From positions 744,001 to 808,000 of the forward strand of contig NZ_AP022583.1 of the NCBI RefSeq assembly GCF_010731635.1: a stretch of DNA of 64,000 bases. Reading direction: 5' to 3'. Position numbers and translations under genes: made by a program. The notes below the pieces were generated by a model that did not search any database, had not been told where the DNA came from, and worked only from the letters and a program-made list of their open reading frames with translations. The stretch comes from Mycobacterium noviomagense. GTDB lineage: Bacteria > Actinomycetota > Actinomycetes > Mycobacteriales > Mycobacteriaceae. Positions within the stretch are counted from its first letter, which is position 1. Every line of letters begins with the position of its first letter. Shown piece by piece: positions 1 to 64,000 of this stretch.

Positions 1-274
1 CGTAGTTGCTCAGTAGCAGCCGACCACCGTCAGGGCTGGCGTCAATGCCACTGATGGGCCCACGATGCAGCGCCATTCCGGCCACGACCGAAAAAGTCAT
101 CGCCGTCGGGACATCGGCGAATGACGGGTTATCGCCTGACTTGCTTTTCACATAATCCACATTGCTCACATTGACACCAGCCTTTGCTGTACTTGTCGCG
201 CTTTGACGCCGCGCGACAATGGTCACCGCAGCAAGACGACCGGAATAGGTCCTGCTTAAGCACGATTTCGGCAC
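1..274 (-). CDS. Beta-propeller-like protein, cut by the window edge
   Basis: Only the N-terminal part (about 91 codons) lies in the window; the 3' end is beyond base 1. The readable end of the translation, around HRGPISGIDASPDGGRLLL, has the spacing of a YncE/WD-like beta-propeller strand (SPDG followed by R-L-L). A stop codon sits immediately before the GTG at 274, which is the furthest possible start; GTG at 226 is an alternative and neither has a clear ribosome binding site. In M. tuberculosis a beta-propeller protein (Rv1057) lies not far beyond the PE8-PPE15-esx cluster, so it may be that gene, but this is inference from position and a single blade. Confidence 0.5.
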   Translation of the reverse strand, partial: MPKSCLSRTYSGRLAAVTIVARRQSATSTAKAGVNVSNVDYVKSKSGDNPSFADVPTAMTFSVVAGMALHRGPISGIDASPDGGRLLLSNY

Positions 275-631
275 TCAGGCAGCGCCGCTTCCGGCCGAGT
301 CTAGCGGCCGAATTTGCCACAAGACGCAAGCATTTCGACGCCTACCCCAGGGTCAGGGGAGAAAATCTCAGGATACGCTTAGACGTCGATCGCCGCTTCT
401 CAGTCGCTCGCCGTAGAGCGAACATAGGAATGTAGTTTTGCAGGCCTTTGGATGTTGCTCGCTAATCTGACCGGCGGCCGGCGCGACGGTGTGAAAAATT
501 AAGAATTTTTCAGCATCGGTATTGAAAAGAGTCGAAGGTCACATGGATACCGCGCGCGCTGGACTGGCGGCGTCTATGCCGCGCGCAGGAAGGCTTCGAC
601 CGCCCCGGGGCCGCCGGCTGCGGTGACGGCT
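275..631. promoter_or_regulatory. Intergenic region upstream of the beta-propeller-like gene
   Basis: No convincing coding frame is seen over these 357 bases. They form the 5' region of the minus-strand beta-propeller-like gene and follow the 3' end of the minus-strand lipoprotein gene. TCTCAG words occur near 366 and 396, resembling half sites described for MprA-type regulators, but two short words are weak evidence. An AT-richer patch lies at about 495-515. Confidence 0.3.
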
Positions 632-1318
632 TTATTGGTTCGGGACTTTGGCCGCGATCCGGCTGGCGATCTCGACAGCTGAGTTCTTCGGATCGGCCGC
701 GCATGTATTGATGTCGATGACCACGTTGTTCCGGGAGGTCAGCGCCCGTCCACAGCCCCATCCGCCGACATTGGCGTTCTCTTGGGTCGCGGTGGTGCTC
801 AACATGCCGTTGGTGTTGGATACCGGTCCCACGTCCCACACGGTGTGGCTCTGGGTATGGGTGTACTGGTGACACGCTGACCACTGGAGGCCCGAGGCGG
901 CGACAAAGGCGCTGGCCTGCTTGGCGGAGGGAAACAGCACTACCGCCTGCTCGACAAAGTGGGTGAAGTTATCGCCCTCTTGGAGCGTCTCATCGCGCTC
1001 AGCGGTGTATTTGATGCCGGCATAGACCTTTTCCTGCGCCGCACCGTCGACGGCCAGGCATTCCTTGGGCTCCATCGTGGCGCTGTCGTCAGACATCTCG
1101 GTGCGATATCTCGTCACCTTCAGCTCGCCTGCCCCCATGACGGCGCTCACGTCTTCAGGGGTTAGCAGCAACCCCTTCAGCCCCGCCTCTGTAATAGGAG
1201 GCGGTGGCTTCGTTTTGGTCGTAGTCGACTTGACGGCGGCGTGATCGCTGCCGCCGCCACATGCGGTGGTGAGAAGGCAGATGGCCGCGACGGCGCGTGC
1301 GGCCTTCAGATAGCGCAT
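632..1318 (-). CDS. Lipoprotein with PknH_C-like extracellular sensor domain
   Basis: A 228-residue exported protein. The start at 1318 is chosen because the Lys/Arg-rich N-terminus (MRYLKAARA) followed by a hydrophobic stretch begins there, with GGGATG just upstream; an ATG five codons earlier is possible. The signal peptide ends in LLTTACGGG, a slightly unusual lipobox with the lipid-bearing Cys in front of a Gly/Thr linker. The mature domain has paired cysteines (KECLAV, SACHQY, WGCGR, NTCAAD) and the W/C pattern of the PknH_C sensor fold found in PknH and in stand-alone mycobacterial lipoproteins such as the LppH type. The ligand is unknown. The gene stands alone upstream of the tRNA. Confidence 0.75.
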   Translation of the reverse strand: MRYLKAARAVAAICLLTTACGGGSDHAAVKSTTTKTKPPPPITEAGLKGLLLTPEDVSAVMGAGELKVTRYRTEMSDDSATMEPKECLAVDGAAQEKVYAGIKYTAERDETLQEGDNFTHFVEQAVVLFPSAKQASAFVAASGLQWSACHQYTHTQSHTVWDVGPVSNTNGMLSTTATQENANVGGWGCGRALTSRNNVVIDINTCAADPKNSAVEIASRIAAKVPNQ

Positions 1319-1590
1319 GTGTTCATCCCGCATCCCCGCCGTAACTCAACCGATCAGCGCGGCGCATTAGCCCAACAGCCTTGCTGGTCAGAATTTGCGT
1401 GTTAATGAGCGTACCGTCACCGCGGACGGATAATGCCGGTAATTCGCTAGTTCCTTGCGGCAACATGCGATTTCGATCAGATGCCGGACAGTTTGCGGAA
1501 TCAACTTGGCGACAGCCCGCGGGCGGGCTGAAAGTTCGGATCCGCCAGGGTGCTTGGCGTGCACCCGGTCGTCGGCCTGGTCACCAGATG

Positions 1591-1664
1591 TGCCCCCACT
1601 GGGACTCGAACCCAGACTGGACGGATTTTAAGTCCGCTGCCTCTGCCAATTGGGCTATGGGGGC
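1591..1664 (-). tRNA. leuX: tRNA-Leu (anticodon TAA)
   Basis: A full cloverleaf can be folded by eye. The acceptor arms GCCCCCA/TGGGGGC pair over 7 bp, the anticodon stem GCGGA/TCCGT closes the loop CTTAAAA with anticodon TAA, and the T arm is CTGGG-TTCGAGT-CCCAG. The discriminator is A73, and no CCA is encoded. The total length is 74 nt, so the variable loop is only about 5 nt. That is odd because bacterial tRNA-Leu normally has a long variable arm. Confidence 0.88.
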
Positions 1665-1767
1665 ATCGCAGTTGAGAGCGTATATGTGTTGGGCTTTCCT
1701 GGAGCGCGACCACTCGTTGCTGCTGCTCCAAGTCGAAGACAACCGGTCAACGCAGTAACATCTCGCC

Positions 1768-2109
1768 ATGAATCGAGCAGCCGGCGGGCTGTGCATCGCT
1801 GCCGTAGGGACGATTACATGGCTTGGCGCCGGCGTGGCCTACGCCGACCAGACCGACAGTTCGTTCCTGGCGGCGCTTGATCAGGACCATGTCACCTACA
1901 CGGACCCGACGCGGATCATCAACTACGCCAAGCAAGTATGCGCGGCACTCCATACCGGACTCCCAGCGGGCGAACTGGTCAACCGCATCCAGTCGGAAAA
2001 CCCGAAGCTGACTGCCCAGGGCGCCAGCTATTTCGTGGCCGACGCCGTCGCACACTACTGCCCCGACCTGAATGTCGCTGCCCAACCCACCACAGGAACT
2101 CACCCGTAA
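1768..2109 (+). CDS. Small exported DUF732 protein
   Basis: A 113-residue protein with a signal peptide (hydrophobic residues about 8-24, AYA-D cleavage site near residue 26). The mature part follows the DUF732 pattern common in mycobacteria: a DxxFL segment, a YAKQVCAAL cysteine, and a second cysteine in AVAHYC near the end, probably forming one disulfide. It is a monocistronic gene starting 104 bases beyond the 5' end of the divergently transcribed tRNA-Leu. The function of DUF732 is unknown; export is the only supported property. Confidence 0.8.
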   Translation: MNRAAGGLCIAAVGTITWLGAGVAYADQTDSSFLAALDQDHVTYTDPTRIINYAKQVCAALHTGLPAGELVNRIQSENPKLTAQGASYFVADAVAHYCPDLNVAAQPTTGTHP

Positions 2110-2402
2110 CGCAATCCGCCGGAAGCGTTGCGGCGCCGCCCAACTCGCGTCGACCACCACCGCTGAGGTAAGCATCGACTCTCCAGCCAGGCAGCTGGCT
2201 CAGCCGCGGGTGCCGCGCTGGACTCGCGCTAGCGCGGCGGCGGGCAGGTCTGTGGGAGTGATCAACGTCATTGTCGACCACTCGTCGTCGACTGGGAAGA
2301 TTGCTGGTGATGGCCTTCTGGAGATCGCAGGTTGAGCTGTCTCGGGAATCGGGCAAAGGCGCTGCACTCGACCAGCCTCAGTCCCCGAACCGGACCCTGA
2401 GC

Positions 2403-2419
2403 GTTAAGCAGCAGTTAAG
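2403..2419. promoter_or_regulatory. Candidate OmpR-type response-regulator box
   Basis: GTTAAG, five bases, GTTAAG: two direct repeats one helical turn (11 bp) apart. It is one member of the recurring motif set in this window. Confidence 0.45.
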
Positions 2420-2605
2420 GAACCCTCACTTGAGTTGCAACAGGCCTGCCCGTGGGTGCCGCACCGGAACGCAGCAGGGCCTTAGCAGACGCCGGGGTCG
2501 TTAACAGCGCGCATAGTGGCCGCGAACGCGGCGCTGGCCGGAATCCCGTAGGCGTTCGTGAATCCGTGCGAGCGTCATGATTATGTCAGCAAACCCGCCG
2601 CCTGC

Positions 2606-2622
2606 GTTAAAAAGCCGTTAAC
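2606..2622. promoter_or_regulatory. Candidate OmpR-type response-regulator box
   Basis: GTTAAA, five bases, GTTAAC, with repeat starts 11 bp apart, 136 bp upstream of the PE relic start codon. Confidence 0.45.
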
Positions 2623-2741
2623 AACGGATCACTGAGCGCCGCCGGCGGGTAACCGTGGAGCCGTGGCATCGCTAACACGACACCACGCCAGTAGCTGACC
2701 CATCGAGGGGGTCGGGATTGTTTGCGCGTTAGGAGGGGGCA

Positions 2742-2923
2742 ATGTCCTTGGTGACTACACAGCCGGCGCCGTCGAGGGGAACCGCCGGCACTATGCAGCG
2801 CATCGGCTCCGCGTTGGCCGCCCCGAACCCGGCCGACGCAGCCCGGGCAACGGTGTCGTTTCCGCGACGGCCGATGACGTTTCCGCACTGACGGTCGACT
2901 CCACCGGGGCGGGCTCGACGTAG
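2742..2923 (+). pseudogene. PE-family relic with a one-base deletion
   Basis: The ATG follows a strong AGGAGGGGG ribosome binding site. The first frame reads MSLVTTQP... then IGSALAAPN, matching the PE domain of the downstream intact PE protein (MSFVTTLP... LGSALAAQN). The match then continues in another frame as GVVSATADDVSAL, equivalent to GVVPAAADEVSAL in the intact gene. The GVV codons lie exactly one base short of the aligned position, so a single-base deletion before about 2852 explains it. The original frame stops at 2889 and the shifted frame at 2921. The remainder of the PE domain and any tail are not recognisable. Confidence 0.75.
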
Positions 2924-3102
2924 GCGCCCAACCAGTTCGGCCACCGCACTCACCGAAACGCAGCGCTTACGACACAGCTAAGAGTGCCCTGGCAAGCGAA
3001 GTCGCTGGCTTTCGCAACGTGAAGCCGCTTATCAGACACAACCCTGTGATCACAGCGGCCGCGCCACCCCAAGGCCGGTCCCTATTTCCCTGAGGAGGAC
3101 GG

Positions 3103-3957
3103 ATGTCTTTCGTGACCACACTGCCCATCGCGCTGGAGGCGGCGGCGGGCAAGCTCGAGGCTCTCGGCTCCGCGCTCGCCGCCCAGAACGCGGCGGCCGC
3201 CGCGCCGACGACCGGCGTCGTTCCCGCGGCTGCGGACGAAGTGTCAGCGCTGCAAGCGACGCAGTTCAGCGCATACGGCACCTGGTACCAGCAGGTCAGC
3301 GCCCAAGCCACCGCGGTTCACCAGACGTTTGTGAACACCCTTGCCGCCAGCGCCGGTTCCTACAGCACCACCGAGGCAGCCAACCAGGCGGCGACTAGTG
3401 CTGCGGCCGATCCCCCCAGTGTTTTAAGCCTGCTAAGTCCGATCATCGGGACACCGGCATACACCGATGGCGGACTGCTGTCGAACAACCCCGCCAGCCT
3501 CTTGAACATCAACAGTGGGAACTGGGGTGCGGCGGCGTCCGACTTGTGGGCGCTATCCGGCGGTGGTCTTCTGCCCAGCAATAACGGGCCGACCGCCGTT
3601 CCGGCCGAGGGCGCCGCAACCGCGGCCGTGGCAGGCGCGGCCCAACCCACAGCCCAGGCGGCCCCGGCGGTCCCGACGGGCGGCGGGGCCCCGGTGATGG
3701 CCGGCGTGGGGCAAGCCTCCTCGGTTGGCCGGCTGTCCGTGCCGCCCAGTTGGGCCGGCGAGGCCGGCGCGGTATCCAGCCCTGCGCCGGCGAGATTGGC
3801 GGGCATGGGCTGGACTGCTGCGGCACCGGAAAGCACACCGGTGGCCACAGTGCCGGCCGGGATGCCGTCGGTGGCGACCGCCGGCAAAGCCGCCGGCTTG
3901 GGTGCGCCACGCTACGGCGTCAAGCCGACTGTGATGCCAAAACCGGAAGTCGTCTGA
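3103..3957 (+). CDS. PE8: PE family protein (PE8-like) with a PPE-SVP-like tail
   Basis: A 284-residue protein with AGGAGGA just before the ATG. Residues 1-95 are a PE domain, ending in GSYSTTEAAN, which carries the YxxxE secretion signal used by type VII systems. The tail is not PGRS: about 90 C-terminal residues resemble the tail of the next gene, with APVMAGVGQASSVG, the SVP motif (RLSVPPSW) and a closing GAPRYGVKPTVMPK. PE proteins normally form a heterodimer with the PPE partner encoded next door and are exported together with an EspG chaperone. It is first in a PE-PPE-esxJ-esxI cluster equivalent to M. tuberculosis PE8-PPE15-esxJ-esxI. The shared tail suggests duplication or gene conversion. 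Confidence 0.88.
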   Translation: MSFVTTLPIALEAAAGKLEALGSALAAQNAAAAAPTTGVVPAAADEVSALQATQFSAYGTWYQQVSAQATAVHQTFVNTLAASAGSYSTTEAANQAATSAAADPPSVLSLLSPIIGTPAYTDGGLLSNNPASLLNINSGNWGAAASDLWALSGGGLLPSNNGPTAVPAEGAATAAVAGAAQPTAQAAPAVPTGGGAPVMAGVGQASSVGRLSVPPSWAGEAGAVSSPAPARLAGMGWTAAAPESTPVATVPAGMPSVATAGKAAGLGAPRYGVKPTVMPKPEVV

Positions 3958-4030
3958 CGGTCGGGATTCGAAATGCCCTCGAAGCCAGTGATTTACCAGC
4001 GGAACGACGGTTTGAAGGAACGGAATACCA

Positions 4031-5230
4031 ATGTTTGATTTCGGAGCATTACCCCCGGAGATCAACTCCGCGCGGATATACGCCGGTCCCGGTTCGGGAC
4101 CGATGATGGCAGCCGCGGCGGCTTGGAACAACCTGGCGGCCGAGTTGGGCTCGACAGCGGCCGCCTACCAGGCGGTGATCGCCGAATTGACCAGCGAGTG
4201 GATGGGCCCGTCGTCGGCGGCAATGGCCGCGGCGGTGCAGCCATACGTGGCGTGGATGAGCTCCACCGCCGCTGCCGCTGAGCGCGCGGCGGCACAAGCC
4301 ACGGCGTCGGCGGCTGCCTATCAGACGGCGTTTGCGATGACGGTGCCCCCGCCGCTCATCGCGGCGAACCGGGCACAGTTGGCGGCACTGGTGGCCACCA
4401 ACATCCTGGGCCAAAACACCCCGGCGATTATGGCGACCGAAGCCCACTACATGCAGATGTGGGCCCAAGACGCCGCAGCCATGTACGGTTACGCCGCCTC
4501 CTCGGCCAGCGCCGGCACGTTGAACCCGTTGACCGACCCGGCGCCGATCGCCACCCCCGGGGCAATGATGGGGCAAGCCGCCGCAGTCGGCCAAACCGCC
4601 GCGACCGCCACAGGCACGCAAGCCGGTCTGCCGCAGCTTGTTTCGACCTTGCCCAGCGCTGTGCAATCGTTTGCCTCGCCGCTGGCTGCGCCCGCGGCCC
4701 CGCCGGGACTCCTGGGCACGATCAACGACTTCTTCGGGATCCCGGTCGTGTCGAACTCGATCAACAGCGCCAACAACGTTGTGGCATGGAACGTGATGAA
4801 CATCATCCCGAACATGATTTTGCTGCAGAACGCGCTCGGGAACGCCAACGCCCCTGCCGCCGCCGCTGGCGCGATGAGCGCCGAGGCTCCTCTCGCCGGT
4901 GGGTTGGCCAGCCCCGTTCTGGCGGGCACGTCGGCGCCGGCCGGTGCTGGCGGCTTCGGCGGGGCGCCGGTGATGGCGGGCATGGGGCAAGCGTCGGCGG
5001 TCGGCAAGTTGTCTGTGCCAGGCACGTGGTCGGCGGCCACCCCGCAGGTGAGTTCGGCCTCGGCGTTGGAGGGCTCGGGCTGGGCTGTTGCCGCTGAAGA
5101 AACTCCGCCGGTGGCGACCATGCCAGCCGGGATGCCTTCGGTGGCTTCAGCCGGCCGCGCCGGCGCCGGCTTCGGCGCGCCGCGCTACGGCTTCAAACCC
5201 ACCGTGATGCCCAAGACCGTCTTGGTATGA
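4031..5230 (+). CDS. PPE15: PPE family protein, PPE-SVP subgroup (PPE15-like)
   Basis: A 399-residue protein. The PPE domain spans about residues 1-180 with the name motif in FGALPPEIN and the WxG turn in SEWMGPSS. A variable middle follows, then the SVP motif (GKLSVPGTW near residue 325) and an APRYGFKPTVMPK end shared with the preceding PE protein. It starts 73 bp after that gene and presumably forms its heterodimer partner. PPE-SVP proteins are ESX-5-type substrates localised to the cell surface or secreted. The AAGGA ribosome binding site sits rather far (about 11 nt) from the ATG. The closest M. tuberculosis equivalent by order is PPE15. Confidence 0.88.
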   Translation: MFDFGALPPEINSARIYAGPGSGPMMAAAAAWNNLAAELGSTAAAYQAVIAELTSEWMGPSSAAMAAAVQPYVAWMSSTAAAAERAAAQATASAAAYQTAFAMTVPPPLIAANRAQLAALVATNILGQNTPAIMATEAHYMQMWAQDAAAMYGYAASSASAGTLNPLTDPAPIATPGAMMGQAAAVGQTAATATGTQAGLPQLVSTLPSAVQSFASPLAAPAAPPGLLGTINDFFGIPVVSNSINSANNVVAWNVMNIIPNMILLQNALGNANAPAAAAGAMSAEAPLAGGLASPVLAGTSAPAGAGGFGGAPVMAGMGQASAVGKLSVPGTWSAATPQVSSASALEGSGWAVAAEETPPVATMPAGMPSVASAGRAGAGFGAPRYGFKPTVMPKTVLV

Positions 5231-5352
5231 CGAGAAAAGGGGGAACATGAAACTTGCTTGACTTCAGGCGTTCATCACCACGCCTTCCCTGTCCACCGGG
5301 CGGCGTAGCCCGCACCAACCAGCGAAGACTTTCAAGATAAGGAGACATCCAA

Positions 5353-5649
5353 ATGCCCACCCGTTTTATGACCGATCCGGACCAGATGCGGGCGATGGCG
5401 GGCCGTTTCGACGTGCACGCTCAGACCGTTGAGGACGAGGCCCGCAAGATGTGGGCGTCGTCGGTCAACATCGCCGGTGCCAGCTGGAGTGGTACTGCAC
5501 AGGCCACCTCCTACGACACCATGAGCCAGATGAACCAGGCCTTCCGCAACATCGTCAACATGCTGCACGGCGTGCGTGACGGGCTGATCCGCGACGCGAA
5601 CAACTACGAGCAGCAAGAGCAAGCGTCCCAGAACATCCTGCGCAGCTAG
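5353..5649 (+). CDS. esxJ: ESAT-6-like WXG100 protein, QILSS family (EsxJ-like)
   Basis: A 98-residue helical-hairpin protein with the WxG turn in GASWSGTAQ and a YxxxE export motif (YEQQE) near the C-terminus. AAGGAG lies 12 bases upstream of the ATG. The N-terminal [13 protein letters not shown] is characteristic of the EsxJ/K/M/P/W group of CFP-10-like partners. It should dimerise with the following Esx protein and be secreted by the ESX-5-type system. It is the first gene of the esx pair and lies 122 bp after the PPE gene. Confidence 0.93.
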
Positions 5650-5677
5650 CAACGAAAACCGTTAGGAGAAAACCCAC

Positions 5678-5962
5678 ATGACGATCAACTATCAATTCGG
5701 TGACGTCGACGCCCACGGTGCGACGATTCGGGCGCAGGCTGCGGCGTTGGAGGCCGAGCACCAGGCGATCATCCGCGACGTGCTGGCCGCCGGTGACTTC
5801 TGGGGTGGCGCCGGGTCGACGGCGTGCCAACAGTTCATCACCGAGTTGGGCCGCAACTTCCAGGTGATCTACGAGCAGGCCAACGCCCACGGCCAAAAGG
5901 TGCAAACCGCCAGTGCCAACATGAACAGCACCGACACCGCCGTCGGCTCCAGCTGGGCCTGA
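5678..5962 (+). CDS. esxI: ESAT-6-like WXG100 protein, Mtb9.9 family (EsxI-like)
   Basis: A 94-residue protein beginning MTINYQFGDVDAHGA with the turn motif DFWGGAGS, the signature of the Mtb9.9 group (EsxI/L/N/O/V). TAGGAG precedes the ATG and the gap after esxJ is 28 bp. It is the ESAT-6-type partner of the preceding protein, and the heterodimer is a type VII substrate and a T-cell antigen in tuberculosis. A strong hairpin follows 16 bp after the stop. Confidence 0.93.
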   Translation: MTINYQFGDVDAHGATIRAQAAALEAEHQAIIRDVLAAGDFWGGAGSTACQQFITELGRNFQVIYEQANAHGQKVQTASANMNSTDTAVGSSWA

Positions 5963-5978
5963 CAACGGGGCAAGACGT

Positions 5979-6007
5979 GGCCCGCACACCCACGCGGTGT
6001 GCGGGCC
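5979..6007 (+). terminator. Strong hairpin terminator after esxI
   Basis: A perfect 11-bp stem, GGCCCGCACAC paired with GTGTGCGGGCC around a 7-base loop, starts 16 bp after the esxI stop. It has no long U tract, as is usual for mycobacterial hairpins. It ends the PE-PPE-esx transcription unit. Confidence 0.75.
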
Positions 6008-6678
6008 ATCGTCGTTGCCGAGCGATTGCAGCTACGCCAGTGGGCTTAGCCGGCGATCGGCGAACGCGTGATCACCTTGGGGCGCAACCCGACTTGGTGA
6101 ATCCCGCCATGCCCACCGATTAGCGGCGTCGCCGAGCCTGCGTAAAGGCGGGTTGAAACGCGCGTAAAGATGGTTGGTAAACCGTTAAGAACCCGTTAAC
6201 TACGAAGCGGCCGCACACCGTCGGGCCTAACTTCATTCCCGGATCCACCGTCGGGGCTCCTCAGCGCCGAGGGCTATGTTGCAGTGCCCCCGTACGGTCG
6301 GCGACCGATCTGATCGCGTGGTCGCAAACCGGGGCAATCGGGGCGCGAAGGGAGAAGCCGTATCGGGAGTTTCCTACGCCGCCCTTACAGTGGGGCCTTC
6401 GCGTTGCCGGGCTGTTCCACAGGCTGGTCGAATAACTATGAGCTTCGCACTGCGCTCGGCCGGTTGTCGTCGCCGCCTCGACGGCGTGCCTGGCGGCGGC
6501 TTCCGGAAAGTTCCTACGTGACCCCCGCGTCTGCGGGTCGAGCGCTCCTCACCCTGATGGGCGCACCGTCATCGCGTACGCCGTCTCACACGCGGCTGCC
6601 AGCGCACCAACCGAGGACCCAAGCTGCAATGCCTCGGAATATCTGCACTATCGCACCAATCGGACAAGGAACGTGGGT
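6008..6678 (+). promoter_or_regulatory. About 670-bp upstream region of the kimA pair
   Basis: No gene is recognised. At 6142-6200 there is a cluster of GTAAA/GTTAA words, including GTAAAG at 6142 and 6164 (22 bp apart), GGTAAAC at 6176 and the pair GTTAAG/GTTAAC at 6184/6195. The remaining roughly 450 bp before the start codon is GC-rich with several short hairpins (for example CCCGC-GTCT-GCGGG near 6524-6537). The distance suggests a long leader. I could not recognise a c-di-AMP (ydaO) riboswitch by eye. Confidence 0.45.
6184..6200. promoter_or_regulatory. Candidate OmpR-type response-regulator box
   Basis: GTTAAG, five bases, GTTAAC, with repeat starts 11 bp apart. Further GTAAA words lie just upstream. 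It sits about 480 bp before the first KimA-like gene. Confidence 0.5.
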
Positions 6679-8727
6679 ATGACATCACCGGCTGGCCGAC
6701 TGGGCATCCCGCTCTCGATCACCGACGTATGTAAGCGTGCCTTTCTGGGCAAGCCGATGATCACCGACGCGCTCCAGCACGAGAAACTGTCGAACCCTGT
6801 TGCACTCGGCGCGCTTTCGCCCGATGCCATCTCCTCCACCGCCTATGGTCCGGAGCAGATCATGGTGGAACTGCTGCCGGCCGCCGGCCTGGCCGCCTTC
6901 GTGTTGCTGCTCCCGGTCATCGGCGTCATCTTGTTGATCCTGGCGCTGGTGGCCGCGTCGTATCGCCAGGTCGTTATGGCCTACACCCGAGCTGGCGGCT
7001 CCTACATCGTCGCGCGGGAGAATTTCGGTCCGCGGGTGGCGCAGATCGCGGCGGCAGCGCTGTTGATCGACTACGTGGTGACCGTCGCGATCCAGTGCGC
7101 GGCCGGCACGGTGGCAGTGGCGTCGGCTATACCGGTGCTGGGCCCCTACAGCCTGGAAATCACCGTGGGCGCGGTGCTCATCTTCTGCTATGCCAACCTG
7201 CGCGGGTTGCGGGAGGCCGGGCGGACATTCGCCGTGCCGACCTATTGGTTCGTGGCCATGCTCGGCTTGATGATCGTAATCGGTATCGTTCGTGAGATCT
7301 TCTGGGGATTGCCGAAATACGATCCCGAGCACATTGTCGGTGCCGTGCCGGTCCATCAGGGCAGCGGCCTGGTGATGGGTGCGACGGTCCTGGTGATGTT
7401 GCGGGCGTTCGCCAACGGCGGCTCGTCGCTGACCGGCGTCGAGGCGATCTCCAATACTGTCAACCTCTTTCGTAAGCCGGAAGGCCCGAACGCGCGGCGA
7501 GTTCTCACCGTGATGGCCTGGATTCTCGGGCTCTCGCTGGCCGGTGTCGCGTGGCTCGGCTACGCAACCCACGCGACTCCGTATGCCGCCGGTTATCCGT
7601 CGATGCTTTCCGAAATCGGCCGCGCAGTTTTCGGCAACGGCATGGTCGGGAACATCTTGTACTTCCTGTTGCAGGCGTCGAGCGCCGCCATCTTGTACAA
7701 CGGCGCCAATACCAGCTTCAACGGCTTTCCCGCCCTCGCCAACTTCGTTGCCGAGGACCGCTTTCTGCCACGGCCGCTGATGAAACGCGGCCATCGCCTG
7801 GTGTTCTCCAACGCCATCATCACCCTCACCACCCTGGCGGTCGCACTGCTGCTGGCGACCGGCGGCTCGGTCAACGCGCTGGTGCCGCTTTTCGCGATGG
7901 GCGTGTTCAGCGCGTTCGCGATGGCCGGTTACGGCATGACGAAACACCATCTCACCCACCGTGAACCGGGCTGGCGCTACAAGCTGGTGGTCAACTTGTC
8001 CGCGGGAATTTTGTCGACACTCGTGGTGGGAATCTTCGCAGTCGCCAAGTTCACCGAGGGAGCCTGGCTGATCGTCGTGGTCTTCCCTGCGTTGGTGTTC
8101 GCATTGATGCGACTGAATCGGCAGTATCGTGCCGAGGCCTCCGCCCTGGAGATGTCTCGCACCAAGCCACCGGAATTCACCAAGCATGGACGTCATCGGG
8201 TGTTCGTCTTGGTGGACTCCGTCGACCTTGCGGAGGTCGAGGCACTGCGCTACGGCAAGGGGCTGCAGGCCGACGAGCTGGTGGCTGTTCACTTTGTGCT
8301 GGACGCGGCTCGTGCAGAACGATTGCAGCGGGGCTGGAAGCGCTTCGACGGCGATACCCCGCTGCGGGTGATCGACTGCCCGGATCGTCAACTGAACCGG
8401 GCCGCCCACGATCTGGTCCAGCAAACGCTCACCGAGCATCCGGGCTCCAAGATCACCGTACTGTTGCCGCGTCGAACGTATTCGCCGCTGTTGGGCCGAC
8501 TGCTTCATGACCGCACCGCGGACAAGATCGCCAAAGTCGTCAGCCGGATCCCGGGTGCCAGCGCGCAAATCGTGCCCTACGACATAAAGTCGCGCATAGC
8601 GCAGGTTTCCAAGGGCCCGCATGCCGATTCTCGGCCTAGGGAAATGCTGCCGACCGCCGGAACGATAAGCCCAAACGGCAACCGGCCCATGTCCATGGTC
8701 GACCCTGCACCCGGTGTGGTCGAGTGA
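6679..8727 (+). CDS. KimA-like potassium importer (APC/KUP superfamily), copy 1
   Basis: A 682-residue integral membrane protein. The start at ATG 6679 is preferred over GTG 6673 because AAGGA lies 8 nt before it. Residues about 35-480 hold the permease core with the signature run SNPVALGALSPDAISSTAYG-PEQIM, then YRQVVMAYTRAGGSYIVAREN and IDYVVTVA. These match the conserved parts of B. subtilis KimA/YdaO, a proton-coupled high-affinity K+ importer inhibited by c-di-AMP. About 180 C-terminal residues form a cytosolic universal-stress-like domain (HRVFVLVDSVDLAEVEALRYG). M. tuberculosis Rv2690c, near the ceoBC Trk genes, appears to be of this family. K+ as substrate is inferred from family and neighbourhood; an amino-acid permease is the alternative. 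Confidence 0.8.
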   Translation: MTSPAGRLGIPLSITDVCKRAFLGKPMITDALQHEKLSNPVALGALSPDAISSTAYGPEQIMVELLPAAGLAAFVLLLPVIGVILLILALVAASYRQVVMAYTRAGGSYIVARENFGPRVAQIAAAALLIDYVVTVAIQCAAGTVAVASAIPVLGPYSLEITVGAVLIFCYANLRGLREAGRTFAVPTYWFVAMLGLMIVIGIVREIFWGLPKYDPEHIVGAVPVHQGSGLVMGATVLVMLRAFANGGSSLTGVEAISNTVNLFRKPEGPNARRVLTVMAWILGLSLAGVAWLGYATHATPYAAGYPSMLSEIGRAVFGNGMVGNILYFLLQASSAAILYNGANTSFNGFPALANFVAEDRFLPRPLMKRGHRLVFSNAIITLTTLAVALLLATGGSVNALVPLFAMGVFSAFAMAGYGMTKHHLTHREPGWRYKLVVNLSAGILSTLVVGIFAVAKFTEGAWLIVVVFPALVFALMRLNRQYRAEASALEMSRTKPPEFTKHGRHRVFVLVDSVDLAEVEALRYGKGLQADELVAVHFVLDAARAERLQRGWKRFDGDTPLRVIDCPDRQLNRAAHDLVQQTLTEHPGSKITVLLPRRTYSPLLGRLLHDRTADKIAKVVSRIPGASAQIVPYDIKSRIAQVSKGPHADSRPREMLPTAGTISPNGNRPMSMVDPAPGVVE

Positions 8728-8746
8728 ACCTAGGAAGTGATGCGTT

Positions 8747-10753
8747 GTGACTACGTCGGGCAGCGGGCAGGAGCTACCGCCGTCATTCTCCGATGCGTGT
8801 AAACGGATTTTTCTGGGTAAGCCACTGACCAGCGAGCAGCTCGAATCAGAGAGACTGTCGAATCCGGTTGCTCTCGGGGCACTTTCGCCGGATGCGATTT
8901 CGTCGACCGCCTACGGTCCCGAGCAGATCATGATCACGCTGCTGCCCCATGTGGGGCTGGCTGCATTTGTGTTGTTGCTTCCGATCACCGGTGTCATTCT
9001 GCTTATCCTGGCGTCGGTAACCGCCTCATATCGCCAGGTCGTCATGGCCTATACCCAAGCGGGCGGCTCTTACGTGGTCGCGCGGGAGAACTTCGGCCCC
9101 CGGTTAGCACAAGTCGCCGCGGCTGCGCTGTTGATCGACTATGTGGTCACCGTCGCGATACAGCCTGCGGCCGGGACGGTGGCGGTGGTGTCGGCCATAC
9201 CCGCGCTCCGTCCCTACAGCCTGGAAATCATGGTGGCTGCGGTGCTCGTCTTTTGTATTGCCAACCTGCGTGGATTGCGTCAGTCGGGCCGGGCATTCGC
9301 CATAGCGACTTACTCTTTCGTCGGCATGCTCACACTGATGATCGTTACCGGCGTCATCCGCGAAATCTTCTGGGAGCTACCGAAATACGACCCACAACAT
9401 ATTGTGGGGGCGGTGCCGGTCCATGAAGGTGGGTTAGTGGCGGGTGCGACGATTTTCGTATTGCTGCGAGCATTTGCCAACGGGGGTTCGTCGCTGACGG
9501 GGATAGAGGTGATTTCCAACACCGTCAATGTCTTTCGGGAGCCGCAAGGTCCCAACGCCCGTCGCGTCCTCACCGCGATGGCCTGCATCCTCGGGCTGTT
9601 GTTGGCGGGCGTCGCCTACCTTGCCCACATCACCCACGCGACGCCCTATGTCGCTGGGTATCCGTCAATGCTGTCAGAGATTGCCCGGGCGGTCTTTGGT
9701 AACGGGGCGAGCGGGAACACCCTGTACTTTCTCGTCCAGGCGGCGAGCGCTGCCATCTTATTCACCGGTGCCAATACCGCCTTCGGCGGTTTCCCTGCGC
9801 TGGCCAGTTTCGTTGCCGGTGACCGTTTCCTGCCGCGGCCGCTGACAAAACGCGGTCATCGTCTGGTGTACTCCAACGGCATCATCACACTTACCGCACT
9901 GGCTGTGGCACTGCTACTGGTAACTGGCGGGTCGGTCCACGAACTGGTGCCGCTTTTCGCGATTGGCGTTTTCACCGCTTTCGCGATGGCCGGCTATGGC
10001 ATGACGAAACACCATCTCAGACATCGTGAGCCCGGCTGGCGACACAAGGCCATGGTCAATGTGGCCGCGGGAATCATGTCGACGGTGGTGGTCGGCGTCT
10101 TCGTGGTCGCCAAATTCACTCAGGGAGCCTGGCTGATAGTCGTCGTCTTCCCCCTGCTGGTGTTCGCATTGATGCGCCTCAACCGCCAGTACCGCGCGGA
10201 GGCCTCGGTTCTCGAGATGTCACGCACAGAGCCTCCCGACATAGCCAAGCATGCCCGACTTCGGGTCTTCGTCTTCGTGGACTCGGTCGACCTCGCCGAG
10301 GTCGAGGCACTGCGATACGGAAAGGGACTGCAGGCCGACGACCTGGTCGCGGTGCATTTCGTGGTGGACACGGATCACGCCGCACAGTTGCGGCAGCGCT
10401 GGGAGCGCTTCGATCACGACACCCGCCTTAGTCTGGTCGATTGTCCGGATCGCCACCTCAGCCGGGCCGCCCAAGAGTTCGTCATGCAGGCGCTGCACGA
10501 CAATCCGGGCTCGAAAGTGACGGTGTTGTTGCCGCGTCGAACATTTTCGCCGCTGCTGGGCCGGCTGCTGCACGACCGTACCGCCGACAAAATGGCCCGG
10601 GCCGTCAGCCGCATTCCCGGTGCGACCGCGATTATCGTGCCCTACGACATCAAGTCCCGGCTAACGGGGGCAGCACCGGAGATATTTGCAGAGCAGGGCG
10701 CGCCAGACAACGACCAATCGGAGCCGCGCATGCTGCGCATCGAGAAACACTAG
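8747..10753 (+). CDS. KimA-like potassium importer (APC/KUP superfamily), copy 2
   Basis: A 668-residue protein starting 20 bp after copy 1 and closely similar throughout: the same SNPVALGALSPDAISSTAYG core, the same YRQVVMAYTQAGGSYVVAREN segment and the same C-terminal cytosolic domain ending near PYDIKSRL. The tails differ (copy 1 ends PAPGVVE, copy 2 EPRMLRIEKH). The GTG start has an AGGA about 11 nt upstream. The short spacing implies one transcript, so either a heteromer or two importers with different affinity or regulation are possible. KimA works as a dimer, which makes a heterodimer conceivable. Confidence 0.8.
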   Translation: MTTSGSGQELPPSFSDACKRIFLGKPLTSEQLESERLSNPVALGALSPDAISSTAYGPEQIMITLLPHVGLAAFVLLLPITGVILLILASVTASYRQVVMAYTQAGGSYVVARENFGPRLAQVAAAALLIDYVVTVAIQPAAGTVAVVSAIPALRPYSLEIMVAAVLVFCIANLRGLRQSGRAFAIATYSFVGMLTLMIVTGVIREIFWELPKYDPQHIVGAVPVHEGGLVAGATIFVLLRAFANGGSSLTGIEVISNTVNVFREPQGPNARRVLTAMACILGLLLAGVAYLAHITHATPYVAGYPSMLSEIARAVFGNGASGNTLYFLVQAASAAILFTGANTAFGGFPALASFVAGDRFLPRPLTKRGHRLVYSNGIITLTALAVALLLVTGGSVHELVPLFAIGVFTAFAMAGYGMTKHHLRHREPGWRHKAMVNVAAGIMSTVVVGVFVVAKFTQGAWLIVVVFPLLVFALMRLNRQYRAEASVLEMSRTEPPDIAKHARLRVFVFVDSVDLAEVEALRYGKGLQADDLVAVHFVVDTDHAAQLRQRWERFDHDTRLSLVDCPDRHLSRAAQEFVMQALHDNPGSKVTVLLPRRTFSPLLGRLLHDRTADKMARAVSRIPGATAIIVPYDIKSRLTGAAPEIFAEQGAPDNDQSEPRMLRIEKH

Positions 10754-10838
10754 GTCGCGATCGTTCGGTGAACGACGTTCGCATTCGAGGGTTTAGCCGG
10801 GCGGACACGACCGGCTGGCGTCGCGCGGTCGTGCACTG

Positions 10839-12224
10839 ATGCTCGGGCAGGCCTACTTCGAGGCTGATTGGCGGCGGGAGGCACTGCGGACCAACCTGTG
10901 GGTGGTCCCGGTGGCGGAGACGCTGGCGATATTGCTGCTGTTTGCCCTCACCTTCTGGGCGGACCGTGCGGCGTACAACGGGATAATCGCGCTGCCGTCA
11001 TGGGTTCTGAGCGGTACGGCGGATTCGGCTCGAGTGGTCTTGGCCACGGTCGCCGCGGCGATCATCACCGTGGTCGGCATCGTTTTCTCGATTACCATCG
11101 TGGCCCTCACCCTGGCCTCAACGCAGTTTGGGCCTAGAATGTTGCGTATTTTCGTGCGCGACAGGGGAACTCAAGTTGTGTTGGGGACGTTCGTCGCGTC
11201 GTTTTGCTACGCGATGATCAGCCTGGTATCGGTCGGCGGAGGCCCGCATGGCGATTTCGTTCCGCATCTGTCGATCACCGTCACTTTGATCCTGACCTTG
11301 GCGGACGTCGGCGTGTTGATCTACTTCCTCAATCACATCGCCTCGATGATTCAGCTTCCGGTGGTGATCGCGCGGATCGCCGGCACGCTGGCCGACGAAA
11401 TCGCAGCACAAGATCGTGGTGGCGTGTTCGGTGTGGGAGCGGCACGCGGCCCCTCAGCCGAAGAATTGTTGGCGCAGTTAGCTGAGTCAGGCGCCCCGAT
11501 CCGCACTCCGCGCAGTGGCTATCTTCAGGTCATCCGCCACGACACACTGCTGAAGATCGCTTCTGCGGCCAATGCTGTCGTTCAATTGCCTTATCGACCG
11601 GGGCATTTCCTGGTCGCAGGTCAGGTAATGGCCTGGGTGTGGCCACCCGATGCTGCCGGATCTATCGAAAAGAGCCTTGCGCTCGGCCACGTTACCGGCG
11701 CCTATCGCACTCTGCCACAGGATATTTCGTTCGGCTTTGATCAGTTGGTCGAGATAGCGTTGCGTGCGCTGTCGCCGGCGGTCAACGACACGTTCACCGC
11801 GCTGACGTGCGTCGACTGGATCGCCGACTGCCTGTGCCGGATCTCCACTTCATGGCGCCCGCAACGGATCCGGCGTGACGCAGAGGGTCGCGTTCGCGTG
11901 ATCGCCTACCAAGCCGATTTCGATCGCCTGGTAGAGCGTACGTTCGACACCATCCGTCAGGCCGCAGCCGGCGTGCCGGCCATCATGATTCGCCAGCTCG
12001 ACGCGCTGGCCAAGGTCATCGAACAAACCCCCGACCGGACCCGGAGAACGGTGTTGATCCGCCAGGCCGAGGCGATCCAGCGCGCTAATCTGGCCACGGT
12101 GGTCGAACCCATGGACCGCGATGACGTCACGCAGCGCTACGAGATGACAATGGCACTGCTGCGCCCGACCCTTGCACCGGCATCGCCCGAAGGCGTTCAC
12201 CCGCCAATTACGGTGATTCAGTAG
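10839..12224 (+). CDS. DUF2254 integral membrane protein
   Basis: A 461-residue protein. Four hydrophobic segments lie in the first 190 residues (around 20-40, 65-95, 105-130, 145-175), followed by a long cytosolic part. Motifs typical of DUF2254 are visible: TLASTQFGPRMLRIFVRDRGTQVVLG, the SLVSVG segment, and LAVSPAVNDTFTAL-type text (here ALSPAVNDTFTALTCVDW). The function is unknown. It lies 85 bp after the second kimA copy on the same strand, so it may be co-transcribed. It faces the permease gene with only 16 bp between the stops. Confidence 0.75.
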   Translation: MLGQAYFEADWRREALRTNLWVVPVAETLAILLLFALTFWADRAAYNGIIALPSWVLSGTADSARVVLATVAAAIITVVGIVFSITIVALTLASTQFGPRMLRIFVRDRGTQVVLGTFVASFCYAMISLVSVGGGPHGDFVPHLSITVTLILTLADVGVLIYFLNHIASMIQLPVVIARIAGTLADEIAAQDRGGVFGVGAARGPSAEELLAQLAESGAPIRTPRSGYLQVIRHDTLLKIASAANAVVQLPYRPGHFLVAGQVMAWVWPPDAAGSIEKSLALGHVTGAYRTLPQDISFGFDQLVEIALRALSPAVNDTFTALTCVDWIADCLCRISTSWRPQRIRRDAEGRVRVIAYQADFDRLVERTFDTIRQAAAGVPAIMIRQLDALAKVIEQTPDRTRRTVLIRQAEAIQRANLATVVEPMDRDDVTQRYEMTMALLRPTLAPASPEGVHPPITVIQ

Positions 12225-12240
12225 CGTTCCGGGTCAACTC

Positions 12241-13533
12241 TTAGCCTAAGACGAAGTAACGTACCCATAGGTAACCGACGGAAAGTACCAACGAGGTCCC
12301 GGTCACGATCGCCCCCTTACGGGTGAAATCCCAAAACGAGATGGGAGTGCCTGCACGCTGGGCGATTCCGGCGACCACGATATTCGCGCTGGCCCCGACG
12401 GCAGTGAGGTTGCCACCGAGGACGGTGCCAAGCAGCAGGGCCCACCACAGCACGCCTTGGTTGGTGTGGTCGTGAATCGACGAGGCGAACTCCGCGACGA
12501 TCGGCGTCATCGCTGCGGCATAGGGGACGTTATTGACGAACCCGCTGAACAGAAACGACACTCCGAGGATCAACATCGTCGTGAGCCAGGCATTGCCGTG
12601 GGTCGCATGGCTAGCGAGATGGGCCAGCGCGTTGATGACACCAGTCTTTACCAAAGCCCCGACCATGATGAACAGGCCCGCGAAGAACAGCAGAGTCTCC
12701 CACTCGACGCTGGACAGGTAGAACTCACGGGTCAGACCGGACATCACGATGAGGATGCCGGCACCGGTCATCGCCACCAGCGACGGCTCCATGTGAATCT
12801 CCTTGTGCGCGACGAAGCCTGCGAACACCGCAACGAGGACAATCCCACACTGGATCAGCAGTCGACGGTTTTGGATAGCTTCTCCCTCGTCCAATGACAT
12901 GACATCGGCGACCCGCTCGGCGTCGGCGGTGAAAGCGCCGGGGAACATGCGGGGCAAAAGCGCCAGCAGGGCGCCGAGAATAATGACCACGGCTGGCGCC
13001 ATGTGGACGAGGAAGGAGATGAAACTCAGCTTGGCTCCGGTGCCGATGATGATCGTGGTCGGGTCACCGACCAGGGTCGCCGCACCCCCGATGTTGGCGG
13101 CGAACGCCTCGACCATGAGAAATGGCGCGGCACTGACCGCCAGCCGCTCGCACACCAAAAGCGTGACCGGTGCAATCAACAAGACCGTGGTCACGTTGTC
13201 CAGGAAGGCCGATCCGAACGCAGTGACAAGCACCAGCAATACCATGATTCGCAGCGGGGAACCTTTGGCGCGCTTGGCTGACCAGATCGCCACGTAATCG
13301 AAGACACCGGTCTGGCGTACCACGCTGACGATGATCATCATCCCCAACAGCAGAAAGATGACGTCCCAGTCGATCCCGGTCGCGCGTGAGTAGAAGACTT
13401 CATCGGAATTGATCATCGGCAAAAAGAACATGGCCGTCGCGCCGGCCAGTGCCACCAACGTCGTGTTCACGCGGTCGCTGGCGATCAACGCGTACGCGAC
13501 CACGAATATCGTGGCCGCATAGATGGCGCTCAT
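12241..13533 (-). CDS. ArsB/NhaD (SLC13-like) ion transporter
   Basis: A 430-residue membrane protein with about 11 hydrophobic segments. The start at 13533 ([12 protein letters not shown]) is chosen because GGGGGAG lies just upstream and the family begins directly with the first helix; a longer reading frame would overlap the CBS gene. The motif [16 protein letters not shown] and the later [14 protein letters not shown] repeat are the paired substrate-site segments of the IT/ArsB/NhaD group, which moves arsenite, Na+/H+ or anions. M. tuberculosis ArsA/ArsB1 are related. In this potassium neighbourhood a cation/proton role is tempting, but the sequence does not decide it. A CBS protein is encoded 58 bp upstream on the same strand. 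Confidence 0.8.
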
Positions 13534-13591
13534 CGGCTCCCCCGCCGCTGTGCACGCTCGCCCGGCAGTGGAGCGCGCACCGAAACGGCGC

Positions 13592-14035
13592 TCAAGATTT
13601 GAGCACGGCGGCAAGCAGACGCGATGCTGTGATCACGCCCTGCAACCCGCCGTCCTTGGTCACCGGGATCAGCGGGCTTCTCAGCCGCGCCATCACCGCC
13701 GCTACCTCGATGATGGTGTCGTCGACATCGGCCGGCGGTACGTCGGTCAGGTGCTCGGGCAGCATGTCGCCGACCGTCTTGCCTTCCAACCTTTCCGCAA
13801 CGTGATCAGCCATCGACTCCTGCAGCACACCCGCCAGTGACGGATCATCTTGCACATAGCGCGGCACGATGAAGCGGACCACCTGGGAGGCCGGTAGTAC
13901 CGCATAGGGGCTGCCCGAGGCGTCGACGACCAAGACTCCAGGTAGGCGCCGCAGCGCTAACATGCGAACAGCTTCGAGTGCCTCCGAATCGGTGGTCAAG
14001 ACCGGAAAATCCTCAGCCATATCGGCAGCGCGCAT
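13592..14035 (-). CDS. CBS-domain pair protein
   Basis: A 147-residue soluble protein made of two CBS motifs (about residues 1-58 and 85-147). [23 protein letters not shown] and [25 protein letters not shown] show the typical beta-strand and helix pattern. CBS pairs bind adenine nucleotides such as ATP, AMP or c-di-AMP and often gate a transporter. It is encoded directly upstream of the ArsB/NhaD-type permease on the same strand, so it is probably that transporter's regulatory subunit. The ligand is unknown. Confidence 0.8.
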
Positions 14036-14292
14036 ACGGCGAAGTTACTACCGCCCGTCAGCGACTGCAGGGCCAACCGGCTCACCGCCGGTCAAGCGGT
14101 CGAGTTGCTGCGCCCGGCGCAGATGGAGGTCCGCGACGGTAGGCGAGGCGTAAAGAAAGCGTCAACGTCCCTGCCCTCCGGGCACCGACGCGCTTACCGT
14201 CATTGCAGGCCTCACCAGGGAGGGCGCAGTTAATGCTGCTTCGAATGTGGTCGATGCATCGGCCAGTCGGGGTTGTCGTGAACGGAGAACAG
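14036..14292 (+). promoter_or_regulatory. Divergent control region of the CBS/permease and kdp operons
   Basis: 257 bp between the divergent CBS gene and the kdp operon. It contains GTAAAG at 14150 and GTCAAC at 14161, spaced 11 bp and resembling a degenerate copy of the repeated box. It is the obvious place for a KdpE site. No known E. coli-style KdpE box is recognisable. Confidence 0.4.
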
Positions 14293-14376
14293 GTGTCTGT
14301 CGTGCTCTACCTTGTGCTGACGGTTGCGGTTTTCGCTCTGCTCGGCACGGTCCTGAAGCTGGTCGAACGATTGTGA
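14293..14376 (+). CDS. 27-residue membrane micropeptide coupled to kdpF
   Basis: The predicted peptide is one hydrophobic helix ([16 protein letters not shown]) with a charged end (KLVERL), resembling KdpF in design. GGAG lies 6 nt before the GTG start at 14293; an in-frame GTG at 14278 is an alternative. Its stop overlaps the kdpF start as GTGA (14373-14376), the same coupling style used elsewhere in this window. It is too short for standard gene callers. A likely role is stabilising or regulating the Kdp complex. Coding status is inferred from ribosome binding site, composition and overlap. Confidence 0.6.
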
Positions 14377-14462
14377 CCGCCGCGAACATTGTCGGTCTGG
14401 TGCTGGCCGTCCTGCTCGCGTTGTTGCTCGGTGCGGCCCTGATCTTTCCGGAGCGGTTCTAG
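14373..14462 (+). CDS. kdpF: K+-transporting ATPase small subunit KdpF
   Basis: A 29-residue single-helix peptide ([24 protein letters not shown]). Its hydrophobic core and the final PERF are the normal KdpF end. The GTG start overlaps the preceding micropeptide stop by 4 nt and its TAG shares one base with the GTG start of kdpA. KdpF stabilises the KdpABC complex in the membrane. Confidence 0.88.
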
Positions 14463-16132
14463 TGAGCAGCGCAACAACAGGGGTGCTGTTTGTCGTGCTG
14501 CTGGCGGCGGCGCTGGCGGTGGCCCATGTGCCGCTGGGCGACTACATGTACCGGGTCTACACGGCCCAAAAGCACGCGCGCATAGAACGTCTCATTTATC
14601 GCCTCATCGGCGCCAACCCGAGTTCGGAACAGCCGTGGGCCGCCTACGCGCGCAGTGTGCTCGCGTTCTCGGCGGTCAGCATCGTGTTCTTGTTCTGCTT
14701 GCAGCTGCTGCAAGACAAGTTGCCGCTGCACCTGCACAATCCGGCCACACCGATGACAGCGTCGCTGGCCTGGAACACCGCGGTCAGCTTCGTCACCAAC
14801 ACCAATTGGCAGAGCTACTCCGGTGAATCGACCCAGGGACATCTGGTGCAGATGGCCGGCTTGGCAGTGCAAAACTTCGTGTCCGCAGCGGTCGGCATGG
14901 CGGTCGCCATCGCACTCGTCCGGGGGTTCGCCAGCCGCAATAGCAGTGAGCTCGGCAACTTCTGGGTCGACGTGGTGCGGGGCACCCTGCGAATTTTGCT
15001 GCCCATCTCCGTCGTCGGCGCCGTCCTGCTTCTCGCCGGCGGCGCTATCCAGAACTTCCATCTGCACGACCAGGTGGTCGCCACGCTGGCCGGTTCTCCG
15101 CAGACCATCACGGGCGGTCCGGTCGCCAGCCAGGAGGCGATCAAGGAGCTCGGCACCAATGGCGGCGGGTTCTTCAACGCCAACTCCGCGCACCCGTTCG
15201 AGAACCCGACCGTATGGACGAACTGGGTCGAGATCTTCTTACTCCTGGTCATCAGCTTCTCGCTGCCGCGCACTTTTGGCCGCATCGTGGGCAACAAGAA
15301 GCAGGGTTACGCGATTGCTGCGGTCATGGGTGTCATCGCCACCATGAGCATCACCATGATGATGCTGTTTCAGTTGCATCATCACGGCACCGTCCCCACG
15401 GCAACGGGAGCGGCGATGGAAGGAGTCGAGCAGCGTTTCGGGATCGCCGACTCGGCGATCTTCGCCGACGCGACGACGCTGACGTCCACCGGCGCTGTCG
15501 ATTCCGCGCATGACTCCTACACCAGCCTGGGCGGCATGATGACGATGTTCAACATGCAGCTGGGCGAGGTCGCGCCCGGCGGCACCGGCTCGGGTCTGTA
15601 CGGCATGTTGATCCTTGCGATCATCACGGTTTTCGTGGCGGGCTTGATGGTCGGCCGCACCCCGGAATACCTCGGCAAGAAGATCAGGCCGCGCGAAATC
15701 AAGCTTGCCGCAGGCTATTTCCTGGTAACCCCGCTGATCGTGCTGCTCGGCACGGCCATCGCGATGGCGTTGCCGGGCCCGCGCGCCGGCATGGCCAACA
15801 CAGGACCGCACGGTCTGTCGGAGGTGCTCTATGCGTTCACCTCTGCGGCGAACAACAACGGCTCCGCGTTTGCGGGTTTGTCGGCAAATACGACCTGGTA
15901 CAACACTGCCCTCGGACTTGCGATGGTGTTCGGCAGATTCTTGCCGATCGTTCTGGTGCTCGCGCTGGCCGGTTCGCTCGCCGGTCAGGGCAGGAGGCCG
16001 GAGTCGCTCGGCACGCTACCCACGCATAAGCCTCAGTTCGTCGGCTTGGTCGTCGGCGTCACGATCATCTTGGTTGCCCTCACCTTCTTGCCCGCCTTGG
16101 CACTGGGACCTTTGGCCGAAGGGATTCACTGA
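14462..16132 (+). CDS. kdpA: K+-transporting ATPase subunit A (KdpA)
   Basis: A 556-residue channel-like subunit (E. coli KdpA is 557). Four pore-like repeats are visible, for example [53 protein letters not shown] and [14 protein letters not shown], whose glycines form the K+ selectivity filters. KdpA selects K+ and passes it toward KdpB in the Kdp P-type ATPase, the high-affinity uptake system induced by K+ limitation. It is the third cistron of a tightly packed operon and lies 3 bp before kdpB. Confidence 0.97.
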
Positions 16133-16135
16133 AAA

Positions 16136-18292
16136 ATGGTCTCCGTCGCAACGGGTTCGAGCGCACCACATGCCAGCCATGCGCCGGCGGAACGGGTTCA
16201 CGGCGGTCTGCTCGACCCCAAGATGCTGGTGACGTCGCTGCCGGATGCCCTGCGAAAGCTCGATCCCCGCACCCTGTGGCGCAACCCGGTGATGTTCATC
16301 GTCGAGATCGGCGCTGTGTGGTCAACGGTCCTGGCGATCGGCGAACCGAGCTGGTTCGGGTGGCTTGCCGTGTTCTGGCTTTGGCTGACAGTGCTATTCG
16401 CCAACCTGGCCGAAGCGGTCGCCGAGGGTCGAGGTAAAGCGCAAGCTGACGCCCTGCGCAGGTCCAAGGCCGACACGATCGCGCGCCGGCTGCGCGATTG
16501 GGTGCCCGGGGCCGCGGGCATCGAGGAACGCGTTCCCGCACCGCTGCTGCAGCAAGGTGACATCGTCGTCGTCGAAGCCGGCCAGATCATCCCGGGAGAC
16601 GGTGACGTCATCGAAGGCATTGCCTCGGTGGACGAATCGGCCATCACCGGCGAATCGGCACCGGTGATCCGGGAATCCGGCGGCGACCGCTCGGCGGTCA
16701 CCGGAGGAACCACCGTGCTGTCGGATCGCATCGTGGTCAAAATCACCCAGAAGCCCGGGGAAAGCTTCGTGGACAAGATGATTGCGCTGGTGGAGGGCGC
16801 CAATCGGCAAAAGACGCCGAATGAGATCGCGCTGAACATCCTGCTGGCCGCGCTGACGATCATCTTCCTGTTCGCGGTCGCGACGCTGCAGCCGCTGGCG
16901 ATCTACTCCAAGGCCAACAACCCCGGTGTGCCCGACACCGTCGCTGTCGGGGCTGGCGGCGTCACCGGAATCGTCTTGGTAGCGCTGCTGGTATGTCTGA
17001 TCCCCACCACGATCGGTGCGCTGCTCTCGGCGATCGGCATCGCCGGAATGGACCGGCTGGTGCAGCGCAACGTCTTAGCCATGTCCGGGCGCGCCGTCGA
17101 AGCAGCAGGTGACGTCAACACCCTGCTGCTGGACAAAACCGGAACGGTGACGCTGGGCAACCGGCAAGCGTCGGAGTTCATTCCGCTCAGCGGCGTGACT
17201 TCCGAGGCCCTGGCCGACGCCGCGCAGCTGGCCAGCCTCGCCGACGAAACGCCCGAAGGCCGCTCGATCGTCGTGTACGCCAAAGACGCTTACGGGTTGC
17301 GCGCCCGGACACCGGGCGAACTCGCCGACGCTTCGTGGGTGGAGTTTTCCGCCACGACCCGCATGTCTGGTGTCGACGTCGACGGACGCCAGCTGCGCAA
17401 GGGCGCGGCCAGCGCCGTCGCCGAATGGATACGCGGCCACGGCGGAAAGGTCCCCGTCATCCTGGGCGAGATCGTCGACGGAATCGCCGCTGCCGGTGGA
17501 ACTCCGCTTGTCGTCGGGCAGGTAACGGCGGTCGACGGCGGAAAAAAGGCCGAGGTGCTCGGCGTCATTTACCTGAAAGACGTCGTCAAGCAAGGCATGC
17601 GCGACCGGTTCGACGCCATGCGCCGGATGGGCATCCGAACCGTGATGATCACCGGTGACAATCCGTTGACCGCCAAGGCAATTGCCGACGAAGCGGGCGT
17701 CGACGACTTTCTCGCCGAGGCCACCCCCGAAGACAAGCTGGTGCTGATCAAACAGGAGCAGGAGGGTGGTCGGCTCGTCGCGATGACCGGCGACGGCACG
17801 AACGACGCACCGGCGCTGGCTCAGGCCGACGTGGGGGTGGCGATGAACACCGGAACCACCGCGGCCAAGGAAGCCGGCAACATGGTGGATCTGGACTCCG
17901 ACCCCACCAAGCTCATCGAGATCGTGGAGATCGGCAAGCAGTTGTTGATCACCCGCGGCGCGCTGACCACGTTCTCGATCGCCAACGACATCGCCAAGTA
18001 TTTCGCGATCATCCCGGCGATGTTCGTCGCCCTGTTTCCGGGTCTGGACCTGATCAACGTGATGCGGCTGCACAGCCCGCAGTCCGCGATCCTATCGGCC
18101 GTCATCTTCAACGCACTGGTCATCGTGGCCCTGATTCCGTTGGCGCTGCGCGGTGTTCGCTACACCCCCAGCAGCGCGTCGAAACTGCTCAGCCGCAACC
18201 TGTACGTCTACGGACTGGGCGGAATCGTCAGCCCGTTCATCGGAATCAAGTTGATCGACTTGGTGGTTCAACTGCTACCCGGGATGTCTTAA
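16136..18292 (+). CDS. kdpB: K+-transporting ATPase ATP-binding subunit B (KdpB)
   Basis: A 718-residue P-type ATPase. The actuator TGES motif is at about residues 171-174 ([12 protein letters not shown]), the phosphorylated aspartate near residue 333 in [10 protein letters not shown], and the hinge motif in [21 protein letters not shown]. It hydrolyses ATP to drive K+ import through KdpA. In E. coli, phosphorylation of the TGES serine switches the pump off at high K+; that serine is present here. Length and motifs are complete, and kdpC follows after 2 bp. Confidence 0.97.
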
Positions 18293-18294
18293 AG

Positions 18295-19218
18295 ATGAAG
18301 TTCACCAACGTGGTACGCCAACACTGGGCCGCCTTGCGCGCGCTGCTCGTGTTCACCGTCATCCTGGGTGCCGGATACCCGCTGCTCATTTGGTTGGTCG
18401 CGCAGCTTCCAGGTTTGCATGATAAGGCGGAGGGCTCCATCATTCGGGCCCACGGTAAACCGGTTGGCAGCCGGCTGATCGGCCAATCGTTCACCGACGC
18501 CGCCGGCCGCGCGTTGCCCCAGTATTTCCAGAGCCGCCCGTCGGCGGCCGGCGACGGCTATGACCCCACCGCCAGTGGCGCCGGCAATCTGGGACCCGAA
18601 AGCGTCGTCGATACCCCGGCCGACCCGGCCAAGCTGGCAGCCGGTGCCAAGCCTGCCGAGGCCGGATTCAAGCCGAGCCTGCTCACCCTGGTGTGTTCGC
18701 GCAGCAAGGACGTCGGCGAACTGGAGCAGGTCGGCGGATCGCGTCCGTTCTGCACCGGCGGCGGTGTCGGGGCGGTGCTGTCGGTGATCGGGCCCCGCGA
18801 TGCACGCGGCAATGTGGTGCACCCGACCAGGGTGGTCAGCGTCAACGAGCCCTGCGCAACCACCAGCGAGCCATTTGTCGCGACCTACGAAGGGGTACGG
18901 GTCGAGTGCGCACGCTTCGGCGAGGACTACTCGATCGGTCAAATCGTGCCCATCCGTGGCTCAGCGCCCTCCACTCCCGAGGTGCCGGCTGACGCCGTGA
19001 CCGCCAGCGGCAGCGGTCTCGATCCCGATATCTCACCGGCCTACGCCGACATCCAGGTCACCCGGATTGCCCGGGCACGTCATGTCACAGTGGCTCAGGT
19101 ACGCGAGTTGGTGGGCGAGAACCAGCGTGGGCGTGATCTGGGCATCTTCGGTGAGCCGCGGGTCAACGTGTTGCAGCTCAACCTGCAGCTTGACCAGAGG
19201 TTTCCGGTCGCACGCTGA
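18295..19218 (+). CDS. kdpC: K+-transporting ATPase subunit C (KdpC) with a Cys-containing insert
   Basis: A 307-residue protein, much longer than the roughly 190 of E. coli KdpC. The N-terminal membrane anchor (residues 13-40), the early domain ([34 protein letters not shown]) and the end ([31 protein letters not shown]) are normal. Between about residues 103 and 230 sits extra sequence holding the protein's only four cysteines (C134, C153, C187, C205), which lie outside the membrane and could form two disulfides. The stop shares one base with the kdpD start. The insert looks like an ordered domain rather than a frameshift product because flanking motifs stay in frame. Confidence 0.93.
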
Positions 19219-21830
19219 TGTCGCAGGTGGATGATGGTCACATGAGCGTCGTTGACCATCGCCGCAAACGCGGGGAGCTGCGCATCTATCTGGGTGCGGC
19301 TCCGGGCGTCGGCAAGACGTACGCGATGCTGTCCGAGGCCCATCGGCGGCTGGAACGCGGCACCGATCTGGTAGCCGGTGTGGTGGAGACGCACGGCCGC
19401 CGCAAAGTCGCGGAGCTGCTCAAGGGCATCGAGGTCATTCCTCGCCGCCGCATCGAGTACCGCGGTAGCTCCTTCGCCGAACTCGACGTGCCGGCCGTGC
19501 TAGCCCGCAATCCGCAGGTGGTCCTGGTCGACGAGCTCGCCCACACCAACGTCCCTGGCAGCAAGAACCCGAAGCGATGGCAGGACGTCGAGGAGCTGCT
19601 TGACGCCGGTATCACGGTGATCTCCACGGTCAATATCCAGCATCTGGAGAGCCTCAACGACGTGGTCGCCCAGATCACCGGGATCGAGCAGCAGGAAACC
19701 ATACCGGATTCGGTGGTACGCCAGGCCTCCCAGATCGAGCTCATCGACATTACGCCAGAAGCGCTGCGGCGCAGGCTATCCCACGGCAACGTCTACGCGC
19801 CGGAAAAGATCGACGCGGCACTGTCGAACTACTTCCGCAGCGGAAACCTCACCGCGCTTCGCGAATTAGCGCTGCTGTGGCTGGCTGACCAGGTCGACGC
19901 CGCGCTGGCCAAATATCGTGCCGACAAACGGATTACCGACACCTGGGAGGCCCGCGAGCGCGTCGTGGTGGCGGTCACCGGTGGCCCGGAATCCGAGACA
20001 CTGGTGCGCCGAGCATCCCGGATCGCCTCGAAAGCCAGCGCCGAGCTGATGGTGGTGCATGTCCTGCGCGGCGACGGGCTTTCGGGTGTGTCGGCATCTC
20101 GGATGGGCAAGATCCGGGAACTGGCCGCCAGCCTTGATGCTTCGCTGCACACCGTGGTTGGCGACGATGTGCCTACGGCGCTACTGGATTTCGCTCGCGA
20201 GATGAACGCCACCCAGCTGGTGATCGGGACATCGCGGCGCTCTCGGTGGGCACGCGTTTTCGACGAAGGCATCGGCGCCGCGGTCGTGCAGCGGTCCGGC
20301 AAGATCGACGTGCACATCGTCACTCACGAGGAATCCAAGCAGGGCTTTCGGACGGCATCGATTTCGCCGCGCGAACGCCGCACCGCATCGTGGCTGGCGG
20401 CCCTGATCGTCCCGTCCGTCATCTGCGCGGTGACGGTCGCCTGGCTTCAGCGGTTTTTGACCACCAGCGGGGCAAGCGCGCTGTTCTTCGTCGGGGTGCT
20501 GGTGGTTGCCTTACTGGGAGGCGTTGCCCCGGCGGCTCTTTCGGCGGTGCTGTCCGGTCTGTTGCTCAACTACTACCTGACCCCTCCCATCCATAGCTTC
20601 ACCATCGCCGAGCCCGACGCCGCGGTCACCGAGCTGGTGTTGTTGGTGATGGCCGTGGCGGTGGCAGTTCTCGTCGACGGCGCGGCCAAACGCGCCCGCG
20701 AAGCGGGACGGGCATCGCGGGAGGCGGAGCTGTTGACGCTGTTCGCGGGATCGGTGCTGCGCGGCGCGGACCTGGAGACACTGCTCGAGCGGGTGCGTGA
20801 GACCTACGCGCAGCGTGCGGTCAGCGTGCTTCGCGAGCGCGGCGACGGCAGTCGCTACGTCGCGGCAGCAGTCGGCAGGGAACCGTGCACCACAGTCGAT
20901 TCCGCCGATACCGCGATCGACGTCGGCGACGACGAGTTCTGGATGCTGCTGGCGGGCAAGAAGCTGGCCGCCCGGGATCGCCGCGTGCTGAGCGCGGTGG
21001 CCAAGCAGGCCGCGGGTCTGATCAAACAGCGTGAGCTTGCCCAGGAGGCCAGCCGGGCCGAAGCGATCGGCCAGGCCGACAAGCTGCGCCGCTCCTTGCT
21101 GTCGGCGGTCAGCCATGATCTGCGCACACCACTGGCAGCGGCGAAGGTCGCGGTCTCCAGCCTGCGGGCCCAAGATGTCGACTTCTCCGCCGAGGACACC
21201 GCCGAATTGCTCACCACCATCGAGGAATCGATCGACCAGCTCACCGCGCTGGTGGGCAATCTGCTCGACTCGTCGCGGTTGGCGGCCGGCGCAATTCGCC
21301 CCGAGCTGCATCGGGTGTACCTCGAGGAAGCGGTGCAGCGCGCGCTGGTCAGCATCGGCAAGGGCGCCACTGGCTTCTTCAGATCCGGTATCGACCGCGT
21401 CAAGGTCGACGTCGACGGATCGGTCGCGATGGCCGACGCCGGGCTGCTGGAACGAGTTTTGGCGAACCTTATCGACAACGCATTGCGCTACGCGCCCAAC
21501 TGTGTGGTGCGCGTCAACGCAGGAAGGGTGGGCGATCGCGTGCTGATCAACGTGATCGACGAAGGTCGCGGAATCCCGCGCGGCAGCGAGGAACAGATCT
21601 TCGAGGCCTTCCAGCGGTTGGGGGACCACGACAACACCACCGGTGCGGGATTGGGGCTGTCAGTGGCGCGCGGCTTCGTCGAGGCCATGGGCGGCACGAT
21701 CCAGGCGACCGACACGCCGGGCGGCGGATTGACGGTCGTCGTGGATCTCGCTGCGCCGCAGGGGGATGGGGCCGCGCCGATTCAGCGCGACGCGACCAGC
21801 GTCACCGTCCAGGAGGAGCGGCGCACTTGA
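19218..21830 (+). CDS. kdpD: Sensor histidine kinase KdpD
   Basis: An 870-residue sensor. The N-terminal KdpD domain has a Walker A loop at residues 26-34 (GAAPGVGKT). A universal-stress-protein domain spans about 250-370, four membrane helices (DUF4118) about 390-490, and a GAF-like region follows. The HisKA H-box is at H633 (SHDLRTPLA), and the HATPase has N, G1 and G2 motifs (NLIDNALRYAPN, DEGRGIP, GAGLGLSVARG). It senses K+ limitation or turgor and phosphorylates KdpE. Unlike M. tuberculosis, where I recall kdpDE being divergent from kdpFABC, here it continues the structural operon with start and stop codons overlapping. Confidence 0.96.
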   Translation: MSQVDDGHMSVVDHRRKRGELRIYLGAAPGVGKTYAMLSEAHRRLERGTDLVAGVVETHGRRKVAELLKGIEVIPRRRIEYRGSSFAELDVPAVLARNPQVVLVDELAHTNVPGSKNPKRWQDVEELLDAGITVISTVNIQHLESLNDVVAQITGIEQQETIPDSVVRQASQIELIDITPEALRRRLSHGNVYAPEKIDAALSNYFRSGNLTALRELALLWLADQVDAALAKYRADKRITDTWEARERVVVAVTGGPESETLVRRASRIASKASAELMVVHVLRGDGLSGVSASRMGKIRELAASLDASLHTVVGDDVPTALLDFAREMNATQLVIGTSRRSRWARVFDEGIGAAVVQRSGKIDVHIVTHEESKQGFRTASISPRERRTASWLAALIVPSVICAVTVAWLQRFLTTSGASALFFVGVLVVALLGGVAPAALSAVLSGLLLNYYLTPPIHSFTIAEPDAAVTELVLLVMAVAVAVLVDGAAKRAREAGRASREAELLTLFAGSVLRGADLETLLERVRETYAQRAVSVLRERGDGSRYVAAAVGREPCTTVDSADTAIDVGDDEFWMLLAGKKLAARDRRVLSAVAKQAAGLIKQRELAQEASRAEAIGQADKLRRSLLSAVSHDLRTPLAAAKVAVSSLRAQDVDFSAEDTAELLTTIEESIDQLTALVGNLLDSSRLAAGAIRPELHRVYLEEAVQRALVSIGKGATGFFRSGIDRVKVDVDGSVAMADAGLLERVLANLIDNALRYAPNCVVRVNAGRVGDRVLINVIDEGRGIPRGSEEQIFEAFQRLGDHDNTTGAGLGLSVARGFVEAMGGTIQATDTPGGGLTVVVDLAAPQGDGAAPIQRDATSVTVQEERRT

Positions 21831-22507
21831 CACGTGTGTTGGTCATCGACGACGAGCCGCACATCCTGCGGGCGCTGCGGATCAACCTGTCCGTGCGCGG
21901 TTACGAAGTGACTACCGCCGCGAGCGGCGCCGGTGCGCTACGTGCCGCGGCCGAACACCGGCCGGATGTCGTGATCCTGGATCTGGGGCTGCCGGACATC
22001 TCCGGCACCGAGGTATTGGCCGGGCTGCGCGGCTGGCTCAATGCACCGGTCATCGTGCTCTCGGCGCGCACCGACTCGTCGGACAAGGTCGAAGCGCTCG
22101 ATGCGGGCGCCGACGACTACGTGACCAAGCCGTTTGGTATGGACGAGTTCCTCGCCCGGCTACGCGCAGCGGTGCGCCGCAACGCCGCGGCAACCGAGAT
22201 CGATCAGCCGGTTATCGAAACTTCTTCTTTCACAGTCGATTTGGCTGCCAAAAAAGTGATCAAAAACGGTGCAGAAGTTCACCTGACGCCGACCGAGTGG
22301 GGAATGCTGGAGGTGTTGGCTCGGAACCGCGGCAAGCTGGTGGGTCGCGAAGAGCTTCTCAAAGAGGTGTGGGGACCGGCGTACGCCACCGAAACACACT
22401 ATCTGCGTGTCTATTTAGCGCAGCTGAGACGCAAACTCGAAGACGACCCATCGCGACCTAAACATCTGCTCACCGAGGCGGGCATGGGATATCGCTTCGA
22501 AACATGA
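21827..22507 (+). CDS. kdpE: Response regulator KdpE
   Basis: A 226-residue OmpR-family regulator. The receiver has the acidic pair DDE near residue 8-10, the phospho-acceptor D52 (VVILDLGLPD) and K101 region (YVTKPFGMDEF). The C-terminal winged helix carries VHLTPTEWGMLEVLARN and YLRVYLAQLRRKLEDDP. The TTG start overlaps the kdpD stop as TTGA. It activates kdp transcription when phosphorylated by KdpD. OmpR-type regulators bind direct repeats about 11 bp apart, the geometry of the GTTAA pairs found in this window. Confidence 0.96.
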   Translation: MTRVLVIDDEPHILRALRINLSVRGYEVTTAASGAGALRAAAEHRPDVVILDLGLPDISGTEVLAGLRGWLNAPVIVLSARTDSSDKVEALDAGADDYVTKPFGMDEFLARLRAAVRRNAAATEIDQPVIETSSFTVDLAAKKVIKNGAEVHLTPTEWGMLEVLARNRGKLVGREELLKEVWGPAYATETHYLRVYLAQLRRKLEDDPSRPKHLLTEAGMGYRFET

Positions 22508-22580
22508 TGTTAATTCCGCGCAATCAATCGTAACGCGTTTCAAATTCATTCTTTAGGTATTTGCTAGTAGAGTCCCGCCA

Positions 22581-22832
22581 ATGAAAAATGTGGCGCATTT
22601 GCCTATGGCGGTCACCGTTGCCGCTGGTATCGCACTGACGGGTTTGGCGGGGACCCAAATTGCTGTTGGGTGGGCTGGCGGCTGGCAGGCTACGGCCTAC
22701 CACACCGGTCGTGCGATGGCCGGCGCTATGCACAACGAGGGCAATAACGCCGGTGAGCCCGCCAATTACCCCGGCGATGGCACCGACAATTATGGGACCG
22801 ACAGTGGCGGAGGCGGAGGCGCGGGAGGATGA
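22581..22832 (+). CDS. Small exported Gly-tailed protein
   Basis: An 83-residue protein: a signal peptide (hydrophobic residues about 8-29), then WAGGWQATAYHTGRAMAGAM, an Asn/Gly/Asp-rich stretch and a GGGGGAGG end. No family is recognised. It has no cysteine. It stands 73 bp after kdpE on the same strand. A promoter-like AT-rich stretch (about 22530-22570) precedes it, so it may be independently expressed. Coding is supported by the coherent signal peptide and low-complexity polar tail. Confidence 0.5.
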   Translation: MKNVAHLPMAVTVAAGIALTGLAGTQIAVGWAGGWQATAYHTGRAMAGAMHNEGNNAGEPANYPGDGTDNYGTDSGGGGGAGG

Positions 22833-23437
22833 GCCACCGAGTGCTGCTCCGGTGAGCTGGGCGCTACTTGCCGTATTAACTTTCTGTTAAGCGCGTGGAT
22901 GCTCGGGGTTGTCCGCCATCGGCATCCAGCGCGAGCTACTGAGGCCGACCGTCGAGCGAAGAACCAGAACCGCGATCCTCGACAGGTCGCCCAGCGCACT
23001 CGCAGCACCACTGAAACTTGCCTGCCTAGTGCGGTTTTCGCGCCGCGGGATTGCGCGTTGCCGACCCCATTTTGCCTTACGGCAATGTCAAAATTTTTGC
23101 TCAGCACACCTATGCAATCGGTGCGTCGCCGTAGTCCTTCCCTCGTTCAGTCGCTCGTGGCGCCATTCGACCTTCCGGTGATTTAACCGGCGGCGCTTGG
23201 CCGGTCGATTTATAGTCATGCCCATCAATGTCAGTCGAAGGGGGTTGATGCCTGACAATATGAAGCCGTGGTGTAACGGTCGAGACAACCAGGTCGAGTT
23301 CTTTCGGCTTGGCACGACGTCGGGCGATATCGGGACCATTGTCCATCGCGGTCGGCCGCGTTTTTCCGGCAAACCTGGTCCGCTGAAGTCTTCGACCGCT
23401 CGACCGCAATCGAGCTTTGGGTATAACGGACAAGGCC
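22833..23437 (+). promoter_or_regulatory. About 600-bp upstream region of the RCK channel gene
   Basis: No gene is recognised. One box of the repeated type lies at its left end (ATTAAC at 22875, GTTAAG at 22886, 11 bp apart). The last 200 bp is lower in GC than its surroundings, consistent with a promoter or leader. Confidence 0.4.
22875..22891. promoter_or_regulatory. Candidate OmpR-type response-regulator box
   Basis: ATTAAC, five bases, GTTAAG, with repeat starts 11 bp apart, about 550 bp before the RCK channel gene and 43 bp after the small exported protein. Confidence 0.45.
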
Positions 23438-25201
23438 ATGCAGAGCCACATAATCGTCAGCGGTGAAGACGCGCTGGCGACAACGATCGTCGAGGAGCTG
23501 AAAAGCGCCGGCGCGAGCATAGCCAAGCTCGCCAACTCTGAATTTTCCGACGCGGGGGTCCAAACAGAGCTTGCCGCCGCAGGGGTCGCCCGAGCAGTGG
23601 CCGTTGTGTGCGCAGGTGATGACGACGCGACAAATCTCGAAATCGCGCTGCTGGCAAGGAAAGCCAACCCGGACACCCGCGTGGTGGCTCGGCTGGCCAA
23701 TGACGTGCTCCGAGAAGCGGTGGCCGCCGATAACGGGCCGGGCGCAATCCTCAACGTCGCTGACCTTGCGGCGCCGGCAATCGTCGAGGCGTGTCTGGCG
23801 CACACCATGCACCCGTTCGAGGCGGCCGGCATCAAATTCGTTGTCTGGGGCACCGAAGCACAGCGTGACGCGACGCTGCGCGAGCTCTACGGCGACTTGG
23901 CACCGGTGGCGGTGATCCATGGAGACAACTCCCCCACGCCCGACGAGGTGGTGGTGTGTCCCGGCCGCGATTTGCGGGTGCATGCCGGCGACTGGACGGC
24001 GATGATCGGGACAGCCGACGAACTGGCCGCCCGCGCCATCAAGGTGCCGCGCCCGACCGGAACACGCGCGCGTCAGCCGCGGCTGCGGCGAGTGCTCGAC
24101 GCGGCACGCACCCTACGCGACGACATCAACCCGGCGTTTTACCCCGTGATCGCCGCGGTGCTCGCCCTGCTGTTCGGCGCAACGGCCGTGTTGCGATTCA
24201 CCTACACCGGGCGCAGCGGGATGTCGTGGGTTGACGCGTTGTACTTCACGACCGAGACGATCACCACGACGGGCTACGGCGACTTCAGCTTCAGCCACCA
24301 GCCGACATGGCTGCGACTGTTCGCCGCCATGTTGATGTTCGGTGGCGTGACGACCATTGCTCTGCTTGTCTCGTTCATTGCCGACGTCCTGCTGTCGCGC
24401 CGCTTCGTCTACTCGGCCGGACGGCCGAGGGTGCGTCATCTGCGCAACCACATCATCGTCGTCGGGCTGAGCGCGCTCGGCATCCGCGTCGTCAGCGACT
24501 TGATCGCCGCCGGCTATGACGTCGCGGTGATTGAACACGACGAGAATAACCGCTTCCTGTCGTCGGCGGCAGAGCTCGACGTGCCGGTGATATTCGGGGA
24601 CGCGACGCTGCCCCAGACGCTGGAAGCGGCCCGCGTCGACCGCGCCCGCGCAGTGGCTGTCCTGACGCGCGACGACATCATCAATATCGAGACCGGGATC
24701 GTGCTCCGGGAGATGTTGGGACCCCGGGTGTGGCCCGATATTAACCGGTGGCGGGACGTTCCGATTGTGCTGCGGGTCTACGACCGCACGCTGGGCTTCG
24801 CGGTGGCGCAAAGGTTCGACTTCCAAAACGTTCGCTCGACCGTCGAACTGGCCGCACCATGGTTCATCGGTGCCGCGATGGGCCTGCAGGTGCTGGGGAC
24901 GTTTTCGGTCGGGCAGAGCTCGTTTGTGGTCGGTGCAATGCACGTCGAACCCGGCAGTGAACTCGACGGGCTGCGAATGTTTGATATGTCCACCCAGACG
25001 CGCGTCATCGCGATCACCCGTCCGAACGAACCCGTCAAGCTGCATCCGCGCCGCGATGCCCTGCTGAGAGGCGGCGACACGGTCTATCTCGTCGGCCCCT
25101 ACCGAGAACTGCTCGACACTTTGCGCAAGGGACAGCCGCCCCAGCAGTCCAGTACCCAAGACGACCGCCCGCGCGAAGATCAAGAGGTCAGCCGACGGTA
25201 A
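23438..25201 (+). CDS. Potassium channel with RCK domains on both sides of one pore
   Basis: A 587-residue protein; ATG 23438 is chosen for the AAGG just upstream (an in-frame TTG at 23417 would add 7 residues). Residues 1-200 form an RCK/TrkA-like module (HIIVSGEDALATTIVEEL) lacking the usual GxGxxG glycines. Two membrane helices flank the filter TTGYGDFSF near residue 278. A second RCK module follows (HIIVVGLSALGIRVVSDLIAAGYDVAVIEHD) with a TrkA-C-like end. The filter is that of a K+ channel and the C-terminal RCK would bind a nucleotide or ion to gate it. Probable role: K+ flux balancing the importers in the same island. The paralogue in M. tuberculosis, Rv3200c, is shorter. Confidence 0.82.
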   Translation: MQSHIIVSGEDALATTIVEELKSAGASIAKLANSEFSDAGVQTELAAAGVARAVAVVCAGDDDATNLEIALLARKANPDTRVVARLANDVLREAVAADNGPGAILNVADLAAPAIVEACLAHTMHPFEAAGIKFVVWGTEAQRDATLRELYGDLAPVAVIHGDNSPTPDEVVVCPGRDLRVHAGDWTAMIGTADELAARAIKVPRPTGTRARQPRLRRVLDAARTLRDDINPAFYPVIAAVLALLFGATAVLRFTYTGRSGMSWVDALYFTTETITTTGYGDFSFSHQPTWLRLFAAMLMFGGVTTIALLVSFIADVLLSRRFVYSAGRPRVRHLRNHIIVVGLSALGIRVVSDLIAAGYDVAVIEHDENNRFLSSAAELDVPVIFGDATLPQTLEAARVDRARAVAVLTRDDIINIETGIVLREMLGPRVWPDINRWRDVPIVLRVYDRTLGFAVAQRFDFQNVRSTVELAAPWFIGAAMGLQVLGTFSVGQSSFVVGAMHVEPGSELDGLRMFDMSTQTRVIAITRPNEPVKLHPRRDALLRGGDTVYLVGPYRELLDTLRKGQPPQQSSTQDDRPREDQEVSRR

Positions 25202-25544
25202 CTCAAGTAGCCGGTTTTCCGAGAACCGTGAATTGCCGGCAGGGGTCGCGAAAAACCGTTAAGAAGTCGTTAACGAATTCCTACAGTTTCGGTCAAGAAC
25301 TCATACTGGATTTGCCTGGCAGTCACGCCAGTCTTTGATGGGCAACCTAGCCGTAACGTAATCTGCAATTACGTTTGCCCAGCAGTCACCGGGGGGAGCC
25401 CGTGTTTCTCGTAGCCTTTCAGTCGGCGCCGGTGGCCATGACGGCGGGCATCTCACCCTGGATCGCTGGTCGACGGTCAGCACTGAGTTCTATAGACATC
25501 GCCGCGCAGACCACCGACTCGGCGGGCCTAATGAGGCGGCGGCA
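25202..25544 (+). promoter_or_regulatory. 343-bp upstream region of the tandem PPE genes
   Basis: No gene is recognised. A box of the repeated type lies at 25258-25274 (GTTAAG, five bases, GTTAAC). The first PPE gene starts 270 bp downstream. Confidence 0.45.
25258..25274. promoter_or_regulatory. Candidate OmpR-type response-regulator box
   Basis: GTTAAGAAGTCGTTAAC: two GTTAA repeats with starts 11 bp apart, almost identical to the copy at 6184. Confidence 0.5.
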
Positions 25545-26972
25545 GTGAATTTTCCGATGTTTCCGCCAGAGGTCAACTCCGGTCTGATGTATACCGGACC
25601 AGGTTCGGGGCCGCTGCTGGCCGCGGCGACAACCTGGGAAGGGCTGGCCGCTGAGCTGTCTGCAGCAGCAAACGCATATCAATCGGTCGTTGCGGGACTC
25701 ACCACCGGGCCATGGCTGGGGCCCGCATCGGCTTCGATGGCTGCCGCAGTGGCCCCCTATGTGACCTGGATGAGGACCACGGCGGCGCAGGCCGAAGAAA
25801 CGGCCGCTCAGGCCAGAATGGCGGCCGCAGCCTACGAGACGGCTTTCGCCGCAACCGTCCCGCCGCCGGCGGTCGCGGCGAACCGCAGCCTTTTGATGAT
25901 GCTGGTGGCGACGAACATCCTCGGACAGAAGACCCCCGCGATCGCGGCGACCGAAGCACAGTACTCAGAGATGTGGGCCCAAGACGTCGCCGCCATGTAT
26001 GGCTACGCGACGGCGGCGGCCTCCGCAACCGTGCTGACACCGTTCGACCCGCCCCCACGGAGCTCCCACCCCGGAGCCGGGGCCAACCAAGCGGCCGCCG
26101 TCGGCAAAGCCACGGGCACCGCCGCCGGCAACGCGCGGAGCACCGTCTCGTCTACGCAGCAAGCCTTCTCCGCGGTGCCCAACGCACTCCAGAATCTGGC
26201 AGCGGCACCAGCCGCGGCGGCGGATCCTCCGGATCCACTGAGCACGACGGCCAACCTGATTTCCGTTTTTGTCGACTTGCCAAGCGGCCTGGCTACCCTC
26301 GGCATCGATACGCCACTCGCGCCGTTGTCGGCGGTGGCTCTCCCGTTCGACGTAGTCAGTGCGCTAACTGGTTTCCACACCGACGACATCGTCAGTGGCT
26401 GGGCAGGCGTGGAGCCCTGGCCCGGGACGGGCACAGTGCCGCCAACGGAGTTCCCCGCGATTATCACGGGCCCGATTGCGCCGTCGGCGCCAGCCGTCTC
26501 TGCGGGTGTGGGCCAGGCGAACACGGTCGGGGCGTTGTCGGTGCCGCCGACGTGGACCGTGTCGACGCCAGCGGTACGTCCCGTCGCGGTGACCCTGCCG
26601 GCCTTGCCCGGGACCGGCGTTACCGCGGCGGCAGAGGCCGCCGCGGAGGGAGTGACAGGTGCCTCAGGCAGCACGTTCAGCGACATGGCTCTGGCGGGTA
26701 TGGCCGGGCGCGCCATGGCCGGAACCCTCGGCACCGGCCGGGATCGCGGCAAGGCGACTCCCACCGACCGCGTCACGTCTGCCGATAAGCGGACCGCGAC
26801 TACCGGTGATAGCGCCGCGGGTGACCGCGAAGGTGAGGGGCCGGAGACCCAACCGCGAACTGTGGTGACCGGTGTCGCGGCCGAGCTGCGCGAGTTCGCC
26901 AGGCTGCGCGACGAGGGGATTTTGACCGAAGAGGAGTACACCGAACAGAAAAACCGTCTGCTCGGGCGCTGA
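25545..26972 (+). CDS. PPE-SVP protein with SHOCT-like C-terminus, copy 1
   Basis: A 475-residue protein. The PPE domain covers about residues 1-180 ([10 protein letters not shown]; WxG turn in GPWLGPAS). The SVP motif is in GALSVPPTW near residue 335. The last 35 residues ([29 protein letters not shown] read as [12 protein letters not shown] then LTEEEY and QKNRLL) match the SHOCT short C-terminal helical domain, thought to mediate oligomerisation. A GTG start with no strong ribosome binding site is used. It has no PE partner beside it; the next gene is a close paralogue. Surface or ESX-5-dependent export is expected from the PPE-SVP class. Confidence 0.82.
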
Positions 26973-26976
26973 AAAC

Positions 26977-28410
26977 ATGGACTTCGCGATGTTGCCACCG
27001 GAGGTCAACTCCGGTCGAATGTATGCCGGTCCCGGGTCGGGACCGATGGTGGCGGCTGCCGAGGCCTGGGAAGGGCTGGCGGCTGAGCTACATTCGGCGG
27101 CGAACGCATACAAGTCGGTGATCTCGGGACTGACCGCTGGGCCGTGGCTGGGCCCGTCGTCGGCGTCGATGGCGAGTGCAGCCGCATCCTACGTGGTGTG
27201 GCTCAGCGCCACCGCCGCGCAAGCCGAGGAGACGGCGGTCCACGCTAAAGCGGCGGCGGCGGCCTACGAAGAGGCGTTCGCATCGACGGTGCCGCCGCCG
27301 GTGATCGCGGCCAACCGCGCGCAATTGACGGCGCTGGTAGCGACGAACGTGTTGGGGCAGAACACACCGGCGATCGCGGCGACAGAGGCCCATTACATGG
27401 AGATGTGGGCCCAGGACGCCGCCGCGATGTACGGCTATGCGGTTTCATCGGCATTGGCGACCGCGTTCAAGCCGTTTATGGCACCGCCGTCGAGTACCAA
27501 TCCCGGCGGTACTGCTACCCAGGCCGCCACCGTCGGTCATGCCACCGGTACCGCCGCCGGCAATGTGCAAAGCACCGTTTCGTCGGCCCAGCAAGCCTTT
27601 TCGGCGGTGCCGAGCGCACTGCAGAGCTTCGCGGCGGCGCCAGCAGCCGCGGCCGATCCCCCGGACCCGCTGAGCACGCTGGCCAACCTGATTTCCGTCT
27701 TCGTCAACTTACCCAGCGGCTTGGCTGCACTTGGCGTCAACGCTCCAATGGCCATCTTGGCGCCAGTGGATCTTCCGTTCACCGTTGAAGGTGCTCTTTC
27801 CGGTTTGCACACGGATCAGATCGTCAGCGGCTGGGCAGGGGTGCAGCCCTGGCCCGGCACAGGATCGGCGCCTCCGACGGAATTCCCGGCGATCATCACG
27901 AACCCCGGCCCGCTGGCGGCGGCGGCGCCGGCGTCATCGGTGTCGGCGGGCCTAGGCGAGGCGAACAGGGTTGGCGCTTTGTCAGTGCCGCCGACGTGGA
28001 CCGTCGCGACGCCGGCGGTACGACCGGTAGCACTGGCATTGCCGACCACCAGCACGGCCGCAGCTGCGGAGGCCGCCGAGGAGGGAATCACTGGGGCGCC
28101 GGGAAACCCGTTCACCAACATGGCTTTAGCGGGCTTGACCGGAAGCGCTATGGGCGGAGCCCTGGGCACCGGCGGCCAGGATCGCGGCAAAGCGGCACCG
28201 GGTGAACGTGTGGCGGCTCGCGCCGGACGCGCGGCAACTCCCGGTCACAGTACGGCGGCTGACAGCAAAGCCCAACCGTCGCAGAGCAATCCACGGCTCG
28301 TGGTGACCGGTATCGCGGCGAGGATACGCGAGATCGCTAAGCTCCGCGACGAGGGAAAACTGTCCCACGAAGAATTCACCGAGCAGAAAAAACGCCTTCT
28401 CGGCCGCTGA
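26977..28410 (+). CDS. PPE-SVP protein with SHOCT-like C-terminus, copy 2
   Basis: A 477-residue paralogue of the preceding gene, starting 4 bp after its stop, which implies co-transcription and translational coupling. The N-terminus ([25 protein letters not shown]), the SVP motif (GALSVPPTW) and the SHOCT-like end ([27 protein letters not shown]) are all conserved, so the fusion predates the duplication. The tract between SVP and SHOCT is Thr/Gly/Ala-rich and variable. The pair replaces any PE partner, so dimerisation through SHOCT is a possible alternative. Confidence 0.82.
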
Positions 28411-28437
28411 ATCCTTGCGCCTCGACGTGCAGACGGG

Positions 28438-29376
28438 TCAGGCGATCGAGAGCGCGATGCCGTCGAGAATGTCGTGTTCGCTGACGACCAACTCCTCGAT
28501 GCCGGCGCGCTGGTGCAGCAGGTCGGCCAGCTCCTCGACGATGATCGCGCCGGCGCCGATCACGTCCGCCCGACCGGCGTGCATCGGACCGAGCGCGGCG
28601 CGCTGTCCTGCCGTCATACCGATCAACCGGTCGCAGACCCCCATCAGTTTCTCGTGGCCGACACGTGAAAGATGAATGGCCGCAGAATCATACGTAGCCA
28701 TATCTTGCGCCAACGCCGCTAGTGTCGTCATGGTCCCGGCCACCCCCACCCACGTCCGGGCCTGCTCGACCGGGACTGCACGCAGTGCCACGCCGAGCCG
28801 TTCACGAACCACTTCCCGGGCAGCCGCCACTTCCGCCGGCGTCGGCGGATCAGAGTGCAGGCATCGTTCGGTCAGCCGGACACAACCGATGTCGGCCGAG
28901 AAGCTCGCCGCTAGTTCCTCGTGCCCCAACACAATTTCGGTGGAGCCGCCGCCCAGGTCCACGACCAGGAAAGGCCCTGCAGCGCAATCTAATTCGTCGA
29001 CCGCCCCGCGAAAAGACAGTTCGGCTTCCTGGGCGCCAGTGATCACTTCGGCCACTGCGCCCGGAACCGCGGCACCTAGCACCTCGGCGGTCATCGCGAA
29101 GAAGACATCGCGATTCGCGGCGTCGCGGGCGGCCGAGGTGGCGACCATGCGCACCCGCTCGACATTGTGTGACTTCAGTAGAGCGACGTAGTCGACGAGC
29201 GCGGCGCGGGTACGCTCCAGCGCCTCGGGCACAAACGCACCGGTCGCGTCAACTCCTTGACCCAGCCGCACGATGCGCATCTCGCGGTGGACGTCGCGCA
29301 GATGCCCCTCGACCACGTCGGCGATCAAAAACCGAATTGAATTGGTGCCGCAGTCGATTGCGGCTACCCGGCTCAT
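28438..29376 (-). CDS. ppx2: Ppx/GppA-family exopolyphosphatase
   Basis: A 312-residue enzyme of the ASKHA fold. AAIDCGTNSIRFLIADV at the N-terminus is the phosphate-1 loop and VDLGGGSTEIVLG the phosphate-2 loop. The family removes terminal phosphate from polyphosphate or converts pppGpp; the M. tuberculosis orthologue by position is Rv1026 (ppx2). The ATG at 29376 overlaps the stop of the upstream DUF501 gene as ATGA, which supports this start over GTG 29382. Last gene of the eno group. Confidence 0.93.
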   Translation of the reverse strand: MSRVAAIDCGTNSIRFLIADVVEGHLRDVHREMRIVRLGQGVDATGAFVPEALERTRAALVDYVALLKSHNVERVRMVATSAARDAANRDVFFAMTAEVLGAAVPGAVAEVITGAQEAELSFRGAVDELDCAAGPFLVVDLGGGSTEIVLGHEELAASFSADIGCVRLTERCLHSDPPTPAEVAAAREVVRERLGVALRAVPVEQARTWVGVAGTMTTLAALAQDMATYDSAAIHLSRVGHEKLMGVCDRLIGMTAGQRAALGPMHAGRADVIGAGAIIVEELADLLHQRAGIEELVVSEHDILDGIALSIA

Positions 29377-29864
29377 ATCCACTCCCCCGCCACCAGAATG
29401 CCGGCCATCGCGGGGTCGGTGGACAGCATCGCCAGCGCCTCGTCACCGAGCGGATTGACCCCGCGGCCTTTGGCCAGCGAATGTGCTACCAGCACATGCA
29501 GGCACTTCACCCGGTCCGGCATACCGCCGGCCGAAACCGTCGTTCCCAGCGGCTCAATCGCATCACGCTCGGCCAGGTATGACTCGTGGGCTCGTCGATA
29601 GGCGGTGGCCAGTTCGGGGTCGTGGCGCAGCCGCTCGGTCATCTGCCGCATCAGCCCTGCCGATTCCAGGCGGCCGACAGCGGCGGTCAGCACCGGGTGC
29701 GTGAGATAGTACAACGTCGGAAACGGCGTTCCGTCAGGAAGTTTCGGCGCTGTCTTTACCACACCTGGCTCACCGTTGGGGCAACGATAAGCGATTTCCA
29801 ATACCCCACGGGGCTCGCGGCCGAGCTGCCGCGCAATCGCCTCGAGGTCGGCACAATCAACCAC
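29373..29864 (-). CDS. DUF501 family protein
   Basis: A 163-residue soluble protein beginning MVDCADLEAIARQLGREPRGVLEIAYRCPNGEPGVVKT, the typical DUF501 N-terminus, with conserved TLYYLTHPVL. The function is unknown, but the gene is constantly found between the ftsB-like gene and ppx in actinobacteria, as here and in M. tuberculosis (Rv1025). It overlaps the ftsB-like gene by 8 nt and ppx2 by 4 nt. Confidence 0.9.
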   Translation of the reverse strand: MVDCADLEAIARQLGREPRGVLEIAYRCPNGEPGVVKTAPKLPDGTPFPTLYYLTHPVLTAAVGRLESAGLMRQMTERLRHDPELATAYRRAHESYLAERDAIEPLGTTVSAGGMPDRVKCLHVLVAHSLAKGRGVNPLGDEALAMLSTDPAMAGILVAGEWI

Positions 29865-30522
29865 CGGGCGGTACCGGATGAGTCGGTCCGGAGCCCGGGG
29901 ATGGAGGTGGGGCCGGACCCGGTGGTGGCGGCGGCGCGGGCGGACCGTGCGGGGTGTCGGCGATGGTGTGCCACAACGCCGTGTACCACGGTTGATTGGC
30001 GGCGGTGGTCGCCGTTTGCGGCCCGGGCTCGGTGGGTGATGCCGCCGACGGCGGAAGCTGGACCTGATACGGGATGTCGCCGGGCTTCACGAAGCCGAGG
30101 CGCTCACGGGCCTGCGCCGCGATGTACGCCGGATCCGACAGCTTGACCTTCTGCTGCTCCAGCTCGGCGATCTGCCGACGCAGCGCGGCCTCGGTGGCGG
30201 CCAACTGATTCATCTCGGTGCGCTGAGCGAAATAAGTGCGTACCGGACCGGCGATCGTCAACGTCAACACGCACACCACGGCGGCCAGCACCGCCGCCCG
30301 CCGCGCGGTAAACCCCAGCCGCTGCTCGGAGCGCTGCTCAGCCGACTCGATGATCGACCGCTTGATGGGCTCTGCGACCGGTTCCGGCGCCGCCCGGGAC
30401 TCACCGCGACCCCGAGGCGAACCCGGCGACTTGCGCCGGGGGCTCGGCACCGAATCGCGGGGTCGGCCCGGCCGCGAGGCCGGGGACCGTCGCTTGGGAT
30501 CGGGCCGCTTCCCTTCGGACAT
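29857..30522 (-). CDS. FtsB/DivIC-like septum protein
   Basis: A 221-residue bitopic protein. The N-terminal 65 residues are Arg/Pro/Ser-rich and cytosolic. One membrane helix follows (AAVLAAVVCVLTLTIAGP), then a coiled coil (MNQLAATEAALRRQIAELEQQKVKL), then DPAYIAAQARERLGFVKPGD, the DivIC/FtsB signature. A Pro-rich tail closes the protein. It should join the FtsQLB-type divisome complex. The gene is 15 bp downstream of eno, the same arrangement as M. tuberculosis Rv1024. Confidence 0.9.
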   Translation of the reverse strand: MSEGKRPDPKRRSPASRPGRPRDSVPSPRRKSPGSPRGRGESRAAPEPVAEPIKRSIIESAEQRSEQRLGFTARRAAVLAAVVCVLTLTIAGPVRTYFAQRTEMNQLAATEAALRRQIAELEQQKVKLSDPAYIAAQARERLGFVKPGDIPYQVQLPPSAASPTEPGPQTATTAANQPWYTALWHTIADTPHGPPAPPPPPGPAPPPSPGSGPTHPVPPGG

Positions 30523-30537
30523 CGAGGTCGAAGCCGG

Positions 30538-31872
<1,335 letters not shown>

Positions 31873-31911
31873 CTACCAGCAGTAGCCTAGAGGCTGCTTG
31901 CGCCAGGTCAC

Positions 31912-32643
31912 TCACAGTGGGTGACCCGACGCATAGGCCGTAGCCCAGTCACGTACGGCGCGCGCATAGACGTCGGAATCGTTGTAGGCCCGCAGGGCCG
32001 TCATCCATCCTTTGGGCGTCGCGAGATTCTTTCCGCGCCAACATAGATAGCCAGCAGCCGAGAGGGCAGCGTCGTCGATGTTGTCGACACTAATGATTCC
32101 GTCATTGTTGGCGTCGACGCCGTACAACCGCCACGTCTCGGGAATGAACTGCATCGGCCCCATTGCCCGAACCGTGCCGTCGTCGTCGGCGAGGCCACCT
32201 GCATCGGTGTCGACGATGTGCAGCGTGCCACCGCTGCCGTCCAGGCGCACGCCCCGAATAGGCGGGCGCACATCGCCATTGGGGGCTAGCGTCGCATGGT
32301 GGTACGTGCCGTGGTGACTCTCCACTTCACCGATGCCGGCCAAAGTCGTCCACGATATACGGCAGTTCGGGTTTTCGACCTCGGCCACGCGCGCAGCGTA
32401 GGCGTAGGCCTCCAGCGCAATAACCGGAATTTTCAGCGCCTCGCTGCGCTCCACCGCCCAGCCGTACAACTGATCGGCAGGCCGACCCTTGGCATGCGTG
32501 TCCACAGGCGGTACCGGAGCCCCTGCCGGCGGCGGCACTCCCTTGGGGATATAGGTGCCGAGCTGCCACGTACAACTCGACGCTAAAAGCAACGCCGCCG
32601 CCCCCACTACGGCGGCCGCCCGCAGCCAACGCACCGGCGACAC
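31912..32643 (-). CDS. lpqU: Lytic-transglycosylase-like lipoprotein LpqU
   Basis: A 243-residue lipoprotein with the lipobox LLASSC at about residues 19-24. The mature domain belongs to the SLT-like group: GIGEVESHHG holds the catalytic glutamate, and MGPMQFIPETW and a YLCWRGKNL segment follow. It should cleave peptidoglycan glycan strands outside the membrane. It lies immediately upstream of eno on the same strand, as in M. tuberculosis Rv1022. About 84 bp separate it from the eno start. Confidence 0.93.
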   Translation of the reverse strand: MSPVRWLRAAAVVGAAALLLASSCTWQLGTYIPKGVPPPAGAPVPPVDTHAKGRPADQLYGWAVERSEALKIPVIALEAYAYAARVAEVENPNCRISWTTLAGIGEVESHHGTYHHATLAPNGDVRPPIRGVRLDGSGGTLHIVDTDAGGLADDDGTVRAMGPMQFIPETWRLYGVDANNDGIISVDNIDDAALSAAGYLCWRGKNLATPKGWMTALRAYNDSDVYARAVRDWATAYASGHPL

Positions 32644-32894
32644 AAAACTCCCTCAACCACTCGTGGTCACGACCATCGTCCCATGTGACTTGCCGTAGTG
32701 GCCTTTACCGCCCGCCAACGCGCGCAAACATCGTCGATTTGCAGGGCCCGATGGGTTAACCATGACTGCACACAGCAACTCTGAACTCAATGCGCGGCGA
32801 GGACCACCCGCCAAACTAGCAATCATCACCGCGGTGGCTGCGCATCGAGCTGGCTAATGGTACGCAAAACTGCCGTGCCCGGGCGCGGCAGGCC

Positions 32895-33962
32895 CTACTG
32901 CGGCTCAGTGCCAGATCGATCGCCTTCGCCGTCAACTGCCGCTTCCTCCACCGCGACCGCAGCCGGGTCCGGTGGGTCAGCAGCCGGCTGCTCGACGGAC
33001 TCCTCGATCATTGACTCGCCGGGCACAGGTGGCCAGTAAGCGCGCCACTCTTCTTCAGTTACGACACCGAGCGGAGTGACGTCGAGCTCCTCGGGAATGT
33101 CGTCACCGCGCCGCCCCGCGGCAATCGCCTTCTCGGTGTCGCGGACAGTATCCATGAACTCCAAAACAGCTGAGCGCAACGCGTTTTCCGCGTCGCCGTC
33201 GGCTGCAACCGCGATCGACGTGATGGACTCAGGGATCAGGTCGGCCGGTAGACCGGCGTTGTAAACGCGTTGAATCACTTTTTGCGCCAACGCCAAGGCA
33301 GGCTGCGCGGTAGGAACGTCATCGAGCACGGACTTCCGCGACTTCTCAGTCGCCTTGCGTTCTTTCCACTGAGCCAATTGTTCATCGAGCGAGATCTCCT
33401 CGCCGGCAAGCACTCCCGGCACGCGGTTGCCCAGTTTTCGCACCAGCGCATCGGCGACGTCGTCGATGGTGAACGGATGCTGTGGTGCGTCCTCGGCGAT
33501 CCGCGCGTGAAAAAGGACCTGCAGCAACACGTCGCCGAGTTCTTCGCGCAGCTCGTCAGCATTGCCGCTTCGCACCGCGTCGAAAAGCTCGTAGGTCTCC
33601 TCCAACAAATAGCGGCGCAGCGAATCGTGAGTCTGCTCACTTTCCCACGGGCCGGCCGTGCGCAGTTTGTCCATCATCGCCACGGCGTCGACCAATCGCT
33701 CGCCGCGCTGCGCCTCAGGTGCCGAAATCAACCGGTCCCCCGCGGCCAATCGTGCGGTGACTGCGGGATGGTCGGGGTCAGACGACAGCAAGACCGGGGC
33801 GTCTTCTCCGGTCAGCGCCGGGCGGGCGGCAGGCAGCGACCAGGGCACGACGACCGGCATCTCCTCGGTGTATTGCACCTCGCCGCTAAGCAGTTCGATG
33901 GCCTCGACCGGAACCAACGACGGACGGCGCGGGTCGACCAAGACGACAGTCATGGGCGCCAC
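32895..33962 (-). CDS. mazG: Nucleoside triphosphate pyrophosphohydrolase MazG
   Basis: A 355-residue protein. The MazG fold lies at about residues 95-240: EQTHDSLRRYLLEETYEL and ADELREELGDVLLQVLFHARIAED provide the EExxE and ExxD Mg-binding residues. The N-terminal 90 residues form a SAM-methylase-like remnant seen in actinobacterial MazG, and the acidic tail is disordered. It hydrolyses NTPs, including damaged nucleotides such as 5-hydroxy-dCTP, to NMPs. It sits 22 bp after mfd. Confidence 0.95.
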   Translation of the reverse strand: MAPMTVVLVDPRRPSLVPVEAIELLSGEVQYTEEMPVVVPWSLPAARPALTGEDAPVLLSSDPDHPAVTARLAAGDRLISAPEAQRGERLVDAVAMMDKLRTAGPWESEQTHDSLRRYLLEETYELFDAVRSGNADELREELGDVLLQVLFHARIAEDAPQHPFTIDDVADALVRKLGNRVPGVLAGEEISLDEQLAQWKERKATEKSRKSVLDDVPTAQPALALAQKVIQRVYNAGLPADLIPESITSIAVAADGDAENALRSAVLEFMDTVRDTEKAIAAGRRGDDIPEELDVTPLGVVTEEEWRAYWPPVPGESMIEESVEQPAADPPDPAAVAVEEAAVDGEGDRSGTEPQ

Positions 33963-33984
33963 TCCTCAATCCCGGCCAGCAACG

Positions 33985-36900
33985 TCACCGGGCCGGTACC
34001 GAATTCGTTATACCAACTTCTGCCTGGGGCTTTCCATGGAGCGCCAATACGAGGTCCGCCACCATTTGGACCAGCTCGACGTCGCGAATGCGCGGCGCCG
34101 CAATGCCGCCGGCCCGCGGAATCGGAACCTGCACCGTCGACGTGGTGGCGCGGTAACGGGCGCCGGGATGCAACCGCGCCAGGCGCACCTGTGCTGAATC
34201 CGGCAGGATCATCGGCGCCAGCCGCAGCGTCGCCTCCGACGGGGCGGATACCTCCGTGATGCCGAATCGGCGGCACAACAAGCGCAGCCGCGCCACCGCC
34301 ACCAACCGCTGGGCCGGTTCGGGCAGTGCGCCGTAGCGGTCTGTGAGTTCATCGATGACGGCGTCGACGGCGGCGTCGTCGGCCGCGGCAGCCAACCGGC
34401 GGTATGCCTCCAGTCGCAGTCGGTCGCTGGCGATGTAGTCCGGCGGTAGATGCGCGTCCACCGGCAGGTCGATCCGCACGTCTTTGGGCTCTTCGGCAGT
34501 GGTGACGGTCTTGCCGTCGGCGGCCGCACGATAGGCCTCCACGGCCTCGCCCACCAGGCGCACGTACAGGTCGAAGCCGACCCCGGCGACGTGGCCGGAC
34601 TGCTCGACGCCCAGTACATTGCCGGCGCCGCGGATCTCCAGGTCTTTCATGGCCACCGCCATGCCGGCGCCTAGCTCGTTGTTCTGGGCGATCGTGGCCA
34701 GCCTGTCATAGGCGGTCTCGGTCAGCGGCGCATGCGGCGGATACAAGAAATAGGCATAGCCGCGTTCCCGGCTGCGGCCGACTCGACCGCGCAGCTGGTG
34801 CAGTTGGGCCAGGCCGAACGTGTCGGCTCGTTCCACGATCAGCGTGTTCGCGTTCGAGATGTCCAAGCCGGTCTCGACAATGGTGGTGCACACCAGGATG
34901 TCGTATTCGCGGTTCCAGAAGCCCTGGACGGTGCGTTCCAGCAGGTCCTCGTTCATCTGGCCGTGCGCGACGGCGACGCGGGCCTCAGGCACCAGTTGTC
35001 GGACTCGGGCGGCGGCATGCTCGATCGAGCTGACCCGGTTGTGCACGTAGAACGCCTGCCCGTCACGCAACAACTCGCGGCGCAACGCGGCGGCGATCTG
35101 CTTGTCGTCGTGCGGCCCGACATAGGTCAGCACCGGGTAGCGGTCTTCGGGCGGAGTCAGAATCGTCGACATCTCCCGGATCCCGGCCAGGCTCATCTCC
35201 AGCGTGCGCGGGATGGGTGTCGCGCTCATCGTCAGCACGTCGACGTGGGTTCGCAGGCTTTTGATGTGCTCCTTGTGTTCGACGCCGAAACGCTGTTCCT
35301 CGTCGACAATGACCAGCCCGAGGTCCTTCCAGCGCACCCCGGTCTGCAGCAGCCGGTGAGTGCCGATCACGATGTCGACGGTGCCGTCGGCCAGGCCGTC
35401 CAGCACAGTGCGCGACTCAGCCGGCCCGGTGAATCGGGAGAGGCCCTTGATGGTTACCGGGAACTCCGACATGCGCTCGGTGAACGTCTGCAGATGCTGG
35501 TCGGCCAGGAGTGTGGTGGGCACCAGGACGGCGACCTGCTTGCCGTCCTGCACCGCCTTGAACGCTGCCCGCACCGCAATCTCGGTCTTGCCGTAGCCGA
35601 CGTCGCCGCAAATCACCCGGTCCATGGGGATCGGCTTTTCCATGTCGGCTTTGACTTCGGTGATCGCGGTCAGCTGATCGACGGTCTCGGTGAAGCCGAA
35701 GGCGTCTTCCATCTCGGCCTGCCACGGCGTATCCGGCCCGAACGCATGTCCGGGCGTGGCCTGCCGTTTGGCGTACAGCGCCACCAGCTCGCCCGCGATC
35801 TCGCGCACCGCGCGCCGGGCCTTGGTCTTGGTATTGGCCCAGTCGCTGCCGCCGAGCCGACTCAAAGCCGGCGCCTGGCCGCCGACGTAGCGCGACAGCT
35901 GGTCCAGCGAATCCATCGGCACGTAGAGCTTGTCGGTGTCGTGCTGGCCGCGCTTGGTTGAGGCGTATTCCAGCACCAGGTATTCGCGGCGCGCGCCGCC
36001 GACGGTGCGTTCGGTCATCTCGACGAACCGGCCGATGCCGTGCTGGTCGTGCACGACCAGGTCGCCCGGGTTCAGCGCCAGCGGGTCGACCACGTTGCGT
36101 CGCTTGGCCGCCAGGCGCTTGCCGTCGGTGGCGGCCACCCGGTTACCGGTGAGGTCGGTCTCGGTGATGATTACGAGATTCGCGCCGGGCACTATCACGC
36201 CGTCGTGCAGCGGGCCCTTGAGCACGCCGACCACACCGGGCTTCGGCGCAGCACCCGGCTCCAATAACGTTGCGGCCGTGTCGGATTCGGCGAGTCGCTC
36301 GACCACGCGCTGCGCGGTACCGGCGCCGGGCGCAACGACGGCAGCGTGTCCGCCGGTGGCGACCTGGGCGCGCAGCATCGCGAAGATCTCGTCGATGTCG
36401 CGCTGATGGCCACGCGCCGACGGGGCCGCGCGCAGTTCGAGTTCGATCGCGGACTCGTCGGAGAGCTGGCTGAGCGTCCACCATGGATGACCCGCCTTGC
36501 GTGCGGTGGCGCGCACCTCGTCGAATTCGATGAATCCCGATCGGCCGAGCTGCTCGACGTCGACCGGCGCATCACCGCCGATCGCGGCCACCGACCATGA
36601 GGCTTCGAGGAATTCGCGGCCGCTCTTGATCAGATCGGCGGCGCGGGTGCGCACCTTTTCCGGATCGCAGACCAATACCGGAGTGCCCTGCGGCAACTGG
36701 TCGGTCAGCAAAGTCAAGTCGTCGGGACGCAAGACCGGCAGCAGCGCCTCCATGCCATCGACCGGAATGCCTTCGGCCAGCTTGGCCAGCATGTCGGTGA
36801 CGGTGCCGGTGACTGTGCGCTCGGCCGCGGGATGTTTTCCGGCCAATGCGGCGGCCCGGCTCCGCACGTCGTCGGACAGCAGGAGCTCCCGGCAGGCCAC

Positions 36901-37617
36901 CGCGACCAGCGTGTCGACGCTGACCTCAGGAATGGAGCGTTGATCGGCCACCGAGAACATCCGCATCTCGGTGATCTCGTCACCCCAGAACTCGATGCGT
37001 ACCGGGTGTTCGGCGGTCGGCGGGAAGACGTCGAGGATCCCGCCGCGCACCGCAAACTCTCCGCGCCGGCCGACCATGTCCGCCCGGGTATAGGCCAACT
37101 CGACCAGCCGGGCTATGACGTGTTCGAACGCAACCTCGTCACCGATGGAAAGGGTGAGCGGCTCGATGTCGCCCAAGCGCGGTGTCATCGGCTGCAGCAG
37201 CGAGCGCGCCGAGGTCACCACCACCCGCAGCGGCGGCCCGAGCCGGGCGTCGTCGGGGCGAGCCAGCCGGCGCAGCACCATAAGACGAGCGCCCACGGTG
37301 TCCACGCCCGGTGAGAGGCGCTCGTGCGGCAGGGTTTCCCAGGACGGAAACTTGGCCACCGCGTCGCCGTAGACGCCGCACAGTTCGGCGGTCAGGTCGT
37401 CGGCTTCGCGGCTGGTGGCGGTAACCACCAGCAGCGGACCCTGGCAAGCCAGCGCGCTGGCCACGAATACGCGTGCGCTGGCCGGTCCGACCAGGCTCAA
37501 TTCGGCGGGTCGATCGGCTGCCCGGTCGATGAGTTGCTGGAATGTCGGCGCGCTCAGCGCCAAGTCGACGAGCCCCGCGATCGGGGTATCTGGTCGGGCA
37601 AACCCCGGTGCGGTCAT
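33985..37617 (-). CDS. mfd: Transcription-repair coupling factor Mfd
   Basis: A 1210-residue ATP-dependent translocase that removes stalled RNA polymerase and recruits UvrA. In order: UvrB-like N-terminal domains, the RNA-polymerase interaction domain (about 490-560, [16 protein letters not shown]), the RecG-like motor with Walker [17 protein letters not shown] and the DEEQ box ([10 protein letters not shown]), motif [17 protein letters not shown], and the C-terminal regulatory domain. Length is normal. It is the first gene of mfd-mazG, with lpqU and eno further downstream. Confidence 0.97.
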
Positions 37618-37822
37618 GATGCGGCCATTCTATGCTTCGTTCGATTCACGTTGCGGCTCTGGCCAACTCAGGTGATCGCCGCCACACCGCGGACGCGGCG
37701 CTACGACTGCCGGGCGAATGACGCGTTCGGTCGCTGCAAAACTCCGTCAATTTCGGGCTCGGCGCCGTCAAAGATTCGTTAGGGCAGCGGCATCCGACGA
37801 CGGCCGAACGCACCGTGGAAGC

Positions 37823-39127
37823 ATGACCACAACATTGGTGGATGTTTTGCCGTCCATCGGTTATGCCGCTCCCCCGCGGTTCGATCCGGCCATCTGGCCG
37901 GTCACGGCGCACGCCGACGAGGAGGGCCGGCTGTGCATCGGCGACGTGCCGCTCACGGACATCGCCGACGAGTTCCGCACCCCGGCCTATGTGATCGACG
38001 AAGCTGACTTCAGATATCGGGCCCGGCACTACCGCCAGGCGCTGCGCGGCACTGAGGTCGTCTATGCCGGCAAGTCGCTGCTGAGCATCGCGGTGGCGCG
38101 GTGGGTCCGCGAAGAGGGGTTGAGCCTTGACGTCTGCTCGGCCGGCGAGCTGACAACCGCGATAGCCGGTGGCGTGGACCGGGCCCGCATCGTCATGCAC
38201 GGCAACGCGAAATCGATCGAGGAACTGCGTGCCGCTGTGCGCGTCGGGGTCGGGCGCATCGTGGTGGATTCCTGCATGGAGATCACGTACCTGGCGGGGT
38301 TGGCCAGCCGACGCCAACGGGTGCTCATCCGGGTGACCCCAGACTTCTCGGCCAACGGGGACGTCCTCGGCGGCGGCCAGGCCGCCGAGGCGGTGGCGCG
38401 TGTGCTGGCCCACCCGAACCTCGACCTGATCGGGCTGCACTGCCACCTTGGCTCGCAGGTCACCGATCCGGCCAGCTACGGCGAAGCGATTCGCCGGATG
38501 GTCGCCGCGACGGCCGACATTCGCGCCAAACACGGCGTCATCCTCACTGAGCTCAATATCGGTGGCGGCCATGGCATTCCGTATCTGCCCGGTGACCCCG
38601 AACTCGACGTCGACGAGCTGGCCGGCGTGATCGACGAGGCGCTGGACGCGGCGTGTGCCGTTGAGCGGTTCCCGCGTCCGGTCGTGGTGGTCGAGCCGGG
38701 CCGGGGCATCAGCGGGCGCGCCGGTGTCACGCTGTATCGGGTGTGTGCGGTGAAGACGCAGCCGGATGGGCGGACCTTCGTCGTCGTCGACGGCGGGATG
38801 AGCGACAACCCGCGAGTGGCGTTGTACGGCGCGAAACACACCGTGGCGCTCGCTAACCGGCACCCGCTGGGACGAAGGCAACGTGTCACGGTGGCGGGGC
38901 GGCACTGCGAGGCCGGCGACGAGATCGCCCGCGATATCGAGCTGCCCGCCGACCTGCATCCCGGCGACTTGTTGGCCGTGGCCTGCACGGGTGCCTATAA
39001 CCACAGCATGGCGTCGAACTACAACATGGTCGGCCGGCCGCCGCTGGTGGCGGTCAAAGACGGGCGGACCCGTGAACTGGTGCGCCGCGAAACGACAGCA
39101 GACTTGCTGGCGCGCGACAGGGGTTAG
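37823..39127 (+). CDS. Diaminopimelate-decarboxylase-like PLP enzyme
   Basis: A 434-residue fold-III PLP enzyme. The Schiff-base lysine is in VVYAGKSLLS, the strand HGNAKSIEEL follows, LHCHLGSQ and LNIGGGHGIPY hold phosphate contacts, and VVVEPGRGIS and a closing ACTGAYNHSMASNYNMVGRP resemble LysA. The ATG at 37823 is chosen for GGAA upstream and because the fold begins soon after. Mycobacterial lysA normally lies beside thrA, so this is probably a second, specialised decarboxylase for DAP, ornithine or a related amino acid. It is inserted between mfd and the TetR gene; I recall no such gene at this place in M. tuberculosis. Confidence 0.8.
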   Translation: MTTTLVDVLPSIGYAAPPRFDPAIWPVTAHADEEGRLCIGDVPLTDIADEFRTPAYVIDEADFRYRARHYRQALRGTEVVYAGKSLLSIAVARWVREEGLSLDVCSAGELTTAIAGGVDRARIVMHGNAKSIEELRAAVRVGVGRIVVDSCMEITYLAGLASRRQRVLIRVTPDFSANGDVLGGGQAAEAVARVLAHPNLDLIGLHCHLGSQVTDPASYGEAIRRMVAATADIRAKHGVILTELNIGGGHGIPYLPGDPELDVDELAGVIDEALDAACAVERFPRPVVVVEPGRGISGRAGVTLYRVCAVKTQPDGRTFVVVDGGMSDNPRVALYGAKHTVALANRHPLGRRQRVTVAGRHCEAGDEIARDIELPADLHPGDLLAVACTGAYNHSMASNYNMVGRPPLVAVKDGRTRELVRRETTADLLARDRG

Positions 39128-39131
39128 GCGG

Positions 39132-39791
39132 CTACTCGTCCTGCAGGCGTGGGTCGGCTTCGAGATGGGTCAAGCCGTTCCACATCAGGTTGACCAGATG
39201 CGCGGCGACGACTTCTTTCTTCGGTTCCCGAGTGTCCAGCCACCACTGCGCCGTCATCGACACCGAGCCGACCAGCGCCTGCGCATACAGCGGCGCCATT
39301 TCCGGGTCGAGGCCGCGGCGGGCGAAGTCCCCGGCCAAGATCGACGACACCTGGCTGACGGCGTCGTTGAGCAGGGTGGAATAGGTGCCCGAGGTGATCG
39401 CTGCCGGGGAGTCGCGGATGAGGATGCGAAACCCGTCGGTGCGCTCCTCGACGTAGGTCAGTAACGCCAGAGCAACCCGCTCGATGCGCACCCGCGACCG
39501 GTTGTTGGTTAAAGACGACGTGACGCCGTCCAGCAGCGCCGACATCTCGCGGTCGACGACGACGGCGTACAGCCCCTCCTTGCCGCCGAAATGCTCGTAG
39601 ACCACCGGCTTGGACACGTTGGCCCGCAATGCGATCTCTTCGATCGAGGTCCCGTCATAGCCGCGTTCGGCAAATAGCGAGCGTGCGATATCGATCAGTT
39701 GATGCCGTCGCTCGCTGCCGGTCATCCTGGCCCGGGGCGTCCGCACCTCTTTGTCTGGTGCTGCCACGGCTACCAGCGTATCGGCTTGCAT
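39132..39791 (-). CDS. TetR-family transcriptional regulator
   Basis: A 219-residue regulator. The helix-turn-helix lies at about residues 25-70 (RHQLIDIARSLFAERGYDGTSIEEIALRANVSKPVVYEHFGGKEGLY read in sections). The C-terminal ligand-binding domain contains ALVGSVSMTAQWWLD. The ATG at 39791 is preferred because longer frames run through the tRNA-Gln gene. It matches M. tuberculosis Rv1019 in place and sequence character. The ligand and targets are unknown; it converges on the lysA-like gene with 4 bp between stops. Confidence 0.9.
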   Translation of the reverse strand: MQADTLVAVAAPDKEVRTPRARMTGSERRHQLIDIARSLFAERGYDGTSIEEIALRANVSKPVVYEHFGGKEGLYAVVVDREMSALLDGVTSSLTNNRSRVRIERVALALLTYVEERTDGFRILIRDSPAAITSGTYSTLLNDAVSQVSSILAGDFARRGLDPEMAPLYAQALVGSVSMTAQWWLDTREPKKEVVAAHLVNLMWNGLTHLEADPRLQDE

Positions 39792-39838
39792 TAGAGTGGA
39801 CGCGGTCCTTGGCGGTAGTCGACCGCTCGCCACATCGA

Positions 39839-39910
39839 TCCGTCGTGGTGTAATCGGCAGCACATCAGATTTTGGTTCTGAGAGTTCAGGTTCGAGTCCT
39901 GGCGACGGAG
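39839..39910 (+). tRNA. glnU: tRNA-Gln (anticodon TTG)
   Basis: A 72-nt cloverleaf with acceptor TCCGTCG/CGACGGA, anticodon stem TCAGA/TCTGA around TTTTGGT (anticodon TTG) and T arm CAGG-TTCGAGT-CCTG. The discriminator is G and no CCA is encoded. It lies between the TetR gene and glmU, as in M. tuberculosis. Confidence 0.95.
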
Positions 39911-40031
39911 CTGGCCCATATACCGCGCTTTTTTGCCGCGAGCGTGCGGAAAATGACACGCTTGACGGCGTGTCGGCGTACAAACACGCACACTCGCGGC
40001 GGAAGGCCGGGCGGAAAGCCGGGGAGGCTTG

Positions 40032-41507
40032 ATGACAACTCACGGCGAATCGGCGGTCCTGGTGTTGGCAGCGGGAGCCGGAACCCGGATGCGTTCAGAC
40101 ACCCCCAAGGTGCTGCACACGCTCGCCGGGCGCAGCATGTTGGCGCACTGCCTGCATTCGATCGCCAAGGTGGCACCACAGCACCTGGTCGTGGTGCTGG
40201 GCCAAAACCGCGAGCGCATCGCGCCCGTCGTCGCCGAACTGGCCGAGACGCTGGGTCGCCCGATCGACGTGGCGATGCAGGATCAGCAGCTGGGCACAGG
40301 ACATGCCGTGCTGTGTGGACTTTCTGCGCTGCCCGATGACTACAGCGGCGTCGTCGTCGTCACCTCGGCCGATATTCCGCTGCTGGATGCCGACACCCTG
40401 GCCGACCTGATCGCCGCGCACCGTGCCCAACCGGTCGCGGTCACCGTGTTGACCACGACGCTGAGCGACCCCACCGGCTACGGCCGCATCCTGCGGACCC
40501 AAGACAATGAAGTGATTGCGATCGTCGAGCAAGCCGACGCGACACCGTCCCAGCGGGAGATTCGTGAAGTCAACGCCGGGGTCTACGCCTTCGACATCGC
40601 GGCGCTGCGCTCGGCGCTGAGCCGGCTGTCCGCCGACAATGCCCAGCGCGAGCTTTACCTCACCGACGTGATCTCGATCGTCCGCCAAGACGGGCGGACC
40701 GTACACGCCCGGCACGTCGACGACAGCGTGCTGGTCGCCGGAGTGAACAACCGAGTCCAGCTGGCCGAGCTGGCTGCCGAGCTCAACCGCCGCATCGTCG
40801 CCGGGCACCAGCTGGCCGGCGTCACCGTCGCCGATCCCGCCACCACCTGGATCGACGTCGACGTCACCATCGGTCGGGACACCGTCATCGCGCCGGGAAC
40901 ACAGCTGCTCGGCCGCACGCGCATCGGCGGACGCTGCACCATCGGCCCGGACACCACCCTGGCCGATGTGGCCGTCGGCGAGGCCGCGTCGGTGATCCGC
41001 ACTCACGGCACCTCGGCGTCAATCGGTGACGGCGCGGCGGTCGGGCCCTTCACTTACCTGCGGCCCGGCACCGTCTTGGGCGCCGACGGGAAACTGGGCG
41101 CGTTCGTCGAGACCAAGAACTGCACGATCGGTACCGGCACCAAGGTGCCGCACCTGACCTACGTCGGCGATGCCGACATCGGCGAGTACAGCAATATCGG
41201 CGCTTCCAGCGTGTTCGTCAACTACGACGGCGAGACCAAGCAGCGCACGACCATCGGTTCCCACGTGCGCACCGGCTCCGACACCATGTTCGTCGCGCCG
41301 GTCACCGTGGGCGATGGCGCCTACACCGGTGCCGGCACGGTGGTGCGCCACGACGTCCCACCCGGGGCGTTGGCGGTGTCGGCAGGCCCGCAACGCAACA
41401 TCGAGAACTGGGTGCAGCGCAAGCGCCCGGGCAGCGCGGCCGCCAAGGCCGCCGAGAAGGCGCAGGCCACCGTAAACGACCCGGATGAACCCGACCAGAC
41501 ACCTTGA
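40032..41507 (+). CDS. glmU: Bifunctional GlmU (uridyltransferase/acetyltransferase)
   Basis: A 491-residue enzyme making UDP-N-acetylglucosamine for peptidoglycan and arabinogalactan linkage. The N-terminal uridyltransferase starts with [19 protein letters not shown]; the C-terminal left-handed beta-helix with hexapeptide repeats carries acetyl transfer (KAPHL-type segment reads [15 protein letters not shown]). The mycobacterial C-terminal extension is Ala/Lys-rich. ATG 40032 has GGGAGG upstream; TTG 40029 is one codon earlier. Confidence 0.97.
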
Positions 41508-41573
41508 TGTTTCTCTCCTTACTATTTAGGCACTGTTAGGCACATATCGCGATCCGAACGGCGGGGGCACCAC

Positions 41574-42554
41574 GTGAGCCACGACTGGACCGACAACCGC
41601 AAAAACTTGATGCTGTTCGCGGGTCGAGCGCACCCTGAGCTGGCCGAACAGGTCGCCAAGGAACTCGACGTCCACGTCACCGCGCAAACTGCCCGTGACT
41701 TCGCCAACGGCGAGATCTTCGTGCGCTACCACGAATCCGTACGGGGCTGCGACGCATTCGTCTTGCAGTCACATCCCGCGCCGCTCAACAAGTGGCTGAT
41801 GGAACAGCTGATCATGCTCGACGCGCTCAAGCGGGGCAGCGCCAAGCGGATCACCGCCGTCGTACCGTTCTATCCCTACGCCCGCCAGGACAAAAAGCAC
41901 CGCGGCCGCGAACCGATCTCGGCGCGCCTGGTCGCCGACCTGCTCAAGACGGCCGGGGCCGACCGGATCGTGACGGTCGACCTGCACACCGACCAGATCC
42001 AGGGCTTCTTCGACGGGCCCGTCGACCACATGCGCGCGCAGAACCTGCTCACCGGCTACCTCAAGGACAACTACAGCGGCCACGACCTCGTGGTCGTCTC
42101 CCCCGACTCCGGCAGGGTGCGCATCGCCGAGAAGTGGGCCGACTCGCTCGGGGGCGTTCCGCTGGCCTTCATCCACAAGACTCGCGACCCACGGGTGCCC
42201 AACCAGGTCAAGTCCAACCGCGTCGTCGGCGAGGTCGCGGGCAAGACGTGCATCCTGATCGACGACATGATCGACACCGGTGGCACCATCGCCGCAGCCG
42301 TGCCCCTGCTGAAGGAGGACGGCGCCGGAGACGTGATCGTCGCCGCCACCCACGGCGTGTTGTCCGATCCTGCGCCCAGGCTGTTGGCGGAGTGCGGGGC
42401 CCGTGAGGTGATCGTCACCAACACGCTGCCGATCGACGAGACCAAGCGTTTCCCGCAACTGACGGTGTTGTCGATTGCGCCCCTGTTAGCCAGCACTATC
42501 CGTGCGGTCTTCGAAAACGGTTCGGTGACAGGGCTTTTCGACGGAGACGCGTAA
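41574..42554 (+). CDS. prsA: Ribose-phosphate pyrophosphokinase PrsA
   Basis: A 326-residue enzyme, the same length as M. tuberculosis PrsA, forming PRPP from ribose-5-phosphate and ATP. PRPP feeds nucleotide, His and Trp synthesis and, in mycobacteria, decaprenyl-phosphoribose for arabinan. The flexible loop HGREP-type text (KKHRGREPISAR), the ribose-5-P site VVSPDSGRVRIAEKWAD, and the PRPP loop CILIDDMIDTGGTI are present. GTG start, 66 bp after glmU. Confidence 0.97.
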   Translation: MSHDWTDNRKNLMLFAGRAHPELAEQVAKELDVHVTAQTARDFANGEIFVRYHESVRGCDAFVLQSHPAPLNKWLMEQLIMLDALKRGSAKRITAVVPFYPYARQDKKHRGREPISARLVADLLKTAGADRIVTVDLHTDQIQGFFDGPVDHMRAQNLLTGYLKDNYSGHDLVVVSPDSGRVRIAEKWADSLGGVPLAFIHKTRDPRVPNQVKSNRVVGEVAGKTCILIDDMIDTGGTIAAAVPLLKEDGAGDVIVAATHGVLSDPAPRLLAECGAREVIVTNTLPIDETKRFPQLTVLSIAPLLASTIRAVFENGSVTGLFDGDA

Positions 42555-42911
42555 ATGCCCGGTACCTCGAACGATACTGTCATCTACCACAACCCCAAGT
42601 GCAGCACGTCGCGCAAAACATTGGAGTTGTTGCGCGACAACGGCATCGAGCCAACCATCGTCGAATACTTGAAGACTCCTCCGTCGCGTGAGCAGCTGGT
42701 GAAGATGATCCGCGACGCCGGCATCGATGTATGCACCGCGGTGCGCACCCGTGAGCCGCTGTACGCCGAGCTGAACCTGGCCGACGCCACCGACGAGGAG
42801 TTGCTCGACGCGATGGCCGAACATCCCATCTTGATCCAACGCCCATTCGTCGTGACGGCCAAGGGCACCCGGCTGGCTCGTCCGGTTGACGCGGTCCACG
42901 AGATTCTGTGA
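42555..42911 (+). CDS. arsC: ArsC-family arsenate reductase-like protein
   Basis: A 118-residue thioredoxin-fold protein. YHNPKCSTSRKTLELL carries the catalytic Cys, and RPFVVTAKGTRLARP supplies the conserved Arg residues of glutaredoxin-linked ArsC. It would reduce arsenate, drawing electrons from a mycothiol/mycoredoxin route in this genus. It starts immediately after the prsA stop and overlaps the lpqT start as GTGA, so it is part of the operon. A YffB/Spx-like role is the alternative. Confidence 0.88.
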   Translation: MPGTSNDTVIYHNPKCSTSRKTLELLRDNGIEPTIVEYLKTPPSREQLVKMIRDAGIDVCTAVRTREPLYAELNLADATDEELLDAMAEHPILIQRPFVVTAKGTRLARPVDAVHEIL

Positions 42912-43564
42912 GGCTCACCGCGATCAGGCGATGTGCGGGCGCCGTCGTGCTCCTGGCGCTGACCGCGGTCGGCTGTAGCGCGAAAGAACCTGACTACCAG
43001 TCGGTTTGGACGACGAGCTCGACGACCAGCACCACGACGACCGCCCCGGAGCCCCAGCCGCTCGGCCAGTACCTGGAAGGCATCGGCGTCACCGGGGAAC
43101 AGGTGGCCCCCGACAAGCTGACCGATCTGACGGTGTCGATCCCCACACCACCGGGCTGGGAGAAATTCAACAACCCCAGCATCACTCCGGCCACCCAGGC
43201 GATCGCCAAGAACGGCAGCTACCCGATCGCGATGCTGATGGTGTTCAAGCTGGGCGGGGACTTCAATACCGCAGACGTGATCAAGCATGCCAACGCCGAC
43301 GCCGAACGCTCGGAGAATTTCAAGAAATTGAACGCGTCCACAGCCGACTTCCACGGCTTCCCGTCGTCGATGATCGAGGGCAGCTACGACCTCAACGGCA
43401 AACGGCTGCACGGCTGGAACCGGGTCGTCATCGCTACCGGATCCCCTCCGGCCAAGCAGCGTTACCTCGTTCAGCTCACGATCACCAGCATGGCCGACCA
43501 AGCCTTCCCCGACGCGCAGGACATCGAGGCGATCATCGCCGGGTTCACCGTCGCCGCCAAGTAG
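42908..43564 (+). CDS. lpqT: LpqN/LpqT-family lipoprotein LpqT
   Basis: A 218-residue lipoprotein: a signal peptide with lipobox in TAVGCSAKEPD, then a Ser/Thr-rich linker, then the LpqN/LpqT domain (LTVSIPTPPGWEKFNNPSITPATQAI). The domain is surface-exposed and of unknown biochemical role; the family has been linked to host or envelope-lipid contacts. The GTG start overlaps the arsC stop by 4 nt. Position matches M. tuberculosis Rv1016c. Confidence 0.92.
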   Translation: MRLTAIRRCAGAVVLLALTAVGCSAKEPDYQSVWTTSSTTSTTTTAPEPQPLGQYLEGIGVTGEQVAPDKLTDLTVSIPTPPGWEKFNNPSITPATQAIAKNGSYPIAMLMVFKLGGDFNTADVIKHANADAERSENFKKLNASTADFHGFPSSMIEGSYDLNGKRLHGWNRVVIATGSPPAKQRYLVQLTITSMADQAFPDAQDIEAIIAGFTVAAK

Positions 43565-43605
43565 CCAGGAGCATCGTGTGCCTTGGCGGCGTTACTGTAT
43601 CCGCC

Positions 43606-44472
43606 ATGGGTTGGACCGCCGCAGACTTGCCGTCATTCGCCGGACGCACCGTGATTGTCACCGGTGCCAACAGTGGCCTGGGCGCGGTGGCGGCCGGCGA
43701 ACTGGCCCGGGTCGGCGCTCAGGTCATCGTGGCGGCACGCAACACCGAGAAAGGCGAGGCCGCCGCCCGGCAGATGACCGGCAACGTCGAGGTGCGCCGA
43801 CTCGACTTGCAGGACTTGGCCTCGGTGCGCGACTTCGCCGACACCATCGACAGGGTCGACGTGCTGATCAACAATGCCGGCATCATGGCCACCCCGGAGG
43901 CCAGGACCGTTGACGGCTTCGAAAGTCAGATCGGCACCAATCACCTCGGTCACTTCGCGCTGACGAATCTGTTGCTGCCTAAGCTGACCGACAGGGTGGT
44001 GACGGTGTCGTCGTTCTTCCACTGGATGGGCCGCATCAACCTTCATGACCTGAACTGGCAGTCGCGGCGATACTCGCGGTGGCTGGCCTACGGCCAGTCC
44101 AAACTGGCCAACCTGTTGTTCACCAGCGAATTGCAGCGGCGGCTGGATTCGGTTGGCTCACCGCTGCGCGCGGTGGCTGTCCATCCCGGCTATTCGCGAA
44201 CCAATCTGCAGGGGCATTCCGGTAACCGGGTCGAAGACGCGCTGATGGCGATCGGCAACCGGTTTTTCGCCACCGACGCCGACTTCGGCGCCCGCCAGAC
44301 GCTGTACGCCGCGTCGCAGGACTTGGCGGGCGACACGTTCATCGGGCCACGCTTTGGCATGCTCGGCCGCACCCAGCCCGTAGCCCGCAGCCCGCTGGCT
44401 AAGCGGGAAAGCACCGCCGCCGCACTGTGGGAGCTCTCCGAACAGCTCACCGGCGTCAAATTTCCGCTTTGA
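43606..44472 (+). CDS. Short-chain dehydrogenase/reductase
   Basis: A 288-residue SDR. The NAD(P) site is TVIVTGANSGLGAVAAGEL, followed by DVLINNAGIMA. The catalytic motif reads YGQSKLANLL (YxxxK), and SSFFHWMGRI supplies the serine region. The family resembles retinol-dehydrogenase-like and protochlorophyllide-reductase-like SDRs; the substrate is unknown. An in-frame GTG at 43576 with AGGAG 5 nt upstream would add ten residues and is a real alternative start. It lies between lpqT and rplY. Confidence 0.88.
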   Translation: MGWTAADLPSFAGRTVIVTGANSGLGAVAAGELARVGAQVIVAARNTEKGEAAARQMTGNVEVRRLDLQDLASVRDFADTIDRVDVLINNAGIMATPEARTVDGFESQIGTNHLGHFALTNLLLPKLTDRVVTVSSFFHWMGRINLHDLNWQSRRYSRWLAYGQSKLANLLFTSELQRRLDSVGSPLRAVAVHPGYSRTNLQGHSGNRVEDALMAIGNRFFATDADFGARQTLYAASQDLAGDTFIGPRFGMLGRTQPVARSPLAKRESTAAALWELSEQLTGVKFPL

Positions 44473-44599
44473 GCCGCTGATGCGCTAGCCTGTCGGGCGT
44501 CACGGCGAGGGTGGCTGCGCTGGCGGCCACCGTTATCGACGGGGACCTTCCTGGTTGTCGCGATGCTGGCCGTGCCTGACCAACGCAAGGAGCGACACC

Positions 44600-45265
44600 A
44601 TGGCCAAGTCTGCGGGTTCGTCAACCAATCAGCTGAGCGTGTCGGTGCGCACAGAGACCGGCAAAGGCGCGTCCCGCCGGGCCCGGCGCAACGGCAAGAT
44701 CCCAGCGGTCCTCTACGGCCACGGCAGTGAGCCGCAGCATCTGGAGTTGCCTGGCCACGACTTCGCCGCGGTGTTGCGGCACTCGGGCACCAACGCCGTG
44801 CTGACCCTCGACATTGACGGCAAGGAGCAGCTGGCGTTGACCAAGGCGATCGACGTCCACCCGATTCGACACACCATCCAGCACGCGGACCTGCTGTTGG
44901 TGCGCCGTGGCGAGAAAGTGACCGTCGAAGTCACCGTCGACGTCGTGGGTGAGCCCCCGCCGGGCACCTTGGTCACTCAGGAAACCAGCACGATCGAGAT
45001 CGAGGCTGAGGCGCTGTCGATTCCTGAGGAGCTGACGGTGTCGGTCGAGGGCGCGGAGCCCGACACGCAGTTCACCGCTGGGCAGATCGCGCTACCGGCC
45101 GGCGTCAGGCTGATCACCGATCCAGACCAGTTGGTCGTCAATGTCGGCCACGCACCGACGGCCGAGGAACTGGAGGCAGAGGGTGCCGGCGAGGTGCCGG
45201 AACGCGAAGAGGCCCCGGAAGAGGCCGCCGAGGAAGCCGAGGCCGGCGAGGCCGAGTCCGAGTAG
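44600..45265 (+). CDS. rplY: 50S ribosomal protein L25 (CTC form)
   Basis: A 221-residue two-domain L25/CTC protein. The N-terminal L25 domain ([23 protein letters not shown]) binds 5S rRNA. The TL5-like C-terminal domain ([30 protein letters not shown]) follows, and a very acidic tail closes it. AAGGAG lies 8 nt before the ATG at 44600. It is encoded 3 bp upstream of pth, the usual actinobacterial arrangement. Confidence 0.96.
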
Positions 45266-45268
45266 CGC

Positions 45269-45865
45269 ATGGCCGAACCGTCCCCTGCTTCGCGGGGGCC
45301 CCGGCTGGTGGTCGGCCTTGGCAACCCGGGACCCAACTACGCTCGGACCCGGCACAACCTCGGATTCATGGTCGCCGACCTGCTTGCCGCGCGACTGGGG
45401 TCGACGTTCAAGGCGCACAAGCGTTCTGGCGCGGAGATCGCCACCGGCCGACTCGGAGGCTCCGCAGTGGTGTTGGCCAAGCCGCGCAGTTATATGAACG
45501 AGTCGGGCCGACAAGTTGCGCCGCTGGCCAAGTTCTACTCGGTGCCGCCGGCCGACATCATCGTCATCCACGACGATCTGGACTTGGACTTCGGTCGCAT
45601 CCGGCTAAAGCTCGGCGGCGGCGAAGGCGGCCACAACGGGCTGCGCTCGGTGGTTGCGGCGTTGGGCACCAAGGACTTCGAGCGGGTGCGCATCGGCATC
45701 GGGCGTCCGCCCGGACGGAAGGACCCGGCGGCGTTCGTGTTGGAGAACTTCACCGCCGCTGAGCGCACCGAGGTGCCGACGATCTGCGAGCAGGCCGCCG
45801 ACGCCACGGAGTTGCTCATCGAACTCGGGTTGGAGCCGGCCCAAAACCGTGTGCACGCGTGGTGA
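45269..45865 (+). CDS. pth: Peptidyl-tRNA hydrolase
   Basis: A 198-residue enzyme releasing tRNA from drop-off peptidyl-t[25 protein letters not shown] includes the catalytic-site Asn and His; the [39 protein letters not shown] and [11 protein letters not shown] segments are complete. It follows rplY closely and ends at a bidirectional hairpin. Confidence 0.97.
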
Positions 45866-45872
45866 TTCGCGG

Positions 45873-45931
45873 CGAGTGGCCAGTTATTACACGCCTTTTT
45901 TTGCGGATAACGTGTCGTAAGTGGCCACTCG
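45873..45931. terminator. Bidirectional hairpin between convergent genes
   Basis: CGAGTGGCCA (45873-45882) pairs perfectly with TGGCCACTCG (45922-45931). The interior has partly complementary TTACACG and CGTGTCG and a T-run (about 45896-45902). It sits between the convergent pth and acyl-CoA synthetase genes. Confidence 0.7.
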
Positions 45932-45944
45932 GCAAGCGGCGCCG

Positions 45945-47579
45945 TTAGGTAACCAGCGTGACGGAGTTGGCGCGGCGCAGCTTGCCCGACGGTGTCTTCG
46001 GGATGGTGCCCGGTCCCAGCACGACGACGTTGCGCGGCCGCACGTCGACCTCGGTGACGACCTCGTGCGCCACCTCGTGCTCGATGCGACGCACTTCAGC
46101 CGGGTCCTCGTAGGCGTTGGACTCCACTGCGACGGCAAACGTCTCACGTGAATGGCCGGCATCGAGTCGCACCGCCACCGCACAGCCCGGCCGCACGCGG
46201 GGAACCCGGCACGCCGCCCGCTCGATGTCGGTGGGATAGATATTACGGCCGGCCATGATGATGACGTCCTTGACCCGACCGCAGACCACAATGTGACCGT
46301 TCTCCATCATGTAGCCCAGGTCGCCGGTGTCATACCAGCCGTGCTCGTCTTGCGCGGGGATGAACCCACCCATCGTCACGTAGCCCGGGGTGATCGGCTC
46401 GCCACGCAACTCGATCACCCCGACACCGCGCGGCGGCAGCACATTGCCGTCCTCGTCGACTATGCGCGCCTCGATTCCGTCGAGCACCGGCCCCAGCGAA
46501 GCCAGCCGACGGGTGTTGCCCTTGGTGGCCGGCACCGCCCGCCGCAGCGCAGCGAGCAGGTCGGCGTCCACCTCGTCGACGATCAGTCCCTGTTCCACCG
46601 GCGAGAAGGACACCGCCAGCGTGGTTTCGGCCATGCCGTAAGCGGGCAGGATGGCCTCCGGCCGCAGTCCGAACGGCTTGCCCGCCTCGATCAGGTCCTC
46701 GACGTCGGCGGGGTCCACCGGTTCGGCACCCGACATCGCGATCCGCAGGGTCGACAGGTCGAACTGGCCGGGCTTGGCTTGCTTGCGCAGCCGCTTGGCG
46801 AACAGCGAATAAGCGAAGTTGGGGCCGCAGATGAATGTGCCCTTGTACTTGTCGATCAGCTTGGCCCACAGCAGCGTGTCGCGCAGGAAATCCAGGGGCG
46901 TGATCTTGACCAGCTCGGCGCCGAAGTACATGGGGACGGTCAAAAAGCCGATCATGCCCATGTCGTGGAAACAGGGCAGCCAGCTGATCATCACGTCTTT
47001 TTCGAGGTCGTACTTGACGCCGACGAACATGGCTTCGACGTTGGAGTACACGTTGCGGTGCGTGATCTGAACCGCTTTAGGAGATCCGGTCGAACCCGAC
47101 GTCAGCTGCATGAGCGCCAGATCGTCCTCGTCGGTGTCGATGGGGTCGATCGGGTCAGAGTCCAGCAGCTGCTCGACGGTCATCACCTTGACGCCCCGCT
47201 GCTCCAGCACTGGTGCGGCCGCCATGAACGGGTCGGAGACGATGACCGCTTTAGCCTCGATCATGTCGATGACCGTGGTGGTGTCCTGGGCCCACACCGC
47301 CAAGTCGGTGCGCGGGGTGGGCTGATGCAGCATGGTGAGACTGGCGCCGCGCATCCACAAACCCTGCGCCGTCGGCGCGATCTCGACCGGGGCGCCGACG
47401 AGCACACCGACTGCGTCACCGTGGCCGATGCCGTTGGCGGCCAGTCCACCGGCGATGCGGCGGGCCCGCTCGTGTACTTCGCGCCAGGTGTGCCGGACCG
47501 GGTTGTGCGGCTCGCCGGTGACCATGCCGCGAGGGCTGGTGTGGGCGTTGCGGTACATCTTCTCGGTAAACCTGCTCAC
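45945..47579 (-). CDS. pks16: Acyl-CoA synthetase / acyl-AMP ligase (Pks16-like)
   Basis: A 544-residue adenylate-forming enzyme. The P-loop is [18 protein letters not shown], followed by [14 protein letters not shown], then [13 protein letters not shown], and the C-terminal hinge region YDTGDLGYM. It activates a fatty or other carboxylic acid as acyl-AMP. Despite its name in M. tuberculosis (Rv1013, pks16) it has no polyketide synthase domains. The substrate is not evident. It lies alone, convergent with pth. Confidence 0.93.
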
Positions 47580-47889
47580 GACACCCTCCTTGGCACCGGC
47601 GCTTTCCAGGCCCGGGATTTCATGCTGCCCCTGCTAGCGGGCAATGTGCAGTAGAGCCGTGCACACAATTGGGCAGCGGTTATGTCTCGAATCGGTGATG
47701 CGTAAGATGCCTCGGCAGAGGCTGGACGGATAGCGGAAAGACGGCCGCTGTGGCGGCTGGTTGCCCGCCCACCGCGATAGCCGGCGGGCGGTGCGATTGG
47801 GCACATTGTTTGACCGCTAGTCGTCACCGCGGATCATCTTAAGCTCCTCTTAAGTAACCGCCAAACCGTGGCGGAGTTTGAGGCTCAGG
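47580..47889 (-). promoter_or_regulatory. 310-bp upstream region of the acyl-CoA synthetase gene
   Basis: No gene is supported. It contains the box CTTAAG/CTTAAG at 47838-47854 (11-bp spacing), about 260 bp before the synthetase start and just after the ispE 3' end. Confidence 0.4.
47838..47854. promoter_or_regulatory. Candidate OmpR-type response-regulator box (CTTAAG variant)
   Basis: CTTAAG, five bases, CTTAAG, with starts 11 bp apart. The variant resembles the one upstream of rpfB. Confidence 0.4.
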
Positions 47890-48840
47890 TCACACTTCGG
47901 TCACCGGCGCCGGCACCACGCGGGCACCGTGCACCGGTCCGCTGGCGACGCGCACAGTGCGGCACACGCCGGCGCCGGACAGCTGAGTGCCGACGTCGAT
48001 CGCCGAACTCGCCGACGAGCACAGGAATGCGCAGGTGGGACCAGATCCAGAGACGATGCCCGCCAGTGCGCCCGCCTCGACACCGGCACGCAAGGCACGG
48101 CGCAGCGCCGGGTCCAGGCTCACCGCGGCCGCTTGCAGCTCGTTACCCAGCAAGGGCGCCAACTGTTGCGGATCGCCGGCGGCGAGGGCTGCCAGTACAG
48201 GGCCGGGCTCAGCAAGCCGCGGCGGTTCTCCAACCTCCCGCAACCGGTCGAGCTCGGCGAACACCGCTGCCGTCGACAGGCCGCTGTCGGCAAATGCCAG
48301 CACCCAGTGGAAGGTGTTGCGCGACAGCACCGTGGCCAGCTCCTCGCCGCGCCCGGTTCCCAGCGCGGTGCCGCCATGCAGCGCGAACGGCACGTCGCTG
48401 CCCAGCTTCGCGGCGAGCGCGTGAAGGTCACGACGCGGCACGCCGAGCTCCCACAGGACGTTCATGCCGACCAGTACCGCGGCGGCGTCGGCGCTTCCGC
48501 CTGCCATCCCGCCGGCGACCGGAATGGATTTGTCGATGGTGATCGAAACATCTGGTGCCCGGCCGACGTGTTCGGCCATCAGCTCGGCCGCTTGCCAAGC
48601 CAGGTTGCGCTCATCGGTGGGCACTTCGTCGGCCCCTTCGCCGCTGACCTTGAGCGAGAGCACGTCGGCGTTGCGAACAGTAATTTCATCGACCAGTGAA
48701 ACCGCCTGGAACACCGTCGTCAGCTCGTGGTAACCGTCGGCGCGGCGATCCCCGACGCCGAGGTAGAGGTTGACTTTTCCGGGCACCCGGACCGTCACCG
48801 ACCCAGTGGGGACCCACTGAGCGGCGGTGCTTCCGTCCAT
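47890..48840 (-). CDS. ispE: 4-diphosphocytidyl-2-C-methyl-D-erythritol kinase
   Basis: A 316-residue GHMP kinase of the non-mevalonate isoprenoid pathway. [17 protein letters not shown], the ATP loop [16 protein letters not shown] and [10 protein letters not shown] are the three family motifs. ATG 48840 gives about 10 residues more than the M. tuberculosis protein. It is the last gene of the tatD-rpfB-ksgA-ispE cluster, which links cell-wall remodelling, rRNA methylation and isoprenoid supply. Confidence 0.96.
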
Positions 48841-48917
48841 CGGCACCGCACGAGAGTATCGCCGGGACACGCAAACCACACGGATTCACGCGGCGACCGC
48901 CGCACCGCGGTCCGCTG

Positions 48918-51076
<2,159 letters not shown>

Positions 51077-51093
51077 CTTAACGGACTCTTAAG
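51077..51093. promoter_or_regulatory. Candidate OmpR-type response-regulator box upstream of rpfB
   Basis: CTTAAC, five bases, CTTAAG, with starts 11 bp apart, overlapping the tatD stop and about 140 bp upstream of rpfB. MtrA, an OmpR-family regulator, is reported to control rpfB in M. tuberculosis, which makes this the best-supported functional copy of the motif. Confidence 0.5.
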
Positions 51094-51946
51094 AGTCGGC
51101 TGCCAACCGGTAGGCGCGGCAAGCGTTAGCCGTGGTGACCTGCGCCAGCTCGTCGGCCGGTCGTCCCACGAGTTCTGCCAACGCCCGCACAGTGTAGGGC
51201 AGGCAGTACGGCTCGTTGGGAGCGCCACGGTAGGGATGCGGCGTCAAAAACGGTGCGTCGGTCTCGACCAGAAGCTGCTCGCTCGGGATCAGCGGAACGG
51301 CTTCACGCAGGTCACGGGCGTTGCGGAAGCTGGCCGTCCCGGCCAGGCTCAGCAGCCAACCGGCATCGACGCAGATGCGGGCCATCGCCGGACCCGACGA
51401 GAAGCAGTGAAATATCACACAATCGGGGGCGCTCTCAGATGTAAGGACCTCGAGGACTTCCGCGTCAGCCTCCCGATTGTGGATCATCAGCGGTTTGCCG
51501 GTCCGCTTGGCCAGATCGATATGCCAGGCGAAGGCCTCGCGCTGTGCCTGCGGCTCGGCGCAATCGTCGAGCCGGCCCGGCCAGTACAGGTCTATCCCGG
51601 TCTCGCCGATCGCCACTACCCGCGGATGGGCGGCCAGTCGCTCGATTTCGGCGCGTGCCGCGTCGGTGAGGGTGTGCGCGCGGGTGGGATGCAGGGCTAC
51701 GGCGGCGTAGACCCGCGGATCCCATTCGGCCGCCCGGGTCACCCAACGCGCCGAGCCCAGGTCGTCGGCGATGGTCACCACCGCTGTGACTCCGACGGCC
51801 GCGGCACGCTCGACGATGGCGCGCACCCCGTCGGCGTCGTCAGCGCCGCACGCGTCGAGGTGGGTGTGGGCGTCGATCAACGGCGCCAACGGCTCCGGGG
51901 CGGGGGGCGCCTCGCGTTTACCGGTCCGGTTGGAGCTCACGCGCAC
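51089..51946 (-). CDS. tatD: TatD-family metal-dependent deoxyribonuclease
   Basis: A 285-residue TIM-barrel hydrolase. The metal ligands are visible: DAHTHLDACG, GETGIDLYWPG, a His in PLMIHNREAD, IFHCFSSG, and the catalytic Asp in VETDAPFLTPHPYRG. It is a 3'-5' exonuclease acting in DNA repair or turnover. The GTG start is uncertain because the family core begins near residue 24; the first residues are probably non-essential. First gene of the rpfB cluster, divergent from metG. Confidence 0.93.
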   Translation of the reverse strand: MRVSSNRTGKREAPPAPEPLAPLIDAHTHLDACGADDADGVRAIVERAAAVGVTAVVTIADDLGSARWVTRAAEWDPRVYAAVALHPTRAHTLTDAARAEIERLAAHPRVVAIGETGIDLYWPGRLDDCAEPQAQREAFAWHIDLAKRTGKPLMIHNREADAEVLEVLTSESAPDCVIFHCFSSGPAMARICVDAGWLLSLAGTASFRNARDLREAVPLIPSEQLLVETDAPFLTPHPYRGAPNEPYCLPYTVRALAELVGRPADELAQVTTANACRAYRLAADS

Positions 51947-51965
51947 ACAATAGGGTGGATTCTCG

Positions 51966-53510
51966 ATGAGGCCCTACTACGTCACTACCGCGATCACGTA
52001 TCCCAATGCCGCACCGCACTTAGGGCACGTGTACGAGTACATCGCCACCGACGCGATCGCCCGGTTCAAGCGGCTGGACGGCTTCGACGTGCGGTTTCTG
52101 ACCGGCACCGACGAACATGGGCTGAAGATGGCCGAGGCGGCGGCGGCCGAGGGGATTCCGACCGCTGCGTTGGCCCGGCGCAATTCCGATGTGTTCCAGC
52201 GGCTGCAGGAGCGGCTCAACATCTCGTTCGACCGCTTCATCCGCACGACCGACACCGACCACCATGCGGCCTCTAAGGCGATTTGGCAGCGGATGGCTGA
52301 TGCCGGCGACATCTACCTCGACATCTACTCGGGCTGGTACTCGGTGCGCGACGAACGGTTCTTCGTCGAATCGGAGACCCAGCTGCTCGACGACGGGACT
52401 CGGATTGCCACCGAGACCGGCGCGCCGCTGACCTGGACCGAGGAACAGACCTATTTCTTTCGGCTCTCGGCGTACGCCGACAAGCTGCTGGCCCACTACG
52501 AAGCCAACCCCGATTTCATCGGTCCCGATGTGCGGCGCAACGAGGTGGTCAGCTTCGTCTCCGGCGGGCTGCGCGACCTGTCCATCTCCCGGACGTCGTT
52601 CGACTGGGGTATACCGGTGCCCGATCATCCCGACCACGTCATGTACGTGTGGGTCGACGCGCTGACCAACTACCTGACCGGTGTCGGCTACCCCGACACC
52701 GATTCGCAGCTGTTCCGCCGCTACTGGCCGGCCGATCTGCACATGATCGGCAAGGACATCATCAGGTTCCACGCGGTGTACTGGCCGGCGTTTTTGATCT
52801 CGGCCGGAATCGAGCTACCGCGAAGGGTTTTCGCACACGGATTTCTGCTCAACCGCGGCGAGAAGATGAGCAAATCGGTGGGCAACGTCATCGACCCGGT
52901 GGAGCTGATCGACACGTTCGGTGTTGACCAGGTCCGCTACTTCCTGCTGCGCGAGGTCCCGTTCGGCCAGGACGGCAGCTACAGCGACGAGGCGATGATG
53001 ACCCGGATCAACGCCGACCTGGCCAACGAGCTGGGCAACCTCGCGCAACGGTCGCTGTCGATGGTGGCCAAGAATCTCGACGGAATCGTCGCCGCCCCAA
53101 GTGGATTCAGCGCCGACGACACAGAGTTACTGGGTATTGCCGACGCCCTGCTGCAACAGGTTCGGAGCCATTTCGACACCCAGGCCATGCATTTGGCGCT
53201 GGAGGCGATCTGGCGGATGCTCGGTGCGGCCAACAAGTACTTTTCGGCGCAGCAGCCGTGGGTACTGCGCAAGAGCGAATCGCAGGACGACCAGGCACGG
53301 TTTGGCACAGTCCTTTACGTGACCTGCGAGGTGGTCCGCATTGCGGCGCTGCTTGTTCAGCCGGTAATGCCGGAGTCGGCGGCCAAGCTGCTGGACTTGC
53401 TCGGCCAGCCCGCTGACGCGCGGTCGTTCAGTGCGGTCGGGACTCGGCTCGCCCCGGGCACGGTTTTGCCGCCGCCGACGGCCGTGTTCCCGCGCTATCA
53501 GACGGAATGA
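51966..53510 (+). CDS. metG: Methionyl-tRNA synthetase
   Basis: A 514-residue class I synthetase. The HIGH-type sequence is in [14 protein letters not shown] and the KMSKS loop in [14 protein letters not shown]. The connective peptide lacks the zinc-knuckle cysteines and the C-terminal dimer domain is absent, as usual in mycobacteria (M. tuberculosis MetG, Rv1007c, is of similar length). Divergent from tatD with 19 bp between starts. A dispersed inverted repeat follows the stop. Confidence 0.97.
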
Positions 53511-53526
53511 GCGTCGGTCGCGCGAC

Positions 53527-53576
53527 CAGACGCAAAAGTCCCCAAATCGAGCCAAATCAGGGTGCTTTTGCGTCTG
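53527..53576. repeat. Inverted repeat CAGACGCAAAAG (copy 1)
   Basis: CAGACGCAAAAG (53527-53538) and CTTTTGCGTCTG (53565-53576) pair over 12 bp around a 26-base interior with CCCC/GGG pairing. It lies right after metG and can act as a terminator. A second copy is at 62006-62054. Confidence 0.7.
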
Positions 53577-53637
53577 CTCGGCGGTGTAACTTTTTAGGTG
53601 GTCGACCCGTCGTAGGTGTAGTAGCAGGAGGCGTGTG

Positions 53638-54576
53638 ATGGGATCGCTGGACTACACCGAAGCGGTGAATGTTGCGTTGGATCGCTTGCGCACGACCGGT
53701 TTTTACATTGGTCACTTCTTCGCCAACCACGGCCCGATGGCCGCCGAAGCGCTGGCCAAGCTCGGCTACTGCGACGAGGTCGACGGCTGGGTTGACGCTA
53801 ACATCCATCACCGCCAACACGGACCACTGCCGGATCCGACCCAGCCGATCACCGAGTGGCAGACCTCCTTGGGCCAACGCGACCGCGGCGGCGACTGGGT
53901 AGAGCTGTTTCGCCGTGAACTCGCCGAGGCGGCATGGCGAGATGTGCTGCAGAGGTGGTGGCCGAGGCTGTTGCCGGGTTGCGCCGGGTCACTCACCCAC
54001 GGCTTGATTCGCACCGCTCACGCCGTGCGCTCGCTGCGGGATAGCGCTCAGCCCACCGAGCTTCAGATGGACGAACTCGCCCGCGGTCTCGCGCTCTGGG
54101 CGACCACGTACCAGCCACTGGAAACCGGCCCCGTTGACGGCGGCAATCTAGATGCGGGCGCCGTCGACCGGGCGCTGAGCGAGCTGACGGCCGAATACGC
54201 CGGTCACTACACCTCGACCATGCCCTCCTTCCCAGTTCCGTTGATTCACACCATCACCGCGCCGGCGGCGATGCGACTGCTCCTGGCCGAAGTACCAGCT
54301 GACCTGCATGCGCTGTCGCTGCGCACCATCGCCGAGGTCAACCGGGAATTGTTCGTCGCCTTCGGCGGGCAGCGCATGGTGGACACGCCAGCCCAGCCAG
54401 ACACCGAGCGCACGTTTAGCGACCTCGCCGCTGCCGCCGTTGAACTCGGCGACGAACATGCGATCAAGATCTGCGAGGCTGCCGCGCGGGAGAATGCCTT
54501 GCGCCCGGACCCGCGGTATCTCGGCGCCGCAAGTGCTGCCACCAACCTGATCCGGCAAAGGTCAGGGCCGACGTGA
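53638..54576 (+). CDS. Questin-oxidase-like family protein
   Basis: A 312-residue protein resembling the questin oxidase-like family (DUF4243). Helical segments such as TTGFYIGHFFANHGPMAAEAL, a histidine-bearing VDANIHHRQHGP and SLTHGLIRTAHAVRSL match the family's His-rich active site, which performs Baeyer-Villiger-type ring opening in fungal relatives. AGGAGG lies 6 nt before ATG 53638. The substrate in mycobacteria is unknown. It stands alone between the repeat and the degraded region that follows. Confidence 0.72.
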   Translation: MGSLDYTEAVNVALDRLRTTGFYIGHFFANHGPMAAEALAKLGYCDEVDGWVDANIHHRQHGPLPDPTQPITEWQTSLGQRDRGGDWVELFRRELAEAAWRDVLQRWWPRLLPGCAGSLTHGLIRTAHAVRSLRDSAQPTELQMDELARGLALWATTYQPLETGPVDGGNLDAGAVDRALSELTAEYAGHYTSTMPSFPVPLIHTITAPAAMRLLLAEVPADLHALSLRTIAEVNRELFVAFGGQRMVDTPAQPDTERTFSDLAAAAVELGDEHAIKICEAAARENALRPDPRYLGAASAATNLIRQRSGPT

Positions 54577-54579
54577 AAC

Positions 54580-55020
54580 TCAGCCACCCGCGTGGCGGTC
54601 GAAGGTGATGCCCTGCGGCACTAGGCTTCTCGATGCTGCGTAGTCATGTGTGGGGATGATGCGCATGCTTCGTCGAGCTTTGTGCAGTCTGTGCAGCGTT
54701 TGAAAGGACAGGTCGCGGTCTTCGTCGGCAAGCCCACCGGGATAGCTGGTCTTTTGCCGGGTCTCGTCGATCTGCAGCGTGTGCCAAGCGGCGTCGCCCG
54801 CTAATAGGATCCAGCCGCCATCGGTGTGTGCGAGTACGCCCACGCTTCCCGGGGTGTGGCCAGCAAGGTCAACCGTGGCCGCAGCCATCCGATCGGAATA
54901 TGGGCCAGCGCCGAGCAGCAGCGAGCGATGCTTGGCGAGCGAACAGGGGAACCGGGCACGGGCGGGCGGCCTTTCCAGACAGGGGTATTGGACGAGTTCG
55001 ACGCTATTTCTTAAGGTCGA
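54580..55020 (-). pseudogene. N-terminally truncated metallo-beta-lactamase-fold hydrolase
   Basis: The readable C-terminal half has VDLAGHTPGSVGVLAH, WILLAGDAAWHTLQ and RIIPTHDYAAS, the later metal ligands of an N-acyl-homoserine-lactonase-like MBL protein. The opening HxHxDH segment is missing: the frame upstream of about 55020 becomes the complement of the neighbouring merR gene and shows no MBL features. Metal binding should therefore be lost. The break lies 27 bp before the merR start, suggesting that a deletion or insertion joined the two. Its stop is 4 bp from the preceding gene's. Confidence 0.6.
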
Positions 55021-55029
55021 CTTGAAGTC
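55019..55029 (+). promoter_or_regulatory. Palindromic operator candidate before merR
   Basis: GACTTGAAGTC is a perfect 11-base palindrome 19 bp before the merR start, a usual position for autoregulation by a MerR protein. Moderate evidence only. Confidence 0.35.
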
Positions 55030-55047
55030 AAGGGAAGGTTCGGTGAG

Positions 55048-55470
55048 ATGGCCGACACAGTCGCGATCGGGCGCGCCGCCGCGGAGCTGGGAATAGAGCC
55101 GCATGTCCTTCGGCATTGGGAGGACGTCGGCGTGCTGGTTCCACAGCGCACATCGACAGGTCATCGTCGCTATGACGACGAAACTACTGACCCGTGCGCG
55201 CCTCATCCGGCTGTGCCAAAGGGCGGGATTGTCGCTGGCCGACATCCGTGCCTTGTACGCCGCAAACCGCGCGGAGCGCATCGGGATTGTCGCCACAACC
55301 GCGAACGAATCGTTCGCGCGATCAACAACCTACAACGCGCAGAGCAGTTCCTCGCGCATGTACTGAGCTGCGTGCATCCCATCGTGTCCGAATGTCCCGA
55401 ATGCGCCGGCTTCGCCAACACAGACGACTTCGCCGCCTCGCCGCTGGGCAACCGTGGCGACCGGCGATGA
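55048..55470 (+). pseudogene. MerR-family regulator with two compensating frameshifts
   Basis: The open frame of 140 residues begins with a good MerR N-terminus (IGRAAAELGIEPHVLRHWED, then GHRRYDDE). From about 55180 the family sequence continues in the next frame (LLTRARLIRLCQRAG, LSLADIRALYAANRAERIGIV). At about 55290-55300 it returns to the first frame (ERIVRAINNLQRAEQFLAHVL, HPIVSECPECAGF). About 40 residues of the actual product are therefore scrambled, right after the DNA-binding helices. Two opposite single-base changes explain it, either a real decayed gene or base-call errors. Confidence 0.72.
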
Positions 55471-55477
55471 CACCGAG

Positions 55478-55843
55478 CTAAAGAATCGGGTGTGTGGCGA
55501 GTGTGAGCGTCAAGGTGGCGCTATTGAGGGCGAGCAGGACCGACGCAAGCCCAAATTGCGGCGACATGTCGTGGGCCAGCACATGGGTGTACATCGCGCA
55601 GACAAAAAAGATGACCAGTCCGGCCGCTGCCGCGAGACCAATGGCCGGAATCCACAGGCCGACAACAAGGCCCAACGTGCCGAGCGTCTTGAGTGTGCCG
55701 ATCGGAAACGTTAGCCAGGACAGGGGCACCCCAGCCGCCTGCATGCCCGGAATGACCGGGGCGAAGTGGACCAAGGCGCTCACGCCGGAAAATCCGTTGC
55801 AGGCAATCGCGACCAGTGTCACGACAATGTAGGCGGTGTGCAT
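55478..55843 (-). CDS. DoxX-like membrane protein
   Basis: A 121-residue protein with four hydrophobic helices (starting at about residues 3, 42, 68 and 98) and the DoxX-like middle PIGTLKTLGTLGLVVGLWIPAIGLAAAAGLV. The family contains membrane partners of redox or quinone-linked systems; the role here is unknown. It lies 4 bp after the following minus-strand deazaflavin gene, suggesting co-transcription. Confidence 0.75.
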   Translation of the reverse strand: MHTAYIVVTLVAIACNGFSGVSALVHFAPVIPGMQAAGVPLSWLTFPIGTLKTLGTLGLVVGLWIPAIGLAAAAGLVIFFVCAMYTHVLAHDMSPQFGLASVLLALNSATLTLTLATHPIL

Positions 55844-55847
55844 GGCC

Positions 55848-56297
55848 TCAGCTACCCGGAAGGGGATCGAGCCGGAAGACCGCGATCCGGCCGGCGAGCG
55901 CCTCGACTTCCTCGGGAGTTCCCTGCCGTACGAGGCCAGAGCGCTTCAGGAAGCTGACGCCGACCGGCACCTCGGCCGGATACGCACGCAGTACCGGGCG
56001 GGCCTCCTCGGGAGCCACCTCCACAATCTTCACTCGTCGTGCCTTGCGGCCCTTGCTGAGCGTCCCGACACCGGCCGCGCGGGCGTTACGCGCCCAGTCA
56101 GCACCGGGGAATCCGGCCACGGCGTAGAGATGTCCATCAAAGGTGAACGGCGTCATCGGTGTGCTGCGCGGCCGCCCGGTCTTGCGACCGGGCACCGTCA
56201 GCACCCTCGGCGGTCCCGTTGGGAGGCCGAGCTTTTGCACCGCGATCATGAACTTGTTCATCGGTTTCAGCCAGCGCGGCGGTTTTGGATCAGACAT
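55848..56297 (-). CDS. F420-dependent nitroreductase-like (DDN family) protein
   Basis: A 149-residue split-barrel protein. PRVLTVPGRKTGRPRSTPMTPF and HLYAVAGFPGADWARNARAAG are the F420/FMN-contact motifs of the deazaflavin-dependent nitroreductase family to which M. tuberculosis Ddn belongs. It probably reduces quinones or related compounds with reduced F420. It lies between the DoxX-like and NmrA-like genes in one minus-strand unit. Confidence 0.83.
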   Translation of the reverse strand: MSDPKPPRWLKPMNKFMIAVQKLGLPTGPPRVLTVPGRKTGRPRSTPMTPFTFDGHLYAVAGFPGADWARNARAAGVGTLSKGRKARRVKIVEVAPEEARPVLRAYPAEVPVGVSFLKRSGLVRQGTPEEVEALAGRIAVFRLDPLPGS

Positions 56298-56312
56298 GGC
56301 TTGTTCCTCTTT

Positions 56313-57149
56313 CTAGTTCGTGAAGATGTTGCGGTGCTCGGCCACCCACCGCTCGAACGACTGCGCGGGCCGGCCCAATATCTTGGGGACCTCGTCGGTA
56401 ACCACGGCAGGCTCGTCGAGGGTGGTGGCCAGCATCGCGATGTAGGCATCGCCGAATTCGGGCGGAAAACCCAGGCCGACGAAGCGCTGACGCACCAGCT
56501 CGGTTGGCACCTCCTGGTATTGCAAACTCCGGCCCAGTACCGCGCCGATGACGTCAACCATTTCGGCGTTGGTGAGGGCCTGCGGGCCCGTCAACGGAAT
56601 CTTGCGTCCCACAAGATCATCGGTGAGCAGAGCTTTCGCGGCGACCTCAGCGATATCGCTTTCGACGATCGGCGCATTGGACGCCGCGGCGTAGGGACCG
56701 CGAACAAGGTCGCCTGCACGGATCTGGGCCGACCACATGCCGACGAAGTTGGTGACGAAGACCGACGGCCGCAGGCTCACCCATTCCAGCCCCGATTCGA
56801 CGGCGAACTGTTCCACCTCCTTGTTGCGGTCGCCGCGTGTCCGCGACGGTTGGCGCGAGAAGTCGTCGTCGGCGTTGATCGCCGACAGTGCGACCAAGCG
56901 GGTGACTCCTTCTCGTACCGCTTGGTCCACCACGGCGTTCAACTCCTGTCCCAGCGCACGCGAGTTGAGGAAGACCGCTGATGCGCCCGGGATCGCCGCG
57001 GCGGCGGAGTCCACCACGTCGACATCGGCAGGAAGCCCGGCGGATTCCGGATGACGGCTCACGGCGCGCACCTTCACGCCGGCGTTGACAAGTTGAGTAA
57101 CAAGCGGGCGGCCGACATTGCCGGTTGCTCCGGTGACGACGATTGTCAT
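56313..57149 (-). CDS. NmrA-like NAD(P)-binding oxidoreductase
   Basis: A 278-residue atypical short-chain-type protein. The N-terminal TIVVTGATGNVGRPLVTQLVNAG is the dinucleotide site, with no YxxxK motif, as in NmrA/QOR2-like proteins that sense or reduce quinones. First gene of the minus-strand unit (NmrA, DDN-like, DoxX-like), which together look like a quinone or electrophile response. A perfect palindrome lies 70 bp upstream. Confidence 0.83.
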   Translation of the reverse strand: MTIVVTGATGNVGRPLVTQLVNAGVKVRAVSRHPESAGLPADVDVVDSAAAAIPGASAVFLNSRALGQELNAVVDQAVREGVTRLVALSAINADDDFSRQPSRTRGDRNKEVEQFAVESGLEWVSLRPSVFVTNFVGMWSAQIRAGDLVRGPYAAASNAPIVESDIAEVAAKALLTDDLVGRKIPLTGPQALTNAEMVDVIGAVLGRSLQYQEVPTELVRQRFVGLGFPPEFGDAYIAMLATTLDEPAVVTDEVPKILGRPAQSFERWVAEHRNIFTN

Positions 57150-57218
57150 GGTCTGACTCCAATTCCTTGATGTGGTGGCCAGTACGGCCCTGTCAGCAAC
57201 GACGAGTCGAGAGCTCAG

Positions 57219-57245
57219 AAAGTTACACGTGGAGCGCGTAACTTT
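57219..57245. promoter_or_regulatory. Palindromic operator AAAGTTAC-N11-GTAACTTT
   Basis: Two perfect 8-bp arms (57219-57226 and 57238-57245) separated by 11 bases lie in the divergent promoter between the NmrA-like gene and the small membrane protein. The form suits a dimeric winged-helix (MarR/HxlR-type) or TetR-type repressor. No such regulator is encoded next to it. Confidence 0.55.
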
Positions 57246-57271
57246 TCGTGGCGCTGTTTCGTCGTGAGATC

Positions 57272-57727
57272 ATGACCGACGCAAAACCGTACGCGGAGGT
57301 GCCGTTTCGCGACGTCGACGCCAAGCGCAACCGGCGCTGGCCGTTTTGGCTGGCCCGCGCCACCACCTCAGCGTTGACGGTGCTGGCGGTGACACAGGCG
57401 GTGTTCGCCGGGAGTTTTCTCGGCGGCCAGTACAACGCGCTGATGCTGCACTCGGTGGGAGCCAAAGCCACCACGCTGCTTTCGGCCGTTCAAGTCATCG
57501 TGCTGGTGTTCGTCATCAGGGCCGGCGGCCCGAGACGGCTGATGGCGGTCGGATTGGTTCTCCCGCTACTGCTGGTCGCGGAGTTCGCGTCCGGCGAATT
57601 GCGGCTGACCGGTCTGCACGTCCCACTCGGAGTGCTGTTAGTCGCCTTTATTCTGCAGCTCACCGCCTGGGTGTGGCGGTTGCCCACCACGCGCCGGCCC
57701 GCCGAGCCTTCGCAGGCGTCACTGTGA
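57272..57727 (+). CDS. Four-helix membrane protein upstream of multicopper oxidase
   Basis: A 151-residue protein with about four hydrophobic helices after a charged N-terminus (KPYAEVPFRDVDAKRNRRWPFW). No family is recognised. ATG 57272 is chosen; GTG 57248 would add 8 residues but begins only 2 bp after the palindrome. Its stop overlaps the oxidase start as GTGA, so the two are translated together and this protein may anchor or serve the oxidase. Confidence 0.68.
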   Translation: MTDAKPYAEVPFRDVDAKRNRRWPFWLARATTSALTVLAVTQAVFAGSFLGGQYNALMLHSVGAKATTLLSAVQVIVLVFVIRAGGPRRLMAVGLVLPLLLVAEFASGELRLTGLHVPLGVLLVAFILQLTAWVWRLPTTRRPAEPSQASL

Positions 57728-59247
57728 ATCGGCGCAGCGCACTGCGGCTCGGCGCCGCCACAGCCGGCCTCGCCGTCGTGGGTTCGAGCTGGCCGCTGGC
57801 CAACGCGCTGCTGGGCTCACCAGAGCCAGGTCGGCTGTTGCGCAGTCAAACCCGACTGCCCGCCCCCTGTCAGGTGCCACTGCCCATACCCGAGCGGTTG
57901 CAACCGGTCACCAGCGATGGGGTCGCCGACTATTACCAGGTCACCCAGCAGACGACGAATTTGCAGATATTGCCTGGGCTTAGGACACCAGCATGGACGT
58001 ACGGCACCAGCTTTCCCGGACCGACGATCGTTTCACGCTCGGGCCGGCGCACCGTCGTCCGCCACCGCAATACCCTGCCAGTGCCAGTGGTGGTGCATCT
58101 GCATGGTGGCCACACCCCAGCCGACCATGATGGCTACCCGACCGACCTCATCTGGCCGACATCGGGCTCGATGGCCGAGGGCATGGCGCGCAATGCCGTT
58201 GTCGGACAAAGGGAGTACATATATCCGATGCACCAGCGGGCTGCCACGCTGTGGTACCACGATCACCGCATGGGCTATACCGGCGCGGCGGTGTGGCGCG
58301 GTCTGGCCGGGTTTCACCTGGTCCACGACGACGAGGAAGACGCGCTGCCACTGCCCCGCGACCATCGTGACATCCCGCTGATGGTCACCGATCGGGCATT
58401 CGCGGCCGACGGCTCCTTCCGCTATCCAGCCATGGAATCCGCCCGTGTCACAAGCGATTACATGAACGGTGTGCTGGGAGACGTCATCCTCGTCAACGGC
58501 GCACCATGGCCGGTCTTGCACACCGATCCGGCGCGGTATCGGCTGCGACTGCTCAATGCGTCGAACGCCCGCCGCTACCGACTGCAATTGGATCCGCAGC
58601 CGCCCGGCGGCTCCGCGTTGGTGCAAATCGGCGGCGACGGCGGACTGCTCACCCGACCGGTAACCCACGACTGGATCGACATCGCTCCAGCCGAACGTTT
58701 CGACGTTATCGTCGACTTCTCTCGCTACCAGCACGGAGCACAGGTTCGACTGGTCAACCGTCTAGGTACTGGAACCGCCGCTGAGGTCATGCGATTCGAC
58801 GTCACGGGCGCAGATCGCTCTGATGATTCCGCTGTGCCGCATCGGCTTAGCACCAGCAGCGTCTTGGATCCGCATCAGGCGGTGGCCACCCGCACGTTCT
58901 TGTTCCGCCAAGGCCGCGGCGGCGTGTGGACGATCAACGATTTGGCCTATCAGCCCGGCCGTGCGCTGGCGACGCCCAAGCTCGGTGCTGTCGAGATCTG
59001 GCGATTCGTCACCGAGTTCCGCCACCCAGTGCATGTGCACCTGAACCAGTTCCAGGTGGTCGCTCGAAACAACCGCGCCCCTGGACCATTCGACCGCGGC
59101 TGGAAGGACACTGTCGACATCCGCCCGTCCGAGGCGGTAGAGGTCGTCACCCGGTTCACCGACTACACCGGTTCATACCTGCTGCATTGCCACAACCTGG
59201 AGCACGAAGACATGGCGATGATGGCCGACTTTGTTACCGAGCGATGA
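57724..59247 (+). CDS. Multicopper oxidase with Tat-type signal
   Basis: A 507-residue oxidase. NRRSALRLGAATAGLAVVG is a twin-arginine signal. The copper ligands are visible: VHLHGGHTP, LWYHDHRMGYTG, HPVHVHLNQFQVV and the T1/T3 site HCHNLEHEDMAMM. It should oxidise Cu(I), Fe(II) or phenols with O2 outside the membrane, in the CueO/MmcO group. The GTG start overlaps the preceding membrane-protein stop by 4 nt. No copper sensor is seen nearby. Confidence 0.9.
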   Translation: MNRRSALRLGAATAGLAVVGSSWPLANALLGSPEPGRLLRSQTRLPAPCQVPLPIPERLQPVTSDGVADYYQVTQQTTNLQILPGLRTPAWTYGTSFPGPTIVSRSGRRTVVRHRNTLPVPVVVHLHGGHTPADHDGYPTDLIWPTSGSMAEGMARNAVVGQREYIYPMHQRAATLWYHDHRMGYTGAAVWRGLAGFHLVHDDEEDALPLPRDHRDIPLMVTDRAFAADGSFRYPAMESARVTSDYMNGVLGDVILVNGAPWPVLHTDPARYRLRLLNASNARRYRLQLDPQPPGGSALVQIGGDGGLLTRPVTHDWIDIAPAERFDVIVDFSRYQHGAQVRLVNRLGTGTAAEVMRFDVTGADRSDDSAVPHRLSTSSVLDPHQAVATRTFLFRQGRGGVWTINDLAYQPGRALATPKLGAVEIWRFVTEFRHPVHVHLNQFQVVARNNRAPGPFDRGWKDTVDIRPSEAVEVVTRFTDYTGSYLLHCHNLEHEDMAMMADFVTER

Positions 59248-59291
59248 TCCCGTAGCGGTGAGTTTCCGCCTTGGCAGCGGTCTCTATCGGT

Positions 59292-59828
59292 ATGACGATC
59301 ACATGGCGCAATCTCGACGGCTACGGTGCACAACCGATCGACTGGTCTCGGGTGGACGAGGTATTGAGGAGTGACCTCAGCCAAGGCCCCGGCAGCGGCG
59401 GCCCCAATCGCCACACCGCTTGGCTGACAACGATCAACCCCGATCGCAGCCCGCATGTGATGCCGGTCGGCATCGTCGGGGTCGACGCCACCTGGTATTT
59501 CACCTCGGGCCCTAACACACGCAAATCCCGCAACGTGGGACGCGACCCCCGCTGCGTCGTCAGCGTCGCCACCGAACCGTTCGACCTCGTCATCGAGGCG
59601 ACAGCCCGCCGAGTCACCGACGACACGGAGCTGCACGCCGCAGCCGCGGCGTTGCGCGAGCAAGGTTGGCCGGCTGTTGTCGACGGTTCAGCACTCACGG
59701 CCGAGTACAGCGCTCAGTCGGCGGGTCCTCCACCGTGGTATGTGTATCGGGTCGTGCCGGCGACCGTTTATGCGCTGGGCACCAGCGAGCCGTTTGGCGC
59801 GACGCGGTTCGATGTTAACCGGACATGA
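59292..59828 (+). CDS. Pyridoxamine-5'-phosphate-oxidase-fold protein
   Basis: A 178-residue flavin/F420-type split-barrel protein. WLTTINPDRSPHVMPVGIVGVDATWYFTSGPNTRKSRNVGRDPRCVVSV, read in short runs, is the PNPOx-like cofactor region found in F420-dependent enzymes. ATG 59292 is preferred to a GTG-type start 7 codons earlier. The substrate is unknown. It precedes the sigma-factor unit by 80 bp. Confidence 0.82.
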   Translation: MTITWRNLDGYGAQPIDWSRVDEVLRSDLSQGPGSGGPNRHTAWLTTINPDRSPHVMPVGIVGVDATWYFTSGPNTRKSRNVGRDPRCVVSVATEPFDLVIEATARRVTDDTELHAAAAALREQGWPAVVDGSALTAEYSAQSAGPPPWYVYRVVPATVYALGTSEPFGATRFDVNRT

Positions 59829-59846
59829 GTGACGTCGGTCACACGG

Positions 59847-59873
59847 TGTCACATCCGCCGCGTTCGCGGTGTC
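59847..59873 (+). promoter_or_regulatory. ECF41-like promoter before the FAD oxidoreductase
   Basis: TGTCACA at 59847-59853, then 16 bases, then TGTC at 59870-59873. ECF41 sigma factors are known to use TGTCACA with a CGTC-type -10 element in front of their partner oxidoreductase gene. The -35 is exact and the -10 differs by one base. The gene starts 36 bp downstream. Confidence 0.55.
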
Positions 59874-59908
59874 TCTAGGGCACCACGCCCGTGAGAAGAG
59901 GAGACATC

Positions 59909-61084
59909 ATGACCGACACACGCACGCGCGTCGTGGTCATCGGCGGTGGATACGCCGGAACCTTGGCTGCCAACCACCTGCGGCTGCGCGCGGACGTCGA
60001 TATCACGTTGGTGAACCCACGTCCGGTGTTCGTCGAGCGAATCCGCTTGCACCAGCACGTGGCCGGCACTGGTACCGCCACCGTCGACTACGGCACGTTA
60101 CTGGGTGAGGGCATCCGGCTGGTGGTTGACACCGCCAAGGGGATCGACACCGCCAACCGCCAGGTGGTGTTGGCCTCGGGTGACAGGTTGGACTACGACT
60201 ATCTGATCTACGCCGTCGGCAGCACCGGCACACCGCCGGCAGTGGTGCCCGGTGCGGAGCAATTCGCTTATGCCATCGCTGAATTCGAATACGCCCAGCG
60301 GCTGCACCGCGCACTCGACGAACTGCACCCGGACGCGCCCGTCGTAGTGGTCGGCGCCGGGCTGACGGGCATCGAAACAGCCGCGGAGCTGGCCGAGCAG
60401 GGCCGCCCCGTCACGCTGGTCTGCGGTGGACTGCTCGGCCCGTCATTGAGTCCAGCTGGTCGGCGTTCGGTGAGTAAGTGTCTGCGCAGGCTCGGTGTCG
60501 ACGTGCTTGAAACCGCCGTCGTCGCATCGGTTTCGCCCGGCGCAGTTCGCCTCGTCGACGGCACGGTGCTGCGCAGCGCAGTGACGGTATGGACAGCGGG
60601 ATTCGGTGTGCCGGACTTGGCTGCGCGCAGCGGTTTGAACACCGACGAACTGGGCCGACTGCTCACCGACGAAGCGTTGACGAGTATCGACGACCCGCGC
60701 ATCGTGGCGGCTGGAGACGCCGCTGCCCCGTCGGGCCAGCCGCTGCGAATGAGTTGCCAGGCTGCCGGACCAATGGGCGTGCAGGCAGCCAACACGGTGC
60801 TCAGCCGCATCGCCGGCACCGAGCCGGCGGTGCTGAACCAGGCGTTCGTTGGACAGTGCGTCAGCCTAGGCCGCAAGCACGCCACCTTCCAGCTCGCCCG
60901 CTTCGACGACACGCCGATCAACCTGGCCCTCGGCGGCCGGTTCGCAGCCTGGGTCAAGGAGGCGGTCTGCAAGGGGACGGTGTGGGGCATCCGCCGCGAG
61001 GCGACCAAGCCCGGTTCGAACCCCTGGCTCAAGGGCGGCAAGCGGGCCGAGCGGCTCGCACACGAGGCGGTCACGGTCTCGTGA
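59909..61084 (+). CDS. NAD(P)/FAD-dependent oxidoreductase (NDH-2-like)
   Basis: A 391-residue flavoprotein. The N-terminal FAD site is VVVIGGGYAGTLAANHL, a second dinucleotide site is VVVVGAGLTGIETAAELAEQG, and the C-terminal FAD segment is DPRIVAAGDAAAP. It resembles NDH-2-like or AIF-like quinone oxidoreductases. AGGAG precedes ATG 59909. Its stop overlaps the sigma factor start as GTGA, the arrangement of ECF41 sigma factors with their oxidoreductase partner. Confidence 0.87.
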   Translation: MTDTRTRVVVIGGGYAGTLAANHLRLRADVDITLVNPRPVFVERIRLHQHVAGTGTATVDYGTLLGEGIRLVVDTAKGIDTANRQVVLASGDRLDYDYLIYAVGSTGTPPAVVPGAEQFAYAIAEFEYAQRLHRALDELHPDAPVVVVGAGLTGIETAAELAEQGRPVTLVCGGLLGPSLSPAGRRSVSKCLRRLGVDVLETAVVASVSPGAVRLVDGTVLRSAVTVWTAGFGVPDLAARSGLNTDELGRLLTDEALTSIDDPRIVAAGDAAAPSGQPLRMSCQAAGPMGVQAANTVLSRIAGTEPAVLNQAFVGQCVSLGRKHATFQLARFDDTPINLALGGRFAAWVKEAVCKGTVWGIRREATKPGSNPWLKGGKRAERLAHEAVTVS

Positions 61085-61992
61085 CCGCCTCGTCGGATGC
61101 GTCCGAGCACGCCGAGCGGTTCACGCTGCTGCGGCCGTTGCTGTTCACTATCGCCTACGAAATCCTTGGTTCCGCAACCGAATCCGACGACGTGCTGCAG
61201 GATGCCTATCTGCGGTGGTCGCAAGTCGACCTGTCGGCTGTGCGCGACACCAAGTCCTATCTGGCCCAGCTGGTCACCCGCCAAGCACTCAACGCGCTGC
61301 GCGCCGACGCGCGCCGCCGGGAAGACTACGTCGGGCCATGGCTGCCCGAGCCGCTGCTGCTCGAAGAGCAGGATCCGTGCGCGGATGTGGTGCTGGCCGA
61401 ATCGGTGTCAATGGCGATGCTGGTCTTGTTGGAAACGCTCAGCCCCGACGAACGTGCGGTGTTTGTGCTGCGGGAGGTGTTCGGCTTCGACTACAGCGAA
61501 ATCGCTTCTGCTGTAGACAAATCCGTTTCAACGGTACGGCAAATCGCACACCGGGCGCGAGAACATGTGCAGGCGCGGCGTCGGCGCTTCGCCCCCGTCG
61601 ACCCCGAACAGAACGCGCGCATCGCCGCGGAGTTCATGGCCGCGGCGTCCAACGGCGACGTGCAGACCGTGATGTCAATGCTGGCTCCCGATGTGGTGTG
61701 GACCGCCGACGGTGGCGGCAAGGCGACAGCGGCGCGCCGGCCGATCGTCGGGGCCCAGAAGGTCGCCACCGCGATCATCGGTCTGGGCAGGTGGGTCAGG
61801 CGCATGCCCGGCGTACGCCTGGAGATGGTGCTCTGCAACTCCGCGCCGGCCGTGGTCGTCTACCGCGACGACCAGCTCGAGGGAGTCTTCACCGTCGAGA
61901 TAGTCGACGGCAAGATCACCAACTTCTACGCGATCCGCAATCCCGACAAGCTGACAGCGATCGCGACCGCACGCGAGATCAGTCGCGGCTGA
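61081..61992 (+). CDS. ECF sigma factor, ECF41/SigJ-like, with SnoaL-type C-terminus
   Basis: A 303-residue sigma factor. Region 2 is at the N-terminus (LRPLLFTIAYEILGSATESDDVLQDAYLRW) and region 4 at about residues 115-175 (LSPDERAVFVLREVFGFDYSEIA, STVRQIAHRAREHVQ). The last 110 residues are a SnoaL/NTF2-like domain (AAEFMAAASNGDVQTVMSMLAPDVVW), which controls activity in ECF41 factors instead of an anti-sigma protein. Translationally coupled to the oxidoreductase. A dispersed repeat follows. Confidence 0.9.
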   Translation: MTASSDASEHAERFTLLRPLLFTIAYEILGSATESDDVLQDAYLRWSQVDLSAVRDTKSYLAQLVTRQALNALRADARRREDYVGPWLPEPLLLEEQDPCADVVLAESVSMAMLVLLETLSPDERAVFVLREVFGFDYSEIASAVDKSVSTVRQIAHRAREHVQARRRRFAPVDPEQNARIAAEFMAAASNGDVQTVMSMLAPDVVWTADGGGKATAARRPIVGAQKVATAIIGLGRWVRRMPGVRLEMVLCNSAPAVVVYRDDQLEGVFTVEIVDGKITNFYAIRNPDKLTAIATAREISRG

Positions 61993-62005
61993 ACCACCGG
62001 CGAGA

Positions 62006-62054
62006 AGACACAAAAGCCCCTTTTTGCCGGGGCGGGTCGGGGACTTTTGCGTCT
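62006..62054. repeat. Inverted repeat AGACACAAAAG (copy 2)
   Basis: AGACACAAAAG (62006-62016) pairs with CTTTTGCGTCT (62044-62054), one G-T wobble. Inside are CCCC (62017-62020) and GGGG (62029-62032). It follows the sigma factor stop as copy 1 follows metG, so these elements probably act as terminators. Confidence 0.65.
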
Positions 62055-62081
62055 GCTGGCGCAACACACCAAGCTAGGACG

Positions 62082-63323
62082 GTGCGCATCGACCGGCTTG
62101 GCGACCTCGGCGCAGCCCCGCGGGTGCTGCGGGCCGTGGGCGACGCCACCAACCGGCTCGGCCTGCCGCCGCCGGCTGCGCTGACCGGCAAATGGTTCGG
62201 CGCGCTCGCAGTGATCGCACCGAGTGTCGTGGCGCAAGCGGTCGATCCCGGCGATGTCTTCGCCGTCCGGCCGGGCTGCGACAGCACAGCAGTGGGCGGC
62301 GGCTGGATCGGCTACCTCTCCTATCCTGACGCCGCCGTCGGTGCACCCCGGCAGGTTTCGCAAGCCGCCGGCGGCTGGACCGATTGTGTGCTGCGCTGCG
62401 ACCACCGCGGCCAGTGGTTTTACGAGAGCCTCTCCGGTGCCCCCATGCCGGACTGGCTGGCGGATGCGCTCGCGACGCAGGCGCCGCCTCGCGACTGGGG
62501 CATCAACTGGGCTGCAGCCGACCGTGCGGCACACCGTGCCGGGGTGCTGGCCTGCCTGGAGGCGATCGCCGCGGGCGAGGTCTATCAGGCGTGCGTGTGC
62601 ACGCAGTTCACCGGAAGCCTGGTCGGGGCGCCGCTGGACTTCTTCGTCGACGCGGTTGCCGCCACCTCGCCGGCTCGAGCTGCTTATGTGGCCGGACCGT
62701 GGGGGGCCGTCGCTTCGCTGTCGCCGGAGCTGTTCCTGCGGCGCCGCGGTGAGGTCGTCACGTCGAGCCCGATCAAAGGCACTTTGCCGTTGCAGGCGTC
62801 TCCCTCGGCGCTGCGAGCCTCGGTCAAGGACGTCGCCGAGAACATCATGATCGTCGACCTGGTCCGTAACGACCTGGGCCGCGTGGCGATCACCGGCACG
62901 GTGAGCGTGCCCGAGCTGCTGGCCGTGCGGCGCGCGCCGGGCGTGTGGCACTTGGTGTCGACGGTGTCGGCGCGGGTGCCCGTCGAGCTGCCGACTTCGG
63001 CGCTGCTCGACGCCGCCTTTCCCCCGGCATCGGTCACCGGCACTCCCAAAATACGTGCGCGGCAACTAATTTCGCAATGGGAACAGCCCAGCCGCGGAGT
63101 GTATTGCGGCACAGTTGGTTTCGCGTCACCGCTGGCGGGCTGCGAGCTCAACGTGGCTATCCGCACTGTCGAGTTCGACGCTGCGGGAAACGCGGTGTTG
63201 GGGTCAGGCGGCGGAATCACGGCCGACTCGAATCCCGATGCGGAGTGGGACGAGTGTCTGCACAAGGCCGCGCCGATCCTCGGCCTCACATCCGCGGTCA
63301 CCGCACCCGCCCGCGCCGGTTAG
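62082..63323 (+). CDS. pabB: Chorismate-binding enzyme PabB (aminodeoxychorismate synthase component I)
   Basis: A 413-residue enzyme. The chorismate-binding core is complete: GEVYQACVCTQFTG, SSPIKGTLPL, DVAENIMIVDLVRNDLGRV, VWHLVSTVSARV, ASVTGTPKIRA and RGVYCGTVGF. It converts chorismate and glutamine-derived ammonia to 4-amino-4-deoxychorismate for folate; M. tuberculosis Rv1005c has this position and type. The GTG start has AGGACG close by. The stop overlaps that of rsmI by 2 bases. Confidence 0.93.
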   Translation: MRIDRLGDLGAAPRVLRAVGDATNRLGLPPPAALTGKWFGALAVIAPSVVAQAVDPGDVFAVRPGCDSTAVGGGWIGYLSYPDAAVGAPRQVSQAAGGWTDCVLRCDHRGQWFYESLSGAPMPDWLADALATQAPPRDWGINWAAADRAAHRAGVLACLEAIAAGEVYQACVCTQFTGSLVGAPLDFFVDAVAATSPARAAYVAGPWGAVASLSPELFLRRRGEVVTSSPIKGTLPLQASPSALRASVKDVAENIMIVDLVRNDLGRVAITGTVSVPELLAVRRAPGVWHLVSTVSARVPVELPTSALLDAAFPPASVTGTPKIRARQLISQWEQPSRGVYCGTVGFASPLAGCELNVAIRTVEFDAAGNAVLGSGGGITADSNPDAEWDECLHKAAPILGLTSAVTAPARAG

Positions 63324-64000
63324 CTCCGCGAGCGCACGACAGCGTCGTAGAGCTCGCGTCGCGAGCGCAGTTCCGGATGCGCGGCCGCGACCTGGCTGCA
63401 TGCGTCCTTGACCCGAATGCCTTGGTGCGTCAGCTCGTTTACTTCGCCCACCAGCGCCGGGAGGTCAGCCTGCGGCGCCGCCCCGGCTAGCACGACGGTG
63501 ATCTCCCCCAGCACACCGTCGTCGGCCCACTTGGCCAGCTCCTCCAGCGATCCGCGCACGACTTCCTCGTGAACCTTGGTGAGTTCCCGGCACACCGCCG
63601 CCCGACGCGCCCCGCCGAGCTGGTCGACCGCGTCGTGCAGGCAGTTGGCCAACCGGCGCGGCGATTCGAAGAACACACAGGTGCGCCGCTCCTCGGCCAG
63701 CGACGCCAGCCATGACCTCCGCGCTGACTGCTTGCGCGGGGCGAAACCCTCGAAACAGAACTTGTCGGAAGGCAACCCGGACACCGCCAGCGCGGCGATC
63801 ACCGCCGACGGACCCGGTAGGCACGTAACGGGCACACCCGCGTCGACGCAGGCCGTCACCAGCCGATGCCCAGGGTCGCTGATGACGGGCATCCCAGCGT
63901 CGCTGACCAGCAGCACGGTCGCGCCGGCAATGATCTCGGCGACGAGCGCCGTAACCCGGGCGGGCTCGTTTTGGTCGAAGAAACTGACCACCCGGCCCGC
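63320..64000 (-). CDS. rsmI: 16S rRNA 2'-O-methyltransferase RsmI, cut by the window edge
   Basis: The C-terminal 226 or so residues of a tetrapyrrole-methylase-fold enzyme that methylates C1402 of 16S rRNA. RVVSFFDQNEPARV, VLLVSDAGMPVISDPGHRLV and CLPGPSAVIAALAVSGLP are diagnostic; the N-terminal SAM loop lies beyond base 64000. It is convergent with pabB, as in M. tuberculosis (Rv1003), and its frame is open to the edge. Confidence 0.93.
   Translation of the reverse strand, partial: AGRVVSFFDQNEPARVTALVAEIIAGATVLLVSDAGMPVISDPGHRLVTACVDAGVPVTCLPGPSAVIAALAVSGLPSDKFCFEGFAPRKQSARRSWLASLAEERRTCVFFESPRRLANCLHDAVDQLGGARRAAVCRELTKVHEEVVRGSLEELAKWADDGVLGEITVVLAGAAPQADLPALVGEVNELTHQGIRVKDACSQVAAAHPELRSRRELYDAVVRSRS

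What the first reader, a model, noticed from the sequence alone, without database searches (positions are those of the whole stretch)
6679..25201. A 19-kb potassium super-island in place of the compact Kdp locus
Between esxI and the SHOCT-PPE/ppx2 genes lie two KimA-like importers, an ArsB/NhaD permease with its own CBS sensor, a full kdpFABCDE operon, a coupled micropeptide and a double-RCK K+ channel. Seen directly: gene content and tight spacing. Known: Kdp and KimA are high-affinity K+ importers, and RCK and CBS domains are frequent c-di-AMP or nucleotide targets. Inference: a single co-evolved K+ homeostasis locus under c-di-AMP or KdpDE control.
Basis: partly seen in the sequence, partly recalled or inferred. 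Interest (0 to 1): 0.75.

Follow-up and report, generated by a model that had tools for sequence, protein, structure and literature searches.

The report
KdpE-controlled potassium island with PE/PPE genes
This stretch of a mycobacterial chromosome packs several potassium transport systems together, and four of its promoters, including two for secreted PE/PPE proteins of unknown use, carry the same potassium-starvation switch site, which points to a potassium role for these proteins that can be tested.

Summary
The gene set is real: two KimA-type K+/H+ symporters, an unmentioned DUF2254 gene, an ArsB/CitMHS permease with a CBS protein, complete kdpFABCDE, a conserved 27-aa peptide overlapping kdpF, and an RCK-pore-RCK channel. 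New is what ties them together: the site footprinted for KdpE in M. smegmatis. In the 4.78-Mb genome the box pattern (at most 1 mismatch) hits four times (reversed control 2), all within 22.7 kb here: before PE-PPE-esx-esx, kimA1-kimA2, kdpFABC and a SHOCT-PPE pair. Across 198 genus genomes, 38 of the 73 listed exact boxes outside kdp promoters precede PE-PPE. In 20 kdp-upstream regions (19 from genomes with no exact PE-PPE box), 8 of 8 PE-PPE operons had a weaker box. Four genomes without detected kdpA keep box-PE-PPE-kdpD-kdpE. Best reading: low-K+ KdpDE signalling switches on inner-membrane K+ uptake together with exported PE/PPE proteins, perhaps the outer-membrane K+ path (inferred). c-di-AMP control is not supported: no riboswitch, no KdpD motif, altered KimA pocket. 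The linkage of kdp with KimA is rare (2 of 198 genomes).

The parts
2605..2622 (+). KdpE-type box upstream of PE-PPE-esx-esx (1 mismatch)
   Evidence: genome pattern scan; PWM trained on other species' kdp boxes scores 24.3
2742..2891 (+). PE-like remnant (49 codons), 137 bp after the box; explains the long gap to the intact PE gene
   Evidence: 49% identity over 41 aa to the PE at 3103, E 0.003
3103..3957 (+). PE protein (PE + PPE-SVP C-terminal domain)
   Evidence: Pfam E 4e-29
4031..5230 (+). PPE protein (PPE-SVP)
   Evidence: Pfam E 9e-66
5353..5649 (+). WXG100 (Esx) protein 1
   Evidence: Pfam
5678..5962 (+). WXG100 (Esx, EsxI-like) protein 2
   Evidence: Pfam
6183..6200 (+). KdpE box, 496 bp upstream of kimA1
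   Evidence: G140 has one 167 bp upstream of kimA1
6679..8727 (+). KimA1, KUP/KimA-type K+/H+ symporter
   Evidence: PDB 6s3k E 1.7e-94; K+-site residues kept except Y377F and S125Q
8747..10753 (+). KimA2, tandem paralogue
10839..12224 (+).
   Evidence: Pfam E 4e-112
12241..13533 (-). ArsB/CitMHS-superfamily permease
   Evidence: Pfam CitMHS E 1e-85
13592..14035 (-). CBS-pair protein
14149..14166 (+). KdpE box of kdpFABC, 114 bp from the divergent CBS start
   Evidence: (score 32.8); position conserved across actinobacterial kdp promoters
14293..14376 (+). 27-codon transmembrane micropeptide ORF overlapping kdpF by 4 nt
   Evidence: 89 loci; synonymous excess in this frame only
14373..14462 (+). 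kdpF
   Evidence: NCBIfam TIGR02115 hit below cut-off
14462..16132 (+). kdpA
   Evidence: TIGR00680, Pfam
16136..18292 (+). kdpB
   Evidence: TIGR01497
18295..19218 (+). kdpC
   Evidence: Pfam
19218..21830 (+). kdpD
   Evidence: Pfam
21827..22507 (+). kdpE
   Evidence: Pfam
22581..22832 (+). 83-aa Gly-rich, signal-like ORF
   Evidence: no Pfam/NCBIfam hit; no hit but itself in 273 fetched loci at E<=1e-3
23438..25201 (+). RCK-pore-RCK K+ channel, filter TTTGYGD
   Evidence: Pfam TrkA_N x2, Ion_trans_2; MthK E 1e-14; filter at residue 276
25257..25274 (+). KdpE box, 288 bp upstream of the PPE-SHOCT pair
   Evidence: score 28.4; also before PPE1 in G209 and G140
25545..26972 (+). PPE-SHOCT protein 1
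   Evidence: Pfam
26977..28410 (+). PPE-SHOCT protein 2 (SHOCT 20.3 bits, below cut-off)
   Evidence: Pfam

Best explanation
The locus is a KdpE regulon cluster. Under K+ limitation KdpD phosphorylates KdpE, which binds an 11-bp-period direct repeat (CGTnAAGAAnnCGTnAA) at four promoters and switches on (1) PE-PPE-Esx-Esx, (2) KimA1-KimA2(-DUF2254), (3) the micropeptide-kdpFABCDE operon and probably the RCK channel behind it, and (4) a PPE-SHOCT pair. KdpFABC (ATP-driven) and KimA (proton-coupled) import K+ across the inner membrane; the RCK channel and the ArsB/CBS permease are likely valves that set net flux and Na+/H+ balance. The PE/PPE/Esx proteins act outside the inner membrane, most plausibly to let K+ through the mycobacterial outer membrane. 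Shown: genes, boxes, genome-wide exclusivity, conservation. Inferred: KdpE binding here (from the M. smegmatis footprint), low-K+ induction, and every transport role beyond Kdp/KimA homology; the PE/PPE function is the weakest step.
For: M. smegmatis KdpE protects and binds CCGTAAAGAAACCATCAAGGCC (PMC5401905 passages), which fits the box. Pattern CGTNAAGAANNCGTNAAS with <=1 mismatch: 4 hits in 4.78 Mb, all in this locus and on the + strand (reversed control 2). GTTAAN6GTTAAC exact: 3 hits, all here, control 0. A PWM built only from other loci's kdp promoters ranks the same four sites top of the 64-kb window (24.3-32.8). 20 kdp-upstream regions (19 from genomes with no exact PE-PPE box): PE-PPE present in 8, PWM box at 8 of 8, kdp box 20 of 20. 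PE genes in loci fetched for other reasons: box at 3 of 5 within 15 kb of kdp, 0 of 12 elsewhere. box-PE-PPE-kdpD-kdpE occurs in G016, G124, G197 and G204, which have no kdpA at E<=1e-120; PPE stop to kdpD start is 4 bp in 6 of 7 PE-PPE-kdpD loci examined. KimA of G140 has a box; box-like sites stand before KimA in G031, G030, G212, G039 and G054, before CBS-ArsB in G031 and before DUF2254 in G212.
Against: No binding or expression data for this organism. The kimA1 and PE boxes lie 496-498 bp from the start codons, longer than at kdp; for PE a remnant PE copy at 2742 accounts for it, for kimA1 nothing does. Most KimA upstreams lack a box: 9 of 79 rows (7 distinct places) score above 11 within 400 bp; RCK 0 of 49. 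PPE1 has a strong box in 4 of 32 rows (3 places: G000, G209, G140); the kdp-linked RCK-PPE pairs of G212, G030 and G106 have none. 13 of the 73 non-kdp boxes lie inside one conserved coding gene, 5 at one unrelated intergenic site, 11 elsewhere. In M. tuberculosis KdpE-kdp binding was not seen (PMC5401905 passage), PE8-PPE15 is induced in a phoP mutant (PMC4038636 passages), and the main texts of two low-K+/kdpDE transcriptome papers do not name PE8, Rv1039c or esxI (PMC6375644; PMC12210973; their gene tables were not readable).
Confidence: 0.78

Rival explanations
1. KdpE uses K+ as a host or niche cue: the PE/PPE/Esx proteins are surface or immune-interaction factors switched on by low K+, with no part in K+ permeation.
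For: PE/PPE/Esx are ESX-secreted surface families (recalled); the PE8-PPE15 operon of M. tuberculosis is bound and repressed by the virulence regulator PhoP (PMC4038636 passages). KdpDE is linked to virulence in a review (PMC3610689, search listing only).
Against: PE-PPE stays in one operon with kdpD-kdpE even where kdpA was not found, closer coupling than a general virulence link needs; PPE genes sit beside the RCK K+ channel in 8 fetched clusters away from kdp.
Confidence: 0.35
2. c-di-AMP-controlled K+ locus as the first reader proposed (riboswitch, KdpD-USP, KimA, RCK or CBS as receptors).
Against: No riboswitch; KdpD lacks the motif; HNQS of the KimA pocket is HDRT in KimA1/2 while the housekeeping KimA keeps HNQS.
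Confidence: 0.12
3. The box at the PE-PPE, KimA and PPE-SHOCT promoters is read by another OmpR-family regulator, such as the TrcR-like one beside many of these loci, not by KdpE.
For: A TrcR-like gene (34-36% to KdpE) lies between esx and kdp in many relatives; OmpR-family sites look alike.
Against: The box sits at kdp promoters in Nocardia and Actinomadura loci too, fits the KdpE footprint, and the window holds no second KdpE-like gene at E<=0.01.
Confidence: 0.1
4. KimA1/2 are amino-acid permeases, so the cluster is not only a K+ locus.
For: Pfam files them under AA_permease_2; Y377 of the K+ site is F and S125 is Q.
Against: The only PDB relative found at E<=0.001 is KimA; D36, Y43, T121, T230 and E233 are kept.
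Confidence: 0.08

Closest known systems
kdpFABC-kdpDE under KdpE in M. smegmatis (PMC5401905, passages)
   Same: kdpFABC with kdpDE, KdpE box upstream, one transcript at low K+ reported there
   Different: Here the same box also stands before KimA, PE-PPE-esx and PPE-SHOCT units; the region that paper calls a 120-nt 5'-UTR should contain the conserved 27-codon ORF (inferred; the M. smegmatis sequence was not examined)
KimA (YdaO) of B. subtilis, PDB 6s3k/8b70
   Same: Homology over residues 18-574 and residues D36, Y43, T121, T230, E233, R337
   Different: Y377F, S125Q; c-di-AMP pocket HNQS to HDRT; a KdpE box and no ydaO riboswitch
M. tuberculosis PE8-PPE15-EsxJ-EsxI (gene order recalled)
   Same: Same order PE-PPE-esx-esx in the neighbourhood of kdp
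   Different: A KdpE box is present here and in many relatives; in M. tuberculosis it is reported as PhoP-repressed (PMC4038636); its promoter was not examined here
ceoBC-Rv2690c-Rv2683/2685 housekeeping K+ locus (names recalled)
   Same: G000 has two TrkA proteins, KimA, and an ArsB-CBS pair together at 3.60 Mb
   Different: KimA there is only 36% identical, has no box hit, and keeps the c-di-AMP pocket residues
MthK / GsuK RCK-gated K+ channels (GsuK name recalled)
   Same: Pore with K+ filter and RCK domains
   Different: One RCK-like domain precedes the pore and one follows it

Membership tests
Kdp system | kdpF, A, B, C genes present and colinear | tested here: met
   (KdpF below model cut-off)
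Kdp system | KdpE site upstream of kdpFABC | tested here: met
KdpE regulon (kimA, PE-PPE-esx, PPE-SHOCT) | KdpE box in the promoter region | tested here: met
   PE-PPE also 122
KdpE regulon (kimA, PE-PPE-esx, PPE-SHOCT) | KdpE binding and kdpE-dependent low-K+ induction | not testable with these tools
   needs EMSA/ChIP and RNA-seq
KimA / KUP family | Homology to KimA over TM and cytosolic domains | tested here: met
   PDB 6s3k, query residues 18-574, E 1.7e-94; the last part of the cytosolic domain is not in that alignment
KimA / KUP family | K+-site and proton residues (D36, Y43, T121, Y377, E233) | tested here: inconclusive
   all kept except Y377, which is F in KimA1/2
KimA / KUP family | K+/H+ symport activity | not testable with these tools
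   transport assay needed
c-di-AMP-regulated K+ system | ydaO-type riboswitch | tested here: not met
   Rfam gathering and E<=1 scans
c-di-AMP-regulated K+ system | KdpD-USP c-di-AMP motif | tested here: not met
   regex on the window KdpD, motif from PMC8214093
c-di-AMP-regulated K+ system | KimA pocket residues H579 N580 Q581 S582 | tested here: not met
   HDRT in KimA1/2, HNQS in the housekeeping copy
RCK-gated K+ channel | K+ filter and RCK domains | tested here: met
PE/PPE outer-membrane small-molecule channel | PE and PPE domains encoded as a pair | tested here: met
PE/PPE outer-membrane small-molecule channel | K+ permeation across the mycomembrane | not testable with these tools
   uptake assay needed
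CBS-type c-di-AMP receptor (DarB) | fold and ligand | tested here: inconclusive
   generic CBS-pair fold, DarB among many rows

The most novel reading that the evidence does not exclude
The PE-PPE pair (the PE8-PPE15 position) is the dedicated, KdpDE-controlled K+ conduit of the mycobacterial outer membrane. K+ starvation would then co-induce an outer-membrane K+ entry path (PE-PPE), inner-membrane pumps (Kdp, KimA) and exit valves (RCK, ArsB-CBS), and some species would keep KdpDE solely to run the PE-PPE pair.
Probability: 0.3. Interest if true: 0.9.

Novelty: new variant of a known kind. Interest (0 to 1): 0.74.

Why it matters
PE/PPE genes make up a large share of many mycobacterial genomes and few have a known job (recalled). 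A conserved KdpE site, and operons that join a PE-PPE pair directly to kdpD-kdpE, assign one pair to a defined ionic signal and give a direct experiment. The result also suggests that mycobacterial KdpE can control KimA-type symporters, not only Kdp; that the low-K+ KimA copies may have escaped the c-di-AMP brake that the housekeeping copy seems to keep; and it adds a conserved, unnamed 27-aa peptide overlapping kdpF across actinobacteria.

Tried and rejected
c-di-AMP riboswitch: Rfam scans of the window (gathering) and of 5000-26000 (E<=1) gave only two tRNAs and one chance miRNA model.

Recombination origin of the island: 1-kb identity profiles against G140 and G209 show kdpD to ppx2 closer to G209 (about 76-88%) than to G140 (71-82%) but a mixed picture over kdpABC. 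Suggestive at most; dropped.

DUF2254 structure: the model has mean pLDDT 66 and pTM 0.42, too poor for a fold search; not used. CBS model pLDDT 78: a generic CBS pair closest to 4noc, which does not reveal the ligand.

K_trans (classical Kup, PF02705) gave no match in G000.

A box-like motif in five genomes (L217, L219, L234, L248, L251) lies between a TetR-like and a methyltransferase gene (names from my reading of the translations) and is taken as another regulator's site; 13 exact boxes lie inside one conserved coding gene. Both groups stay in the denominator of 73.

The 20 regions were picked by me. 19 genomes had no exact PE-PPE box; G211 had one on another contig, and its region holds no PE-PPE. 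Two regions were only about 4 kb (G001, cut by the contig end; G211).

Literature, PMC-licensed library only: KimA+potassium+mycobacterium (135 papers, 20 listed), Rv2690c+potassium, KdpE+M. tuberculosis+binding+kdpF (43 papers, 20 listed), PPE15+potassium, DUF2254, KdpE+PPE+ESX-5+potassium, PE8+PPE15 (21 papers, 12 listed), KimA structure (22 papers, 6 listed), kdpF small membrane protein, KdpD+PPE+potassium+outer membrane. No listing showed a KdpE-PE/PPE link, but apart from the papers cited with passages or sections (PMC5401905, PMC6375644, PMC8214093, PMC12210973, PMC4038636, PMC6994465, PMC10284832) they were judged from listings only.

Full report
WHAT IS THERE. The window is bases 744001-808000 of a single-contig 4.78-Mb genome; the 198 genomes sampled around it fall in one genus, and the closest named kdp relatives are mostly mycobacteria and nocardiae. 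From 2.6 to 28.4 kb on the + strand: a KdpE-type box, PE, PPE, two Esx genes; a second box, kimA1, kimA2, DUF2254; ArsB/CitMHS permease and CBS protein on the - strand; a third box in the CBS/kdp intergenic region, a 27-codon ORF, kdpF-A-B-C-D-E; an 83-aa ORF; an RCK-pore-RCK channel; a fourth box and two PPE-SHOCT genes; ppx2 follows on the - strand.

THE KEY TEST: A SHARED SITE. Reading the intergenic DNA showed near-identical direct repeats before kimA1 and before the PPE-SHOCT pair and a weaker one before kdpF. In M. smegmatis, KdpE was footprinted on the kdp promoter and the minimal bound sequence is CCGTAAAGAAACCATCAAGGCC (PMC5401905, passages). The window element fits it. The pattern GTTAAN6GTTAAC occurs exactly three times in the 4.78-Mb genome, all in this locus, with none for the reversed control. 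The degenerate pattern CGTNAAGAANNCGTNAAS with up to one mismatch occurs four times, again all here and all on the + strand; the reversed control gives two. Because these patterns were drawn partly from the window, I also built a position weight matrix only from kdp promoters of other loci (39 sites from 45 loci, 36 unique; the consensus used to pick the sites was the window's). It ranks the same four sites highest in the window (32.8, 28.4, 24.8, 24.3; a fifth at 2400 scores 19.8). In one search, 43 of 46 kdpA upstreams have a site with at most 5 mismatches to the window box (35 with at most 4), against a mean best of about 6 in shuffles.

THE PE-PPE LINK IS WIDESPREAD. An exact-pattern scan of 198 genus genomes hit 117, with 150 listed sites (more not listed) against 6 control hits. 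77 of the 150 lie 205-345 bp upstream of kdpA. I looked at all 73 others (two are in G000): 38 precede a PE-PPE pair (17, one of them about 750 bp upstream with a nearer one-mismatch box and one with only the PPE detected; 21), 1 DUF2254, 1 kimA1 and 1 PPE-SHOCT (both G000), 1 a further kdpA, 1 beside a kdp operon, 1 a gene with weak similarity to the RCK channel beside kdpDE, 13 inside one conserved coding gene, 5 at one unrelated intergenic site, 11 unassigned. As a check on PE-PPE operons not found by the exact pattern, I fetched the region upstream of kdpA from 20 genomes (18 of 15 kb, two of about 4 kb); 19 of these genomes had no exact PE-PPE box, one (G211) had it on another contig. PE-PPE was present in 8 regions, none of them G211; all 8 carry a PWM box (21.3-24.4) roughly 140-285 bp before PE, and 20 of 20 have the kdp box. 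Other boxes above 15 there: one near DUF2254 and a second kdpA in L262, one weak one in L267, and tandem boxes at several kdp promoters. Among loci fetched for other reasons, 3 of 5 PE genes within 15 kb of kdp and 0 of 12 elsewhere have the box. In G016, G124, G197 and G204 the box precedes PE-PPE followed by kdpD-kdpE, and no kdpA was found at E<=1e-120. The same PE-PPE-kdpD-kdpE order occurs beside kdpFABC in G022, G096 and Mycolicibacter arupensis L029 (the L029 stretch ends before its PE promoter). Over these seven loci the PPE-kdpD spacing is 4 bp in six; the seventh, L185 of G197, was not resolved. In the window the PE box is 498 bp from the PE start, but a PE-like remnant begins 137 bp after the box, close to the spacing in relatives.

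OTHER TARGETS. KimA of G140 has a box 169 bp upstream (25.8), and KimA copies of G039 (24.6), G054, G212, G030 (two) and G031 have box-like sites (9 of 79 rows, 7 distinct places, score above 11). In G031 a KimA-DUF2254/ArsB-CBS cluster away from kdp has weak sites before both KimA (13.6) and CBS (15.9). DUF2254 of G212 has a strong one (29.8), 1 of 6 DUF2254 rows. RCK genes have none (0 of 49 rows above 11). RCK follows kdpE by about 170-225 bp in G140, G209, G030 and G212, so it may be transcribed with kdp there; in the window the gap is 930 bp with an extra ORF.

HISTORY OF THE ISLAND. Read from the listed coordinates (24 and 27 are capped lists): kdpA has an RCK channel of this family within about 15 kb in six of 198 genomes (G000, G140, G209, G212, G030, G106) and a KdpE-clade KimA within 20 kb in two (G000, G140). 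G140 keeps the order except DUF2254 and the 83-aa ORF. G209 has kdp-RCK-PPE-PPE but a TrcR-like gene in place of the KimA-to-CBS part. G094 has the CBS gene (90%) beside kdp with only a KimA remnant (residues 178-315). Eleven genomes carry a KimA pair divergent from RCK and away from kdp (G001, G010, G031, G069, G075, G083, G084, G103, G155, G166, G218); in the eight fetched with enough flank the RCK gene is followed by PPE. So the cluster was assembled from modules that also live apart.

KimA AND c-di-AMP. KimA1 aligns to KimA over residues 18-574. Residues that matter in B. subtilis (PMC6994465, PMC10284832, passages) are kept: D36, Y43, T121, T230, E233, and R337; Y377 is F and S125 is Q. 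The c-di-AMP pocket stretch HNQS reads HDRT in the seven KdpE-clade copies examined but HNQS in the housekeeping KimA of the same genome. That housekeeping gene sits with two TrkA genes and a paralogous ArsB-CBS pair, independent support that ArsB-CBS belongs to K+ physiology. KdpD lacks the c-di-AMP motif. The likely division of labour (inference) is a housekeeping KimA under c-di-AMP and a starvation KimA pair under KdpE.

THE MICROPEPTIDE. Upstream of kdpF a 27-codon ORF ends in a 4-nt overlap with the kdpF start. Of 94 kdpA loci, 84 showed a hydrophobic ORF in that position in one scan; a second scan that fixes the 4-nt overlap found it in 89 loci, of which 81 have ATG or GTG at that same first codon, from mycobacteria to Micromonospora. 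In pairs at least 70% identical, synonymous changes are in excess in this frame only (0.55 observed, 0.30 expected; other frames 0.19-0.20 observed, 0.23-0.30 expected). Pfam and NCBIfam gave no model above cut-off for three versions of the peptide. It would fall in what PMC5401905 describes as the kdpF 5'-UTR of M. smegmatis (passages; inferred, that sequence was not examined).

LIMITS. I saw no expression or binding data for this organism. M. tuberculosis itself was not examined; there KdpE binding to kdp was not observed (PMC5401905 passage), PE8-PPE15 is induced in a phoP mutant (PMC4038636, passages), and the main texts of two low-K+ or kdpDE transcriptome papers do not name PE8, Rv1039c or esxI. 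Supplementary tables of those papers were not readable.

Noticed in passing
L174 and L111 (G000 4.203-4.243 Mb): Two further Esx pairs (94-100% identical to the window pair), PPE genes, a KimA1 paralogue (84%) and an RCK paralogue (78%) lie within about 30 kb of each other, with no KdpE box hit.
   Followed up: partly
G000 whole genome: Four KdpE-clade KimA genes plus one housekeeping KimA in a 4.78-Mb genome.
   Followed up: partly
window 22581-22832: 83-aa signal-like Gly-rich ORF between kdpE and the RCK channel; no hit but itself in 273 fetched loci.
   Followed up: partly
window 2402-2419: A weaker second KdpE-like box (score 19.8) about 200 bp before the PE box.
   Followed up: no
L098, L123 (G029): The KdpE-clade KimA copy appears broken (several pieces, one stop).
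   Followed up: no
L193 (G094): Three box-like sites near PE/esx genes (5996, 6653, 9010) and a KimA remnant beside CBS-kdp.
   Followed up: partly
L024 (Nocardia sp. CC227C): An ArsB-CBS pair (62/60%) lies about 3.4 kb from kdpC, so the ArsB-CBS/kdp association also exists outside mycobacteria.
   Followed up: no
L217, L219, L234, L248, L251: A box-like motif between a TetR-like and a methyltransferase gene near a sigma-factor-like gene in five genomes; probably another regulator's site.
   Followed up: partly
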